A stretch of 64,000 bases of DNA, taken from NCBI GenBank assembly GCA_030272155.1, contig CP126199.1:2964501-3028500 (forward strand). Direction: 5' to 3'. Under the pieces are notes generated by a model. That model saw only the letters and a program-made list of their open reading frames with translations, made no database searches and was not told where the DNA came from. The position numbers were made by a program, and so were the translations under genes. The stretch is from Tetradesmus obliquus. Lineage: Eukaryota > Chlorophyta > Chlorophyceae > Sphaeropleales > Scenedesmaceae. Shown in pieces: positions 1 to 64,000 of the stretch; position 1 is the first letter of the stretch; each line of letters opens with the position of its first letter.

Positions 1-367
1 GGAGCACATTAGCAATCCCCTTGGCATTATTCCTCGATTATGCAAAGGACAATCACATGGGATGACTGCCCCCACATGAACCACCAACACACAAAGAATG
101 CATTTGTTCGTGGGTAAATAAAAGTTAGTGAAGGCAAATTTACTTAACCATCCCTGAGGCCAGCCGACGCAAGAGGGTTTAGCTGAAGAACACTCACGGC
201 CTGCCGTGCCTTTCATTACTTGTAGCCCACGCTGCACCTCCACGGTTCATCACCTGGGCAGAAGTGGCTAATTCAGTCATTTGCAGGTTGCATTTGACAG
301 AGATACAGCTTTCTTGGCTGCTAGGGTTGCTGGCCATTTTCAGGCCGTGCGCTAGCCTGCCTCACAA
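1..367 (+). promoter_or_regulatory. 5' flank of the H+-ATPase gene
   Basis: No coding region is recognisable before the ATG at 368. The stretch presumably holds the promoter and 5' UTR of the proton pump. I see no clear TATA box or repeat. Confidence 0.35.
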
Positions 368-3300
368 ATGGCGGAAGCGGCAGCTGGGACTGCTCCCAGG
401 GATGTAGAGCTCAGCGATCAGGGCGGCGAGCAGCGCTACGACAAGATTGAGAGCAAGAAGGAGGAGAAGCCTGCTCTCCCGGACTTCTTCCCCTCTCATG
501 GACTGACTACAGCAGGTAATAAACAGATCAAGCAAGCGCAGACTGCCTCGGGTAGATCGGCAACCCTGGTTCCGTGCTCACCATGTTTTGATGCCCTTGC
601 GCTGCAGAGGCGGACGAGCTGCGTACAAAGTGGGGATTGAACGAGCTGGAGGAGAAGTCTACCGCGAAATGGGTGACCTACCTGCACATGGTGAGCACGC
701 GGCCGAGGTCGGGTTTGTCATCGGGGCCACCTCGCCAGTCACTCACTCCGTTCTGCGTGTTCTCTGCCCGCAGCTTGGCCTGTGGGGCTTCAACCCCATG
801 CCAGTGATTATTTGGGTGGCCATCATCATCGAGATCGGCCTGCAGAACTGGCCTGACGTGGGAGTGCTGGTTGCTATCCAGTTCATCAATGCCACTCTGG
901 GCTGGTAAGCAGCTCGAGCCAGCAATGCGCGTACTATAGCATTGCCATGAATCAAAATGCATAGTTCCAAGGCAGACAGTGCCCGCTGTAGGCCCAATTA
1001 CTCCATTGTAGTTTGGTGACCCTCCTACTGCTGTGATGAATCGCAATTGCTCTCTCTGTCTGTGCAGTAGGTGGTGTTGCTGCTTGAATGTGGCAGAGCG
1101 CTGTATGAGCTGTAGATTAATGCTCACTAACTATTTTGTATTGAGGACCGTGCTTCTTTGGGGGTTGTGGCATTTAAACTGGGGCGAACAGCCGGGTGCT
1201 CAACAACCTGCAGCTCAGCCCAGGACTGGTTGCAGACATGCGCAGGCAGCTGGGCATGCAGCGCCACTGCTGAGAGCAATTGTGTACCATGAATTCTCCT
1301 TGCATGCCATGTGCGTCGTGCTTTTGCACATCAAGCTGGTTCCACAGCATCAACAGCCGCTGACATGCTGCGCACCCTTCTGCTGTCAAATACCTACCAC
1401 ACGCAACACACTGCACTAGCGCTTCCTGGCCACTACCAATGCCCCATGGCTTGTGTTGCCTCGGCAGCTTGGGCTGCTCCCAGCCGCAAATCCCTCAACA
1501 CCTGACATGCCAGTTGCCCAGCTGCACCATGGCTCAACCCCTTGCTGCTGCTTCTGGTGCTGCTGCCTCTGCCTCGCAGGTATGAGACCATCAAGGCTGC
1601 TGATGCAGTGGCCGCCCTCAAGGCCTCCCTCAAACCCACCGCCACTGTCAAGCGCGACGGCTCCTGGCAGAACATGGATGCGAAGTTCCTGGTGCCTGGT
1701 GACATGGTGCTGCTGGGAGCTGGCTCTGCTGTGCCAGCCGACTGCCTCATCAATGACGGCCGCCTGGAGGTAGACCAGTCTGCTCTGACAGGAGAGTCGC
1801 TGCCAGTGACCATGTACCGCGGTGACAGCGCCAAGATGGGCTCCACTGCTGTGCGCGGAGAGGTGGAGGCCACCGTGGAGGTGAGCAGGCGGCGGTGGGC
1901 TGGGTTCCTGCAAGCTTCCTGCAAGTTGTTTGCAAGCTGGTGTGCCATTGCTCCCTGTATAGGAGTTTGTAGCAGCCACTGCCGTGCGTGGAGAGGTGGA
2001 CACACTGCGGGATATGCTGATGCACAGCGCTTTGAAGCAGTGGGCTTGATGACAGAGACAGCTGAATGACAAGCAGCAGCTGTGTGCAGCCACCTGCTGC
2101 TTTGCTGACCACTTGCGTTGCTGCTGCTGCTGCTGCCGCACTATTTATCTTGCCACCTCCATTGTACAATGTCTGCAGAGCACCGGCAGCAACACCTTCT
2201 TTGGCAAGACCGCCACCATGCTCCAGGCTGCGGGCGGCATCGGCCACCTGCAGAAGATCCTGATGAGCATCGTGATTGCCCTGGTGGCCATCTCCCTCAT
2301 CCTGTGCATCACCATGCTTGGCTACCTGCTGGGCTATGGCCGGGAGCCCTTCAAAGAGGCGCTGACCTTCGTGGTGGTGGTGCTGGTCGTGTCCATCCCC
2401 ATTGCCATTGAGATTGTGTGCACCACCACGCTGGCGCTGGGATCCCGCGAGCTGTCTGGCCACGGAGCCATTGTGACGCGCCTGGCTTCCATTGAGGAGA
2501 TGGCCGGCATGAACATGGTGAGCTGCGATTATGGCATGCATATGGTGAATACAGTGAAAAAGGCATGAACATGGTGAGCTGCGAATATGGCATGATTATG
2601 GTGAATACAGTGAATAAGGCATGAACATGGTGAGCTGCGAATATGGCATGAATATGGTGAATACAGTGAATAAGGCGTGGATTTGGTGAGCTGCGGGGCC
2701 TGGCGCGGCAGCCGGTGGACTGATAATGACATGAATTGTATCGTTGGCGAGGCACACATGCAGTGTTGCAGGTGCTGCACTGTGTGCTCGCGACAGAGGC
2801 GCAGTGCTACAGAAAGTATAGCATGCCTGTAGCCCATCAGCTGCTGCTGCATGAACCTGTTTCTCCCACTGCTGCTCCCTCCTCCTCCCTCTTTTCTTAC
2901 TCACCCCCGCCTGCCTGCCTTGCTCCTTCTGCAGCTCTGCTCTGACAAGACCGGCACGCTCACCCTGAATAAGATGGTCATCCAGGACGACTGCCCCATC
3001 TACACACCTGGCATCACCAAGGAGGATGTGCTGAAGAGCGCAGCGCTGGCAGCCAAGTGGAAGGAGCCCCCTAGGGATGCCCTGGACACGCTGGTGCTGC
3101 TCAACTCTGGCCTCGACCTCAAGGAGCTGGACCAGTTCGAGCAGGTGAGAAAACAGCAGGGGTTTTTAAGAGCGCTAGAGAACACAGCAGCCGTGTGGTT
3201 TGAGGCAGCTGCAGCAGCAGCAGGAGGTGCCTTTTTATTGTTAATGTGCGTAGCAGCAACAAGACTGCTGTTTGGTGGTTGATGCACGCCGTATATGTCA

Positions 3301-6300
3301 ACACTGTGCAAGCACCTGAGCAAGTGCAGCCTCTGGTTTAGGTTGATGTTTGCCGCGCAGCCGCTGCAAATATTATTTCCATACATGGTGGCTTGTTGTT
3401 CTCAACCTCTGCCATTGCTGCTGCTGCTGCCGCCAATGTGCCTGTTGCTCCGTGCCAGGTGGACTTCCTGCCTTTTGACCCCACCATCAAGCGCACTGAG
3501 GGCACCCTGAAGGGCCCCGATGGCCGCACCTTCAAGTGCACCAAGGGCGCCCCCCACATTATCCTGAAGCTGGTGGAGATTGACCAGGAGGAGGTGGCAA
3601 AGCGCGTCAACTGGAAGGTGTGTGCTGTTGTATATGCCATGTTGTTGCAATTGGCGCATGGTCTGTTGGGTGCACCAATAGATGTTGTTGTGGTACAGGG
3701 TTGTGTCAAACGTGCAGGTGCAGCGATGCTTGTGCCTGCAGCAGCAGGTGCAGCCAGCTCGCTGTGGCTGCTTGGTGTGGAGCTCCAGAATCCGGCTGTG
3801 CTGGACCCACCCTCACATGCAAGCTGCTGCTGCTGCTGCTGCAGGTGATGGACCTGGGCCGCCGCGGCATCCGCTCCCTGGCTGTGGCGCGCACCAACGA
3901 CGAGGGCAAGTGGCAGATGATGGGCATCTTGACCTTCCTGGACCCTCCCCGCAGCGACACCAAGATCACCATCGAGCGCGCGCTGGAGTATGGCGTGGAC
4001 GTGAAGATGATCACAGGTGCGTCATTCTTATTGAGCGTTGTGAAAAGCAGCAGCAGTGCGAGGCAGCAGCTGTGTGCTCTATGTTGGAGAGTATGGCGTG
4101 GATGTGAAGATGATCACAGGTGCGTTGTGCTTTGAGCAGCAGCAGCAGTGTGCGGCGGCAGCGTGGTCATTTGCCTGAAAGCTGAGTGTGGCGTAAAGAG
4201 GGTGATCGTGGTTGTGCAGCAGCACCAGTGTGAGGCAGCAGCGAGGCAGCAGCAGCTGTGCGCGGCAGCAGTGAACTCTGCGGTGCCGCAGCTGTGTGCG
4301 CCAGCAGCTGTCACATGTGTTGACACACCATATCACCACATCCCTGTGCTTGTGCAGGTGACCACGGCGTGATTGCCAAGGAGACTGCGCGCCAGCTGGG
4401 CCTGGGCACCAACATCCCCGACGCTGCCGGCCTGCCCACCCTGGCTGCTGACGGCTCCATCCCCAAGGACCTGGGCAAGAAGTACGGCAAGATGATCCTG
4501 GAGGCGGACGGCTTCGCACAGGTGGGTTTCAGACAGCTGCAGTGGCGTGTTGCTGTAGAATGGTCTGCATACAGTCAGGTACGGCTGTGGACGCAACGGC
4601 CGTCAGCATGTAGTCAGTATTTGCGGTGCCCCGGCGCATGAACTGTGCTTACCTTGGCCTTGCTCTGCTGCTGCTGCTGCTGCTGCCACTGCCCGCTCGG
4701 TGATTATTATTGCTGCAGGTGTACCCCGAGCACAAGTACCTGATTGTGGAGGCGCTGAGGCAGGAGGGCTTTGCAGTGGGCATGACCGGAGACGGCGTGA
4801 ACGACGCGCCCGCGCTCAAGCGCGCAGATGTGGGCATTGCCGTGTCTGGCGCCACTGATGCTGCCCGCGCTGCTGCAGACATGGTGCTGACTCTGGAGGG
4901 CCTGTCTGTGATTGTGGAGGCAATCCGCATCGCGCGCTGCATCTTCTGCCGCATGAAGAACTTCATCAACTACCGGTGAGGCGCTGGCGTGAAGTTCACG
5001 GCTGTGGAAAACGATAGCTTGCACGTTTGCAGGATACCTGATGCAACTTGCCAGCACAGCAGTGAATATCGTAGTCTGCTGTTGGCATCGTGTCTGTTGC
5101 AAGCAGCACCCCTGTGTGTGTTGCAGGTCCTGCCATCTAGTGTCTGACGCTGCTGCTGCTGGCCTGCTGCCTTTTCGTCTGTCTCCTCTCCTGCAGCATT
5201 GCCTGCACGCTGCAGCTGGTGGTGTTCTTCTTCATTGCCATCCTGTCGCTGCACCCCTCCACCTACGGCCACGAGGAGCACTTCTTCAAGATGCCCGTGC
5301 TGATGCTCATCCTCATCACCGTGCTGAATGACGGCACGCTGATCTCAGTGGCATACGACCACGTCATCCCCAGCCACCAGCCAGAGAAATGGAACCTCAA
5401 GGTGGGTACAGCGCTTGCAATGGCGTGCTGATTAGGTGCAGATTGTGTGTGGCGTTTGTCTCTTGTGGCGTACGACCACGTCATCCCCAGCCACCAGCCA
5501 GAGAAGTTGAACCTCAAGGTACGCTGCGCGGCACTATGATGAACGGTGTGCTGGTTACGTGTCGACTGTCGCTGCGGCAGCTTTTCTGTCAGCGTGGTGG
5601 CGCCTTGTGGTGTGTGAATGGGTGTGCAGCTGCACTGCGCGTGTACTTCGCATAGATGCTGTGACAGCACTGCGCTGGCTGTACCTTCAAACCCGCTGAT
5701 CTCACCCTCTGCTGATGTCGTGCTGCTGCCTCGCAGGTGCTGTGGGTGGTGTCCACCGTGCTGGCAGCCATTGCCTGCCTCTCCTCGCTGCTGCTGCTGT
5801 GGGGCGCCCTGGACGCCAGCAACCCCAAGGGCATGTTTGCGGCCTTTGGCCTGCCAGCCATCCCTTACCCGGAGATCATCACAATGATGTACCTGAAGGT
5901 GTCCATCAGCGATTTCCTGACGCTGTTCTGCGCACGCACACACCACGGCTTCTTCTGGAGTGACAGGCCCAGCCCCTTCCTGGCAGGTGCTGCCACTGTG
6001 TCCCTGGGTATCTCCACGCTGGTGGCTTGCGTGTGGGGCGACGGCCACATTGATGGGCTGCATGTGCGCGGCCTGACCAAGTCTTCTTACAAGCTGTGGC
6101 CTCTGTGGTGAGTGGCAGGCTGGCGGGTCGAGGTAGGGGGAAGGCACTGCATGAATTTGCTGTTACATACATGCATGACATTGTATGTGACGTGTGGGCA
6201 AGCACAGCCATGGTTGGTGCAGGTGCATGCTTTGCTGGCACCGTCAAACAAGGCAGATTATGTGGCTGTTTGTGTGCGCCCTAGGCCCCACTCATCAGGT

Positions 6301-7336
6301 GCTTCTTTAGTGCTTGCTAAGCATTCCAGAAGATAGTTCAGGTTGCTTTTGTTGCGTACACCGTTCTAGAGGAGCTGCGTGCTGCATCAGGAGCCACCTA
6401 AACTTTCTTTCTGCTTGAAAGCTCAAAAATGCACTGCCAGAGACACAGCATCCCCTTCAGCAACAGAACTCCCAACGTACTCATGCCGTGCTGTGTTGCT
6501 GCTACATTGCGCAGGGTGTGGATCTACTGCCTGGTCTGGTGGGTCATCCAGGACGCGTGCAAGGTGGTGACCTACATCATCCTGCGCAAGTTCAACATCT
6601 TCCACATCAACACCTCCACCATGGTCAACGTGCGCGGCGCAGCAACCTTCAATGAGAACCCGCTGGCGCGCCAGAGCGCTGGCTCCGTTGAGGTGCGTGG
6701 TTGATCAAAAGGGTGTTTCTGGTGTCAGTTTGGCGGTCTTGCCTACCTGTGGTGGCTGTGGCTTGCATGCAGGCGCAAACCTGGCAGCAAGCGCGCACTG
6801 CTGACACATCTTCTATACAAGCAAGCCTTCAGAGGTCTGCACTGTTGAGACTATCTGTCATAACCTCGTGCCCTTGTAGCAAACCTGTCCCTCCCAACCG
6901 CAGCGTAACGCATCTTTCGATGCTTACTTTTTGTCTTGATCTTCATTGCTCGCAGGGCAAGCTGGCTGAGATGAAGGTGGAGAAGGCCCTGGAGAGCGTC
7001 ACCCGCGTGGCGCGCCGCTCCAACGAGCCCGGCCTGCGCCGCGTGAGCCAGGACCTCAACCTGGTGCGCAACAGCATCAAGCTGGCACGCGCCAGCATGG
7101 GCGGCTCTGCAGCCAAGGCCGGCGCTGCCGCTGCTGCAGATGTGGAGGCAGGCACGGCCAATGCAGACACAGAGCTGGCACGCATCCAGCAGACGATTGT
7201 GCAGATGGAGAAGGCCGTGGCGGCGGCTCCTCCTGAAGATCGTGCCGAGATCCAGAAGAACCTTGAGGAGCTGCAGCGCGCTGCAGACAGGATGGCGGCA
7301 GTCAACAAGCTGGCACAGAGCGAGATCCAGCACTAG
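368..7336 (+). CDS. Plasma-membrane-type P-type H+-ATPase (P3A)
   Basis: This P-type ATPase uses ATP to pump protons out across the plasma membrane. Fourteen exons (368-515, 608-690, 774-904, 1580-1880, 2179-2517, 2935-3144, 3459-3617, 3845-4016, 4358-4521, 4719-4975, 5197-5401, 5737-6107, 6515-6692, 6956-7336) join into a clean 1032-residue frame. The actuator motif LTGES lies near residues 189-193, the phosphorylated Asp in CSDKTGTLT near 338, and the hinge motif GDGVNDAP near 593-600. Hydrophobic segments sit in exons 3, 5 and 10-13 where this family has its membrane helices. Exon 14 gives a charged, helical C-terminal tail of about 126 residues ending in EIQH, without the 14-3-3-binding YTV end of land-plant pumps. 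The exon 4, 5, 8 and 11 ends are repeated inside the following introns. Confidence 0.95.
1971..2006 (+). repeat. Echo of H+-ATPase exon 4 tail in intron 4
   Basis: The stretch repeats exon-4 sequence around 1844-1872, with matching gtgcg and ggagaggtgga blocks, 133 bp downstream. It is diverged and falls inside intron 4. Confidence 0.6.
2506..2700 (+). repeat. 56-bp tandem repeat spanning exon 5 end and its splice donor
   Basis: About 3.4 units of 56 bp begin at 2506, 2562, 2618 and 2674. The first unit holds the true last codons of exon 5 and the donor (atg|gtgagctgcg). Units two and three keep the same boundary exactly, and the fourth has mutated the exon part but kept gtgagctgcgg. The copies lie in intron 5, just before the exon that carries the DKTGT phosphorylation motif. 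Confidence 0.92.
4088..4135 (+). repeat. Echo of H+-ATPase exon 8 end plus donor
   Basis: The exon-8 tail encoding GVDVKMITG with its donor (acag|gtgcgt, donor at 4017) recurs with the donor at 4120, 103 bp on. Almost every base of the exon part is kept. A run of imperfect cag-rich repeats continues toward exon 9. Confidence 0.85.
5461..5525 (+). repeat. Echo of H+-ATPase exon 11 end plus donor
   Basis: The last 50 or so bases of exon 11 (encoding [13 protein letters not shown] and on) recur 117 bp downstream, ending in aacctcaag|gtacgc. Two or three substitutions separate the copies. The echo keeps a plausible donor and an open frame. Confidence 0.9.
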
Positions 7337-8749
7337 GCGGCTGCTGCGGCTGCGGCTGCGGAGCTCCAGCACCTAGTGTCCGGCCTGCTCGCTGCACTAC
7401 AGCTGCGCGCCGCGCCTGAGAACCTCTTTGAACATCTGCATGGTTGAGTTGCGGAAGCAGGGCGTTAGGATTGCAGTTGTGAGGCGCTGGTGGCGGAGGT
7501 GGTGTGGTGCTGCAGGGTGCTGTGCTGGTGTGGTTGCTGCGGCACGTGCGTCTGCAGATGGCGGCAGACAAATGCTGTGTGTCTCTATTCTGTGGCGGGT
7601 GCGTGGCTGTTGGTGGTTGAGGTTGCAAATGCAGGCGGTTGGAAGGTGGAAGTGCAGGCAATCGTGCCTGTGGGACCAGAGAGATTGTGAATAGCGCGTG
7701 TGAGCATTCAGCTTGATTATGACGTTGGGTTTTGTGCGCGGTGCATGTCGGAATGGTAGTGCTGCATCTTGGCGCTTGCCCTGTTCCAGCTGACATTTCC
7801 TCTGCGTGTGGAAGCACTGGCAGGTGCTCGCTTGCTTTATGCAGGCGTGTTGCCTATGCCGGCTGTGTACATGCTGCTGTGGACGGCTGTCGTGTGTGCT
7901 TGTTGCAAATGTTGTGCGGGATATGCTTCTAATATTGTGTCTCTAGGCAGCAGCCGTGTCTCAATTCAGGCAGCAGCTGACCAATTGAGCCGCAGAATGT
8001 TAGACCAGCATTTTGTCTTGCTGCTGGGGTGACACTCGGCGCAGGCAACATGTTGGTCGCTTTGCGTGTCCTGTTACTGCATGCATATCTTCATGCGTGC
8101 TGCTAGGACAGCTAATCCGCTGTGAATGTCTAGCATGCAAGCCAAACAGTAGTGGGGAGTTTGCCGAGGGGATTAAAGGATTGGTTGTACTGCACTCAGC
8201 TGCAGCTATCCACAAAAGTGTGGGGTTCTTGCAGAAGGTGACACAGGGTGTCTTATGGAGCAGGAGCCTGTTGCTTTTTGCATGTGGCTTTTTGCATGTG
8301 GCCGACCCAGGGGCTGTGGTTGCTGCAGCACCAGTGCTGTGGTACATGCATCCGCGTGTGACCAATCCTGCAGTTGGTGCATATGCAGGCACAGTGATGG
8401 AAAGGAAAGGTGGCAAAGTTTCAGCTGTCTCATCTAACGTTGCATGTCTGCAGTTTGCTGTACCTGTTTGATTATTTTCATACGCCTCATTCATACACGT
8501 TGTGTTGTTGCCTGTGCGTTTGTACGCTTAAGAGTGGCGAGATGAAGCCAGGCACTCCTGAAGGCGCCCTACTGACGATTTTAGGCGTGTATGCGTCGTA
8601 TTACAATCAGCAGGTGACAGTGGCGGATAATACTATGCAATTGGTGCGTAACAGCTTGTAGGCAGCACTTTTTGCTACTAACGTGCCTGTGCAGCTTGCT
8701 TGCAAGTTGCCGGTATCTTACAGGAGCACTGCAGGTGGTTTCACACCAT

Positions 8750-8754
8750 TTACA
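8750..8754 (-). terminator. Candidate poly(A) signal, prefoldin gene
   Basis: TTACA on the plus strand is TGTAA on the prefoldin strand, about 470 bp past that stop codon. Another TTACA lies at 8718-8722. Confidence 0.25.
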
Positions 8755-8760
8755 TCACTG

Positions 8761-8765
8761 TGTAA
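8761..8765 (+). terminator. Candidate poly(A) signal, H+-ATPase gene
   Basis: This is the first TGTAA downstream of the ATPase stop. TGTAA is the established chlorophyte polyadenylation signal; its use here is inferred. Confidence 0.35.
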
Positions 8766-9226
8766 CGAGGGATAGCTGTACCATATCATGCGTTGCAACT
8801 GGTTCTCAAGCGCTGGTTTGGAAAAAGTATATCCTGGCCCGACACTGTCTGTTGTGTGTCCTAGGCGCCTGCCAGCAAATCGCATACGGTGAAATTGACA
8901 AAGACGACAGGCAGCACTCTGGGGCACCCAGTAAGACAAGGCAGGAGCAGCATCCGGAGAAGAGATTGACATAAATCTGAGCCGGCCACCACAAAACAAT
9001 CGCAAATATTGTATAACATGCCTTTAACGGCGGTGATACAAACCGCTGCCTAGCTGGCGGCTAGGCCAGCAACCGTACTGCTGCAGTCTATCACGCCAGC
9101 CTGATGCGAAAAGGCAGCTTTGGGCATGGTAATTGCGCAACTGACGCTCCACATCCCCGTCATGCCCACCCCACAAGCTGCTCTGTGGCAAGCCCAGCAC
9201 ACATGCGTTATAACATGTGATTATAT

Positions 9227-9799
9227 TCAGTGCGCCACAGCCACCTTGCTGCTGCTGCCTGCTGCTCCACCTGCTGCCTTTGCCTTGCGGCGCTCCTCCA
9301 CATCCCAGTTGAACACGCGCGCAATGCTGACTTCAGTGATGGTGATGCTGTTCTTTGTGGCCTCCCAGTCCTTGCTGATCGCCTCAAGGCTGCCTGTGCA
9401 CACATCCAGCTGCTGCTGCAGCAGCTGCTCAGCCTCTTCAAGCGGATACTCCACCATCACGTTTGCGCCTAGCCACAGGTTCACGCTGTCCACATCCTGC
9501 AGCGCTGCTTTCGCATAGATAGCTTCTGTGAGCTCAAAATCCACCTGAACCTGCTCCCCGGTGTCTTTTTTTGTGAGCAGGCCGCGCACTGCCTCAAGCG
9601 CTGTGCGGATCTCTGGCTCCCGCTGCATCAGGCGCGCGCGGCGCAGCAGCAGCTGCTGCTCGCGCTGCTTGTAGCCTCGCAGGCGCTCCTGCAGGGCCAC
9701 GATCTCCTCTTCCAGCACCTTGCCGCGCATGTGCTGCTCCACATCGCCTATGAACTCTGCGGCCTTCAGGGGTGGCAGTTGCAGGCCGCTCGCAGCCAT
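9227..9799 (-). CDS. Prefoldin subunit 3 (VBP1-like)
   Basis: Prefoldin is a hexameric jellyfish-shaped co-chaperone that hands unfolded actin and tubulin to the cytosolic chaperonin CCT; subunit 3 is an alpha-type subunit. The 190-residue product is uninterrupted, the only intronless gene in the window. An N-terminal helical stretch rich in Glu, Gln and Arg leads into the family block VNLWLGANVMVEYPLEEA (about residues 105-122), and the C-terminal helix ends with ITEVSIARVFNWDVE, both diagnostic of VBP1/PFD3. Length fits the family. It is divergent from glutathione reductase with 406 bp between the two start codons. Confidence 0.95.
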   Translation of the reverse strand: MAASGLQLPPLKAAEFIGDVEQHMRGKVLEEEIVALQERLRGYKQREQQLLLRRARLMQREPEIRTALEAVRGLLTKKDTGEQVQVDFELTEAIYAKAALQDVDSVNLWLGANVMVEYPLEEAEQLLQQQLDVCTGSLEAISKDWEATKNSITITEVSIARVFNWDVEERRKAKAAGGAAGSSSKVAVAH

Positions 9800-10205
9800 G
9801 GTGCTGTGCTACAAGTGCTGCTGCTAGTGTAGCAAGAGCTGCTGCTGTGACAGTCCCAGCTGGGTGGAGCTGCTACCGCGTGACCAGGGTCCTGGAGGCA
9901 ACTTTGTTAATGTATGTAATGTTAGCAGGAACGAGCAGAGATGTGCGAGCGAGATGGTCACAGCTATTCAATGAGGCTACGCAAGCAGGCCTGAGCTGTG
10001 ATGCTGGGGTGTAAGACGGCTTTGCTGGCGTGAAAAACTTTGATCGATGCAACAACAGGCGAACAAGCCTGACGTTGCAGGCTAATGTTACTGCATCCAA
10101 GAGGAAAAGGGTTTGGCGTGTTTCGCGGGTGACGCTTTTGAATAACTTCCTTGGCGCAGCAGACCGATCGCGTCGTTGCTTTGTTTTGTACCGAAATTTA
10201 CAGTT
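9800..10205. promoter_or_regulatory. Shared head-to-head promoter region (prefoldin 3 / glutathione reductase)
   Basis: The two genes start in opposite directions 406 bp apart, so both promoters and 5' UTRs must fit here. I see no clear TATA box. Confidence 0.4.
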
Positions 10206-13200
10206 ATGCTGAAAACGTGTGGCGTGCTTGCAAGGATCGTCAGTCGTAGCTTCCAGTACAAGCAGCAGCAAGAGTGTGCATTAGGCCTATTCTTAGGCTG
10301 CAGATCTTTCACAAACAGCAGTTCCATGGCTACCCCGGGCTCTGCCCCTCAGGAGTTCGACCTAGTGACCATTGGTGCAGGTGTGCTGCTGTCCTGCAGG
10401 CGAAGCTGTGACTACCACCTCATGCACAACACAGTGGGGTTGCATGTCCACAGTGCACATGCAGCTGGTGTCGTTCAGAAGCGTCACCTTTGCTTTTCTT
10501 TGTCTTACATGCGCTGGATCGCAGGCAGCGGAGGCGTGCGGGCCAGCAGGTTTGCTGCGCAGTACTACAATGCCAAGGTGGCATGCATCGAGCTGCCCTT
10601 TGGCTTTGTCAGCTCAGAGGATGTCGGAGGTATGTGCGAGATAGCAGTTTGAAAGCTGCAAAAGTGGTGCTTGCTACCTGGGCTTGCCTTGCCCTTCAAC
10701 TGCATGCAGTGGTCCTGAGTAGTACATGTACTGCATACAAGTGAACTTGCAGGCAACGTAGTGGCGCACTACAGCGCCTCTGTTGTCATTTGAATTGTGT
10801 TGAGGCACATGCGACATACACACACCTGCACAAGCAGGGAAACCAGCAATTCATTGATGCATCGGCGTTCATCGCCTGGCGCTAGTGCTGGCCACATCTG
10901 GCAGCAGTGCAGCAACGCCGTATCTGCCACTTCCGGATCCAGCGCTCACCCCGCAATTCCTGCTGTGCAACACAACCCGCTGCCCTGCTTTTGCCAAACA
11001 CTTGGCCTTGCTTCATAGGCGCTGGCGGCACGTGCGTCATCCGCGGCTGTGTGCCCAAGAAGCTGCTGGTGTACGGCGCTGCGTTCAACGAGGAGTTTGC
11101 GGACGCAAAGGGCTTCGGCTGGCAGGAGGTGCAGCCGCCACACGACTGGAAGAGTGAGTCAGAGATACAAGTATCATTGATAAAATCAAACGTCGACTTT
11201 GTGAACAAATTTGTAAGCCTAGTGGGCGCCACAGGTGTACGCAGTAGGTCTCTTCATGGAAGGCGGTTGCAGCAGCAGCAGCAGCAGCAGGTATCAGCTG
11301 CCGCCTCTCAGGAGGTGCAGCCGCCGCACCACTGGAAGAGTGAGAAGATTGAAGAATGACATACAAAGGCAGCAGCAGCAGCGGTACGTGTAGCGCTTGG
11401 CAGTCACGTACTGCCCAGCAGGCGCTACTCAGCAGCAGATGCAGCAGCAACACGACTGCCAGGACGCAGAAACGCAGCACAGCAAAGACCAGTTGAGCAG
11501 CAGTGAAGCAGCGGCGGCAGCAGCAGCGGCAGCAAGGGCAGCATGTCACCACAATCAAGTTGCCTGCCCAGCTGCAGGCATGGAACTCGCAGGCTTGCCG
11601 ACAATTCATTTGAGCTGAGTGAGCTGTATGCTTGCGCCGCTGCTGCTGCTGTTTGTGTATGTGTGTGCAGCGCTGATTGCCAACAAGGCCAAGGAGATCA
11701 GCCGGCTGAATAGCGTGTACGTCAACCTGCTGCGCAACGCTGGTGTGGCCTACTACGAGGGCAAGGGCAGCCTGCTGGACAAGAACACCGTACAGGTGGG
11801 GGCTGGTGTGGTGCCGATGGCTATGTGTCCCTATGGTGCTGGTGGGCTGGGTAAACCTGAGGGCAAGGGTAGCCTGCTGGACAAGAACCGTGTACGTTAG
11901 TGCTGCGGTGGTGCCGGTGGTTCTGTTGTTTGTTTTTAGTTTTTTTGGAGCTGATGGACTGGTCTGCTATGAGGGCAAGGGCAACCTGCTGGGCAGCAAC
12001 ACTGTGCAAGTGAGGCTTGTGGAATATGGCAGTTCTGTGGTTCCAGTGGTGGTGTGTTGGGTGCTGGGAGGGAATGAAAAGGCAAGTTGGGAAGGTGACA
12101 TCGCAGGGAGTGTGTGATTGTATACCTGTTGCCCACGCACAATTCAGCGACCAAACAGCAAAGTATAATACAGTGCCCACAAAGCAGTAGATTGCAGCGT
12201 GACGTAGCCTCCTATGAGGGCAAGGACAGCCTGCTGAACAGCAGCACCGTGCACGTTGGTGCCGGTTGCCGTGCGCGCAATGCCAGTACTTGTGTCCAGC
12301 GTCTGTAGCGGTCGGATTAAGGGACACATTGCCATTGGTGTATCAGCTTGCAGGCAGTGGCAATTTCTTGGAACCACATCGCCCGCTGTTGCTGGCTGCA
12401 CTGCAGGTGACGCGGCCTGATGGCAGCATGGAGGTGCTGCGGGCTAAGAACATCCTCATTGCCACTGGCGGCTATGCCACCAAGGTGGGAAGCGCAGATG
12501 GCTGATGGATCCTGCATGCAGGCTGGCTCAAGCTGTACAGCATGCATCTTGCCCGCCGTGGCTGCCGTCGCATGTACTTGCCCCAGCAACCCCCAGCCCC
12601 GTGTGCCCCTCTTGCATTTCCTATCATCGTTCCCAAAAATTTAGGACATATGGTCTAATGTGATGCGCCTCTTGTCACCTCTGTGTGGCTCTGTGCCCAT
12701 GCTGGCTGGTGCTGCGCCTGCAGCTGCTATTTGAGGGCTCCACCAACCCTAGGCTTCATGGGCTGACGTGATGCACCTCTGTGTGGCTCTGTGCACATTG
12801 CATGTGTCTGGCTGGTGCTGTGCCTGCAGCTGCCCATCGAGGGCGCTGAGCACGCCATCAGCAGCGATGAGGCGCTGCACCTGGAGGCACTGCCTGACAA
12901 GAGCGTGCTCATTGTGGGCTCGGGGTGAGGGGCGAGACACACTTTTAGACACGTAATTTCCTGTTGCGGCATATCTGATGACAGGACTATGGTTGCGACC
13001 GTACCAGCAAGAACGGCCATAAGCATGTGGTAGAGCAATCGCTTGTGGACAGACACCAATGTGTAGGTGCAAGGGTGTGTTGACAGTAGCAGCAGCAGCA
13101 GCAGAGGCACAAGCCGTCAAAGCTGCAGCAGCCTGCGGCTGCAACATCACCCAAGGCAGCAGGCAGCACTGCAGGAGGCGTGCAATGTTCACATTCCTGC

Positions 13201-13753
13201 AGCATACCTGTAGCATACCTTTCGGCACTGCAGGGAAGCCTCAAAGACTGCAGCGCAGTGCCTAACACATCTACAGCACCTGCCGGGCTGGGGCCTTGGA
13301 CCTCCGTGCAACACTGGCGCTGCTACCAAATATCCCTGTGTTTTGCTCTGCTGCTGTGCTTGCCTTACAGCTACATCGCTGTCGAGTTTGCGGGCATCTT
13401 CAAGGGACTGGGGGCTGATGTGCACCTCATGTACAGGGCAGACAAGCCGCTGAGAGGGTGAGGCGCGGTGACACAGCAGGTGGTGCTGTGGTGCTGGTAG
13501 GGCAGTTAACGGGGTGTTGTGGGCGCGTGGTTCACCTTCATACATGTGCTGGGTGCCTGTTTGCTTCTGGACTTCGCATTGCTGCCTTACCAGCCAGCAG
13601 CAGAGCAAAGTAAGTGAAGTGGCAGCAATCTTGCGCAGTGAGGGTCGTGCTGGTGCTGCGACCACACACATTGCACAGCTGCAAATGCGGCCAACAGCAA
13701 TTGCCAAACCACTGCTGCTGCGGCTGCTGCTGCTGGTGCTGCTGGTGCTGGTC

Positions 13754-13789
<36 letters not shown>

Positions 13790-15958
13790 GTTTGATGAGG
13801 AGTGCAGGGGCCAGGTAGCTGAGAACCTGACAAAGCGTGGCGTGGTGTGCCACGGAGGACACCTGCCCACCAAGTGAGCAGCGCTAGCTGGCTGCAGCAG
13901 GCGCGCCGGCATGAAACAGCAGCAGCACATCTCCATCCCACTGGGCTGCATGCAACTCATGGCCATGTTGTGTGGGCCAGCAGCTGGAGGCTCTGCTGCC
14001 ATACCTGCAGCAATGTTGCTCTGCCTGGGGTGGTCGACGAGGCACAGAATCGGCCGTGCCGTTACCTCCTGTATCTGCTGTGGCGCTTGCTCATAGCAAC
14101 GCCTGTCTGGCTGGAAAACACAGCGCGGCTGCCCTGTTCTCATTGTTTTTGCAGGATCGTGAAGCATGATGAGGGCCACTACACAGTGAGCTACAAGTCC
14201 CCGGATGGCCCTGAGCAGTCCATGGAGGTGGGGCTGGTCATGATGGCCACAGGGCGCAGCCCACGCACCCAAGGCCTGGGGCTGGAGGTGAGACTAAAAT
14301 ATTTAGTAAATGCATGCCCTTGTCCTTGTTACAATTACGTGTTTGATTGCGACTTTATCTGGCGTGTCGCACGACAGCTGCTATGCTGCTGTGGTGCTGC
14401 GCTTTTGCGCATCCCGCGCTCTGCTGACGATCTGGCGTGTTGCGGGACAGCTGCAGTGCTGCAACCTGCATGATCTGTGTTGGAGCGCTATTGTGCAAGT
14501 CATAGTGGAAGCTGGGTGGTTTTGGTGTGCATCATCATGGCTTTGTCTAGAACTCGTCATTTTACATCATGTGCTGTGCTGACGCACACTTCCGCCGCCT
14601 TGTGCTTTTGTTGTGCAGGCTGTTGGTGTGCAGCTGAACAACAAAGGGGCCATCAAGGTGGACGAGGTGTCATCAACAGGTGGGGCACAGCCGTGCATAG
14701 GCTGTACCAATGTAGATAGACTACTGAATCCCAGCAGTGGCCAGCACACCCTGTCGACATGCTCTGCACCAAACCATACAGTACAGGTTCTGCACAACAG
14801 CAGGCTTATGCGATCAATCGCCGCGTGTCATTGCAGCGCGCACGCTAAGTCGATCTTGCTGACCGGTCTTTGAAGCCCTGGTGGCAATGCAAACAAGTTC
14901 TTGGTGGTGATTTACCAGCTGGCCTTGACATAATGCCGTCCTGACTTGTCCTGACACCTTCTTTCAAATAAAACTGCAGGCGTCCCCGGGGTCTGGGCCA
15001 TCGGCGACGTCACTGACCGCATCAACCTCACGCCAGTGGCACTCATGGAGGGCATGGCATTTGCAAAGACAGCCTTTGGCGGGCAGCCCACCAAGCCAGA
15101 CTACCAGAACGTGGCATCGGCGGTGTTCTGCCAGCCGCCGCTGGCCTCTGTGGGGTGAGTGCTGCTGCTTCTGCTGCTGCTGCTGCTGCTGCTGCGGGCG
15201 TTGCTGCTAGCTATCCGTAGTGGGGTTCGTCGGTGCTGGGTGGTACGCTGGTCTCAGCCTATCATATTGCTGCTGCTGCTGTTCTGCATCTGTTTCCTGT
15301 CGTGCCGACTCTTGCTGCGGTATGCACTGCGCTGCAGGCTGTCTGAGGAGCAGGCAATTGCGCAGCTGTCTGGCGCCATCGACGTGTACGTGTCTAAGTT
15401 CAAGCCCATGAAGTACACCATCAGCGGCCGTGATGAGCGCACGCTGATGAAGCTGCTGGTGCACCACGAGTCAGACAGGGTGGTGGGCTGCCACATGTGA
15501 GTGCAGGGTTTAAATGCAGATCTGCGTGTTTCAGCAGGCAGCACAGTGGTTTGAACAGTTGTGTAGTATCTTGCTGACAGCATACGTGCAAATGGCTTCG
15601 CGCCACCGCTGCGCCTGGTATTGCAAGTGCCTGAGCTGTTCAGGCAGCACAGTGCAAACTTACTCCAGCTGCTGCTGCGCCCGCTCAACAGCAACAACTC
15701 ATGCGTGGCTGTCCTGCAAGCAGATGCCTTCAGAACTGACCGGCAGCTGCTGCCACATTGCTTTTGCTTTTCAAACGCTGCAGGGTGGGCCCTGATGCAG
15801 CAGAGATCATGCAGGGGCTAGCAATTGCCCTCAAGTGCGGCGCCACCAAGGCTCAGTTTGACGCCACTGTCGGCATCCACCCCTCCGCAGCAGAAGAGTT
15901 TGTGACGATGCGCACACGCACACGCCAGGTTGAGGGCAAAGGGGCGGCCAAGCTGTGA
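10206..15958 (+). CDS. Glutathione reductase (NADPH), plant type
   Basis: This flavoenzyme reduces glutathione disulfide with NADPH. Thirteen exons (10206-10380, 10525-10629, 11019-11153, 11671-11795, 12407-12484, 12830-12924, 13371-13457, 13790-13873, 14155-14287, 14619-14679, 14980-15154, 15338-15496, 15784-15958) give 528 residues in frame. Visible are the FAD-binding TIGAGSGG (about 55-62), the redox disulfide [11 protein letters not shown] with Cys 99 and 104, the second nucleotide-binding IVGSGYIAVEF, the [20 protein letters not shown] motif, and the C-terminal catalytic HPSAAEE. About 40 residues precede a second Met at 10326; they are basic and Ser-rich and could be an organelle-targeting peptide, with the inner Met giving a cytosolic form. 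Echoes of exon boundaries sit in introns 3, 4 and 5. Confidence 0.95.
11308..11345 (+). repeat. Echo of glutathione reductase exon 3 end plus donor
   Basis: The end of exon 3 (encoding [10 protein letters not shown]) with donor aga|gtgagt at 11154 recurs with the donor at 11340, 186 bp on, with few differences. Confidence 0.85.
11852..12260 (+). repeat. Three decaying echoes of glutathione reductase exon 4 end
   Basis: The exon-4 tail encoding [14 protein letters not shown] and its donor (at 11796) recurs near 11852-11898, 11966-12013 and 12209-12260. Boundary-to-boundary distances are about 100, 114 and 245 bp. Similarity falls with distance, and the first copy's frame is broken. The second keeps an open frame and a good donor. 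Confidence 0.88.
12658..12740 (+). repeat. Acceptor-side echo before glutathione reductase exon 6
   Basis: The pyrimidine/CTG tract, the cag acceptor and the first bases of exon 6 (start 12830) have an earlier copy with its cag ending at 12723, 106 bp upstream. The shared core runs from gtgatgc through tgcctgcagctg to gagggc. Confidence 0.75.
13719..13789 (+). repeat. CTG microsatellite forming a splice acceptor
   Basis: A run of CTG and near-CTG triplets ends directly in the cag acceptor of glutathione reductase exon 8. It takes the place of a normal polypyrimidine tract. Confidence 0.8.
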
Positions 15959-16773
15959 ACGCTGCGCTGCAGCTCAGCATAGGGCGGAGACATAGGGTGA
16001 AGATGGCCTGTGGTGGGCGGTTGCAGTGCGTGCCACATGGCATGGAGGCTGTTGCTGGATGTGCGCTTGCTCATTTGGGTTGTGCACAGTGCATCTGAAG
16101 CTGCACATACACCGGCTGCTGCATGTGCCAGCTTGCACTGTCGCTGTAGGCTGGGTGTGTCCGTCCTAAGCATGGCCACCGCAATTAGGGTTTCGTGTGG
16201 GGCAGGATGCATGGCAATGCAGTTCAGTACGGCTGCAGTGGGCCATGCATGTGGTATGTTGCTTTCATAGCATATGTTTTGGTATGCTCTGCATGGTCTG
16301 CAGCTGTTTGCTGCTGCCTAGCAGCGTGCATCAGCAGCTCACAAGGTTGGCTGTGCGTTGGCTGTGTCAGCGGTGAGGCCGCAATGCTGACTGCCTCTGT
16401 TTGGCATGCGGACACACGCAGCTGAGCAAGGTGTTGCAGTTTCTCCAGCTCAGATGGTCAGGGCAAGGACGATGTGGGTTGACGCCACGTGTGTCCTTCA
16501 AAAACATCATGTTCAGGTGTCCGGCATTGTTATTTTTGAAAGGCATACGTATTGCGGCTGCTTTCTGTCCTTTCTCAGTACTAGATCGGCACGTTTTGGC
16601 TGTGTGCTACTGGTGCCGCGTCGCGAGTTAGGAAGCTCAGCTCAACTGGTCTGCACGTCCAGGGTCGCCGTCGCAGGCAACTGTACATACCGTTCGGACT
16701 GCTCAGAAACAGTTATTTAGATGAAATGGTTTCTGTCTAAACTGAGTTGACGCAACACAGCAGACAGCACACC
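15959..16773 (+). other. Spacer between glutathione reductase and ACT-domain gene
   Basis: The stretch is TG-rich on the plus strand, so most is probably the reductase 3' UTR; the last part must contain the promoter of the next gene. I find no TGTAA and no gene. Confidence 0.4.
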
Positions 16774-19700
16774 ATGAACACGCTGCTGCTGCGGACGCTG
16801 GAGCTTAAGAAGTCTCCTAGTGTGCAGACTTTTGCACAATATAGGGAGTCGGAGTCGCAGAACTGCCGCCACACTTCAGTGACCAGCGAGGGTGAACTAC
16901 TTGAGCACCAGACCCTTGAGCTCAGGGTCCACCCCCCAAACGTAAGCATGCCCAGTACAGTTGTTGCTGGCAGGCTTTCTATCTGCATGTTATCTGCATG
17001 CAGTTGTGTGATTCAAACCAGCACAGCATGCCTGCTGTTGCTATGCCAGCGGCTGCGGATCTCAGCAGCAGCAGGAGCAGCAGCAGCACCTGGTCACTAG
17101 AGCTATCATCCAGTCTGGTGCATGGTCCTTTGCTCATGTCTGCGCTCTTCTTCCAGCTTCACACACCGGGGTTTGCCAGCACACAGCATCCTGCAAACAA
17201 AGCTCAGCCTCATCTGCTGTCTGTGCTTCTGCTGTTCACTGCGCCAGGTCACTGTTGACAATGAGTCATATGATGACCGCACTATCATTACAGTAGACAG
17301 CGCGAACAGGCCCGGCACCCTCGTTGAGGTGGTGCAGTGCCTGACAGAGTTGGGACTCAATGTGAAGCGTGCACGCATCAGCAGCGATGGTGGCTGGTTC
17401 GTGGATGAGTTCCATGTCACAGAGACAGCTGGGCCCATACAGCAGGTGAGCAGCAACACTGCTGTTGGTCAGATGCAGGACAGCGCAGCAGTTACAGCAC
17501 AACAGCTGTTGACCAGCAGCTCAAAGGTTATCCTGCAAGGAGAGCAAGCTGGTGAACAGCAGATGCTCTGCAGGCCAATGTAGCAGCTGTACGCATGGCG
17601 GGGGCCCTTGTTGGCTTCCTGCAAGCAACGCCACAGCGCCATCCTGCAAGCAGTGTCACAGCACTATCCTGCAAGCAGCGTTATCCTGCAAGCAGCACAC
17701 GATGTTGCTGGCCAGCACAAAGGCTGCCAGCTGCGCTCTGTGCACCCACACCATACAACCCAAGTGGAAGTCAAGTATAGTATCCTTGCATGCTTGCCCC
17801 CCATATCCTGCAAACACCCGCTGCCTGCTGTTTGCGTGCTGCCGTGCAGGGCCGCAAAGTCACCAGCGAGAGCAAGCTACGCGTGATTAAGGCAGTGCTC
17901 AATGTTGAGTACGAACCAGAATCTGAGCACGACAGCAGCCAGCACGGCCCCAACCCCACAGCACTAGCGCGGCAGACCTCTGACACCTTCGATGAGGTCT
18001 GGCAGCATTCAACAGTATTTGAGATGGCTGGCGTTGACCGCACCGGCCTGCTAGCTGATGTGCTGCAGCTGCTCACCATCAACGGCTGTGATGTGCGGTC
18101 AGCAGCAGTGTGGACGTACAGCGGGCGCGTTGCGTTTGTGGTGAGCGTGGTGGAGGGCTGCGGGCAACAGCCGGTGCGGGACGTGAGCAAGCTACACCGG
18201 CTGAAGCAGCTGCTGCACCAGATGATGGATGCCTGCGGGAACGGCATAGTCAATGCTCAGCCAGTGAAGGGGCTCATCCACTATGAGCGGCGGCTGCATC
18301 AGCTGATGCTCAAGGAGGAAGAGAAGGAGTGGATGCGTAACAAGGACGCCATCCTGCAAAGGGCGGGCATCTTCCCACCGGACAGCAGCTGCAGCTGCAG
18401 CTGCCACCAGCAGGGCAGCATGTTTGACGCTGCTGCTGCCGCGGCAGCCAACGGGCGGCTGCAAAATGGCGGCGGCATGTCAGGGCAGCAGCTGTACCCG
18501 CAGCTGGCCGGCAACGGCGGCGCGCAGCAGCCGTACAGCCAGCAGCTAGCAGCAGCCGGCGGGCGCTGCGGCGGCTGCAGCAGCTGCTGCTGTCAGGAGG
18601 AGCAGCAGGAGCTGCACATTGTGCGCAGCGACCCCCAAGCAGCATTGGCAGCAGCAGCAAGCTCGCAGGGCCCTGGCCAGCCGCACCATTCTCCCTCTTC
18701 TTCTATCAGCAGCTTGCCGCCAGATGCAGACCTAGGGCCTGAGCGGTTGCTGGTCTCGCCCAAGTTCAGCAGGCCGGATGTGACGATCCAGCACTATTCG
18801 CACCTCAACTACTGGCTGGTGACCATCAGGTGCGTCGACTGGACAATCTCGTTCTTAGCAGAGGCAGCACTTGGTGGGTACGAACCCTAGGCACAGCTCT
18901 GATCACACGGCACAGCCCTGCACCCACCCAACTATATATGGTAGTTGCAGGAGCAGCTGCCCTGATATATGCAGCTTCCGCATGGACACCACATGGACAT
19001 TGCATGCTGCGTGCCTCCCTCACCTGCACCTCTCGGCATCCCCTCCACCCCAGGTGCAAGGACCGCAACAAGCTGTTCTTTTGACACGCTGAGCGACCTG
19101 ATGTGCGGCGGCATGAACAAACACCGCTGACACTTCATGCTGCCACCTTCCCCTCATCTGTTGCGCCAGGTGCAAGGACCGCAACAAGCTGTTCTTCGAC
19201 ACAGTGTGCACGCTGAGCGACCTCAACTATGATGTGTACCACGGCGCGATCGACAGCGAGGGCGAGATGGCTACGCAGCTCTACTACATCCGGCCGCGCT
19301 TTGGCGACTTCTTCTGGGACAGCGTGAAGGCCACCAAGCTGAGGGTCATGCTGGAGGCAGCCATACAGCGCCGCTTCCCCAAGGGGCTCAAGGTGAGCGG
19401 AGTAGCTTTGGTAGCAACGAGGTGGGAGCAGTAATAACGCAATGCGTGTTGGCTGGCGAGCATGTGCTGGTTGAGACATGTGGGGACGTGCTGGGGATGC
19501 CTTCAACAGCAGGGATGGGCTTCAGCCCCATTATCACATCTCAAACTACAGTAACCTGCATATCGGCCAGTTGCAGCAGCCTCTCACTCGGCCCGTCGCG
19601 CCGCTTGATGTGTATGCTTGCCGGCTGCCTGGTTCTGCAGGTGCACGTGCGGCACATGCCCACCGCGCAAAACACGCACCTGGGCCAGAACTGGCTGGCT

Positions 19701-20261
19701 GACCTTACCGCGGCCTGGAAGGAGGCAGGGCTGTGGATCACGCGAGCCAAGGTGCGTGTCAGTGAGCGCTTTGCATCGCTGCAGCGACAAATGGCGTGTG
19801 TTGTGGTTTCCTGCAAGGCAGCAGCATGCTTCCCCTTTTGTGTTGTTTTATTATTGTAGAACTTATATTCATGCACAGTGCTGATGTCCGTGGGCGACGC
19901 AAGTGTGCAAACTGCTGCATTTTGTTCCATTTGTTGGCAACAGGTGCGCGCGTACGGGGACCACGGCCACACGCTGTATGTCATGGACAGCAACGGCCAG
20001 CCGCCAGACCCCCGCAAGGTACAGTCAGCATGCCAGCAAGGCGGCGGCCAGCTGCAGGGGCCGCTGGAAGGCCTGCCGCTTGGCGTGTCACCCTCAGCAA
20101 TGCACGTGATGGGTGCTGCAGCAACTGCTGCTGCTGGCAGCAAGGCAGCTGCAGGCACGGGTGAGGCAGGCGGCGTGGTGCCTGGCGCAGGCGCTAAGTT
20201 CTTCTACATGCTGCAGCAGCGGGTGTGGGACGGCAGCCCGAGCAGCTTTGCATCCCTGTGA
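16774..20261 (+). CDS. ACT-domain repeat protein (ACR-like)
   Basis: ACR proteins resemble the C-terminal sensing half of bacterial GlnD and are thought to bind amino acids; the plant members have several ACT domains and no known catalytic domain. Six exons (16774-16941, 17248-17445, 17850-18829, 19170-19392, 19641-19751, 19944-20261) give 665 residues. ACT-like units are seen near 68-115 (NRPGTLVEVVQCLTELGLNV), 175-222 (DRTGLLADVLQLLTINGCDV), 443-495 (KDRNKLFFDTVCTLSDLNYDV) and 523-580. Between the second and third is a long insert, about residues 295-430, rich in Gln, Ala, Gly and Cys (CSCSC, then CGGCSSCCC). The start is the first ATG in frame; it shows no obvious transit peptide. Confidence 0.85.
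17525..17705 (+). repeat. Short tandem-like repeat in ACT-gene intron 2
   Basis: The core atcctgcaagcag and close variants occur about five times with spacing near 20-30 bp. They may be minisatellite units and are not exon-derived. Confidence 0.65.
19051..19102 (+). repeat. Acceptor-side echo of ACT-gene exon 4
   Basis: The acceptor and first bases of exon 4 (cag|gtgcaaggaccgcaac, exon start 19170) are preceded by a copy whose boundary lies 116 bp upstream. That copy lacks a short internal piece, which would shift the frame. Using the upstream acceptor would therefore break the protein. Confidence 0.88.
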
Positions 20262-22305
20262 GGGGTTGGTTGCTGATTATGCAGGTGTCGACAACAGGCT
20301 GACTACGTGGCAGTAATGAGCATGCACCTGCTGTCGTGGTTGGCGTGACTGGCTGTACCAGTTGCGTTGCTGGAGTAGCCAACAATGTCGATGGGTTTGC
20401 AGCGTGCAGCAGGCGCCTCCCCTCACTGATGCATGCATATCTAGTCGGGTTCCTTTGCATAGCATGTCGTGTTTGGCAGGCTTGTTTCATGGCGGGATGC
20501 ATGCATCATGCGCAACAGCCTATGGGTGCGCAACAGGTTTGTGCTGCTAGCTGTGCTATCCTACCTTGATATGCAAAGTGATCGGTGTGGTCTTGCCGTG
20601 GTGCATCATCTAAGCATGTGGAAGCTGCGCTTCGATTGGCACTTATAAGGCCAGCATATGCATGTAGTGTATCTAGGATAGTGCTCATATGCAGCCGTGC
20701 ATGTGCTGGTGTGAGGCAGTTGGCGGCCAGTAACATGTGGTATGCTTGTTTTGCCGCACGCAAGAACTCATACAGCAGGTGCTGCGCGGCAGATGAAGTT
20801 CCACATGCCAGCAACACTGTCGTGCTGTGTGGTGTGGATGTACCAGCTGCAGTGACTCTGGTGCACGCATTGAGCAGCAGCACATTTCATCTGGTGGATG
20901 GTAGTGGCATCAGATGCATGTGTGCCGTCTGTGCAGCTGCTGTACTGGCGTGCGGACTGCTGATATCCTTTTGCAGGCGCTTCATGCATCGGTTTCTTGG
21001 CGCTGCTGGCAGCGCTGGCATGCGTGTACATTATCATTTCCTGTTCATCTGAACATGTGCGACCACGGAGTCAAGCGGCAGCTGTACTGTTCGAACTTGC
21101 AGGGTGGCTTAAACATTTCTTAGCGACTGGTGTATGTTTGTCAGTGCCTATTTGTGAAAAGGTGTCGGGACTACGTGGTCTGTGCTGGGACGGTGCTGCT
21201 TCCAGACCGGTCTGGGTACCCCTGTCCAGGCCAAGACATGGTCCTCTGCACAATGGCATTACACACATGGGCATGTGTGGGTGGGTGTACAGCATGCGCT
21301 TTGCCAATGTCGCAAGGATGGATGTTATCCTTGATGGTGACTGCAAGCAGTAGCTGGTTGCACAAGGATGCCCTGTTGTGCAGTGCAGTGCCCCGCATCT
21401 GCATTGCCGTTTGTGAGCACGTGTGGTGCCAGCTGTGCCGCTGCTTTTGCATCAAAGCAATTGTTTACGGGCTGGAATGCAGTATGCTGGTGGTGCCTAT
21501 CGCATCCCCAGCATCTTGGCAGGCCATTGCCTGCAGGCTGCTGCTTGCTGCTGTAGGCCCTTGGGGTTCCTGCCATGGATCAACCAGCCTGATCCCGATG
21601 GCATGGTCGATACCCGCACTACCAACGTGCCAGAAGTGTTGTCATCTATGTAATTTGATGAGTACGTTGCTAAGTGTACGCGATTACGCCTTGTAGCTGC
21701 CCGTGTCTCGCGAAACTGTCACATGGTTTTGGCGGGAGCTAGCCCGCTTTGTCGAAGGTCCCTGAATACTAATGTGGAGGCTTTTGCGGCGGACCGAATC
21801 AGTTGCTGTGTCCATGCCGTCTGCGTTGATAAAGCTTTCGAGGCCTCGCTCATCTCGGATTTGCGATAGGAGGTTTGCTCAGTCCTTCAGTGGCTACAGG
21901 AGCCGGGTGGGGGCTGCTCAACAATAAGCTGAATCCCAGGTGCGCATGACTGTCATCTATGTAGCAGAGCGAGAGCTGCACGGGTTGAGCAGCCGGCACG
22001 GACAGCTTGCCCGCCCTGACGGGAGAGCGGAGCGGACGGGGCTAGCCCGGTCCGACTGGTGCAGCTCGTTAAATGAAGCCATGCAGAGTATAGTTGTTTG
22101 AGCGAGCTTTTCGTGACTTGCTCTGCCTGGAGAGTGTTGCACCAGGCTTGAGCAAGAAGACAGCAGCAACCCATGCAAGCAGCTGAGCTTTGCTGCTCTG
22201 CTCTGCTGTGCTCTGCTGTGCTCTAACTGTTGCAGACCATCCTCGGCAACTCTATAGCTTTCTCGAGTCATCCAGGCCGTTGTGCGCAGCTTCGTCAGCG
22301 CTGAA
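20262..22305 (+). other. 3' flank of the ACT gene and upstream region of the ketoacyl-CoA synthase gene
   Basis: Plus-strand TG-rich sequence runs to about 21650, where the first TGTAA after the ACT-gene stop occurs. The remainder, 21.7-22.3 kb, is more balanced and likely holds the next gene's promoter. No credible gene is seen, though a 5' exon of the synthase could hide here. Confidence 0.4.
21649..21653 (+). terminator. Candidate poly(A) signal, ACT gene
   Basis: This is the first TGTAA past the stop codon, 1.4 kb downstream, at the end of the TG-rich stretch. Confidence 0.35.
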
Positions 22306-25300
22306 CATGGCTCACCCAGTGGCAAGCTTGGATGGCTGTGGCAAGCTGCCTGTCTACCTGCTGGACTTCTCAGTGTACAAGCCCCCTGAAGAGCTGCGGC
22401 TCAACAGGGATGAGGCAGAGGTCAAGGCCAAGCTGTGGTGAGTTCTACCTGCCGCAGCAGGGCGGCTAGAGGAATGCTCGCAGCAGCCTTGCAGGATAGG
22501 CAGCCATTGGCAACATCTCTCCCTGCAAGGCCTGGGCAGCTCCTCGCAGCAACATCCTGCACACAATTCACAACACAGCTGCTGCTGCTGCTGCTGCCTC
22601 TGCTCAGGCCTGCCTACCAGGGCTGCTCTGAGGAGAAGATGGCAGAGATCAAGCGCTTCATGTTCAAGGTCGTGCAGCAGAGCGGGCTGTCGCAGACAGG
22701 CACCTACCTGCCTGCAGGCATCAACCCCATGCTGACCACTGCACCCAAGGATGACATCAACGCCTGCATGGAAGAGGCAGAAATGGTGATGGGAGGAGCT
22801 GTGCAGGAGCTGCTGCAGAGGACAGGTGCGCAGCACAGGCGTTGCGAGTCACAAGGCCTAGGCATATGTTGTGTGACTGCCTTGAAGGGCAAGCAGGATA
22901 GCGGTGTGTCTTGCCAGAGTTGCCAGTACTTCTGCCACCTTGCTGTGCTTTCATCGTGGTTGAGACAGCTGAACGCTGCACTGCCCAAAACTGCAAGCTT
23001 TTGGCCGCCTCCACAGTGTCTGCTGCTTAGTGCTCTGCTACTGCTGCTGCTGCTGCTGCTGTGCTGCTTACATCCTGCTGCTGGCAACTTTATGCCTCAG
23101 GTGTGCGCCCCGAGCAGGTGAACATCCTTGTGACCAACTGCTCCATCTTCTCAGCCACGCCCAGCCTGGCCTCCATGCTCATCAACAAGTTCAAGCTCAG
23201 GACAGACGTGCAGAGCTACCACCTGGTGCGTGCTGTTATGTGCCGGCTTGACATCCTGCTGTGTAGCTGTACATGTAGACCCCTTGCATTTGGGACAAAC
23301 AAGCATAACTGAGGATTGGTGTGCGGAAGCTGCACAAGCACGCAAAAGCAGCACATTCTACAGTCTGGGCAGTTCGAAACCGTCAATGCTGCAGGCATGC
23401 ACTGAAGCTGTGCTATGCTGCTGGCTGTTCTGTGCAGGGTGGCATGGGCTGCAGCAACGGCACGGTTGGCATCGGCCTCATGAGGGACCTGCTGCAGGTG
23501 AGCAGGCAGTGGCCTGGCAGCAATGGTTGCGCATTGAGCATCAACATTTTTCCCGGCTATTACCAGCTGTTCCTGCAAGCGCAGCAACCAAATCTTCAAC
23601 TGCTGCAACAACAATGGTCCAGACATATGCAAATATGTCTTCCAGCTGGCAGCAACCGTCTGTTCCTGCAGCCACACCTAAACATGCCGCCTGTCCTGTC
23701 ACGTGCTCCTGCTCATGCAGGCCCGCCCCAACAGCCTTGCACTGTTTGTGCCGGCGGAGGTGGCCAGCGCTGCTTACTATCACGGTTTGCACAAGCACTA
23801 CATGGTGTCCAACTGCATCTTCCGCATGGGCGGCGCTGCGGTGCTGCTGAGCAACAAGGCGCAGCATGCGCGTGTTGCAAAGTACCAGCTGCACTGCAAC
23901 GTGCGCGTGCACACCGGCCAGAGCGACGACTCCTACAGGTACAGAGCAAAGCTGCTTAGCAGTAGTGACACCAGCAGCATGCACACCTACTACTGCAGCA
24001 TGGCCTAATGTGTGCTGGGCCTCAGCCTGTTGCGCGACTGCCCCTGCCACATCTGCAGCTTGGAATTGCTTAGGACTTGCCGATAACCTGCCGGTTAGTG
24101 ATGATGTCACCTGATTGGCATCTGTACTCTCTGCTGCAGGTGTGTCACCTGGGGCCCTGACCCTGATGGCTGCAACGGCGTGTACCTGGACAAGAAGATT
24201 GTGGCAGCAGCAGGCGCTGCACTGGAGGCCTGCCTGCGCCGCGTGGCACCCAAGGCAGGGAGCTGCAGGATGATAAGGGCTTGGCTGCCTGCTGCTGCAC
24301 ATCTGACTGGGCAAAACATCCTATCGGCACGCCCAATATGCCTGATACATTCAAACAAAGACGGCTTGGTATGTCATGCGGTGTATCAGAGAATTTGACG
24401 GGAGTTGGTGCTATCCCTATGCTTGTGGCTGCGACGCAGATCCTGACCTGGGGCCAGCATGCTGGAGGCATCAGTCAACTATGTGGGCCGCGCCTCAGGC
24501 CTGGTTGACTGGAAGGCCTGGAAGCCCAACTTCACACAAAGCGTGGACCACTTTGCCATCCATGCAGGTACGGTTTAGCAGGCTGCGAGCTCTCTGTACA
24601 CTTGCAGTACAGTGTCAGGGCAAGTGGCGCCAGCTGCTGATGCATGCCGCAATTGCACAGCAAATATGGCCTCATTGTCCGCTGTCAGATGTCTGTTGCT
24701 GCATAATAGACTCGCCCTGTTTGCCAATTTCCTGCAGGCGGCTATGCCGTGCTCAAGGGCATCCAGCAGGGCATGGACCTGCCTGTGGATGCTGTGCTGC
24801 CCAGCTTTGCCGCGCTGCGCGACTATGGCAACACCAGCTGCAGCACCACCTGGTACAGCATGGCCTACATTGAGACCTGCGGCAAGGTGGCCAAGGGCCA
24901 GACGCTGATGCAGGTGGGTGGAGGCACAAGTACCAGACATGCTTGCCGTGTATAGAGAGAAGGGTAGTAGCACGTGGGTAGATGTACATGAAGTGTAGGT
25001 GAATGCAGTAGATGTATCGCTCAGCGTAATGCACTCTTAGCTTGTGTTGGTGAGAGAATGAAATATGCATTGCTGCAGTGAATGCAGATGCACCTGGCAC
25101 CCATACGGCAGTCACACAGCATGGTCATTAGTGTGGCAGCACCTTACATTGCTGCCGGCTGCTGACTAACTGCGCTATGTCCTGCTTTGCAATGCGCCGT
25201 GTTCCTGCAACTTCAACAACAGATTGGTGTGGGCGGCGGCATGAAGGGCGGCATCAACATCTGGCGCGCGCTGCGCAACACGCACACCATGCACCCAGCC

Positions 25301-25398
25301 TGGGCGCACCTGGCCGATGCACCCATCACAGAGGCAGACCTGCCCCGCTCCATCCAGGCAGCACCAATCCCTGTCTCCAGCGACTCACCCACCACCAC

Positions 25399-25447
<49 letters not shown>

Positions 25448-25609
25448 GCCAGCAAGGCGGAGGCCTCAGCTGTCATGGCGGGAGGCTGCCAGGCGGGCAG
25501 CGGGCTGACAGCTGGCGGCGCAGCGGTTGCTGTGGTGGGTGTGAGTGCTGTTATGCCGGCTGCGGGTATGGAGAGTGATGACAGCCACGAGCCAGAGTTT
25601 GTGCTGTGA
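22306..25609 (+). CDS. 3-ketoacyl-CoA synthase (FAE1/KCS-type fatty acid elongase)
   Basis: KCS condenses malonyl-CoA with a long acyl-CoA, the first step of very-long-chain fatty acid elongation at the ER. Exons: 22306-22437, 22608-22825, 23101-23225, 23438-23497, 23721-23938, one from 24140, one ending 24567, 24738-24913, 25223-25609. The family triad is intact: Cys in GGMGCSNG (exon 4), His in FAIHAGG (junction 24567/24738), Asn in YGNTSCST (24738 exon). The junction between 24140 and 24567 is unresolved: no GT-AG pair gives a family-like join, and a GC donor or a sequence error is possible. Residue 1 falls just before VYLLDFSVYKPPEELR, so the two N-terminal membrane helices of plant KCS are missing or lie in an unseen upstream exon. 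The C-terminus carries a poly-Ser run. Confidence 0.88.
25401..25446 (+). repeat. AGC microsatellite encoding poly-Ser in the synthase C-terminus
   Basis: About 15 AGC triplets in a row translate to serine in the last exon, past the catalytic domain, where length variation would be tolerated. Confidence 0.9.
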
Positions 25610-26288
25610 ACGCTTGTTGAAGCGCAGAGGCAACACAGTGATACAGAACCAACAGAAAGCATTGCAAGCCACCTTGTGAACCCTGAGCAGGAATCAAACG
25701 CATGTTGACGGTGTTGCTAGCGGCCAACTGTTGTGCTCCAAGTTTCAGTAATCGACACTTTCAGACAAATTTGCCCTGGTTGCTGACTTGTGTCCTGTTT
25801 GGCAGGACTGCGGTCTTACAAGCTGCTCAACCTGGTTGGGATAAGACTAATTGCTGCCTCCTTGCTTGCTGAACAAGACGTATGCCTTGCTACCCATGCC
25901 TGCACATCTGAGCCGCTGCAACAGCGGCACTCTATGTGCACGCCAAACGCCTCTAGAGATATCTTTGCGGTTCTGCTGCAAAGCAGACCTTGCTATACAG
26001 GTTGACCACAATCTCACGCTGCTTACTTGCCGTTTGTGCAATAGTTTACTGCCGCCTGAGCTTGTTATCCCCTTCTTATTGCTGGGCCAAACATGTGGAT
26101 TGCGAACAAAGTGTATCTGTTGAACTGTGTATGCTCAAGGTGTTTGCTGAAACTTGCATGCGAGATGAGAAGTACTTGTATGCAGCTGTATTGGTATATC
26201 TCCGCTTTGGTGATTGATGGGTAATTGTGCTGTGGCGAGCGGTGCCCGCAAGTATTCGCGATGAGCTTCCCGCCTGAATTGCATGCGG

Positions 26289-26293
26289 TGTAA
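26289..26293 (+). terminator. Candidate poly(A) signal, ketoacyl-CoA synthase gene
   Basis: This is the first TGTAA after the stop, about 680 bp downstream, close to where base composition switches. Confidence 0.35.
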
Positions 26294-27140
26294 CTTGGGG
26301 TGAGGAGGAGCTCCGGCGTGGATGCGGTTTGAACCCAAGCTCTGAACCCAAGCTCTGTGATTGGTCGAACGTGGACAAAGGCAAGTGACAGCCTAGAGCA
26401 TGACATGCTCACAGCAGACGATCACTCGAGTCTCACATGAGCAATTGCTCACTTTGATAGGTTACGAGCAGAAATTCGTGATCCAGCCAGCACCGCTGCC
26501 GTGCTGCCGGTCAAGGCTACGCAGGCTGAGGCAACTCCAACTAGCAGCCAGACATCACAATCATACTCATCACAACATACAGATGTGCAAAGAAAGCATG
26601 TGCAGCAGTGGAGCATGGCTTGCATTCAGCCCAGACAGCAGCTTCTCGTTGAGAAAGATCGCTTGCCCACACTGGCGGCATGCCCAGCCTTAGATGCCGG
26701 ATTGACCACCCAAATGCGCTGCGCACAAGCAGCTGCACTAAAACTGTTGAAGTCCAGTCGCACCAAGGAAGGACAGAGAGGTCCATGGCGGCACCTCGTG
26801 ACAGCCTGCGCCAGCAACCTCACCCACTCTACCCGGAACCTCTACGTGATACTGCTGCGCACAACAATACACACGCTTAGAACACTTTTGGCCAACAGGC
26901 GCCTGACGACACACTTGCCATACCATGACGGCACTCAGCGGGCCATGGCTGTGCAACAAGAGCTAGTGCCTGGCTGAAACCGGCCAGGCAAAGAAGAGTG
27001 CAGGTACTAGGGCACCAGCAAAGAAGCAGCGTCAGGAGACACCCTAGCGCATCGAGATGCAAAAGATTCAAGATAAAGGGTTGCTTTATGCACACACGTC
27101 ACTGGCCGCACACTGTTTGCTGTGGCTCAGGCAATCCAAC

Positions 27141-27145
27141 TTACA
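27141..27145 (-). terminator. Candidate poly(A) signal, ankyrin gene
   Basis: This TTACA (TGTAA on the minus strand) is the first after the ankyrin stop, 1.8 kb downstream. Confidence 0.25.
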
Positions 27146-28977
27146 ACACACGTAGCAGCATACAACAAGATTGCCTGTTGAACCATCCCTAATGGTTGCG
27201 TGCTGCATCAAGAGCAGTTCTGACTGCCACATCTGCAAAGCAGTATGAGGCAGCAAAAGGTGGTGTTATGTGCAGTTGCTGGTCCTCACTTGCCATACTG
27301 AGGTCACACAATGACTTTTAACCAGTGGCATCGCCACTGCAAAACAAGGATGTTGTTCAATATCAGCGCTGTGATGCACACGCTGCATTACCAACTGCAC
27401 GTAACAATGCACCGGAGGTATCACAGCACAAGGGAAACACCGCTTGACCAGCGCAACAGGAAGATTCAACAACAGAGTGGCCTTTAGCTGTTTGCCCCAT
27501 GGCAACAACAGCAAACGTTGACGCAGCGCAACCCATAACAGGGTGGGATGATGTATCAGCGCCTCTCCATGAATGTGGCGCATGCACACAATGCCTTGCT
27601 AGCCGCACTGACCAACACAACAGCACACCACGCCATGGCAACACACCAGCTGCATCGACGCTGCCGCAATCACACACATGCAGCGGTACATTGTGCGTAC
27701 TGGATTCAAAGGTCGCCCATGGCGCACAACAGCAACCAGCGCATCTGCAAGATGCACCAACTATCGCACAGCAGTCCTGCATTCTAATAGCATTCTAATA
27801 GCATTCCAATAGCAGCTAGCACTACAACACGCCTGAACCAATACCGCACTCCGCAAGCCATTTGCACCATCTAGCCCACCCACGACCCCTAGGTACTGAA
27901 ACGCACAGAGGCAGACAGCTGGCCCTGTCCCAAGAGTACGTGCAACTGCTACGCCAGACCCTGTTCCTTGAACCCGTATGTACTGACACAGTTCCTGCCG
28001 ATCCTCGCCCTGCGGCATAACAGTATCTAGTGCACTGTAACTTCCGTGCGATCACACCTGCCTGTCCATTGCACTTGACGGCACCGCAGGCAACAGCAAC
28101 TTCAACGACAGCTGCAACCCAACTCACTGCAGGAACACACCACCCGCAAGCACACAGACAACCCAGAGGCACGTGCCAAGGGGGCACCCAGCATGATGTC
28201 ACCATGCCTTCACCACCATTATCATCATTATATGAAGCAAGCCACAGGAAAGACGCTAGGCCCCATTCAAGCAGAGGGTGGAGGGAGCACTGCTCCATTA
28301 TGTCACCCCGCCTCGCTGCGTCACACATGCCAGCACAACTCATGTTCGTCCATCTGGAGATCCGCAACACGCAAGGCCGTGTGCACGCATGCTGCATAAA
28401 ACAGCAAGTGCCAAGCTCATGATCACTCCTGGCTGGCCAACCACATGTACACACGTTGCACACCCCACACAAGATTTTCAACAACATCCAAACACCTGCT
28501 GCTGAACACCATCTGATGAATCATGACCGGACCCGCACATGACTGCCCTCTCTTGCTGCTGCAAGCAACACTACCGCCATCACCATCTGGCAGCAGCGTT
28601 AGCAGGAGCTGTGCGATGGGTTCAGCTATCGGCATTGACCTTACGCCTCATCAGCGCTGCAAACACACCCTGTACAGCTCTCCTTAGCTCATGAACCAAA
28701 ATCACCACATGTCAGTCGCAGCTGCTGGACACTAGACACTCCAGCAACACCTTCAACCCAGCCGCACTTAAATGATACTAGCAGCACGGCCACACAAAAC
28801 GAGTTCTGCCAAAACCCACTTCCGCTGGACGCCGAGCCCCACCAACAACCACCCTGTGAATCGCTGCTGTACCCAGCAGCCCAGGCAGTGACAGGACCGG
28901 CCTTGCATGCGTACTGAGGTGTTTGGCATGCATTCAGCAGGAAGAATTCATGGTTTCTTTCACTAATTCAACTCTTC

Positions 28978-31900
28978 TCACTCCTCAAAGTGCGCGGAGA
29001 AGTCCTCCAGCACTGAGGAGGGCATCATGACAGGCTCGCCGCAGCTGCTGGGCACCAGCGCGCGCAGGCTGTCTGCGCTGCGGCTGTCACGGCGCAGCAC
29101 GCTGTTGGCGCTGTCGGTGCGCATGCAGCTGAGCGTGGGCTGGTGCCGGTGCTGCATCAGGAATGCGTCGCTGTTGGTCGCGCCTGCGGCAGCAATAACG
29201 GGACAACCGGGCGGTGATCAGCAACTGCCGGCATGTCAGGACTGCAGTAGCAAAGAAAATTAGGCAGTTGCTGCTTTCCCTGCCGCTCCCAACCCAAACA
29301 GCAGTCACTGCGTGGAGCCCAGCAAGTACCAGCACGGTGCGATGCTGCAGCAGCAAGGCCGCAGCAGCGCAGGCAGCTTCAATACATACCGTACCCAACC
29401 AGCAGCACATACACCGGCACTGCTGCAGGCTTCACCATCGCAGGCAAGCACAGTACCGTGCAGCAGCAGCAAGGCTGCATCTGCGCAGGCAGCGCCACAA
29501 CTCACCGTATCCGACCAGCAGCGCGTGCACTGGCACTGCTGCAGGCTTCACCAGCACCTTGCCAAGCTTGCTCAGCTCACAGGCCAGGTCCAATGCAGTC
29601 CAGCCGTCATTGTTGTGCAGGTTGGGGTCTGCGCCCTGCAGCACAAGGAAAGGAAGAACCCGCACAGCAGCAGCACAAGGTCAGGCACTAACCAGTACAA
29701 AAGCATACGGCATTGACAGCCGCCTCTCACACAGGCGCGCAGCATTATCCCAAACAACCTGCTGATAAAGCACAACAAAAAGCGGCCCAAAAGCATGCTG
29801 GTGCAGGTGCAGCTTTCCAACGCATCAGCGCCAGCGCAAGATGCACAGTTCTGCTGCAATCGCCGCACCCACATGCACCAGCAGCGCGCTAGCCATCGGC
29901 CGCCCTTGAAGCGGTACCACTGCAGCACCAACATGCATCAGCATCAGCTCCAGCACACATGCCCCACCCTCCGCCACCTACCTGCGCCAGCAGCGCCCCC
30001 ACCAGATCCAGCACCAGCTCTTCGGGCTCCGCCGTCACCACCGGCCAGTACATCAGCGGGCTATTTCCATAGCTGTCCAGCGCGTCCACGTCAGCGCCGC
30101 CAGCCAGCAGCAGCTGCGCGGCGCGCAGGTCGCCGCGGCGCATTGCGATGTGCAGCTGGCTGTAGTTGTCGAGGCCAGGGAAGCGCGTGTTGATGGAGCC
30201 GGGGAACAGGCACAGGCTGCCGTAGCCGCACAGCGTGCGCATCACGCTGTGGTGTTGTTGGGTTGTTGTAAGGTGTAGGTTTGATGGCGGCATCAACGCA
30301 GCAGGAGAAGCACAGGCGTCAGTGGCAATGGAAAGTGTGCGCATTTGAAGAAATGCAGGGCAGGCGGCTGCAGCCTTGCAGGCGCATGCATTGCGGGATG
30401 CTTGCAGAAACCTGACTGCTGTGCCTGCCAGGAGCGCACCTGCTGTGGTTGGGCAGCGGGAGAGGATTTGTAGAGAAGCTGCTGAGCAGCACCGGCCTGC
30501 CTCCACCATCATGGCTGCTGCTGCTGGCTGCGCTGCTGTAGTAGTTGTTGTTGCCTGCTTCACTCACACCCTCGGTTGCCTGCATGCTGCCGCTGTGCCC
30601 GTTCGAGCTAACCGGCTGCTGCTGCTGCTGCTGCTGCTGTGTTGAGCCAGCGCCATTGTTATGGGTATCATTGCAGCTGCTGCACTGGGCGCATGCAGCG
30701 CACTCCTGCGCTGCAGCACTGCTTGCTGACGCTGGGCTGCCGCATTTGCTGCCTACCGCTGCATAGTAGTAGCCAGGCACCTGCGTGCAGCCGGCAGTAG
30801 CAGCTGCTGATGCAAAGTTGTGGCTGTGGCTGCGACTGCAGCTGCAGCTACAGCCGCCCTGCCGCTGCTGTTGCTGCCGGTACTTCTCGCCTGCGGGCCC
30901 TAGCGCTGGCGCCAGCCGCAGCTGCTGCGCAATCATCGCATGAGTCAGCGCTGAGCGGCGCTGGTTGTCAAGCAGCCTGGCATTCGCTCCGAGCTCAAGC
31001 AGCTTGATTAGCAGCTCCTTGGTTACACTGGGCTGTGCTGCTGCATGCATCAGCGGCGTCATGCCGTCTGCATCTGCTGCGTTCGTATCTGCGCCGTGGT
31101 GCACAAGCAGCTGCACCGCCCGCACGCGCGCCGCAGCTAGCGCCGCTGCAACAGCTGCATGCGGCGCAGCTGCCGCGCTACCCAGCACGATTGCACTCTT
31201 GGCTGACACGCTAACATCTGCTGCTGCTGCTGCATGCACAGAGCCGCCACAGCCAGCTGATTGATAAGCAGATGCGGCTCTGGCGGGCTCTGACCGTACG
31301 CTGCCGCCTGCCGCTGCTGATGCTGCGCGCGCTACTGTGCTTACGTCCATGCAAGCTGCAGATGGCGCAGGCAGCAGCACATGCGCGAGCGCTGTCCTGC
31401 CCGCTGCATCTTTCAGGTTCAGATCTGGCTTGCTCAGCTGCCCTCCTTTGCAGAGTAGGTCCAACACTTTGACTGCAGCGTTGACTTGGCTGCTGCTGGC
31501 TGCTGCTGCTAGCTGCCGAGCCGCTAGCATCACTGGCGTCTGGCGGTCCCTGTTGCGGGCATTCAAATCCGCGCCAGCTGCAAGGAGGGCTGTCAGCATT
31601 GCCAGCTGCGCAGATGCTGCTGCTGCTGGTGACAGAGGCTGGAACTGTGAAAGCCCTTGGCTGGATGCAGCGCTGCGCACCACGCTGCTGCTGTTGCTGC
31701 TGCCGGTTGCACCGCCAGTGAAGCAGCCAGTGAGCCAGCTGAATGGCCCTCCGCTGCTAGCCTGCCGCTGCTGCTGCTGCTGCGCCGGCTGCGCTTGCAC
31801 TTGCAGGTCCTGCTTGTGGTGCTGCATGCTGCTGTTGACGCTGCGCACACTGTCGTGCATCGCTGCTACTGCTGCGGGGTTGCACGCAGGCAGCAGCACG

Positions 31901-32583
31901 AGGTGCAGCGCCGTGTTGCCATCTTCGTCGAGAGCAGAGCCCACCCGCACTCCTGCTGCCAGCAGCTGCTGCAGCAGCCGGGCATCCCGCAGCTGACACG
32001 CCAGTGCCAGCTGTACCAGCTGCTCTGACAGCTGCGGTGGCTGGGTGCTGCTGCTTGCTGCTGCTGCCTTGAATGACGCCGCGCTGCGGCCGCTTGCAGG
32101 AACCTTGCCTGGGTCTGAAGCTGTTCCTGCAAGGCCTCCCTTGCTGCTGGGGGCCCTGGAGAACTTGAAACTGCCCATCCTGCCGAGCCCCAAGCCTTGC
32201 TGAGATGCAGCGCCAGCGCCAGAATGCTCCATCATAGCATCCATGTTCAAACGCCCGTCTGGCGTTAGCAGCTCTGCTGGCGTCTCACTGCTCATGGGCC
32301 CTGCAGGAGGCCTGCCTGGCAACTGCATCAAGGCAGGCTCTGCATCCAGCTGCTGCTGGCTGGCAATGCCTGCAACCCCTGCTTGCTCCTTGTAGGCGCC
32401 GCCTGCTGTCTTACTGCTGCTTGTGCTGAAGCCCTTGGCGGAGGCCTTGCCGAGGCAGTCATCGTCATGAAGTCTACCAACGTCTATGCTGCGCCTGGGC
32501 ACCAGCAGGCCGCATTCCAAAGAGATAGGGCAGATATCTGCGCCCCCCATGCTCCTGTCAGCCTGCTGCTTAGCTGCAGGCAT
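28978..32583 (-). CDS. Ankyrin-repeat protein, function unknown
   Basis: Four exons on the minus strand (32583-30440, 30246-29982, 29635-29506, 29183-28978) join in frame to 914 residues. Ankyrin helices, which bind partner proteins, are clear but scattered: near 219 (DEDGNTALHL), 341 (GADLNARNRDRQTPVMLAA), 388, 495 (GADTNAADADGMTPLMHAA), 535, then 735-775 (GADVDALDSYGNSPLMYW) and 804 (GADPNLHNNDGWTALDLA). The parts between are long Ala/Ser/Gln-rich linkers, and the C-terminal 68 residues are Ser/Arg-rich with an acidic end. No enzyme or membrane domain is visible. The start is the first ATG of a frame that stays open further upstream, so an extra 5' exon is possible. Confidence 0.75.
29385..29437 (-). 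repeat. Echo of ankyrin-gene exon 3 end plus donor
   Basis: On the minus strand the end of exon 3 (encoding VPVHALLVGYG; boundary 29506) recurs in the following intron with its boundary at 29390, 116 bp on. The echo keeps a GT donor (tacg|gtatg). Confidence 0.85.
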
Positions 32584-35010
32584 AGCGCTAAATTCTCTAC
32601 TTAAACCCAATTCTAAAGCATTTAGCGCAATGCCTGCCAGAAACTGCTGAATGCCGGAACAAGTGAACGACAGCGGCACGGTTCCTTGTCGTTCTGGTGC
32701 CGCTAGTGCTGTGTGAGCTGCGATCCACACTTCGGATGTGGCACAAAGCAGCTGCACATGCTGCTGATGGCGCTGTGAACACCGTGCTGCGCGTCAAGAT
32801 GCCGGGGTTCGGCACGGTTCTTATTGACAACACGTGATGCATGCCTTCAAACAGCTGATCAGCATGCTGGGAACAGTTTACACACATGTTTGTTACTCGT
32901 ACTGCTGCACACTGTGAACTGCTGACCGACCATGCTGTATCCAAAAGATGCGAACAGAAGTGCACCACCAGTGCTGCCACTATGCTCGCCATGCATCCTG
33001 AACCAAGCCAGTAGCAGTACTGTCTCGCTGCAGACACTGCATGCACACGACACTGTGCTACACCGCCCACCATCCTCTTGGATGTGGAGTGTGCAGGTGT
33101 CCAGTCGCCCAGACTCTTGACGCATGCTCTGGCACTGGCACGTCTGCAGACAAGCATCATGCATGGTGCGTCAAGTGCAGCAACACCTGTCAAAGCGGTT
33201 GTGCTTTCAGGCACTTGCTTGAGCTAGCCATGAGCTCATGGTCGCAAAGCGCGTATGTGCATGGCAGGTCATCCTCAGCATGGCATGACATGAAGCTGGC
33301 AGCTGGCCAATGTTGCCTGGCCATGGGTGCTGCTGCGCCACTGACTGCAGCCACGCGCAGCTGCAACACAACCAGTAAACAACAGCAACTGAACAGTGCA
33401 TCAACTAGTTAACGTGCAACCGTTGCATGATTGAGTCAATCTGAAGTATGCAGGGCACGCGTGTCCAATAATGGAGAGCAATGCAATGATGCACACAATG
33501 AATGTATAACGCTAATACCTCAAAGGCCGCTGGCATGCCAACAGGTGCGACACATGTCTGCTGTTGGTACACAGGAGGCTGCAAAGTTGGCCATGCAATC
33601 CAGCATCATTCTAGGCAAGCGCAAGCCACAACAAATGCCGGCTACGTTGCCGTTACCAGCACAACACAACTCTTGCCAAACCAGCAGCTGCGCCAGTCAA
33701 ACAGCAAGCCTGCGACACCTTTATTCTTAAGCTCACAGCAAGCCCTAAAGATGCCGCAACAAGCAGTGACTGCACTTACTGTTGCAAAGTGCAGCAGGCA
33801 CTGGCACTGTCATACCACAACTGTGCACGGCACATGCATGGCAAGCTACAACTCGTTCGACCCCGTGAGGCCTCAGCAATGACTGCTGTACACTGCACTG
33901 TACACACTCACATGCATGTGCATTCCTGACAAACGTGCCGAAGTCTGCGCAAAGCCTGCTCTCTGGCATGCACTCCCAGTGTTACCCGCGGGTTAAGCGA
34001 TGGCACACCGATATCAAACGCATTCACGGCACCACCAGCGCCATGAACGAAGGCTGCCGCAGAACGATGCCGCCACGCACGGCAGCATCTGCAGCAGCAG
34101 CCGCTTTGATTGCTCTGTCACTGTGATGCACAAGTACATCAAACAACATGAAGCCTCTCCTAAGGCTGAAGTAGCAACCACAACCAAAATCAAACCTCCT
34201 GCAAGAGACAACAACAATGCACTGGACAAGGCAGGTGCTGCACACGCGCTGAGCAATGTGTGCATTTCGCAAGTGTGCAGGATCAGATACAGAGCACACA
34301 ATACAAGAAGTCAAAGTGCGGCTGCTAGCAATGTTGCTGCATGCAATGAAAGGCATATGCAGCAGCAGCAGCAGCAGCAGCAGCAGCCAATGATGCACTG
34401 CAAATACAATAGCATGCAGAACAGCAGTGCACAAAATATTACCACGGGCATCAGGGGTTCCTGTTGTGTTTTTCACAAAATTCAACCGCAACACCTCACC
34501 TGCTGCTGCCACACCTGCAGCAGCCACGCCCAGTCACACATGAACTGCACAAACCTCACATGCTGTACATACTACGCAGTGCATCTTTTTGAATGTACAC
34601 AATTGCTGCCCTACAAAACAGCAGCTGCAGCTGCATAGTACATGCCCCTCAAGTCCACACACAAACAAAACAGGCAAAAAAAATGTCAACCCTCACTGAC
34701 ATATCCCGACCCGAACCTGCCGCACTGCATGCTGCAACCTCCTGCACTGAGCGCAAGTCCCCTCTCCCCCATTCCCTCCCGCACCCCAACACACCAGCAA
34801 ACACAGCCTGCAGCTTGCTGAGCACCTGCAACAAACACGCAGATCCAAACCATGCTCTCACAGCTGAGCTGCCATACCACGCACTGCTCGCCCTACAAGG
34901 CGACAACCCCTCCCAGCCAGCAGCACGCTCCACAGCACTGCTGCACTTCAAAAAACAGCCCTCAAGCCCATCCCATCCCCACTGCACCGCCCAGCAGCAG
35001 CCGCAGCAGC
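32584..35010 (-). other. Spacer: 3' flank of the dioxygenase gene, upstream region of the ankyrin gene
   Basis: Plus-strand CA-rich sequence from about 32.9 to 35.0 kb fits a roughly 2.1-kb 3' UTR of the dioxygenase gene. A CAG run lies at 34359-34387. No convincing gene is seen. Confidence 0.4.
32878..32882 (-). terminator. Candidate poly(A) signal, dioxygenase gene
   Basis: This is the first TTACA (minus-strand TGTAA) beyond the dioxygenase stop. It lies 2.1 kb downstream, near the end of the CA-rich stretch. Confidence 0.3.
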
Positions 35011-36016
35011 CTACAGCGCCCGCACCACGTTCGGCTCCTTCCACATCGGCGCAGCAGACACCCCGCCCTCGCCACTCCGCCCCAGCTGCTGCTGCTGCAG
35101 CTCCGGCACCACCATGCTCGCATCAAAGCTGCCATGCAGCCCAGCCGGCAGGAAATGCTGCAGGTGAATCGTGGCAACCGGCCCTGCAGGGATGTCCTGT
35201 GCATCCAGAATAACAAGCTCTCCCTTGCCTGTGGCTGCATTGTGGATGGTGGCCAGCACCCAGCCGTCGTCTTCTGCTGCTGCGTGTTCGCGCGGGATAA
35301 ACAGGGGCTCCATGATGAGCCGGCGGGGCCCCGCGTCCCACAGCTGCGGCGACACGTCTGTCTGCTGCTGCAGCGGGCCCTGCAGAGCAGCAAAAGCGGG
35401 TGGTTACATGTGGGGGCGGGCACCATGTTAGGCAACAGGAGACACAACAAACATCATCGCATGGTCTGAAACCAGTGGTGTGCAGTGATGTGGTCAGCAG
35501 GGAAGGGTGCAGGTGAGGTGGAAGGTGGAACGTGTGTCAGGAGCGGCGCAGTGGGTGGGGCGCGGGAAGCAGGATGCTGTTGGTTGCGGAAGCGCCGCCA
35601 GGGGAGCGCCAGCTGTGCGCTTACACATAACTTGCCATGCTGCAGAGGTCACATGGAGTGACTTTGAGAGGCGATGCCACAGCAGAATTCGAGGCCAGCT
35701 CAAATACCTCGTACAGAGCCAGCACAATAGCAGCAACAGAGCAGCACAAAACAAACAAAGCATAACAAAACCAGGTTATAAGCCACAATAAACGTCACCC
35801 ACCTGGGTGCCAGCCAGTGGGTCGTTCAGTGTGAGCTTCATGATGACCTGTGTGGGGCCCCAGTGAACTTCATGGTCCACCCTGTCAGCCACGCAGTAGA
35901 TGTGCCTGTGCGCTTCGCCGTGAACATCCCAGTTCACACAGGGGAACTCCACACAGCGCCGCGCCAGCCTGTGGTCACCCACCAGCCTGCCGGTGCTGGG
36001 GCTCACAGCTGCACTG

Positions 36017-36062
<46 letters not shown>

Positions 36063-36566
36063 CAGCACTTGGAGCCGCAGGTTTTGCAGGGTCTAGGTCA
36101 AAGACGAAGCGCCGGAGGTGGCTCCGGGCGCCTCCAGTGTAGTAGGCTGGGGTCAGGTTGTACTTCACAAAGGAAAAGCAGTACAGCAGGCAGCAGCAGA
36201 AGCAGCAAGCGAGGCAGGCACTGTCAGGCTGTGACCGAGTCAGACCAACAGCACGCAGCTCCTGCCACCCATGCGTGTTGAGCCTACGAACAAGGGCCCA
36301 TCCTCCACGCCGATGTAAAACCAGGTCTAGCGCTCAACCCACAGCAATGCAAGAGGATCATTTACTTCCCAGCAGTGCGAGTGCATGAAGCGCCGAGGAC
36401 TGCTTACTACAATTGTCCAAATGCAATGCTTGTGTCAACATGGTGACACTGCAAAAGCCAGGCCCGGCCCGCACCTGGTTGTTCTCAAAGGCGATCTCAT
36501 CCCAGGCCACAGTGTCCAACACCAGCTGCCGCTTGCCGCTGCTGCTGCTGCTGCCATTGCTGCCGT

Positions 36567-36623
<57 letters not shown>

Positions 36624-39600
36624 TGCTGCGTGGCGTGCTGGTGGTGAAGGCGTTGACGTGGTGGAAGGTGAACATGGGCGGCGCGTCCATGATGTAGGGC
36701 GCGGTGCCGGCTGCAATGGTTTCGGCAGCACACAGCGCAGGTATCTCTGAGCATACACACAATCGCAGAGGCGCGTGTGTGAAGATTGGGGCAACACACC
36801 TCTCATCATCAAGCAAAGCACTTTCTCGCCCGAAGCTGTTCCATTGCATGGTGCACACATGGCCAGCGCGCAAAGCTAGCAGCAACACGCACCTGCTGCC
36901 CCTATGGGGAGGGGCACCAGGTGTACCTTTGTGCGCTGTAAATGATACACAACATGCACTCCACAGTCCAGCAGCAGTATACATGCACAATCTGAAACTA
37001 CTAATCTGCTGCGCCCCGTGGCCGCGGCACCCGGTGCACCTTGGTAGGCTTTGAAGGGTCTTACACCAGGCACTCCGCAATTGCAGCCGGTAATACATAT
37101 GCAATCCACAACCACCAACCTGCTGCGCCCCATGTCCGCGGCACCAGGTGCACCTTGGAAGGCTTTGAATGGCCGTACACCAGGCACTCCGCAATCCTGC
37201 AGCTAGTGATACATAAACACACTCTATAATGCTCACCTGCTGCGCCCCTCGGCCGTGGCACCAGGTGCACCTTGGTAGGCTTTGAAGGGTCGTACACCAG
37301 GCACTCAGCAATTGAGCGCTAGTGACACAATTATAATTCAAACAACAATTGAACATTCCCACCTGCTGCACCCTTGGGCCGCGGCACCAGGTGCACCTTG
37401 GTAGGCTTTGAAGGGTCGTACACCAGGCACTCCGCAATCGAGCAGCGGCTGGTGAAGTACTGCGTGACAAACTTGGCCGCATCAAAGTTCACGGGGCCGG
37501 CCACCACCACGTAATAATCTGGGGTGACTGCGATGTCATGGATCATGGCAATGGACACGCCTGGCAGGCGGTATGACTGGGGCGGTACGGCAAGGCTGCC
37601 GTTCTCTGGGTGGAGGGAAAGAGGGCAGGGGTGGGCGGCGGATGGCGGCGGCAGCGTGCAGCAGCGCATACAGTTCAAAGAACAGATCCAGTTGCACTTG
37701 CAAGGCGTCTGTAACCAGACGAACAATGTACGAGCACACAAGACGCATGCATGTTGCACGGTGTGCACCCGCACTGGATAGCTGGTGGTGTTCAGAGTGC
37801 GTTCCCATCGCACCAGCACATCAGCACAGCAGCACAGCAGCACCCACCTGCAAACTCGTAGAACTTCAGCTCAGCATCACCCAGCCCTGTGTTGAAGCTG
37901 AAGCCCACCCAGGTGCGCCCTGCGGCAGCAGCAGCACTGCTGCTGCTGCTTCTGTTGCTGCTGCTGCTGTCACTGTGCCAGCCTTGCTGTTGCTGCTGCT
38001 GCTGCTGGCCTGGCATGACGCGGTAGTGTGCAGCCAGCACTGGTGTGGCCAGTTGGCCGCCAATGGTCGACTCCCCAATGGTGTCCAGCGTTGCTGCATC
38101 GAGCTCGTGAGGCAGGCCGCTCTGCAACAGTCAACACACACAGCCGGCCCGCACATTGCTGTGAGACAATCCAGAGCTGCGCAGCATGCTGCATGCAGGC
38201 GCCATCCTACCCTGCCGCTGAAATTCACAGCGCAGACGAGGTAGCGTGCATTTGCCCCGGCAGGGAATACGCATATCTATCGTGCAAGATCTGCCATACC
38301 TTGTGCCACACAATTAACACGGCAATGATGTGAAAGGTGCCCTCTGCTCAAGCAGCACCGGAGGCCTACAATACGTTATCACAGCTGCAGAACCAGCTCT
38401 GCCAACAGCAGCTGGGCCATTGCAGCCCACATGTGAGAAAGAAATTTGTACACACCTCAACCAGCTCCGGCTGTTTGTGATCTGCAGATGTGACTTTGAA
38501 CATTTTGTCGGATCGACATGGTTGACACACGAGGTAACCAACACATCAGGCCCACGCACCACACGCACCTCGTACAGGGCCAGCAGCCGCACCTCGTGCA
38601 GTCCCACGCAACACAGGGCGTGTTTTAAGCCAGTCAAACTCAACGTTGATCCACACTGACGTGCTGCACACAGTAGGCACCTCGTACAGCGCCAGCAGCC
38701 TGCCGCCCCAGCGCCACATTCTAGAATTGACGTGCACTCATGTCTAACAACTGAAAAATCCAACTAATATAACACAGGTTAAAGGCCGCACACCAAGCTC
38801 ACCTCGTACAGCGCCAGCAGCCGCCCGCCCCAGCGCAGCACGCCCGTGTTGGCCACGTTCTTCAGCGTGAAGTCAAAGGGGTTGAACAGCAGGCTGCCGT
38901 CAGCAGCGCCGCGCGTGAAGGCGGTGCGGTGCACGGGGCGACCCGCAGCCTGCGGCGAGCAGGGCGCAAGCAGTGAGCAGCAGCGTAAATTACATTCTGT
39001 GCACGCCATGCCATGGTAATAGTTGTCTGGCTGGCTGCCAGCTAGCACGGCTGCTGCCGTGTGCATAGTGCCCCGACCAGCAGCCTACATGTAGAATCGT
39101 CCTCAAAACAGCTGATGAGCACCCGCATTTGTCTGACCACACTGCAGTGCATTGCAGCCATTGCTGCAGCGCCGCACCTGCTCGTCCACGAAGCCCTTGG
39201 TGCGTACAAACTTGTTCTTGAACCACGCGCGGCCCTGGTCAAAGCTGAATGACAGCAGCATGCCGTCACCGTCAAAGGTGTGCCGCTTGTAGCGCTCGTT
39301 GGAAACCTGCGGCAGCCACCACCACCACCAGCAGCAGCAGGACGCATTATACGAGATCGGCAGGCACTTGCGTGTTTGTCATGTAAACTGCAGCGGGGCT
39401 GTGTGTACAGTCCTGCAAGCAACGACAGGCCTCAGCATGCAACTGGCACACCATGCCAGGCAGCACAGCCAGCAGTACAGCCAGCAGCAAGCACGGCGCC
39501 AGAATGCAGCCCAGCTGCAGCTAGCCCATTGCTGCTGAAGCATCGCAATCCAGTGGCCGCATGGCTGTTTGTGTTTGCTGTCATTAGCAGGTGCATCTGC

Positions 39601-39677
39601 ACATGTGGTTGCCGTTGCCTGGCTCCAGTGAAAGCTGGCACACTGCTCCTGCCCACCAATGCGTCACTTAACCACCA

Positions 39678-39725
<48 letters not shown>

Positions 39726-40221
39726 AATGCAGGTGTGACATGCAGCGGGGCGCTTGCTTGCCTGCAAGCCTGGGCCGTTGCGGAAGTACGTTCCCTTGAG
39801 CTCCTTTGGGATGCTGCCCTCAACCTGGCACCACGCAGCACACAGCATACATCATTTACAAGCACATGTTTCAGCCACAACGTGTTCAGCTTACTAAAAC
39901 GAGAAGTGCTGCAGTGTGCGGTGGTAGAATGCCAGCTGGTGGGTGTGCGCCTGCACTGTTGCTCGGACTTGGCAGTGCTCTGGTGCTACAACCTGCCAGC
40001 TTGATCAACCCTGCTGCTGGCAATGGCCCCTTGGGTCCGCAGGCAAAGCTAAGTTTGCACAAAGCGACACCGTGCTGCTGTGTGCAGCAAGCAGGCTGAT
40101 GCAGTACCAAATGCGCGGGTGCAGTGCCAGCTCCTGCTCCTCACCCATGCATCCTGCACCATGTAGTCATACTCGTGCAGCAGCGACTTGTGAAGGCCGT
40201 TGATGTCTCTGATGGTGCTGT
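35011..40221 (-). CDS. Carotenoid cleavage dioxygenase family enzyme (5' exon missing)
   Basis: These non-heme iron enzymes split carotenoids or apocarotenoids with O2. Nine minus-strand exons (40221-40145, 39824-39762, 39306-39178, 38949-38803, 38121-37848, 37605-37363, 36746-36475, 36162-35803, 35379-35011) make a continuous 643-residue frame. The four iron-binding histidines are present: AAHYRV (exon 5), MIHDIAV (exon 6), FHHVNAF (exon 7) and GLHGSF (exon 9). Other family blocks are GTYFRNGPGLQ, TFDGDGMLLSF, NVANTGVLRWGGRLLALYE and EFPCVNWDVHGEAHRHIYC. Low-complexity inserts (poly-Gln, Asn-Gly repeats, poly-Ser) sit between conserved blocks. The first listed exon begins out of phase, so an upstream start exon exists that I could not find. 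The intron after GPGLQ appears to use a GC donor. Subclass and cleavage site cannot be judged. Confidence 0.9.
36018..36060 (-). repeat. TGC/GCA microsatellite encoding poly-Ser
   Basis: The plus strand reads (ctg)n; on the coding strand it gives a serine run in exon 8 of the dioxygenase, between two conserved blocks. Confidence 0.85.
36574..36621 (-). repeat. Hexanucleotide repeat encoding Asn-Gly dipeptides
   Basis: About eight units of (gttgcc) on the plus strand encode alternating Asn-Gly on the dioxygenase strand in exon 7. The repeat lies downstream of the iron-ligand block FHHVNAF. Confidence 0.9.
36885..37330 (-). repeat. Four tandem echoes of dioxygenase exon 6 end plus donor
   Basis: The tail of exon 6 (encoding SIAECLVYDPSKPTKVHLVP and on; true donor at 37362) recurs with boundaries near 37236, 37119, 37006 and 36892, at steps of about 126, 117, 113 and 114 bp. 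Copies at 37236, 37119 and 36892 keep a GT donor; the one at 37006 has lost it (attag). Similarity is highest nearest the true exon. Confidence 0.93.
38563..38720 (-). repeat. Two echoes of dioxygenase exon 4 end plus donor
   Basis: The exon-4 end encoding RWGGRLLALYE (boundary 38803) recurs with boundaries at 38681 and 38569, steps of 122 and 112 bp. Both keep gag|gtgc donors. The nearer copy keeps the RWGGRLLALYE coding frame intact. Confidence 0.9.
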
Positions 40222-43200
40222 CTGCAATTGAGAAAACAGCAGAGGCAGCATGGGGGAACTGAGCAGCATGCCGCAGTTGCTTGTGTGCCCCAGGTTGCAG
40301 CCTGAAGCTCAGCCAGGGCTTGAAGAGCAGCAGTATGGTCCACGCTGCAGCGTCTGCTGCAGCAGAGCAGCAATCGTGCTTGGATTCAGCAGCATGTGGT
40401 GCAATGCAGCCGTTTCACGCACCTGTCACTCTGTAGGGAGTCCTTTCGGCGTGTGATGGGGCTACCTGCTGCTTTGCAGGTGGGCCCTGCAGCAGCGTTG
40501 CAGCTGGCACCAGATACGTCCTGCTGCGGCATCCTGCAGCAGGCATGTGCGATCGGGTTACCGATGGCCGCTTTGCACACTCTCAAGGACACATCGCCGT
40601 GGTGATGCACAGGCGTTTCGTGTCGCACCTTGTTGCCGCGCAGTGGCCGGCCTGCTGCCTGTTTTAGGCGACGACCACAGCATCGCAATCTATTATGAGG
40701 TAAGGCAGCGCTGCTGTGACCGGCGTTCAGCAGCTGGCCCTCTTACAGATTGCAGGTGAGGCAGGGTGAGGTCCAGAGGCAAAGCAGGCTACAAGCAACC
40801 TCAGGTGACTGTATCAACAACAATCAACGTGCCCTGCTTAGAGGGCTTCACTGTACACAGCTAGGCAGGGGGGCGTTGCACTGCAGGGCATGTATGCCAG
40901 AGGCACTGGACCTGAAGCCCTAGCCTGAGACCCAGGTCGGGTGACGTCCAACTTGCATTCTGCCAAGGAGGTGCCATCGCCCTCAAGTCCATCTGCATGC
41001 AACTTCAACTGCATTGATCTACGGTACAAGATGCTGCGGGCACAGCGGGCATGCACAACCAAACCCATTGATCATGCAGGGAGTGGCCATCAAGGTGGTG
41101 TCCTGCAAGGGAGAAGAAGTTCTGCATTGATGCTTGCTCAAGTAGAAGCCATGCACCAAGCGGCAACTGGCGACCACAATGCATAATGCGGCATGTGGGA
41201 TGCATGATGCAGCACTGTTGGTGCACAGCATAGCACAGCAGGCACACCAGAGCCTCAGGCTGGCAGCAAGGTGTTGTAGCTGGCTGCCCTAAGCAAGCAC
41301 AGCAGCTGCCAGCCACAGTGGAACAGAGCGACCTTGTGAATGCAGTGCTGAGCATGTGGTCAAGCACCGACAGCCAACAAGTTGCGCGGCACAACAAGGA
41401 TGAAGTCAAGCGGGCGGCTTGCTGTTGGTGCACCTCGGTGCGGGCTAGCTATCGCGCACCAATGTCATTGTTCAACCTGGCTTTATGTAACCTGGCATGG
41501 TATGGAATATGGCATTGGATTACTGTCCCCATTCCGTAGTGGAGGCAAGGAGAGAGGGGCACAACCATGCCACGGCACAGCCGCTGTGCCGTGGCATCAT
41601 GCCATGATGGTGCAATTGCGGCAATTGCTGAATCACCACGGGAGGATGCTCTGCCACCCACCGGCATGTACACTGTGGCAGCCACGTGACTTCATCAGCA
41701 AGCTGCGGCTGTCTGTACTGTTCAGCACTGTGATTTTGGCATAAAAGCAGCATGGTGCACAGACTCTGTCTTCAGAAGACACCAGTTTGTCCACTCCATG
41801 TCTCATCGTGGTTTGATTTGCTTTTGTTTTGAGCTAGCAAGCACCAAAAGCCGTGGCATGAATCAATGTCAAGTGAGCCATACCTTGACACTTTGCAGCC
41901 CCACCCCGCCAGCTTGTGGAGCTTGCGTGAAATTCAAACCACAGTCATGCATACTGTGGGTTGCATCACTTGTCTTCAGCAAGCTGGCAGACAGGGGCGC
42001 TCACGTAATCATAATATAAAACAGATGCGGTGATTTTGGCGTGCAGCTCCCTTCGTGCTTGCCACCTGCTCGTCTTCAACGTCTGGCACTGAGCCTGCCG
42101 AGGGGCTGACTGCTTCCCGCCCACCAAGGGTTACCAATGCCTGTTGTCATCCTGCAGCTTACGTGCCGCATATCAAATACCAGCCGCCTCATAAAAACGT
42201 TTTGGAGGCTAGATCATAGCCGTTCAGCACTCCAGCAAGGCTCCCGACACAAATAGAACCGCCAAGCCTGCGGCTCCACGTTTTCTGAAGGCATGTGCCG
42301 ACTTTAAAGCTCAAACAGAAGCTAAAAGTAATCAATGTGCTTTGTGTTGACCGCTCCAAGGCATGCACGCCGTCACGCCTGAGCTGACAGCTTCAGAGTG
42401 CTTAGCTGGCTTCTTGGGGCAAATTTGGCGTGGGCAAACAAAGCAGCCCCGTTGCATGGAAAATGTTGGTGGCCGAACAAGCGGCTGTGAGGGCTGATCA
42501 CGAGACGCAATCAGTATCATGGTGATGCTGTGTCATCGCTCAACTGTAACAAAGGAGACTGGAAGGCCGCCAAGTAGCCAGCCCAGTCACGTTCAGGTAC
42601 TTCTTGGAGTATGTTGCTACCATGTGCACAGCTATTTACCGATCTCAGCACCAAACACAGTCAGTATAGCCCGCGACACGCAACACGCAGCCGTTCTCTG
42701 TCTAGACCACAGGCAAGCACCGAACCGAAGTCTTAAGGACGCTCATTGGCGACACAGGTGGGCTGCGGGCTAGTGCGGCAGCTGCAGCGCCCCTGCCAGC
42801 AGGTCTTGGCACCATGGCGGGCAACCCCGGCATCTGCCTGCCTCGCACGCCACGCGCAGCTCTTGGCAGCATACACTACTGCAACGGGCATGCAATGGGC
42901 ATGAAAGGGTGCAGAGCAAGGGCTGCGGCACGCTGGGGCTTGGTGTTGCCAGCAGCGTCATGCATGATGCCGTGCATTTGGGCAGCCCGCCCTTTCGCTA
43001 GCCACGCTCAATGGGCCATTTGCTTCACTGTTTGTTGATAGCGCAGCAGCAGCAGGCGTGCGAGGTGGTTGAGCGTCCTCGACCCGCTTGTTGACTCCTT
43101 GGCGGGGGGTGCAAGGCGGGCAGCACGCACTCTAGTAGGCAGTCAACACTCTCAATCGTGTGCCGCAGCAGCGTTATCAGCGCGCAGGCTTGGCAGCAGG

Positions 43201-43359
43201 TGCGACGGAACCTGGCGCATGAACGTATCGTGAAGGCCCTTGGAGCTGCCGTTGTAGACGCTGCAATCACTGCTCATTGATCTCTTGTTTGTTCCTTTCC
43301 GCACCGTGCCCTGTACTTGCGTGAGCAGGCGTTGCCATCAACTCCACGAGGCAACAGTG
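40222..43359. other. Gap between the dioxygenase and PLATZ genes (divergent)
   Basis: This 3.1-kb stretch must hold the dioxygenase start exon and promoter and the PLATZ promoter. Open frames such as 41005-41433 on the minus strand look like no family and have no transit-peptide character I trust. I see no repeat or RNA gene. Confidence 0.4.
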
Positions 43360-45330
43360 ATGGAGTTCCACGACCAGTTCGTGGCAGGCGTGCCACGGCA
43401 GGGCTGCCTGCCCATCAGTGGTCAGAGCTATGCGAATACATTTGCGGCCATGCTACTACAGAAGCATGGCCTCGGTGCAGACCCTCTGTCAGCCAACTCC
43501 TGCTCTGGCAGTCCCTACATGGGACCTCAAACAGATGCGAACAACGCAACAGGCACCCTGGACGTGCAGGCCATGCAGCTACCACCAGCAGCCAAGCCAT
43601 TTCCACCAGCAGCAGCACCTTTTGCAGCAGCAATGCATGCCCTGCAGCAGCAGAGGGCTGCAGCGATGCGAGCACATCAGCACACAGGTGGGTCTGCCAG
43701 CAGATGCATGGGGCTTGGGGTCATGGCAAGGTGGCGCGCAGCGACTTTCTGCAGCTGCAGCAGCTGCATGCTTTACACAGTGGTATCCTGTGCAATGGTA
43801 TTCCTGTGCATGTTCAAAGTTGATCCCTGCTGCGTCATGGCAGTTGAATGCGCATAGCCTTCTGTGGATTGCTTTCTGTCATTTCATGTTCACTAGACCG
43901 AAACTGACTGTGCTCCTTTGATTGTGCTTCTCTTCTTGTTGACCACAGGCTTGCCAGCCCACTGCGGCGACAGCCAGTGCAGCCACAGCCACAACAGTGC
44001 TCACACCGACGAGCCAGTGATGGGCACACCTCTCAGCCTGTTCATGCCAGCAGAGCAGCAGCAGCAGTGCGCAGCCTCGCCCATGCCGCTGCAGCAGCTG
44101 ACGCCCCCTCGCACACAGGAGCAGCAGCAGGCAGCAGCTGCAGCATCGTCAGCAGCGCAGGTTGAGGCGGCAACCCCGCCGGAGTCAGCTGCTGCCCCAG
44201 CAGCAGCAGAGGCAGCGCCAGCGCCGGTGGTGGCGCCGCTGCCAGTGCCATACGTGCCGCCAGCCGCCGCCAGCAGCAGCAAGTCCTGGCTGTACCAGCT
44301 GGTCACCTGCCCCTACCTGTTCAAGCCCTGCCCGCAGTGCAGCACCAGCCACAGCGGCCGCGAGGTGCTCATCACCTACTTTGACCCAGACGCGCCAGAG
44401 CGCGGCTACTGCACCTACTGCCCGCAGCGCGCCAGCCGCCCGCGGCTGCTGCAGATCCGCCGCAGCACCTACCACGAGGTCATCAAGGCCGCAGACGTCA
44501 GCAGGATGGCAGACGTGTCGGGCATCCAGCACTACGTCATCAACGGCGCCAAGGTGCTGTTCCTGCGGCCGCGCCCGCAGCCGCGGCCCCCTAAGGGCGT
44601 GGTGGCGCCCGCGCGCTGCTCTGTGGACGGCCGGCAGCTGATGGACGCGCACAGCAGCTACTGCTCGCTGCGCTGCAAGCTGGAGGTGGAGGACCCGCTG
44701 TTTGCAGCACACTACCCCTCAGGCATTGAGGAGATGGAGGCTGCTGCTGCTGCTGCCACTGAAGATGGCGCTGACGGCCTGGCAGGTACATACCACAGGC
44801 AGGGCGGCCACGAGGGCCGGCGCGTGGTGGTGCCAGGCGGCAAGCGCGCCGCATCAGCGGCAGGCGGCCTGGCCGGCAGCGCAGCAGGCGAGCACCAGCA
44901 TCAGCACGAGGACGTCAGCAGTGAGGAGGGCGACGCTGGCGCCGGCCGCTCCAAGCGCGCGCGCATGCTGCCCAGCAAGTTTGCTGACGTGGTGCTTGGC
45001 GGCAGCGCGCCATACCAGGCTGCAGGTGCGCCAGGCAGCGGCAGCCATGGCGGCCACAGCAGGCAGCAGCACCACGGCGTGCAGCACCGCCTGCACCAGC
45101 ACGGCAAGCAGCACGGCGGCCACAGGCTGGACAATGACACAGCCAGCGACCAGCTGCTGCCTGGCGGCTCCCCCAGCCTGGCTGACCTTGCTGGGCTGGC
45201 TGGCCTGGACGGGCAGCAGCAGCATGCCAGCCCCTGCACCAGCCAGGACTCTGGCCGCAGCACGACCTGCAAGCAGCGCTGGGCGCACAAGCGCAAGGTG
45301 GTCATGCCCTGCAGGGCACCGCTGCAGTAA
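43360..45330 (+). CDS. PLATZ-family zinc-binding transcription factor
   Basis: PLATZ proteins are plant-lineage zinc-dependent DNA-binding proteins that act in the nucleus, usually on A/T-rich sites. Two exons (43360-43687, 43949-45330) give 569 residues. The PLATZ domain lies about 220-365: LVTCPYLFKPCPQCSTSHSG with Cys/His ligands, GYCTYCPQ, then the signature LLQIRRSTYHEVIKAADV, IQHYVINGAKVLFLRPRPQ and HSSYCSLRCKLE. The C-terminus HKRKVVMPCRAPLQ matches the usual PLATZ ending (basic, then H/CRAPL). The protein is longer than most plant PLATZ (about 200-260 residues) because of Ala/Gln-rich N-terminal and His/Gln/Gly-rich C-terminal extensions. A basic KRARML stretch may be a nuclear signal. 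The frame is open upstream of the ATG, so another 5' exon cannot be excluded. Confidence 0.92.
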
Positions 45331-48300
45331 AGTAGCAACACATCTGCTGCTGTTGTTCTAAGGGGCGCATTGCTGCTTCATCTCATACAAAGGATGGTCG
45401 ACTATGATGAAGCAGTCCTTTTGCTGTGAGACATTGCCAGTGTTGTGGTGTGTTGCACAATGATAGCATGGCGTTTGTGAGGTTACATTGCAGCAAGCAG
45501 CAGCGTCATGCGTTTGTGTGCTGGCTGTCTTTCTTGGCTGCTCCTTTGTGTGCATCATGTGAGTGTGGTGCATGAGTGCATACAGCGGTGATCTTGCCCC
45601 CGCATGCGCCCTAGATCGTAGGCCACAGGCCCCATGCACAGGGCGGAGCATGAGGTGGTATATTAGGCACACAGCTGAAAGCACCTGCATGGAAGGCTTG
45701 TTCAAGCAATCTTCTGCTGCGTGGCAGCACGTCTGGTCGCGATATATGGCTGTAGTTGTTGTCTTTGACCCTATGTATGTACCAGTCCATGCATATCTGG
45801 CAGTAGCTTAGGGTTTGTGTTTGCGTAACAACTTGGGCGGCCTGCACGTGTGTGGGGCTGCCACTAGCTTGTTTGGCGCATGCATTCTTGTTTGCGTACA
45901 ACATGCTGCTGCTTGCTGTTTGACGGCGGCGGTAGCGGCGACATCGCCAGGCACACCTGTCAAGGGCGCCTTGATGAGAGACACATTTGGCGTGCTGCTG
46001 CAGTGCATGTAGCTCTTGGTGGTGTGATGCTGCAGCCGCATGCGCCATACCTACTGACGCTACACCACATGTGCGACTCGCGTGGCATCTGCTTTCATTT
46101 TGAAGCAGAAGTTGCGTTGCGGTCTGCACTTGCACTTTGCTTTGTAGTGTATTTGTGACAGAATCCTTTGCTTGTGACCTGCATTGATCTTGTGTTGCGT
46201 GCATGTACCCATTGATTGCATCATGGCCTGCAGCACACTGCAGCGTGAATGTGCAGAGGTGCAGAAGTGCACCAGCATAACCCTGTTGCAGGTTGAACCT
46301 CATACACCTGCATGACATGTTGAAGCACAGAATCTTTGTGTGCTTCATAATTTGTTGACAGCTGCGCACCTTGCACACCATGCTGCGACAGCTGCGACTA
46401 TGTGTGCATTTTTACGAGCGGGTCAACTTGTGTACGCGTGTGATATGTACGTGTGAATTGGCATTGCAGCGCAATCTGAGGATAGCTGGTGTGTGTATGT
46501 GTGCTGGTGTCTGCATGGCAGCATGCATTTCCCGCACACCTTGTAGGGATTGTGATCTGTCGTTCCTTCCGTGTGTTGAGATGATGAGGACCACCTGTGG
46601 TGTGTGCTTGGCTTGCTTTGTGCGCAAGCAGCGCTCGGGTGTGTGTGTGTGCAGGTGCACACTTGCCGACAGCGCCAGGTGGTGTTAGGAGTAGCGCATC
46701 AGCCCGCTGCAACATGGCGTGGCCTGCTGTGCTATGCTTGTCATTCCACTGGTTGAGGCAGGCTGGCAACACATTCCTGCCACGCAGTGCCGTGTGAGTG
46801 AAGTGTGTGGTACGCGTGGCAGCTGCGCAAGTCGCAGCCCCATCGTGACTCGCATGTGTACATCATCCCATAATTCTTTCAACATCACTCTGTTTGTGCT
46901 GCTTGCCGTGCGATCGGCGGCTGTGGGGGGTTGGGGTATTCGGGCGGACGGCAGGGTGGGTTTGCTCCTCCAGGGGCTGAGTGCCTGGAGCGTGATGGTT
47001 GTGCCCTTGTTGAGAAGACAAAGCAGCAGTTTGTGTGGCTGTTGGGGTTTGTTCCCTGGTTTAGGTTTGTTTGTACCGCCACTCCATTCACTTCTGGGTG
47101 CCTTGCTTATCTTGCCCAGTTAGGAGCTGAAAGGCTCTTCCAGCACCTGCCTGGTGCATCTGTTTCGTTGGTGCGCGCGTTGCTGGCAACCACACAGTAC
47201 TGTTTTGCTGTGCGCCACGACGTTGTGGCGCGTTGTTCAAGGATTAGCCGTGGCACGCTGTGCGCCACTTGGAGCAAAAAGTGGTCAGTAGTGCTGTTCT
47301 GGGATGTCTCTATAGGTTGGGTGGAGGGGTGATAGAAGAGTGTGGGTGGTAAGCTCGCTTGTGCGCGGCGGTGTCGGTGTTGTGATAAAGGCCTGACCTC
47401 ACAGCAGTTCTGGTTGAGGTAGCTGCATGCTTGAGTGACTGTGTCATTTATTGTCACAGCTCACGTGCTGCAGCTATGTGTGCCACACAAAGTGAGTGCC
47501 CTGCTTGATAACACGTGCTGTCTCGGATGCTAGTCAGCCCCTGCTTCGTGCTCGGGCTTGGACTTGGTTTGTTGGTGCGACTTTGCTGATTGCGCACCAA
47601 ACTTCAATGCGCATTCACCTCACACGTCTGGTGTCCGCATTGTCGTGCCTCATTCCGCATTGTCGTGCCTCATCCTTCCCCATACAGCAGCATGTATGGG
47701 CAGCACACATGTATAACACTGATGGGTGTCATTGCTGCGAGTCTGGTATTGCGTGCTACTGCGCACACCACGTGCATGTCGGGTTCAGCTGGCAAGGCTT
47801 GCTGTTGATGCATGTTGGTGCTGCTTCATTTCCCACGGTGTGTGGTGCTATTTATGCTATTGGGGGGTGAAGCTGAGGAAGAGGGAGGCAGGAGGGTGTG
47901 CGTCGCTTGTATGTAAATCACCACGGGGTCTTTCATGGAAGGCGGGGCGTATCATCTTTACAAGGGGGTGGGAGGCGGCAGGTTGGGGCATTGAGGACAT
48001 GTTGGCGTGCAGGCAGCTGTTGAGCCACCACCTGCTCCAATGTACTGTGCTTTGTTTGTATCCATGTCACCCAAAAGGGGGTGGGCTGTGTCCGCCTCTG
48101 GGGCTTGCTTGGTAGCCCCAGCAGGGCCAGCACCACCTCCCCTTTTGGGCGGCTCCACGGCTGGTGCCAATGACTCGTAGCGTGAACTGTCAAACGGAGA
48201 AGCAGCAGGTGCTCAGAGGTTCCAGCCCTGGGGTGGAGGAGATTGTGTGAGACAGTACGACATGCATGTTCCATGTACGCCTACAGTGCTTGAGGGTTTC

Positions 48301-49022
48301 GATGCCGCCTGCATTGGCGGGTGTGCTGTTTGTTCTCCCTGACATGGCGCTACAGCCGCCTGCTGACTTATGCGAGAGGGGCGGCGGGTGTCATGTGGGA
48401 TTGCTGGTGCTGTGATTGGCTAGGAATTGCTGGGTGGTGAGCAGCAGGAGGGCGGCCGCTGCAGTGTGCCGGTAACAATCAGCTGGCAACTGGATGTCTG
48501 TTGCCGGTGATGTGTTGGCTGTTGTCCTTTGAGCCCCTCTGGCCGGCCATTGTGCTACAGGACGACACACACTGCGCGGCGTGCTGCTGCGCTATGTCGA
48601 CTGCTATCGTTATTGCGCTTGGTTTGGTGGTTTTGCAGTTTGCGCGTAGTATAATGTGCTCGTAATCTGATAGTGCTGAGAACGGGTGTTAGCGTCTGCT
48701 GTGGGCGCCTGGGGGCACGTATCGGTGGCAGCGACATGTGCACTCAGAACCCTGGCGGGTGGCGATAGATGTGCAGCGATTGTTGGCTGTTTGTTGATGG
48801 TGGCCGCCTTACTACTGATGCTTGCGGCAGCGATGATTGTGTTTTGCAGCGGCTGGGCGGCGCAGCCTTTTTCTGGTGCGGCTTGACTTGCGCAAGGTGC
48901 TGTATGCTTGGGATGAGGGAGGGGTGGGCCGGCTGGCCTTCAAAGCTTAGAGAGAAGATATGTATGGGAGGCACTTGTTGGCGCGTGGGCTCGGCTACAC
49001 TTTGTCTACAGCTTCCTTTCAA

Positions 49023-49027
49023 TGTAA
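49023..49027 (+). terminator. Candidate poly(A) signal ending the TG-rich zone after PLATZ
   Basis: This TGTAA coincides with the point where plus-strand TG richness ends. An earlier TGTAA at 47912-47916 is an alternative. Confidence 0.25.
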
Positions 49028-49465
49028 CGTACATATTACCATTACCAACGTTCACAGCTTGCTTCTTACGTCCTCTGCTGTTGATCTTCGGCCTACATGT
49101 AATGTGCACTAGCGCTGCCAGCTTCAAAAACGGCACGGCTACCCGCTGCAAAACAGGAATACATTGCAAAGCGCCATGGCATAACACCAGCGAATACATC
49201 AGATAGAGTAAGAATCCGATTTGCCTGGCAGCCAAGCACCAGAACGCTCATACTCAGAGCATGTGCTGACGCCACGTGGTTGCGCTGGGAATCTCAAGCT
49301 GGATACTTGCGCTGTACAAGCTACTGGCATATCATATGATATGGCATAGCAAACTTCAACTGCCACCTTGCCAAGGTCCAGCTGACAGCAAGTGCCGCGT
49401 GCTGTCCACAGATATGCATGTATATGCCTTTAAAGGCATGCAGGACCCATGCTTCACACATGGTG

Positions 49466-49470
49466 TTACA
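49466..49470 (-). terminator. Candidate poly(A) signal, E2 gene
   Basis: This is the first TTACA (minus-strand TGTAA) after the E2 stop, about 810 bp downstream. Confidence 0.3.
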
Positions 49471-50281
49471 AAGACCCGTGCATGCTACTCTACTACAGGG
49501 CTTGCTGTACACTTGCCATACGAAAGCCGGGTGCAAGCCAATTTGCTGCTCATGTCCATGTACGGCACAAGAGAGCGGGCTGCGCAGCCAGGCAGTTGAG
49601 AAGAGCTGAAGCAGATCACACGGCAGCAGACACCGCAGCAGCATGCTGCAATTGCCATGCAGGCATCAAACAGCACAGCGGCTATTGCTGCATCCTTCAG
49701 CCGCACCCGTAAACCCCAGCGTTCCGCCAGCACTGCTGCACGTTGCTGTTCATAACGTGTCATTTGTACACTGCAGCCAACATTTCTGTCAACAGGGAGC
49801 TCCAAGTCGCTGCTGCTGCAGCTGCTGCTGCTGAAACCCTGAACGTACTGCAAATAGCACGGCAAAATGCAGTGCCCCAGCCAGCTGCTGCCACAGCAGC
49901 CGCACTGTCGGCTCGCGTGCCACCAGCTGCCACCAGTGTGCCACCAGCTGCAAGCAGCTGCAAGCAGCAGCCTCCGACTGACACTGCTCTGGGCACTGCA
50001 GCGTACTGCTGGCATGGGCCAGCATCAATCAGCTGGTGTGCTGCGTGCTGCGTGCTGGCTGCTGCTGCTGCTGCTGCGCGGCAAAAAAAACGTGCTGTGC
50101 CAGCGCCACGCCGCATGACGCCTCTGGTGCCGCCGCTGCCGCTGCCGCTGTCAGTAAAAAACCGCCACATCCCCACCGCCGCTGCGTCCAGCAGCCCGCT
50201 CCTGCGAGCACAAGCATCTCCTGCAAACACTTCCAAAACACCAGAAGCAGCAGCAGCTGCCTGCTCCAGCAGCCGCCGCTG

Positions 50282-51336
50282 TCAGCTTCCCAGCAGCGCC
50301 TCTAGTGCTGCATTCTCATCCCCGCCTGCTGCCTTGAGTGCTGCTACTGCTGCCGCCTTGTCAAAGCCCATGTCAACAATCTTCTGGATCTTTGCCTCGT
50401 CGTCGCCGTCTGGCCGCGCAAACGCCTCCGTCCAGTAGCGCGCAGTTCTGTCGAATGTGGCCTTCTCGCTGCGATACTGGTTGGCCACGACTGCGTCTTG
50501 CGGGTCATCCGGCTGCGGGGATGCCAGCAGTGCCTGCAAGCTGAGGAGTGCTGTCTTGAGGGTCAGCGCAGGGCTCCACTGGTCTTTCAGGATGTCTGTT
50601 GGGTGTAGGGTTTGCAGGACAAGGGTTTGACGAACGGGGGCAGCGTATGGCGTGCGATGTGTTAGTTACGAGACAGGTGGCAAGGGTGTAGGGATGTTAG
50701 AAATCTGCAGCGTAAGATTGCTGCACAGCTGGCGCAAGCAGCGGGCGCAGCGGATGGAATTTGCGCCGGCTGATGCTAGCTGGGCACTTTGCAAGATGCT
50801 GCTGCTTGACAGGCTGCGTGGCCATGGCGAGCTGCTGAGTGCGCTGTTGAGGTATAACTGCCAAAATCATAAAAAAAAACTGATAAGAAACACGTATTCT
50901 GTTCTGGATGATGTTGCTGATGGCGCTGCTTGCTGCTGTGAGGCAGCCATGCTGTGGCACATGAAGCTTTCTCTGCTGTACCTCTGCCTGGCCTGCATAC
51001 AAGCTAGGTAGCAGGTACACACGCGTGCCTGTTTGAGGATGCATGATTAGCTGCTGCTCATAGCCCACCTAAGCAGATGGCGCCGCTTTGTGAGGAGACG
51101 TTTGGGTGCCACACGCGTGTCATGAACTTCATCTTAGGCGGAGCAAAGGGGTACTGTGCATCCAACTGGATGTCAACTTTGAACACACCACCCTCGTACG
51201 GTGTGTCCTTAGGCCCTGGGACGCAGCCGATGAGCCGCAGCAGGTTGTCTGACACTACTTCTGCTGTGACCCCAGAGGCCTTGTCGTGTTCTATCTCCTT
51301 GAGCTCTTTCTGTATTCTACCAAACGTGCCGTCCAT
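50282..51336 (-). CDS. Ubiquitin-conjugating enzyme E2 with UBA domain (UBE2K/UBC27-like)
   Basis: This enzyme carries ubiquitin as a thioester and passes it to substrates or growing chains. Two exons (51336-51069, 50595-50282) give 193 residues. The UBC fold runs from about 5 to 150, with YPFAPPKMKF, the HPN motif at 77-79 and the catalytic Cys at 88 in GAICLDILKDQWSPAL, which spans the intron. A UBA domain occupies about 155-193 (IVDMGFDKAAAVAALKAAGGDENAAL), the arrangement of mammalian UBE2K and plant UBC27. Length fits the family. It is divergent from the LON-domain gene. Confidence 0.96.
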
Positions 51337-51929
51337 TGTTTAGCTATCTTAAATCGCTATAGTCCAGCCGCTACCGCTGAAACAGTGGTGATCAGCAGTC
51401 TGGTGCCGTGGGGGGCTGCGTGTAAAGCAATGCAGAAAGCAGAGGCCGCCGTGACCGGTGCCTGCAATGATCGGCCGGACGTTGATGCGATATAGTATGC
51501 TGGATGCAGAGTTCAGGCTAGCAGGTGTCCAAGAAAAAAGTTGCGGAAGCTGAAAGTTGCCATGAAGCACCAATTCAACATACTTCATGAAAATGGATCG
51601 CACTTAACAAGTACTGCAGTTCACGTGAGCCCTTGTCTGCATACGTGTTGTGTTGCAAGGGCGTGACAGGACAGAACGCCATCAAGGCACGCCGCAACAC
51701 CTGCTACTTTTCGTCAAATAGATACTCCTGCGTCTCACAAATGAAGTGGCAGGCGTCGATGTCATGAAAGCCGTGGCCTAGCTGGGAGTGATTTCACCTG
51801 GGCAACCACTCCTTGGGAGGGCAGCTGTGGCCTGCTCTATTTTTGAAGGGGCGCATATGCAAGCAGACAGCAACCCATAGCATCCAGACACAGCATTGCC
51901 AAGGCTCCTGCGCTCTTGTGAAGCGCACC
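51337..51929. promoter_or_regulatory. Shared promoter region between the E2 and LON-domain genes
   Basis: About 590 bp separate the two divergent start codons. No coding signal or striking motif is visible. Confidence 0.35.
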
Positions 51930-54712
51930 ATGCATGCCACCAGCACTAGGGTTTCGCAGCGGGTGCTGCCCTGCTGCTTGCCTGAGAGGCTCAGGCATGC
52001 AGCTGCGAACAGCAGGAGGCGAAATGCGGGTCTGCCTGCTGCCACTGGGCCCGGTCCTGCCTCCAGTGGCACAGTGGAGTCTGTCATATCGATCCCGCTG
52101 TTCCCTCTGTCAAACGTGCTGCATCCAGCACAGGCAGGGAGCTTGTTGGGTGAGCTATTGTTGTCTTGTGTGTGCAATGCTGTTGCTGATGGTACAAGGG
52201 ACTTGGTCAGCAGTACAGGATCATGTGCAGACGTCTAGGAATGGCTTATAGCTGCATGGCACCTTCCAACACAGCAATTGCAGCGACTAAACAAACTGGA
52301 TATTGCCGCTCACTGCACGACAGATGGTAGCCACTGAGCTGACATGGAATGGCCAGCGGACATTGGGCAGAACCTCCCCTATGCACACGCGGCATACCAG
52401 CCAACCACATGTGCCCTTGCACACCGTACGACAGCTGTTCCTTGCTGCCGCATGTTCCCACCTCACCAAACACACCAATACACCCAGCAGCACATGTACC
52501 TCCCCTCACCACCACCCCTTCCGCACGCCTGCACGCCCTTTTCCACCCCGCCACTCTCTCCCCGCAGTATTTGAGCCTCGCTACCTGGCTCTGTTCAGGG
52601 ACCTGCAGGCAGCAGCGCCGCAGGGCAGCAGCGCCAGTGAGGCAAAGTTTGCATTCGGGCACATCCTGGCAGCTGGAGCCGCGCCGCCTGCATTGATGCA
52701 AGACAGCGTCGGCGGGCTGCCTGCCTGCGGCGTGTGCGCGACTGTGAAGGGCATCGAGGAGCTTGAGAACGGCCGGCTGCAGGTGGGTTGCTGGGGTTTC
52801 AAGCGGGGTTTTGAAGGGTAGGGTTTTGAAGGGCAGGGCACGGTTTGTGAGTTTGTAAGGGCATCGAAGAGCTTGAGAACCGCCGGCCGTAGGCGGAGTG
52901 AGGTGTATGGCTTGGGGTCAGGTAGGGTTGTCAGGGGTGGGGCACGATGTGCCACTGTGAGCGGCATCGAAGTAGGACAACGGCCGCCTGCAGGTGCGCT
53001 TGTAGATCAGCTGTGTATTTAATGGCTTGTCAGGGGCAGGGGCCTGGCTGAGCAGGGATGGAGTTCCTTGCTAGTGCTGCTGCCCGTCTGGGTGAGCCAG
53101 CCGACATGAGTGTGATGCACGCACCAAACAGGCAGGCCAAGCACCAGCGTCATTACAGCAGGGTCCACGCAAACAGCCGCGCCACCGCCGTATACATGAG
53201 CAACAAACGATTGTCCTACGTCTGTCATATACATGAGCAATTGTATCTGCTCCTCGTTGTGGCGCTTGCACTTGCAGGTCAGCTACCAAGGCTGGCGCAG
53301 GTTCAAGCTGCTGACAGTGGACCACGATTCTAAGCCCTACCCCATGGCAGCAGCCACATGGATGGATGATGACACAGCCTCTCTCAGCCAGGAGCAGCAG
53401 GCAGCAACATATGCATTGGAGCAGCAGGTGTACGGCCTGCTGCAGCAGGTTGCTAGTTATATGCGGCAGCTAGAGCAGGGCTCTGCTGCTGGGGCAGCAG
53501 TAGCGGCGCCAGCGTCTGGGCCTACCGGGTTGCACGGCAGCAGCAGCGGTAGTAAGGCGCAGCAGCGTCCGCTGTTGCCTGACAGCGTGCTGCTGTTTGC
53601 GCCGCCTCCTCCAAGCCGGCAGCAGTCTGTGGCTGATTACCTTGTCAAAGCAGGTAGGAGCTGAGGTGGTGTGCGGCGGGTGAGGGTGTACACGCATGTA
53701 CACGTGTGGGTGCCATTTGGCCTGACAGCGGGACACTGTGCGCAAATACAGGCAGCGAGCGCCCAAATCATAAACACGCAATGTCTGTCATCTGCGGTGC
53801 ATAACAGGTTGTAACACCAGTTGCCTGTCCATTGCCCGTTTGTTATTGCGCTGCTGCAGGTGGCAGCACTGGTGACAAGATCGCCACCTGGCAGCGCATG
53901 GGCAGCGTGTACGGCCAGACCTCCAGCAAAAAGAAGCCGCCACAGGACCCCTACCAGGTGGGGCGCCTGGGCACTGCTAGCATGCCTAGTAAGCCTTTCG
54001 TACCTCCGCTTCGGTCGAATGCTTCCATGTGCTCTGCAAGCTGAAAATTCTGCAAACTCCCTGCTAATTGCCTGCACTGTGATGCTCTCTGTGACAGCAT
54101 CAATTCACCTTTAGACGAGACAACTGCTGCAGGCGCAAGGTGCAAGAGTTGGTTGGAGGCAGTCAACAGCAGCTTGAGGGAGAGGCATTCTGATTCCGCA
54201 TGTGTGGCTGGTGCGCATGCAGCATGGGCAGCCGGTCAATGGTCAAACCAGGGCCGCCAGGATCACCTTAGAAGCAGGCTAGAGGTGATTAGGATGCCTG
54301 TGCACCTGTACCAGGCGTACTTTGGACATACAGCAAGGTTTAGCAACACAACACTTCCGCCTTCGGCCATCACCTGCTCTTACATAAGTGAATATACACA
54401 CCTGCTCATGCCACACATCCTGCCACTGCCTCTGCTGCTGTTGCACCGCTCACCAACAAAACAATTCTGTCTATGAACACCTTCTCGCACCGCTGCCAGG
54501 CCGCCCGTGACCAGCTGGGCAAGGAGCGCCGCCAGGAGCTGTTCAGCTTTGCTGCCGCGTCAGTGCTGGAGCTGGGCCTGCCTGAGCGGCTGGCGCTGCT
54601 GCACTGCACTGACACGGCGGCGCGGCTGCAGTACGTGGCTGCTGCTGTGCAGCCGTTTCTGGCTGACCTGGTGGCCCGGGTGAGCCTGCAGCAGGCCATG
54701 GTGAAGCAGTGA
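51930..54712 (+). CDS. LON substrate-binding (N-terminal) domain protein
   Basis: The LON N-terminal domain is a PUA-like fold that recognises substrates. It also occurs in stand-alone plant and bacterial proteins without the ATPase and protease parts, as here. Five exons (51930-52149, 52568-52782, 53278-53653, 53860-53957, 54500-54712) give 373 residues. Domain start is IPLFPLSNVLHP (about residue 55), followed by VFEPRYLALFRDL across the first intron, CATVKGIEELENGRLQ and VSYQGWRRFKLL. The C-terminal half is helical, with a Ser/Gly-rich linker and a final helix (ERRQELFSFAAASVLEL to SLQQAMVKQ). The first 40 residues are basic and Ser/Ala-rich, possibly an organelle transit peptide. No AAA or Ser-Lys protease motif follows. 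Confidence 0.82.
52856..53000 (+). repeat. Two echoes of LON-gene exon 2 end
   Basis: The exon-2 end encoding VKGIEELENGRLQ (boundary 52782) recurs with boundaries near 52892 and 52993, steps of 110 and 101 bp. The first copy reads tag|gcgg, so its donor is lost; the second keeps cag|gtgcgc. Confidence 0.85.
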
Positions 54713-54743
54713 GGCTGCAGACGGCTGCTGATTGAGTGGTTTT

Positions 54744-54873
54744 CCAATGAGCCTGCAGCAAGCCATGGTGAAGCAGTAAGGTGGCACAGCTAGCTGCTGC
54801 TTGGAGTGCCACTCGGGTTGTGTAGGATGAGCCGTGGGCCCGCCTGCAGCAGGCCATGGTGAAGCAGCGAAGG
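54744..54873 (+). repeat. Two echoes of the LON-gene 3' coding end, including the stop
   Basis: The last codons (encoding SLQQAMVKQ) plus the stop recur at 54744-54780 and 54839-54873, 67 and then 91 bp on. The first copy ends in taa and the second has no stop at that place. No splice site is involved. Confidence 0.88.
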
Positions 54874-55384
54874 TGGAGGTGTGAAGTGTGGTGCAGATGT
54901 TGCTTGATGAGCGGCGGTGTGTGTGCGATGACATCGTGGTACATGCAGTCCTGCATGCAGGTTACAACTTGACAGGAGCAAGGTGTTGTATCGTATGAGC
55001 AGCAGAGATTGCCGTGCAGTTTTAAATATGGTTGTTTATACTGCGCGAGTTCTGCTGGGTGCTTTGCACCTGGCAACCCCTTTGCCACCCTTGCATGTGT
55101 GCTGTGGAGCCGACTATGTATGTAGCACAGTGTATCACAGAGCCTGTGGTGGGGTGCTGCACTGGGCTCAGTGTAGGTTTATGTATGCTGTGTACACATA
55201 GTACAAACATGAATTGTCCTGTTTACATCATGTCCATCACTTTTGACTACCAGGCTGACGACTGGCACTGCCTGTGCATACACATGCGCTTGGACAGTGC
55301 GGTGTCTGTTTGTAGTTGACTGGCTTCCCTTTGGCTGTTTGGGTGGTGTTGCCTAACGACATTCCCAACGTTGATGTGCATGCT

Positions 55385-55510
55385 ACAGTTGCAATGGCAG
55401 GCGGCACGTAGTATACTACGTAGTGCACTACGTAGTGCTGGTCACAATCAGCAACTGTTGCCGCACATTGCAATGGCAGCCGGCACGTAGAGTGCTGGTC
55501 ACATTCAGCA
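55385..55510. repeat. Palindromes within a diverged direct repeat
   Basis: A 16-bp perfect palindrome, acgtagtgcactacgt, and a 12-bp one, gtagtatactac, adjoin each other. The surrounding unit (ttgcaatggcag..ggcacgtag..gctggtcac) recurs about 85 bp downstream. Confidence 0.7.
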
Positions 55511-55689
55511 GCATACATAGGTGCTCTGACACCGGCGCATGAGTACTGCATGAAGAGCAAGAATTCATGTGCAATTCACACAGATGCACGACTCAGTAGA
55601 GCAGCCAGTACGGTACTGGCTGCTCTAGCGACGGCTCTAGCCTCTGGTTGATGTGTCATTACTGTTACAAAAAAGTATGCAATCAAGAA

Positions 55690-55694
55690 TGTAA
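55690..55694 (+). terminator. Candidate poly(A) signal, LON-domain gene
   Basis: This is the first TGTAA after the stop, about 980 bp downstream. Confidence 0.3.
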
Positions 55695-56666
55695 ATGCAA
55701 GTTGAGTGAGTTATGTTGTGCTGTGTCGTGCGTGTTTGAGCTGCAACGTTGCTGCTGCCGCACAGCAACTGCTGCTGCTCCCTCCAAGCCTGCTGGTGCT
55801 GCTGCTGCTGCACAATGTGAACGCCTGTACATGCGATAAGTTGAACATGATTTTTACATCAGCTGCTGAGGCCTTCTGCCAGGCCCTGGATGGCCTGAGG
55901 GCAGGTGCTATCTCCTGCAAGGTCCTTCAGGGCAGGGGCATTTCGAGCAGTCATCTTACAGCATGTGCCGTTGGATGCAAAGCTCGCCAACAAAAAGGAG
56001 ATCGATCAGAGAGACTATCAATACAGTTGTATGTGTTCGGCGAATCGCCTCCCCTTGGGGTGTAACTAGCTGTTTGCACCACCAAAAGGTACCTTTGAAC
56101 GGGTATCCAGCCATACGCTGCATCGCTTCGTAATATATCTCCTATACAAGCATTTTGATGATATTGTTGCTGCTGTCGCAGCAGAAGATCAAGTGGCTGC
56201 TGCTGCCGCAGCAGCTCCTTTTTGTCACCGGCCAAATTGTTGGCTCGATGCAAGATCCGACAGTTCCACAGCATTTCTGCTGCAATTCACCTGCCTAATC
56301 GCGTCCTTGCTGACCTTGGCAGTGCCCCAATCGTTAGCGCATAAATCCGGATTTATGCAGAACTGGCTAAAGTCTCAACTTGCAATCATTGCATACATGG
56401 CGCCGGCAGCGCCAGAGGTGGTGACACACCATCGTATGCTGATGCCAAGCATCACCACAGCCACATCTCCTCAATCCTCTTGACAAAAACCACTCCTGAC
56501 CTTGCTGATGCAAAGCAGCTAATAACATCAACAGCGCAAAGCCATGTGACACACTGACCTGCGCTCCCCGCCGGGCCAACATGGCCGTGCTGCCATGCAT
56601 GGAGCAACCACAACAGCCGATTGATAGCTGCTGCGCCAAATAAAGAAAGTTGCCGAATTGCATTCA

Positions 56667-56671
56667 TTACA
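56667..56671 (-). terminator. Candidate poly(A) signal, DUF760 gene
   Basis: This is the first TTACA (minus-strand TGTAA) after the DUF760 stop, about 950 bp downstream. Confidence 0.3.
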
Positions 56672-57616
56672 AGCATAAGCATCATGCAACATAATGCGCA
56701 CTCGCCAAGCAGACATGCACTCAGTGCACCTGCAAGCATTATCGGTCACAACACCCGGCTCCGTCACACCAAGCATGTAATGATCAACCACAATTGCCAA
56801 CATCTCTATGTACAATTTGACGAGCCCCTCAGTTGAGGCAAGCCCACCAAGCCACTCCCCTCAGCGCCCTCCACTGCCGCTGCCAGGCACACAAAAAAAA
56901 CACCCAAATGCAGCAACACACGCTGCACTCCAGTATGCTGCAAGCTGCATGCAGGGCTACCGCAAAACAGCACTTGTAAAGAGCATAATAATGTACAAAG
57001 CATGCCAGTACAATCAAGCCTGCTGCAGCTGCAGCAACCAGCACGGCCAAGCACCGGCATGCGGAAAAGAGCACATACACAAAGAGCAGACAGCAGCTGC
57101 GCATGCAAGGAAGCCAGCATCGCTGCTGCCGCAGTACCACCACCACAAATCTAACGTTGCTCAACCGAAGGCAACCGCAGCGTTTTTCAAGTCGCATAGG
57201 TCAACCGCACAAGCAGCATGCACGCAGCCTACCTCCCCCTGTGATGAGTGCCCAGGCGCTGCAACAGCGCACAGCAAGCCGCAGCACGCTTTAGCAACAC
57301 GCAGCATGATGATGTAGCGAAGGTAGCAAGTATGATTATGTCACACGTAACAAAACTGGCGCACATCACCTGCATCAAAACTGGACGCGCCCGCCCACAT
57401 GCGGCCCCCTAATCAGCACCTGCAGGACAACTGCCCCAAAACGCGAACCCACAACATCGCTTGGAGCGGAAGTGTTGCTGCAAGCCCAATCAGGCCAGGG
57501 CAAACAGCACATACATCATTTAGCCTGACAGGCCACTTGAAGGCCAAGCACGCAGAGCAAAGCACACACCGCACTGCACACACAGCACAAAACACAGCAC
57601 CCCACACAGCGCATCA

Positions 57617-60600
57617 TCACCACGTCTCGTGGCTGTTGTCCTTGGTCCAACCAAAGCGGCTGCCCTGCGGCTTGCTGCTGCTGCTGTTGCTGCTGCTGCC
57701 CGCTGCCACGCTTGCTGCCATGTCCCAGCGCACCTCCAGCCCCCGCAGCGTGTAGCCCACCACCATCAGCCAGAACATGACCTTGGCCAGCTCCTGCAGC
57801 ACAGGCAGCAGCAGCGAGGCAGACGTAACACAATTGCTTGCAACAGGTTTGCAAGAGGAGAGCTGTAGCGTGTAGCCCACCACCATGAGCCAGGAAATGA
57901 CCTTGGCCAGCTCCTGCAGCACCATGCGGAGCAGCATAAGGCAGCAGAGTCAGTACTAACAGGTGCTGCAGTTGCTTGCAGAAGGTTTGCAGAAGGGGAG
58001 CTGCGGTGTGTAGCCCACCACCATCAGCCAGAACATGACCTTGGCCAGCTCCTGCAAGCGCAGCCAGCAGTACACATGGAGTCAGAGAAAGAGAGATGCA
58101 ACTGCTTGCTGGAGGTGAGTGCGGCCTGCAGAGTCACACACCAAACAACAAGCAGCACAGCAGATGCTTGATCAACCGGGGAACGCCACGATTGCAACAT
58201 TTTCATTCACACCAACAAGCACATAAGACCCCTGCTGACTACTGCAGCACCGCAGCCGCAGCAGCCGCAGCCGCACCTGCGCCGTGCAGTCGCTGCCCGC
58301 CCTGCTGAGGCTGTCCCTGTCGCCTGTGCCCATCAGCCTCGCCACAAAGCTGTCCATGGCAGCAGACACCTCAGGCCCCACGCTGCCTGTCAGCTCCGCA
58401 ATGCTGGCTGCATCCAGGCAGCGCAGGTAGTCTAGGAGCTCGTTTGCCGTCTCTTCCAGCAGCAGTAAGCCGCCTGCGGGGCCAGCCGGCCGGCCAGGAC
58501 CCTGCAGGAATGCGGCGAGGTGCACATGTCAGGGATAACTGTGCCGCGTGGCGCGTGAACAAGACAAGGTTGCAGGTGTGCTGCGCACTGCACTTTGGTT
58601 ACGGCCGGCAAGTTGCCTGCATGGAAAAGCGCTGGGCGAGTTTAAGTGACGGCGACCAGGCAGCGCAGGTAGTCCAGAAACTCGTCGGCCGCCTCTTCAG
58701 ACAGTAGCAAGCCACCTGCTGGCCCAGCCGGCCGGCCAGGGCCCTGCAAAGTACATATGTTACTACTGCGAGTGTGCAGCCATGCATGATACGTGCTGAA
58801 TCACCATAACTGCATGAGCGAGAAGGTGAGGGGTGCTGAACAACGGTCACTAATGCAGGTTGGTGGTTGTGCCACCAAGCAGCTGACACAGCCGCATGGT
58901 AGCAGCGGATCCCGCGCACCCTCAACTGCTGCGCCACACAGCTACCTATGCAGCTGCCATGACTGCTGGTAGCGTGGAAGCTGTTCCACCATTCCTCCAC
59001 CAAGTGTGGTGGAGGTTGAGGGAACAGCAGCACGCCGACAGCAGTCACCCGCATGCACAAGCAGCTGAGTGGGCGGCCACCACCACAACATGCTCTTGGC
59101 TGCAACCATTGTAATGAACGCTGACACATGCACCGAAGCACGTGTGAGGAGCTTACCGACACAGTTGTGGGTAAAGCGCATGTCATGGCCATGCTGCCGT
59201 ATGGCCATGACATGCGCTTACCCACAACTGTGTCGGTAAGCTCCTCACACGCCATTCGCTTGCAGCATCAGAACCGCACTGCTCACACCCACCACCATCA
59301 TAAACCCAAGACAAGACAACCTAAGCACCTCCACGCAATAGCCGTTTCAGCAAACCCAGCCAATCCGCACACGGAGTGGATGTCAGGCATACAGCGCTAG
59401 CAGAAAGAGGGCAATACATGTTGTAGTCTTTACAAGGATGCAGGTGAAACACAACAACGCAGCCCCTCGTGCAGTGTTTGATTCAGCTCACCTGCAGCGC
59501 ACTCTGCCCCGAGACCGGCACTGGCAGCTGCCGCCCCTCTGTCAGCATTGGCTGCTGCAGGGCACTAAACAGCTGCTGCTGCTGCTGCGCAGGCTGCAGT
59601 GGCTGCTGCTGCTGTTGCTGTGGCTGCTGCTCCAGCTGCTGCCGCAGCCGTGTGACCTCTCCTTCCAGCATCTCTATGTAGCTGACTGCATCTAGTGCCT
59701 CTACTCCGTTCTCCTTGTGCCACAGCAGCACATCGCCCTGCACAAAGACAACCAGCAGGACAGATGCAGCAGCAGCAGCAGTGTGTGTGAGTCAGCCCCA
59801 TACCGACATTGGCAATCAGCCAGGCAGCATGTACAGCGGGACGGAACGGCCAGAAGCTACCACTGCTGCATGGTCCGCTCTGCTGAGGGAACAGCAAAGT
59901 TCTGCTTGCCGTACGTGCAAGACATTTCAACCAGCCCGTCGCGCCGCAGCTAGTCACTACACCCAACCTGTGAGCCTCCCCAGCTGCGCATAACGACATA
60001 CAAAACAGACACAAGCTGCACACAAACATGTTGATGCTTTATCACTCCTGCTGCTGACTCTCCTGCAGCCCCCTGCTGCTGACTCTGCTGCAGCCATCTG
60101 GCACCAGCCGCACCTGCACGCGCGACTTCTGCACCCCAGGCGCATACAGCTCATCATCAAGCACGCTGCCTTGAGGAGGCGCTGACTGCGTGCGCTGCAA
60201 TGCTGCGCTGCTGCTGCTGCTGCTGCTGCTGCTGAAGGGGCCGCTTGTTGCTGCTTGTGCTGCTGGTACTGTGCTGCCCCCCATGGCAGCAGCGGGTGGC
60301 ATGCCGCCAAGTGCAGTGCGCAGCTCCAATCTGTGACAGCAGCGAGGCAACAACCGGCAAGATTCACGGTTTGGTTGAGAGGTCATGCCGGCCTACAACC
60401 GCACTCAAGAACTTGTGACGCTGCTTTAGAGCAACCGGACACGGCACAGAGGCATCACAAACAGCATTGCATGCTGTTGCTGCTGCTGCTGCTACTGCTG
60501 CTGTTGCTGCTGGGTGATCGGACATACAGTACAACCGCCTGCAGCTGTGGCATACATCCACCTCCTTGTACACGCCTGCTGCTGCTGCTGCTGCTGCTGC

Positions 60601-61747
60601 TGCCGCTGCTGCTGGCCGCACCTATACTGCGCGCTCCTGAACATGCACCCCGGCATGAGCACGCACGAACAGCACAACCCTCTGCAGCTAATGCTGTGGC
60701 GCGTGCATCTGTACTTGCATCCTTGCTGCTGCTGCTGCTGGGCGCACCTATACTGCGCGTTCCTGAACATGTATCCCGTCATGAGCACGCTGAGCATGAG
60801 CTGGCTCATGTTCTCGCCCACAGTGCTGATAGTCACGGTGAAGAACTGCGGCGGCAGCGTGCCCAGCTGCAGATGAAGAGGGAGACAACACGACAAGCAG
60901 CAGCAGCAGCAGCAGCAGCAGCGCGACTTACAATGTAGTGGTGTGGAACGGGAGGGATACAGCAGAGGCGGGCGTGGTGCAACCCAGAGGTAGGTACTGA
61001 CGTAAGCCTGGTGCTCAAAAGCTGGTGTCTTGCACGCCCTCGCTCATCACGCTGACTACATGCTAGCTGCCGCATCACCATCAACAGCAGCACAAGACTT
61101 AATGCAGTGAGATCCTGCAAGCAAAGCAGTGAGTCACTGCTGCGCATCTACCAACCGACAGAGCAGTGCACGTTCACACATCCACGCACCATGTTGGTGA
61201 TGGTGTTGCGCATTGCTGCAACAACAGCAGGCGGCCCTTGGTCCACAAACTGCTCAATCAAGGCAGGCTGTACGTCCTTGACATACTTAAGCAGTAACTT
61301 CTTCTTCTCAGCAACCTGCATGTGCCATGTGTCAAGAGGGGCAAGGTGAAGGCGGTGATGTGTGGCACTGTGTGCCAATAAGAAGCAAACAGCAACATGC
61401 AAGAGACGCGAGGCACAACAGGGATGCCAGTAAACAAGATAATCTTCAACAAGTTCATGCATGCACCGGGCATACGCGAGAAACTCTCGACACGGTTTGC
61501 AGGATAAGCCCACCTCCTTCACAGGCACGCCATCTGCCGCGTTGCTCGCTGCTTGAACTACCAGGCTCCGCTTCAACTGTTTGCACCCAAAGCGGGCTGC
61601 ACCTGTCCTGAGGTTTGCATCTTGAGAGGTGTGGTGAGCCTTGAGCGCGCCTGTGCGCCTGTCTTTCCCGCATCCAGCAAACGAAGTGCACCACTCTTGC
61701 GACTTCCAACAAGAGAACGAAACAGTGTATGCTGGGATGCAGAGCAT
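57617..61747 (-). CDS. DUF760 protein, probably plastid-targeted
   Basis: DUF760 proteins are conserved in plants, algae and cyanobacteria; their biochemical role is unknown. Seven minus-strand exons (61747-61514, 61315-61190, 60866-60748, 60330-60114, 59737-59492, 58501-58277, 57793-57617) give 447 residues. After a 78-residue, Cys/Arg/Ser-rich leader that could be a plastid transit peptide come two related halves. The first has LLLKYVKDVQPALIEQF and LGTLPPQFFTVTISTVGENMSQLMLSVLMTGYMFRNAQYR. The second has VLLWHKENGVEALDAVSYIEML, a Gln-rich stretch, ANELLDYLRCLDAASIAELTG and LAKVMFWLMVVGYTLRGLEVR. The two GY-(M/T)-(F/L)-R segments are the family hallmark. Introns carry boundary echoes and a long hairpin. 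Confidence 0.9.
57868..58058 (-). repeat. Two acceptor-side echoes before DUF760 exon 7
   Basis: The acceptor and first bases of the last exon (cag|gagctggccaaggtc, boundary 57793) recur upstream on the coding strand with boundaries at 57913 and 58051, steps of 120 and 138 bp. Both keep an ag acceptor and the coding frame for MVVGYTL. Confidence 0.92.
58659..58746 (-). repeat. Acceptor-side echo before DUF760 exon 6
   Basis: About 85 bp covering the acceptor and start of exon 6 (boundary 58501) are copied 242 bp upstream on the coding strand (boundary 58743). Many substitutions separate the copies, but the acceptor and most codons are recognisable. Confidence 0.88.
59141..59251. repeat. Near-perfect long inverted repeat (hairpin) in a DUF760 intron
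   Basis: The arms 59141-59192 and 59201-59251 are reverse complements apart from one extra base in the left arm. They are separated by the 8-base loop gctgccgt. The hairpin lies in the intron between DUF760 exons 5 and 6, clear of both splice sites. Confidence 0.95.
60617..60664 (-). repeat. Echo of DUF760 exon 3 end plus donor
   Basis: The exon-3 end encoding LMTGYMFRNAQYR (boundary 60748) recurs with its boundary at 60622, 126 bp into the intron. It keeps ag|gtgcgg. Confidence 0.88.
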
Positions 61748-62047
61748 GGTGCTGATGCAGATGGACAGAGTAGATGACTGGTTGCCCGAGCGCTGATCCG
61801 CTCAAACCAGCATACTAACGCCCGATCTCGACGACTGATGAGCCTGGGGCCACGCAACGAGCTTCCATGGCTTGTTAGTCATTTGTCACCTGCCAGTGAG
61901 GTGGACCGCTTCAGCTTTCTTGTGAGCCCAATGGTTCTGAAGGCCTGTAAACCCCTCATTGTGCGCTGAAAACAGCCTCACGCTTTTGTTTCTGAACACA
62001 CGCCTTTGTGGTGTGTAGAACTGCTACTACATTCACAAAACGTCCAC
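61748..62047. promoter_or_regulatory. Shared promoter region between DUF760 and the small MGQAAS gene
   Basis: Only 300 bp separate the divergent ATGs. There is no clear TATA box. Confidence 0.35.
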
Positions 62048-63418
62048 ATGGGCCAGGCAGCCTCAGCAGGGCGCAGCTACAAAGCTGCTGAGGCAGCTGG
62101 CAAGGCTGCTGCAGCAGCAGTCACACAAGATCTAGGGGCCGTGGCAGCAGATGCACAGCGAGGTGAGGAACGCTGACCAGGCAGCAGTACAACCACAGCA
62201 CTGCGGCAGCACTGCTAGCGCACAGCCCATCATGATGCACTGCCCTTCAATTAGGAGCTTGTTGCAGCCACAGGCAACAATTTAGTTTACTAAGTTCAGC
62301 TGTCAGCCGTTCACCTGGACAGCTCGTCACAACCAACCGATCTGTCCGGCCTGACTCCACCCCGTGCATGTGCTGCTTTAACATCATGCCTGCAGCTGCG
62401 CAGCACGCACAGCGCAAAGTGCTCACATTGGAAGAGGAGGAGCAGCATGAGGCCAGGGATGCGTCATTGGGCAGCATGCTGGACAAGCTGGGTGGGGCCA
62501 TCCACGGCACCTCACTCAACATCATGCCCACAGAGGTGAGCAGCAGCAGCGCTGCCCCAGCACAGCAGATCGCACAGGCATTTTGCTGGCGGTTGCTAGC
62601 ATGATGGCAAGTATGCGGCATGTCTCAGATGCAGCGAGCCAGTTGAGCATCGCACATGTGTGGGCGTGTGGTGTATCCTGCTGCTACACTGCATGGAGCA
62701 CCTCGCATCCAGTGGCTGCGATGGCGCCAGACATCACACAACCCTCCCTGCCATCCATCCTGTCCAAGCATTTCAGCCATTCAATGGTCTCAATCCTACA
62801 AATCCTTATACACATTAATTGCTGCTGCTGCTGATCCATGGGACTCCAATTCAAACACTCGCCGCAGCGGCTGGCGCAAGCCACCCCCAGCAGTGCAGGG
62901 CGGCTGCCGCCACACGCACTGCAGGAGCTGCTGCAGCTGCAGAGCCAGGCTGCTGGCGGGCCTGTTGACGCATCACACATCATAAACAAGTGAGCCAGAG
63001 CAACGGATGGGGACAGCAGCTGTGGGTTCGCTTTGAATCCTCAGCGTGTGTGCTGCAGCAGCTTTGGCAGTGTTTTTTTATTCTGCACAACTGCACATCC
63101 TGAATGCATCGCCTGCTGCTGCATGAAGCATGCCTGCTTTCTTGATGTTCTGCTTGACCGGCTGGAGGCTCTACCTACATCAGGCACTGCTGTTGCTCCT
63201 CGTGCGCATGTGACGTGCAACACACGCTCGTGCGTGTGTGTACCGCTTTGACCTGCTGCATCTGCTGCTGTGGTGTGCTGCATAGGTACAAGGCTGACCC
63301 GCAGCTCGTGCAGGCGGTGCTGTCTGTGGTGTGCCTGCCTGAGGTGGTTGAGGCACAAGGCTCTGCAGGCATCGAGGCATTTGCAGAGCACCCTGTATGG
63401 TTTGGCAGGCGCAGATGA
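62048..63418 (+). CDS. Small conserved-looking protein, possible N-myristoylation, function unknown
   Basis: Four exons (62048-62162, 62396-62535, 62868-62989, 63286-63418) with GT-AG introns give an in-frame product of 169 residues that I do not recognise. It begins MGQAASAG, where Gly2 and Ser6 fit the N-myristoylation pattern, and continues with an Ala-rich helix. The middle block VLTLEEEEQHEARDASLGSM then LDKLGGAIHGTSLNI is charged. The C-terminal block KYKADPQLVQAVLSVVCLPEVVEAQG looks like a compact helical segment, and the end is GRRR. No membrane helix or catalytic motif is visible. Support for the gene comes from frame continuity across three introns and coding-like codon use. Confidence 0.65.
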
Positions 63419-64000
63419 ACGCAGCTGCTGCACCGTCACCTCCCATGCAGCTCAGTGGCTGCTCTATGCTGTGCATGTGGTGGTGCCCAGCATCATTTGA
63501 GATGCGACAGCCAGCCGGCCCCTGCAGCCCAGCAGCTGTGCAGTGCCCTCGTCCAAGGCGCCGGCCCGCAGTGTTGTTACGTCCTCATGTCATAAGCTCC
63601 TCTCAGTCAGTCAAATCGCCAGCTGGCTGTGAGGCACGCCCCTGGCCAGGAGCCATGCACCAAAGCCAGCCAGCCAGCCAGCCAATCAGCCAGCCAGCCA
63701 GCCAGCCAACCAGCCAGCCAGCCAGCCGACCAGCCAGCCACCCAGCCAGCCAGCCAGCCAGCCATCAGACAAGCAAGCCAAGGCGCGCAGTGCAGCTGCA
63801 GCAGCAGCCCTGCAGCCGTGCAGCTGTGGAGGCTGCAAAACCAGCCATGCAGCCAGAGGCAGCTGGCTTGCAGATGCAGTACTGCCTGGGGCGCGTGTAC
63901 ACCCTTGCGCGTGCGTGGCTTGCAGAGCATCAAGCCTCACATGGGCGAGCACGTGCAGCTGTAGCATGGCACTGCATGCGCGTCATCGCCCTGTACTCCC
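63419..64000 (+). other. 3' flank of the last gene, with tetranucleotide repeat
   Basis: A (cagc)n-type tract with a few interruptions fills 63664-63764. No gene is recognisable; a following gene may start outside the window. Confidence 0.45.
63664..63764. repeat. CAGC tetranucleotide microsatellite
   Basis: About 25 units of cagc/ccag with occasional substitutions (aatc, gacc, accc) run here. Confidence 0.95.

Follow-up and report, generated by a model that had tools for sequence, protein, structure and literature searches.

Exon-edge copies inside introns of Tetradesmus obliquus differ from their exons as coding alleles do and were probably copied from a diverged homologue

Why should an intron carry, close to its own splice site, further copies of the edge of the exon that it adjoins? 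The question is raised by a 64,000-nucleotide stretch of the Tetradesmus obliquus genome (the window), in which a preliminary description had noticed copies of exon edges with their splice donors or acceptors in about 15 introns of seven genes. We use the word echo for such a copy: an exon edge repeated, together with its splice site, within the intron next to it. Self-alignment of the window gave 15 introns with echoes in about seven genes (seven if two DUF760-encoding stretches are one gene), and the distances counted earlier by hand were reproduced within a few bases: 103, 117, 116, 116, 122/112, 126/117/114/113, 110/101, 120/138, 126, 98, 102/112/245, 56, 133, 186 and 242. The cases, in window positions, are as follows.

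1843..2000, plus strand: H+-ATPase exon 1580-1880, edge 1843-1867, echo 1976-2000, distance 133.
2506..2695, plus strand: donor 2517, 56-bp unit in 3.4 copies at 93%, about 12 bp of exon in each unit.
3986..4246, plus strand: donor 4016, edge 3986-4016, echo 4089-4119 followed by gtgcgt, distance 103.
5348..5520, plus strand: donor 5401, edge 5348-5401, echo 5465-5518 followed by gtacgc, distance 117.
11123..11344, plus strand: Pyr_redox (glutathione-reductase-like) donor 11153, echo 11309-11344, distance 186.
11745..12266, plus strand: donor 11795, three echoes at junction distances 102, 214 and 459, the far ones decayed.
12676..12844, plus strand: acceptor 12830, echo at distance 98.
19050..19223, plus strand: ACT-domain gene, acceptor 19170, gapped echo at about 19054-19099, distance 116.
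29390..29553, minus strand: ankyrin-repeat gene, donor 29506, edge 29506-29553, echo 29390-29437, distance 116.
36890..37446, minus strand: RPE65-type (carotenoid oxygenase-like) gene, donor 37363, edge 37363-37446, four echoes at junction distances 126, 243, 357 and 470, the outermost being the most decayed.
38557..38836, minus strand: RPE65-type gene, donor 38803, edge 38803-38836, echoes at 122 and 234.
52735..52996, plus strand: LON substrate-binding-domain gene, donor 52782, echoes at 110 and 211.
57747..58070, minus strand: DUF760 gene, acceptor 57793, edge 57747-57793, echoes 57867-57913 and 58008-58051, both preceded by GCAG.
58414..58748, minus strand: DUF760 gene, acceptor 58501, edge 58414-58501, echo 58656-58743, distance 242.
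60598..60790, minus strand: second DUF760-encoding stretch, donor 60719, edge 60719-60790, echo 60598-60664, distance 126.

Four of these (donors 2517, 11153 and 60719, and acceptor 12830) were recovered by self-alignment only. The array at donor 2517 is an ordinary-looking minisatellite lying across an exon border, and the exon joins at donors 4016 and 5401 are consistent with an alignment to PDB 5ksd.

We then extended the analysis to 314 kb, a non-random sample of the genome that comprised the window (W) and 250 kb from contigs C1, C2 and C5. Gene models were self-trained, and those with less than 250 nt of coding sequence were left out; the free-running gene finder used here mistook echoes for exons. 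Self-alignment yielded 93 clusters (W 16, C1 40, C2 10, C5 27). When each exon edge was compared with its adjoining intron, 54 of 342 introns gave a match with a score of at least 40 (W 11/78, C1 24/97, C2 2/122, C5 17/45), of which four, two on C2 and two on C5, were introns predicted at 72-93 bp and resembling coding repeats that had been split in error. After introns shorter than 120 bp had been set aside, which removed 11 of 136 alignments, 50 of 282 introns carried an echo (W 11/67, C1 24/79, C2 0/99, C5 15/37), in agreement with the earlier impression that such copies are frequent. Mismatched exon-intron pairs gave no match among 1,710 even at a score of at least 35, and another intron of the same gene gave one in 336 at a score of at least 40. 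The 100-kb stretch of C2, without an echo in any of its 99 introns of at least 120 bp, differed from the remaining sequence with P = 3e-11, and echoes were concentrated in particular genes (P = 2e-4 with C2 counted). Another 30 kb, C11, analysed apart and never pooled, repeated the pattern: it held 22 clusters, and 8 of its 25 introns gave 18 echo alignments, some of its models being doubtful.

Placement was not random: clusters overlapped exon/intron borders in 76 of 85 cases against 42.6 expected at random positions, a comparison that omits eight of the 93 clusters with a best offset above 300 and may favour borders, as the models permit coding at one end of an array only; among clusters at least 90% identical over at least 50 bp the overlap was 17 of 21 against 10.1 expected. 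The suggestion that the copies lengthen introns was also borne out, the median being 522 bp with an echo and 229 bp without. For array statistics we dropped C5 37890 D (a minisatellite) and C2 49759 D (a coding repeat), and the set of 59 arrays used for junction distances omits the 56-bp array of the window and coding minisatellites. In this set the unit length of about 100-126 bp proposed earlier held in the window and was looser outside it: 73 of 117 successive junction distances lay within 90-140 bp and none was below 80, while nearest-echo distances spanned 87-298. The splice dinucleotide (AG, or GT/GC) was retained in 55 of 59 nearest echoes. Inspection of 124 ends of coding sequences revealed one clear array, C5 42215, in which a stop-codon end and not a splice site had been copied; C1 73171 was ambiguous and may be a donor, and the remaining candidates were weak, or were probably internal exons mistaken for starts. 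Because a stop-codon end was copied at C5 42215, the process that forms echoes need not be splice-specific.

The preliminary description had taken the echoes for simple tandem copies of a gene's own exon and intron edge, and this did not hold. Only exon sequence was aligned, so that the stop of echo homology at the true junction (102 of 125) is partly built in; the weight was placed on the unlike intron sides. From the comparison of single-echo arrays onward array C5 6921 D was also left out, since its predicted donor is wrong and the true donor lies near L022:7010. Intron-side identity was 0.42-0.78 in all 31 single-echo arrays, unrelated pairs giving 53 ± 7% with a maximum of 77%, whereas exon-side identity was mostly 0.83-1.0. 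Some homology remained between the real intron side and that of the echo, as 39% of 41 arrays exceeded the 95th percentile of the null. In six multi-copy arrays the inner units were alike (0.72-1.0) and the outermost copy was flanked by dissimilar intron; at C5 12204, on the contrary, every flank was alike (0.72-0.89). Adjacent echo pairs had related intron sides in 15 cases and unrelated ones in 35, intermediate pairs being left out, and a unit could occur as many as five times in slightly differing form. Whole-unit duplication appears to be a secondary step.

The exon sides differ as coding alleles do. In the nearest echoes with unlike intron sides (39 arrays), mismatches at the three codon positions numbered 24, 20 and 125 (P = 1.7e-10 for the null that third positions make up no more than half), dS was 0.264, dN 0.032 and dN/dS 0.122 (bootstrap 95% 0.076-0.188), and no stop occurred in 693 codons; the overlapping set of 31 single-echo arrays gave one stop in 518 codons and dN/dS 0.146. 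Third-position divergence was nearly the same from array to array (chi2 51.6, df 38, P = 0.07), divergence at positions 1 and 2 was less even (chi2 59.1), and as the latter approached zero the third-position intercept was 0.153 (0.126-0.179; 117 echoes). An artefact of base composition or CpG was considered for the third-position excess and rejected, the counts being 11/11/57 for transversions and 15/14/71 outside CpG. Third-position differences were symmetrical in direction (47 exon-AT/echo-GC versus 43), which fits alleles and equally a non-decaying echo and was thus not used as proof. Farther from the exon the copies decay: mismatches at codon positions 1 and 2 rose from about 3% in the nearest echoes to 5-8% outward, in keeping with the earlier view that the nearest copies are the most alike, as if added serially.

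Taken together, we consider it probable that primary echoes were copied during repair from a diverged functional homologue, probably the second haplotype of a diploid that is heterozygous or of hybrid origin, and that unequal exchange then multiplied some units. In the proposed primary step, a break or heteroduplex would be repaired between two diverged versions of one gene on homologous chromosomes, whose exons pair and whose introns do not. Strands losing homology at the exon/intron border would be filled in and joined end to end, giving the gene's own exon edge and intron start, followed by the other version's exon edge, its splice site and its intron. With the outer splice site still usable, the change would be nearly neutral and the copy would decay afterwards. 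In a secondary step, the resulting direct repeats of 25-100 bp would allow unequal exchange that multiplies the unit of spacer and edge in some introns. Biondi et al. 2024 is reportedly the source for the heterozygous diploid genome of T. obliquus UTEX 3031. The species is described, in the available parts of two accounts, as diploid and extensively heterozygous, with one chromosome entirely homozygous (PMC12636532; PMC12899622). A paralogue as the source was rejected for the seven loci that were searched in the assembly: among the matches scored, none from another locus covered an echo of the arrays used. In three of these searches 40 candidates were scored, out of 233, 61 and 164; in the last, CAG-rich outside matches overlapped the dropped C5 6921 array.

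Several observations sit less easily with copying from a homologue. The intron sides are far more diverged than one would expect from a dS of 0.26 if introns and silent sites evolved alike, and constraint on codon usage or many indels would be needed. Echo pairs with unrelated spacers differed at third positions as much as exon-echo pairs (0.171 versus 0.170), and changes unique to one echo were third-position-rich (51/49/94); because of both, two fixed haplotypes are insufficient, and the model requires more than two source alleles or else a process of long duration. The excess persisted in pairs whose spacers are related (22/24/71), which we put down to mixing of old copies. We also counted against this model the fact that nearest echoes never lie closer than about 87 bp, for which it gives no reason, and the amino-acid changes in nearest echoes, which were only slightly milder than random (Blosum -0.29 versus -0.59; 45 changes).

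The presence of more than two allelic states among echoes would be explained if ordinary duplications had arisen in a hyperdiverse outcrossing species and crossovers within the spacer had later swapped the exon side for another allele. This would yield the same allele-like differences, and we regard it as unlikely, since it predicts young, unrecombined arrays with matching intron sides, and none of the 31 single-echo arrays exceeded 0.78 on the intron side. Random tandem duplications on one chromosome, of which those crossing borders survive splicing and stay visible through exon constraint (the detection bias raised in the preliminary description), appear distinctly improbable. Survival and detection would then favour border overlap, the distal copies do decay (the 58 echoes in second or later place include 5 stops and 12 gapped alignments), and the 56-bp array at 2506-2695 fits; however, a simulated neutral copy of a constrained exon gave dN/dS of 0.52 (0.36-0.68 at pS 0.218) and 7.1 stops, against 0.12 and no stop observed, and neither the third-position intercept of 0.15 nor the pairing of similar exon sides with dissimilar intron sides in single echoes accords with it, since a young duplicate should be equally alike in both halves.

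Selection on echoes that function in place as alternative exon ends would maintain codons and splice sites, and 26 of 59 distances were divisible by three, a slight excess. Such a role is nevertheless very improbable, as only 9 of 59 echoes can be read through in frame and open, splice-like motifs at their far ends were at chance (6/33 for echoes of donors, random 0.17; 4/26 for those of acceptors, random 0.18), 11 of 59 nearest echoes were gapped and outer copies decay; coding use in situ was rejected on the first two counts, on which duplication of alternative or mutually exclusive exons likewise appears improbable. If the assembler had placed fragments of two haplotypes in tandem, exon copies would resemble alleles, their introns would be unlike, and homozygous regions would lack them. 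This is barely credible, given that outer copies contain stops and indels and are more changed at positions 1 and 2 than expected of a working allele, that slightly differing units recur as many as five times, and that the assembly consists of 17 long contigs.

If copying from a homologue is correct, divergence between alleles would drive a mechanism by which introns grow and decoy splice sites are born, and a single haploid assembly would reveal whether a lineage had been hybrid or had lost heterozygosity. More tentatively, introns might be an archive of foreign alleles, in which each echo is the fossil of an inter-homologue repair that failed where exons that match give way to introns that do not, the density of echoes along chromosomes records past heterozygosity, and this is a main route of intron growth in the lineage; echoes would then be absent where a chromosome became homozygous early. 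For gene annotators there is a warning that echoes can pass for exons.

Rogers in 1989 and Hellsten et al. in 2011 reportedly described how introns are gained when an AGGT site in the genome is duplicated in tandem. Both these duplications and echoes are tolerated because splicing removes one duplicated splice signal. There, however, the new intron spans copy to copy and involves both exon edges, whereas here an existing intron gains one edge and continues beyond the array. Echo junctions sat inside longer introns (67 rows), and intron gain of this kind was rejected, as no intron was wholly a duplicated exon with a copy at both borders except the coding repeat C5 20701-20886. Introner elements, one sequence present at many genes, also reside in introns and carry splice signals, whereas each echo array holds its own gene's sequence; they too were rejected, since comparison of 59 spacers gave 24 matches in 6 pairs and none once CTG/CAG triplets were masked. 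Also comparable are the small tandem duplications that, according to the available part of one account, arise from repair of breaks with 3' overhangs through fill-in by Pol alpha-primase/CST and end joining (PMC8355091). These are likewise short direct repeats that need no mobile element, but they copy one molecule and should be identical at birth, whereas the newest echoes already differ like alleles and only their exon half is clearly alike. No description of exon-edge copies in introns was found among the titles and beginnings of abstracts listed from a largely open-access literature, and the available part of the account of Auxenochlorella UTEX 250-A does not describe them, unlike the present case (PMC12636532). 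Together with T. obliquus UTEX 3031, that alga belongs to the heterozygous or allodiploid algae with mitotic recombination that, as far as the accessible text goes, supply what copying from a homologue needs, namely diverged gene copies and exchange between homologues.

The genome assembly comprises 104.66 Mb in 17 contigs, and besides the window (C9:2,964,501-3,028,500) we analysed 250 kb from contigs C1, C2 and C5 and 30 kb from C11. Gene models were made with a self-trained HMM gene finder, under the rule that coding was allowed in just one end per repeat array, an array being an exon edge together with its copies (echoes) in the adjoining intron. Pfam matches were obtained for all seven window proteins searched, six predicted and one shortened (Pyr_redox, ACT, RPE65, DUF760 twice, LON substrate-binding and ankyrin). 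In an alignment of the predicted H+-ATPase with PDB 5ksd, none of the joins that bear echoes showed a duplicated segment; including this protein, 8 of the 18 window predictions were checked.

Self-alignment of 314 kb identified 93 clusters of local repeats, and 76 of 85 clusters with a best offset of at most 300 bp overlapped an exon/intron border, against 42.6 expected from random positions. When exon edges were compared with their own introns, 54 of 342 introns matched, four of which resemble falsely split coding repeats; among introns of at least 120 bp, the count was 50 of 282. Mismatched exon-intron pairs gave no exon-edge match (0/1,710), and a control with a different intron from the same gene gave one in 336. 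The 15 cases found in the window, and their distances, agreed with the list in the preliminary description. We found 33 donor-side and 26 acceptor-side arrays, with exon parts of 24-102 bp (median 58) and spacers of 31-274 bp (median 81). The nearest echo, the copy closest to the true exon, lay at 87-298 bp, and 73 of 117 successive junction distances fell within 90-140 bp. Echoes are real, common and odder than first stated. A 139-bp array (91%) at C1 86711-87428 (L010:6711-7428) lies in no predicted gene and possibly marks an undetected upstream exon.

We then compared the intron sides. Their identity in the 31 single-echo arrays was 42-78%, close to what unrelated pairs show (53 ± 7%, maximum 77%). 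Residual homology was weak (mean local score 20.5 versus 14.0), with 39% of 41 arrays exceeding the null 95th percentile. Several multi-echo arrays had inner units that were alike (0.72-1.0) and an outermost copy with a dissimilar intron flank:

C1 19250: array at position 19250 of the C1 sample
C1 44851: array at position 44851 of the C1 sample
C1 66158: array at position 66158 of the C1 sample
C1 67683: array at position 67683 of the C1 sample
C5 2068 A: acceptor array at position 2068 of the C5 sample
C5 45118 A: acceptor array at position 45118 of the C5 sample

The exception was the array C5 12204, every flank of which was at 0.72-0.89. These patterns suggest two steps: exon-edge copies whose intron side is dissimilar seem to come from a primary event, which is then followed by tandem amplification of the ordinary kind. 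For primary copies, the simple tandem duplication proposed in the preliminary description is rejected. A tandem repeat at L026:8599-8929, 100% identical at offsets 148, 222 and 296 and without a predicted gene, differs from the echoes.

Neutral copies are expected to differ across codon positions at about 1:1:2 at most. The differences were 110/120/390 in 125 echo alignments and 24/20/125 in the nearest echoes of 39 arrays with dissimilar intron sides, and the C11 sample agreed (28/20/73). Between nearest echo and exon, dN/dS was 0.122 (0.076-0.188) at a dS of 0.264, with no stops in 693 nearest-echo codons, while a simulated neutral echo beside a constrained exon gave a dN/dS of 0.52 and 7.1 stops at similar pS. 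In the single-echo set (31 arrays, overlapping the 39), dN/dS was 0.146, with a single stop among 518 codons; for second and further echoes (n=58) it was 0.243, with five stops among 1,120 codons. With echo rank, the mismatch rate at the first two codon positions rose from 3.2-3.3% to 5.4-7.7%, and at zero change in these positions the third-position divergence had an intercept of 0.153 (0.126-0.179). In multi-echo arrays, exon-unique changes were 4/3/30 by codon position, and changes unique to one echo were 51/49/94. The 45 amino-acid changes in nearest echoes were only slightly milder than random (Blosum -0.29 versus -0.59). Together, the codon-position bias, rank trend, intercept and unique-change counts suggest that the newest copies look allele-like from birth, apparently born unlike the exon, as two working alleles differ, and decaying later.

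Reading was in-frame and open across the spacer in 9 of 59 cases, and in nearest echoes the far end carried splice-like motifs no more often than chance predicts (6/33 and 4/26). Given these few read-throughs and chance-level motifs, we think that selection on the echoes preceded, and did not follow, their arrival in the intron.

The whole assembly was searched with seven stretches that bear echoes; in three of these searches, 40 candidates each were scored, out of 233, 61 and 164. The outside matches listed were either short, many of them lying in CAG/CTG-rich stretches, or were exons of paralogues (the C3 H+-ATPase, and a C12 gene with 72-87%); among the matches listed for these stretches, none covers, by coordinates, an echo of the arrays used. 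CAG-rich outside matches overlapped the C5 6921 array, which was dropped because its predicted donor was wrong. At C12:496401-498495, a paralogue of the C1:1.0829-Mb gene, one query stretch matches several times in succession, and this paralogue may have a repeat array of its own. The long intron of the DUF760 gene contains an inverted repeat (window 59134-59258; 41-nt arms, 93%; 111 nt matching their own reverse complement at 95%) that matched nowhere else when the genome was searched; it may be either a palindrome arisen by chance or the precursor of a hairpin RNA.

Since none of the outside matches listed lies over an echo of the arrays used, a diverged homologous copy, absent from the assembly, is left as the source of the echoes, and we favour this allelic source, with moderate confidence, as the best model considered. 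The diverged-homologue setting is supported by a passage of PMC12636532, which, citing Biondi et al., describes Tetradesmus obliquus as a diploid with widespread heterozygosity and a single fully homozygous chromosome. A passage of PMC7955037 gives a haploid size of about 103.4 Mb for a related Scenedesmus, which it regards as probably diploid. The allelic source does not explain why no nearest echo lies closer than about 87 bp, nor why intron sides have diverged further than silent sites; that echoes show more allelic states than two haplotypes supply is also unexplained. So is the lack of true echoes in 99 introns of at least 120 bp at C2:1,000,001-1,100,000 (L012-L021), a gene-rich stretch with GC of 0.58-0.65, mostly higher than other samples; outside it, 50 of 183 such introns carry an echo. 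An inter-homologue origin predicts regional contrasts in echo frequency that track heterozygosity.

We infer a repair route as the origin of the echoes. During repair between diverged homologues, exons would pair and introns would not, and a strand that had copied past the border would be unable to anneal on its intron side. Through fill-in of the overhanging ends, the exon edge of the own copy and the beginning of its intron would become joined to the corresponding exon edge of the homologue, followed by the homologue's intron, and the insertion would be tolerated because splicing could still use the outer true site. A CDS end could likewise be caught by such an event: in one case (C5 42215; L026:2136-2429), the terminal ~80 bp of a CDS, including the stop codon, recur downstream in one clear and one more degraded copy, without a splice site there and with spacers that are related by eye. 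Small tandem duplications are known to arise from fill-in of overhanging ends (PMC8355091).
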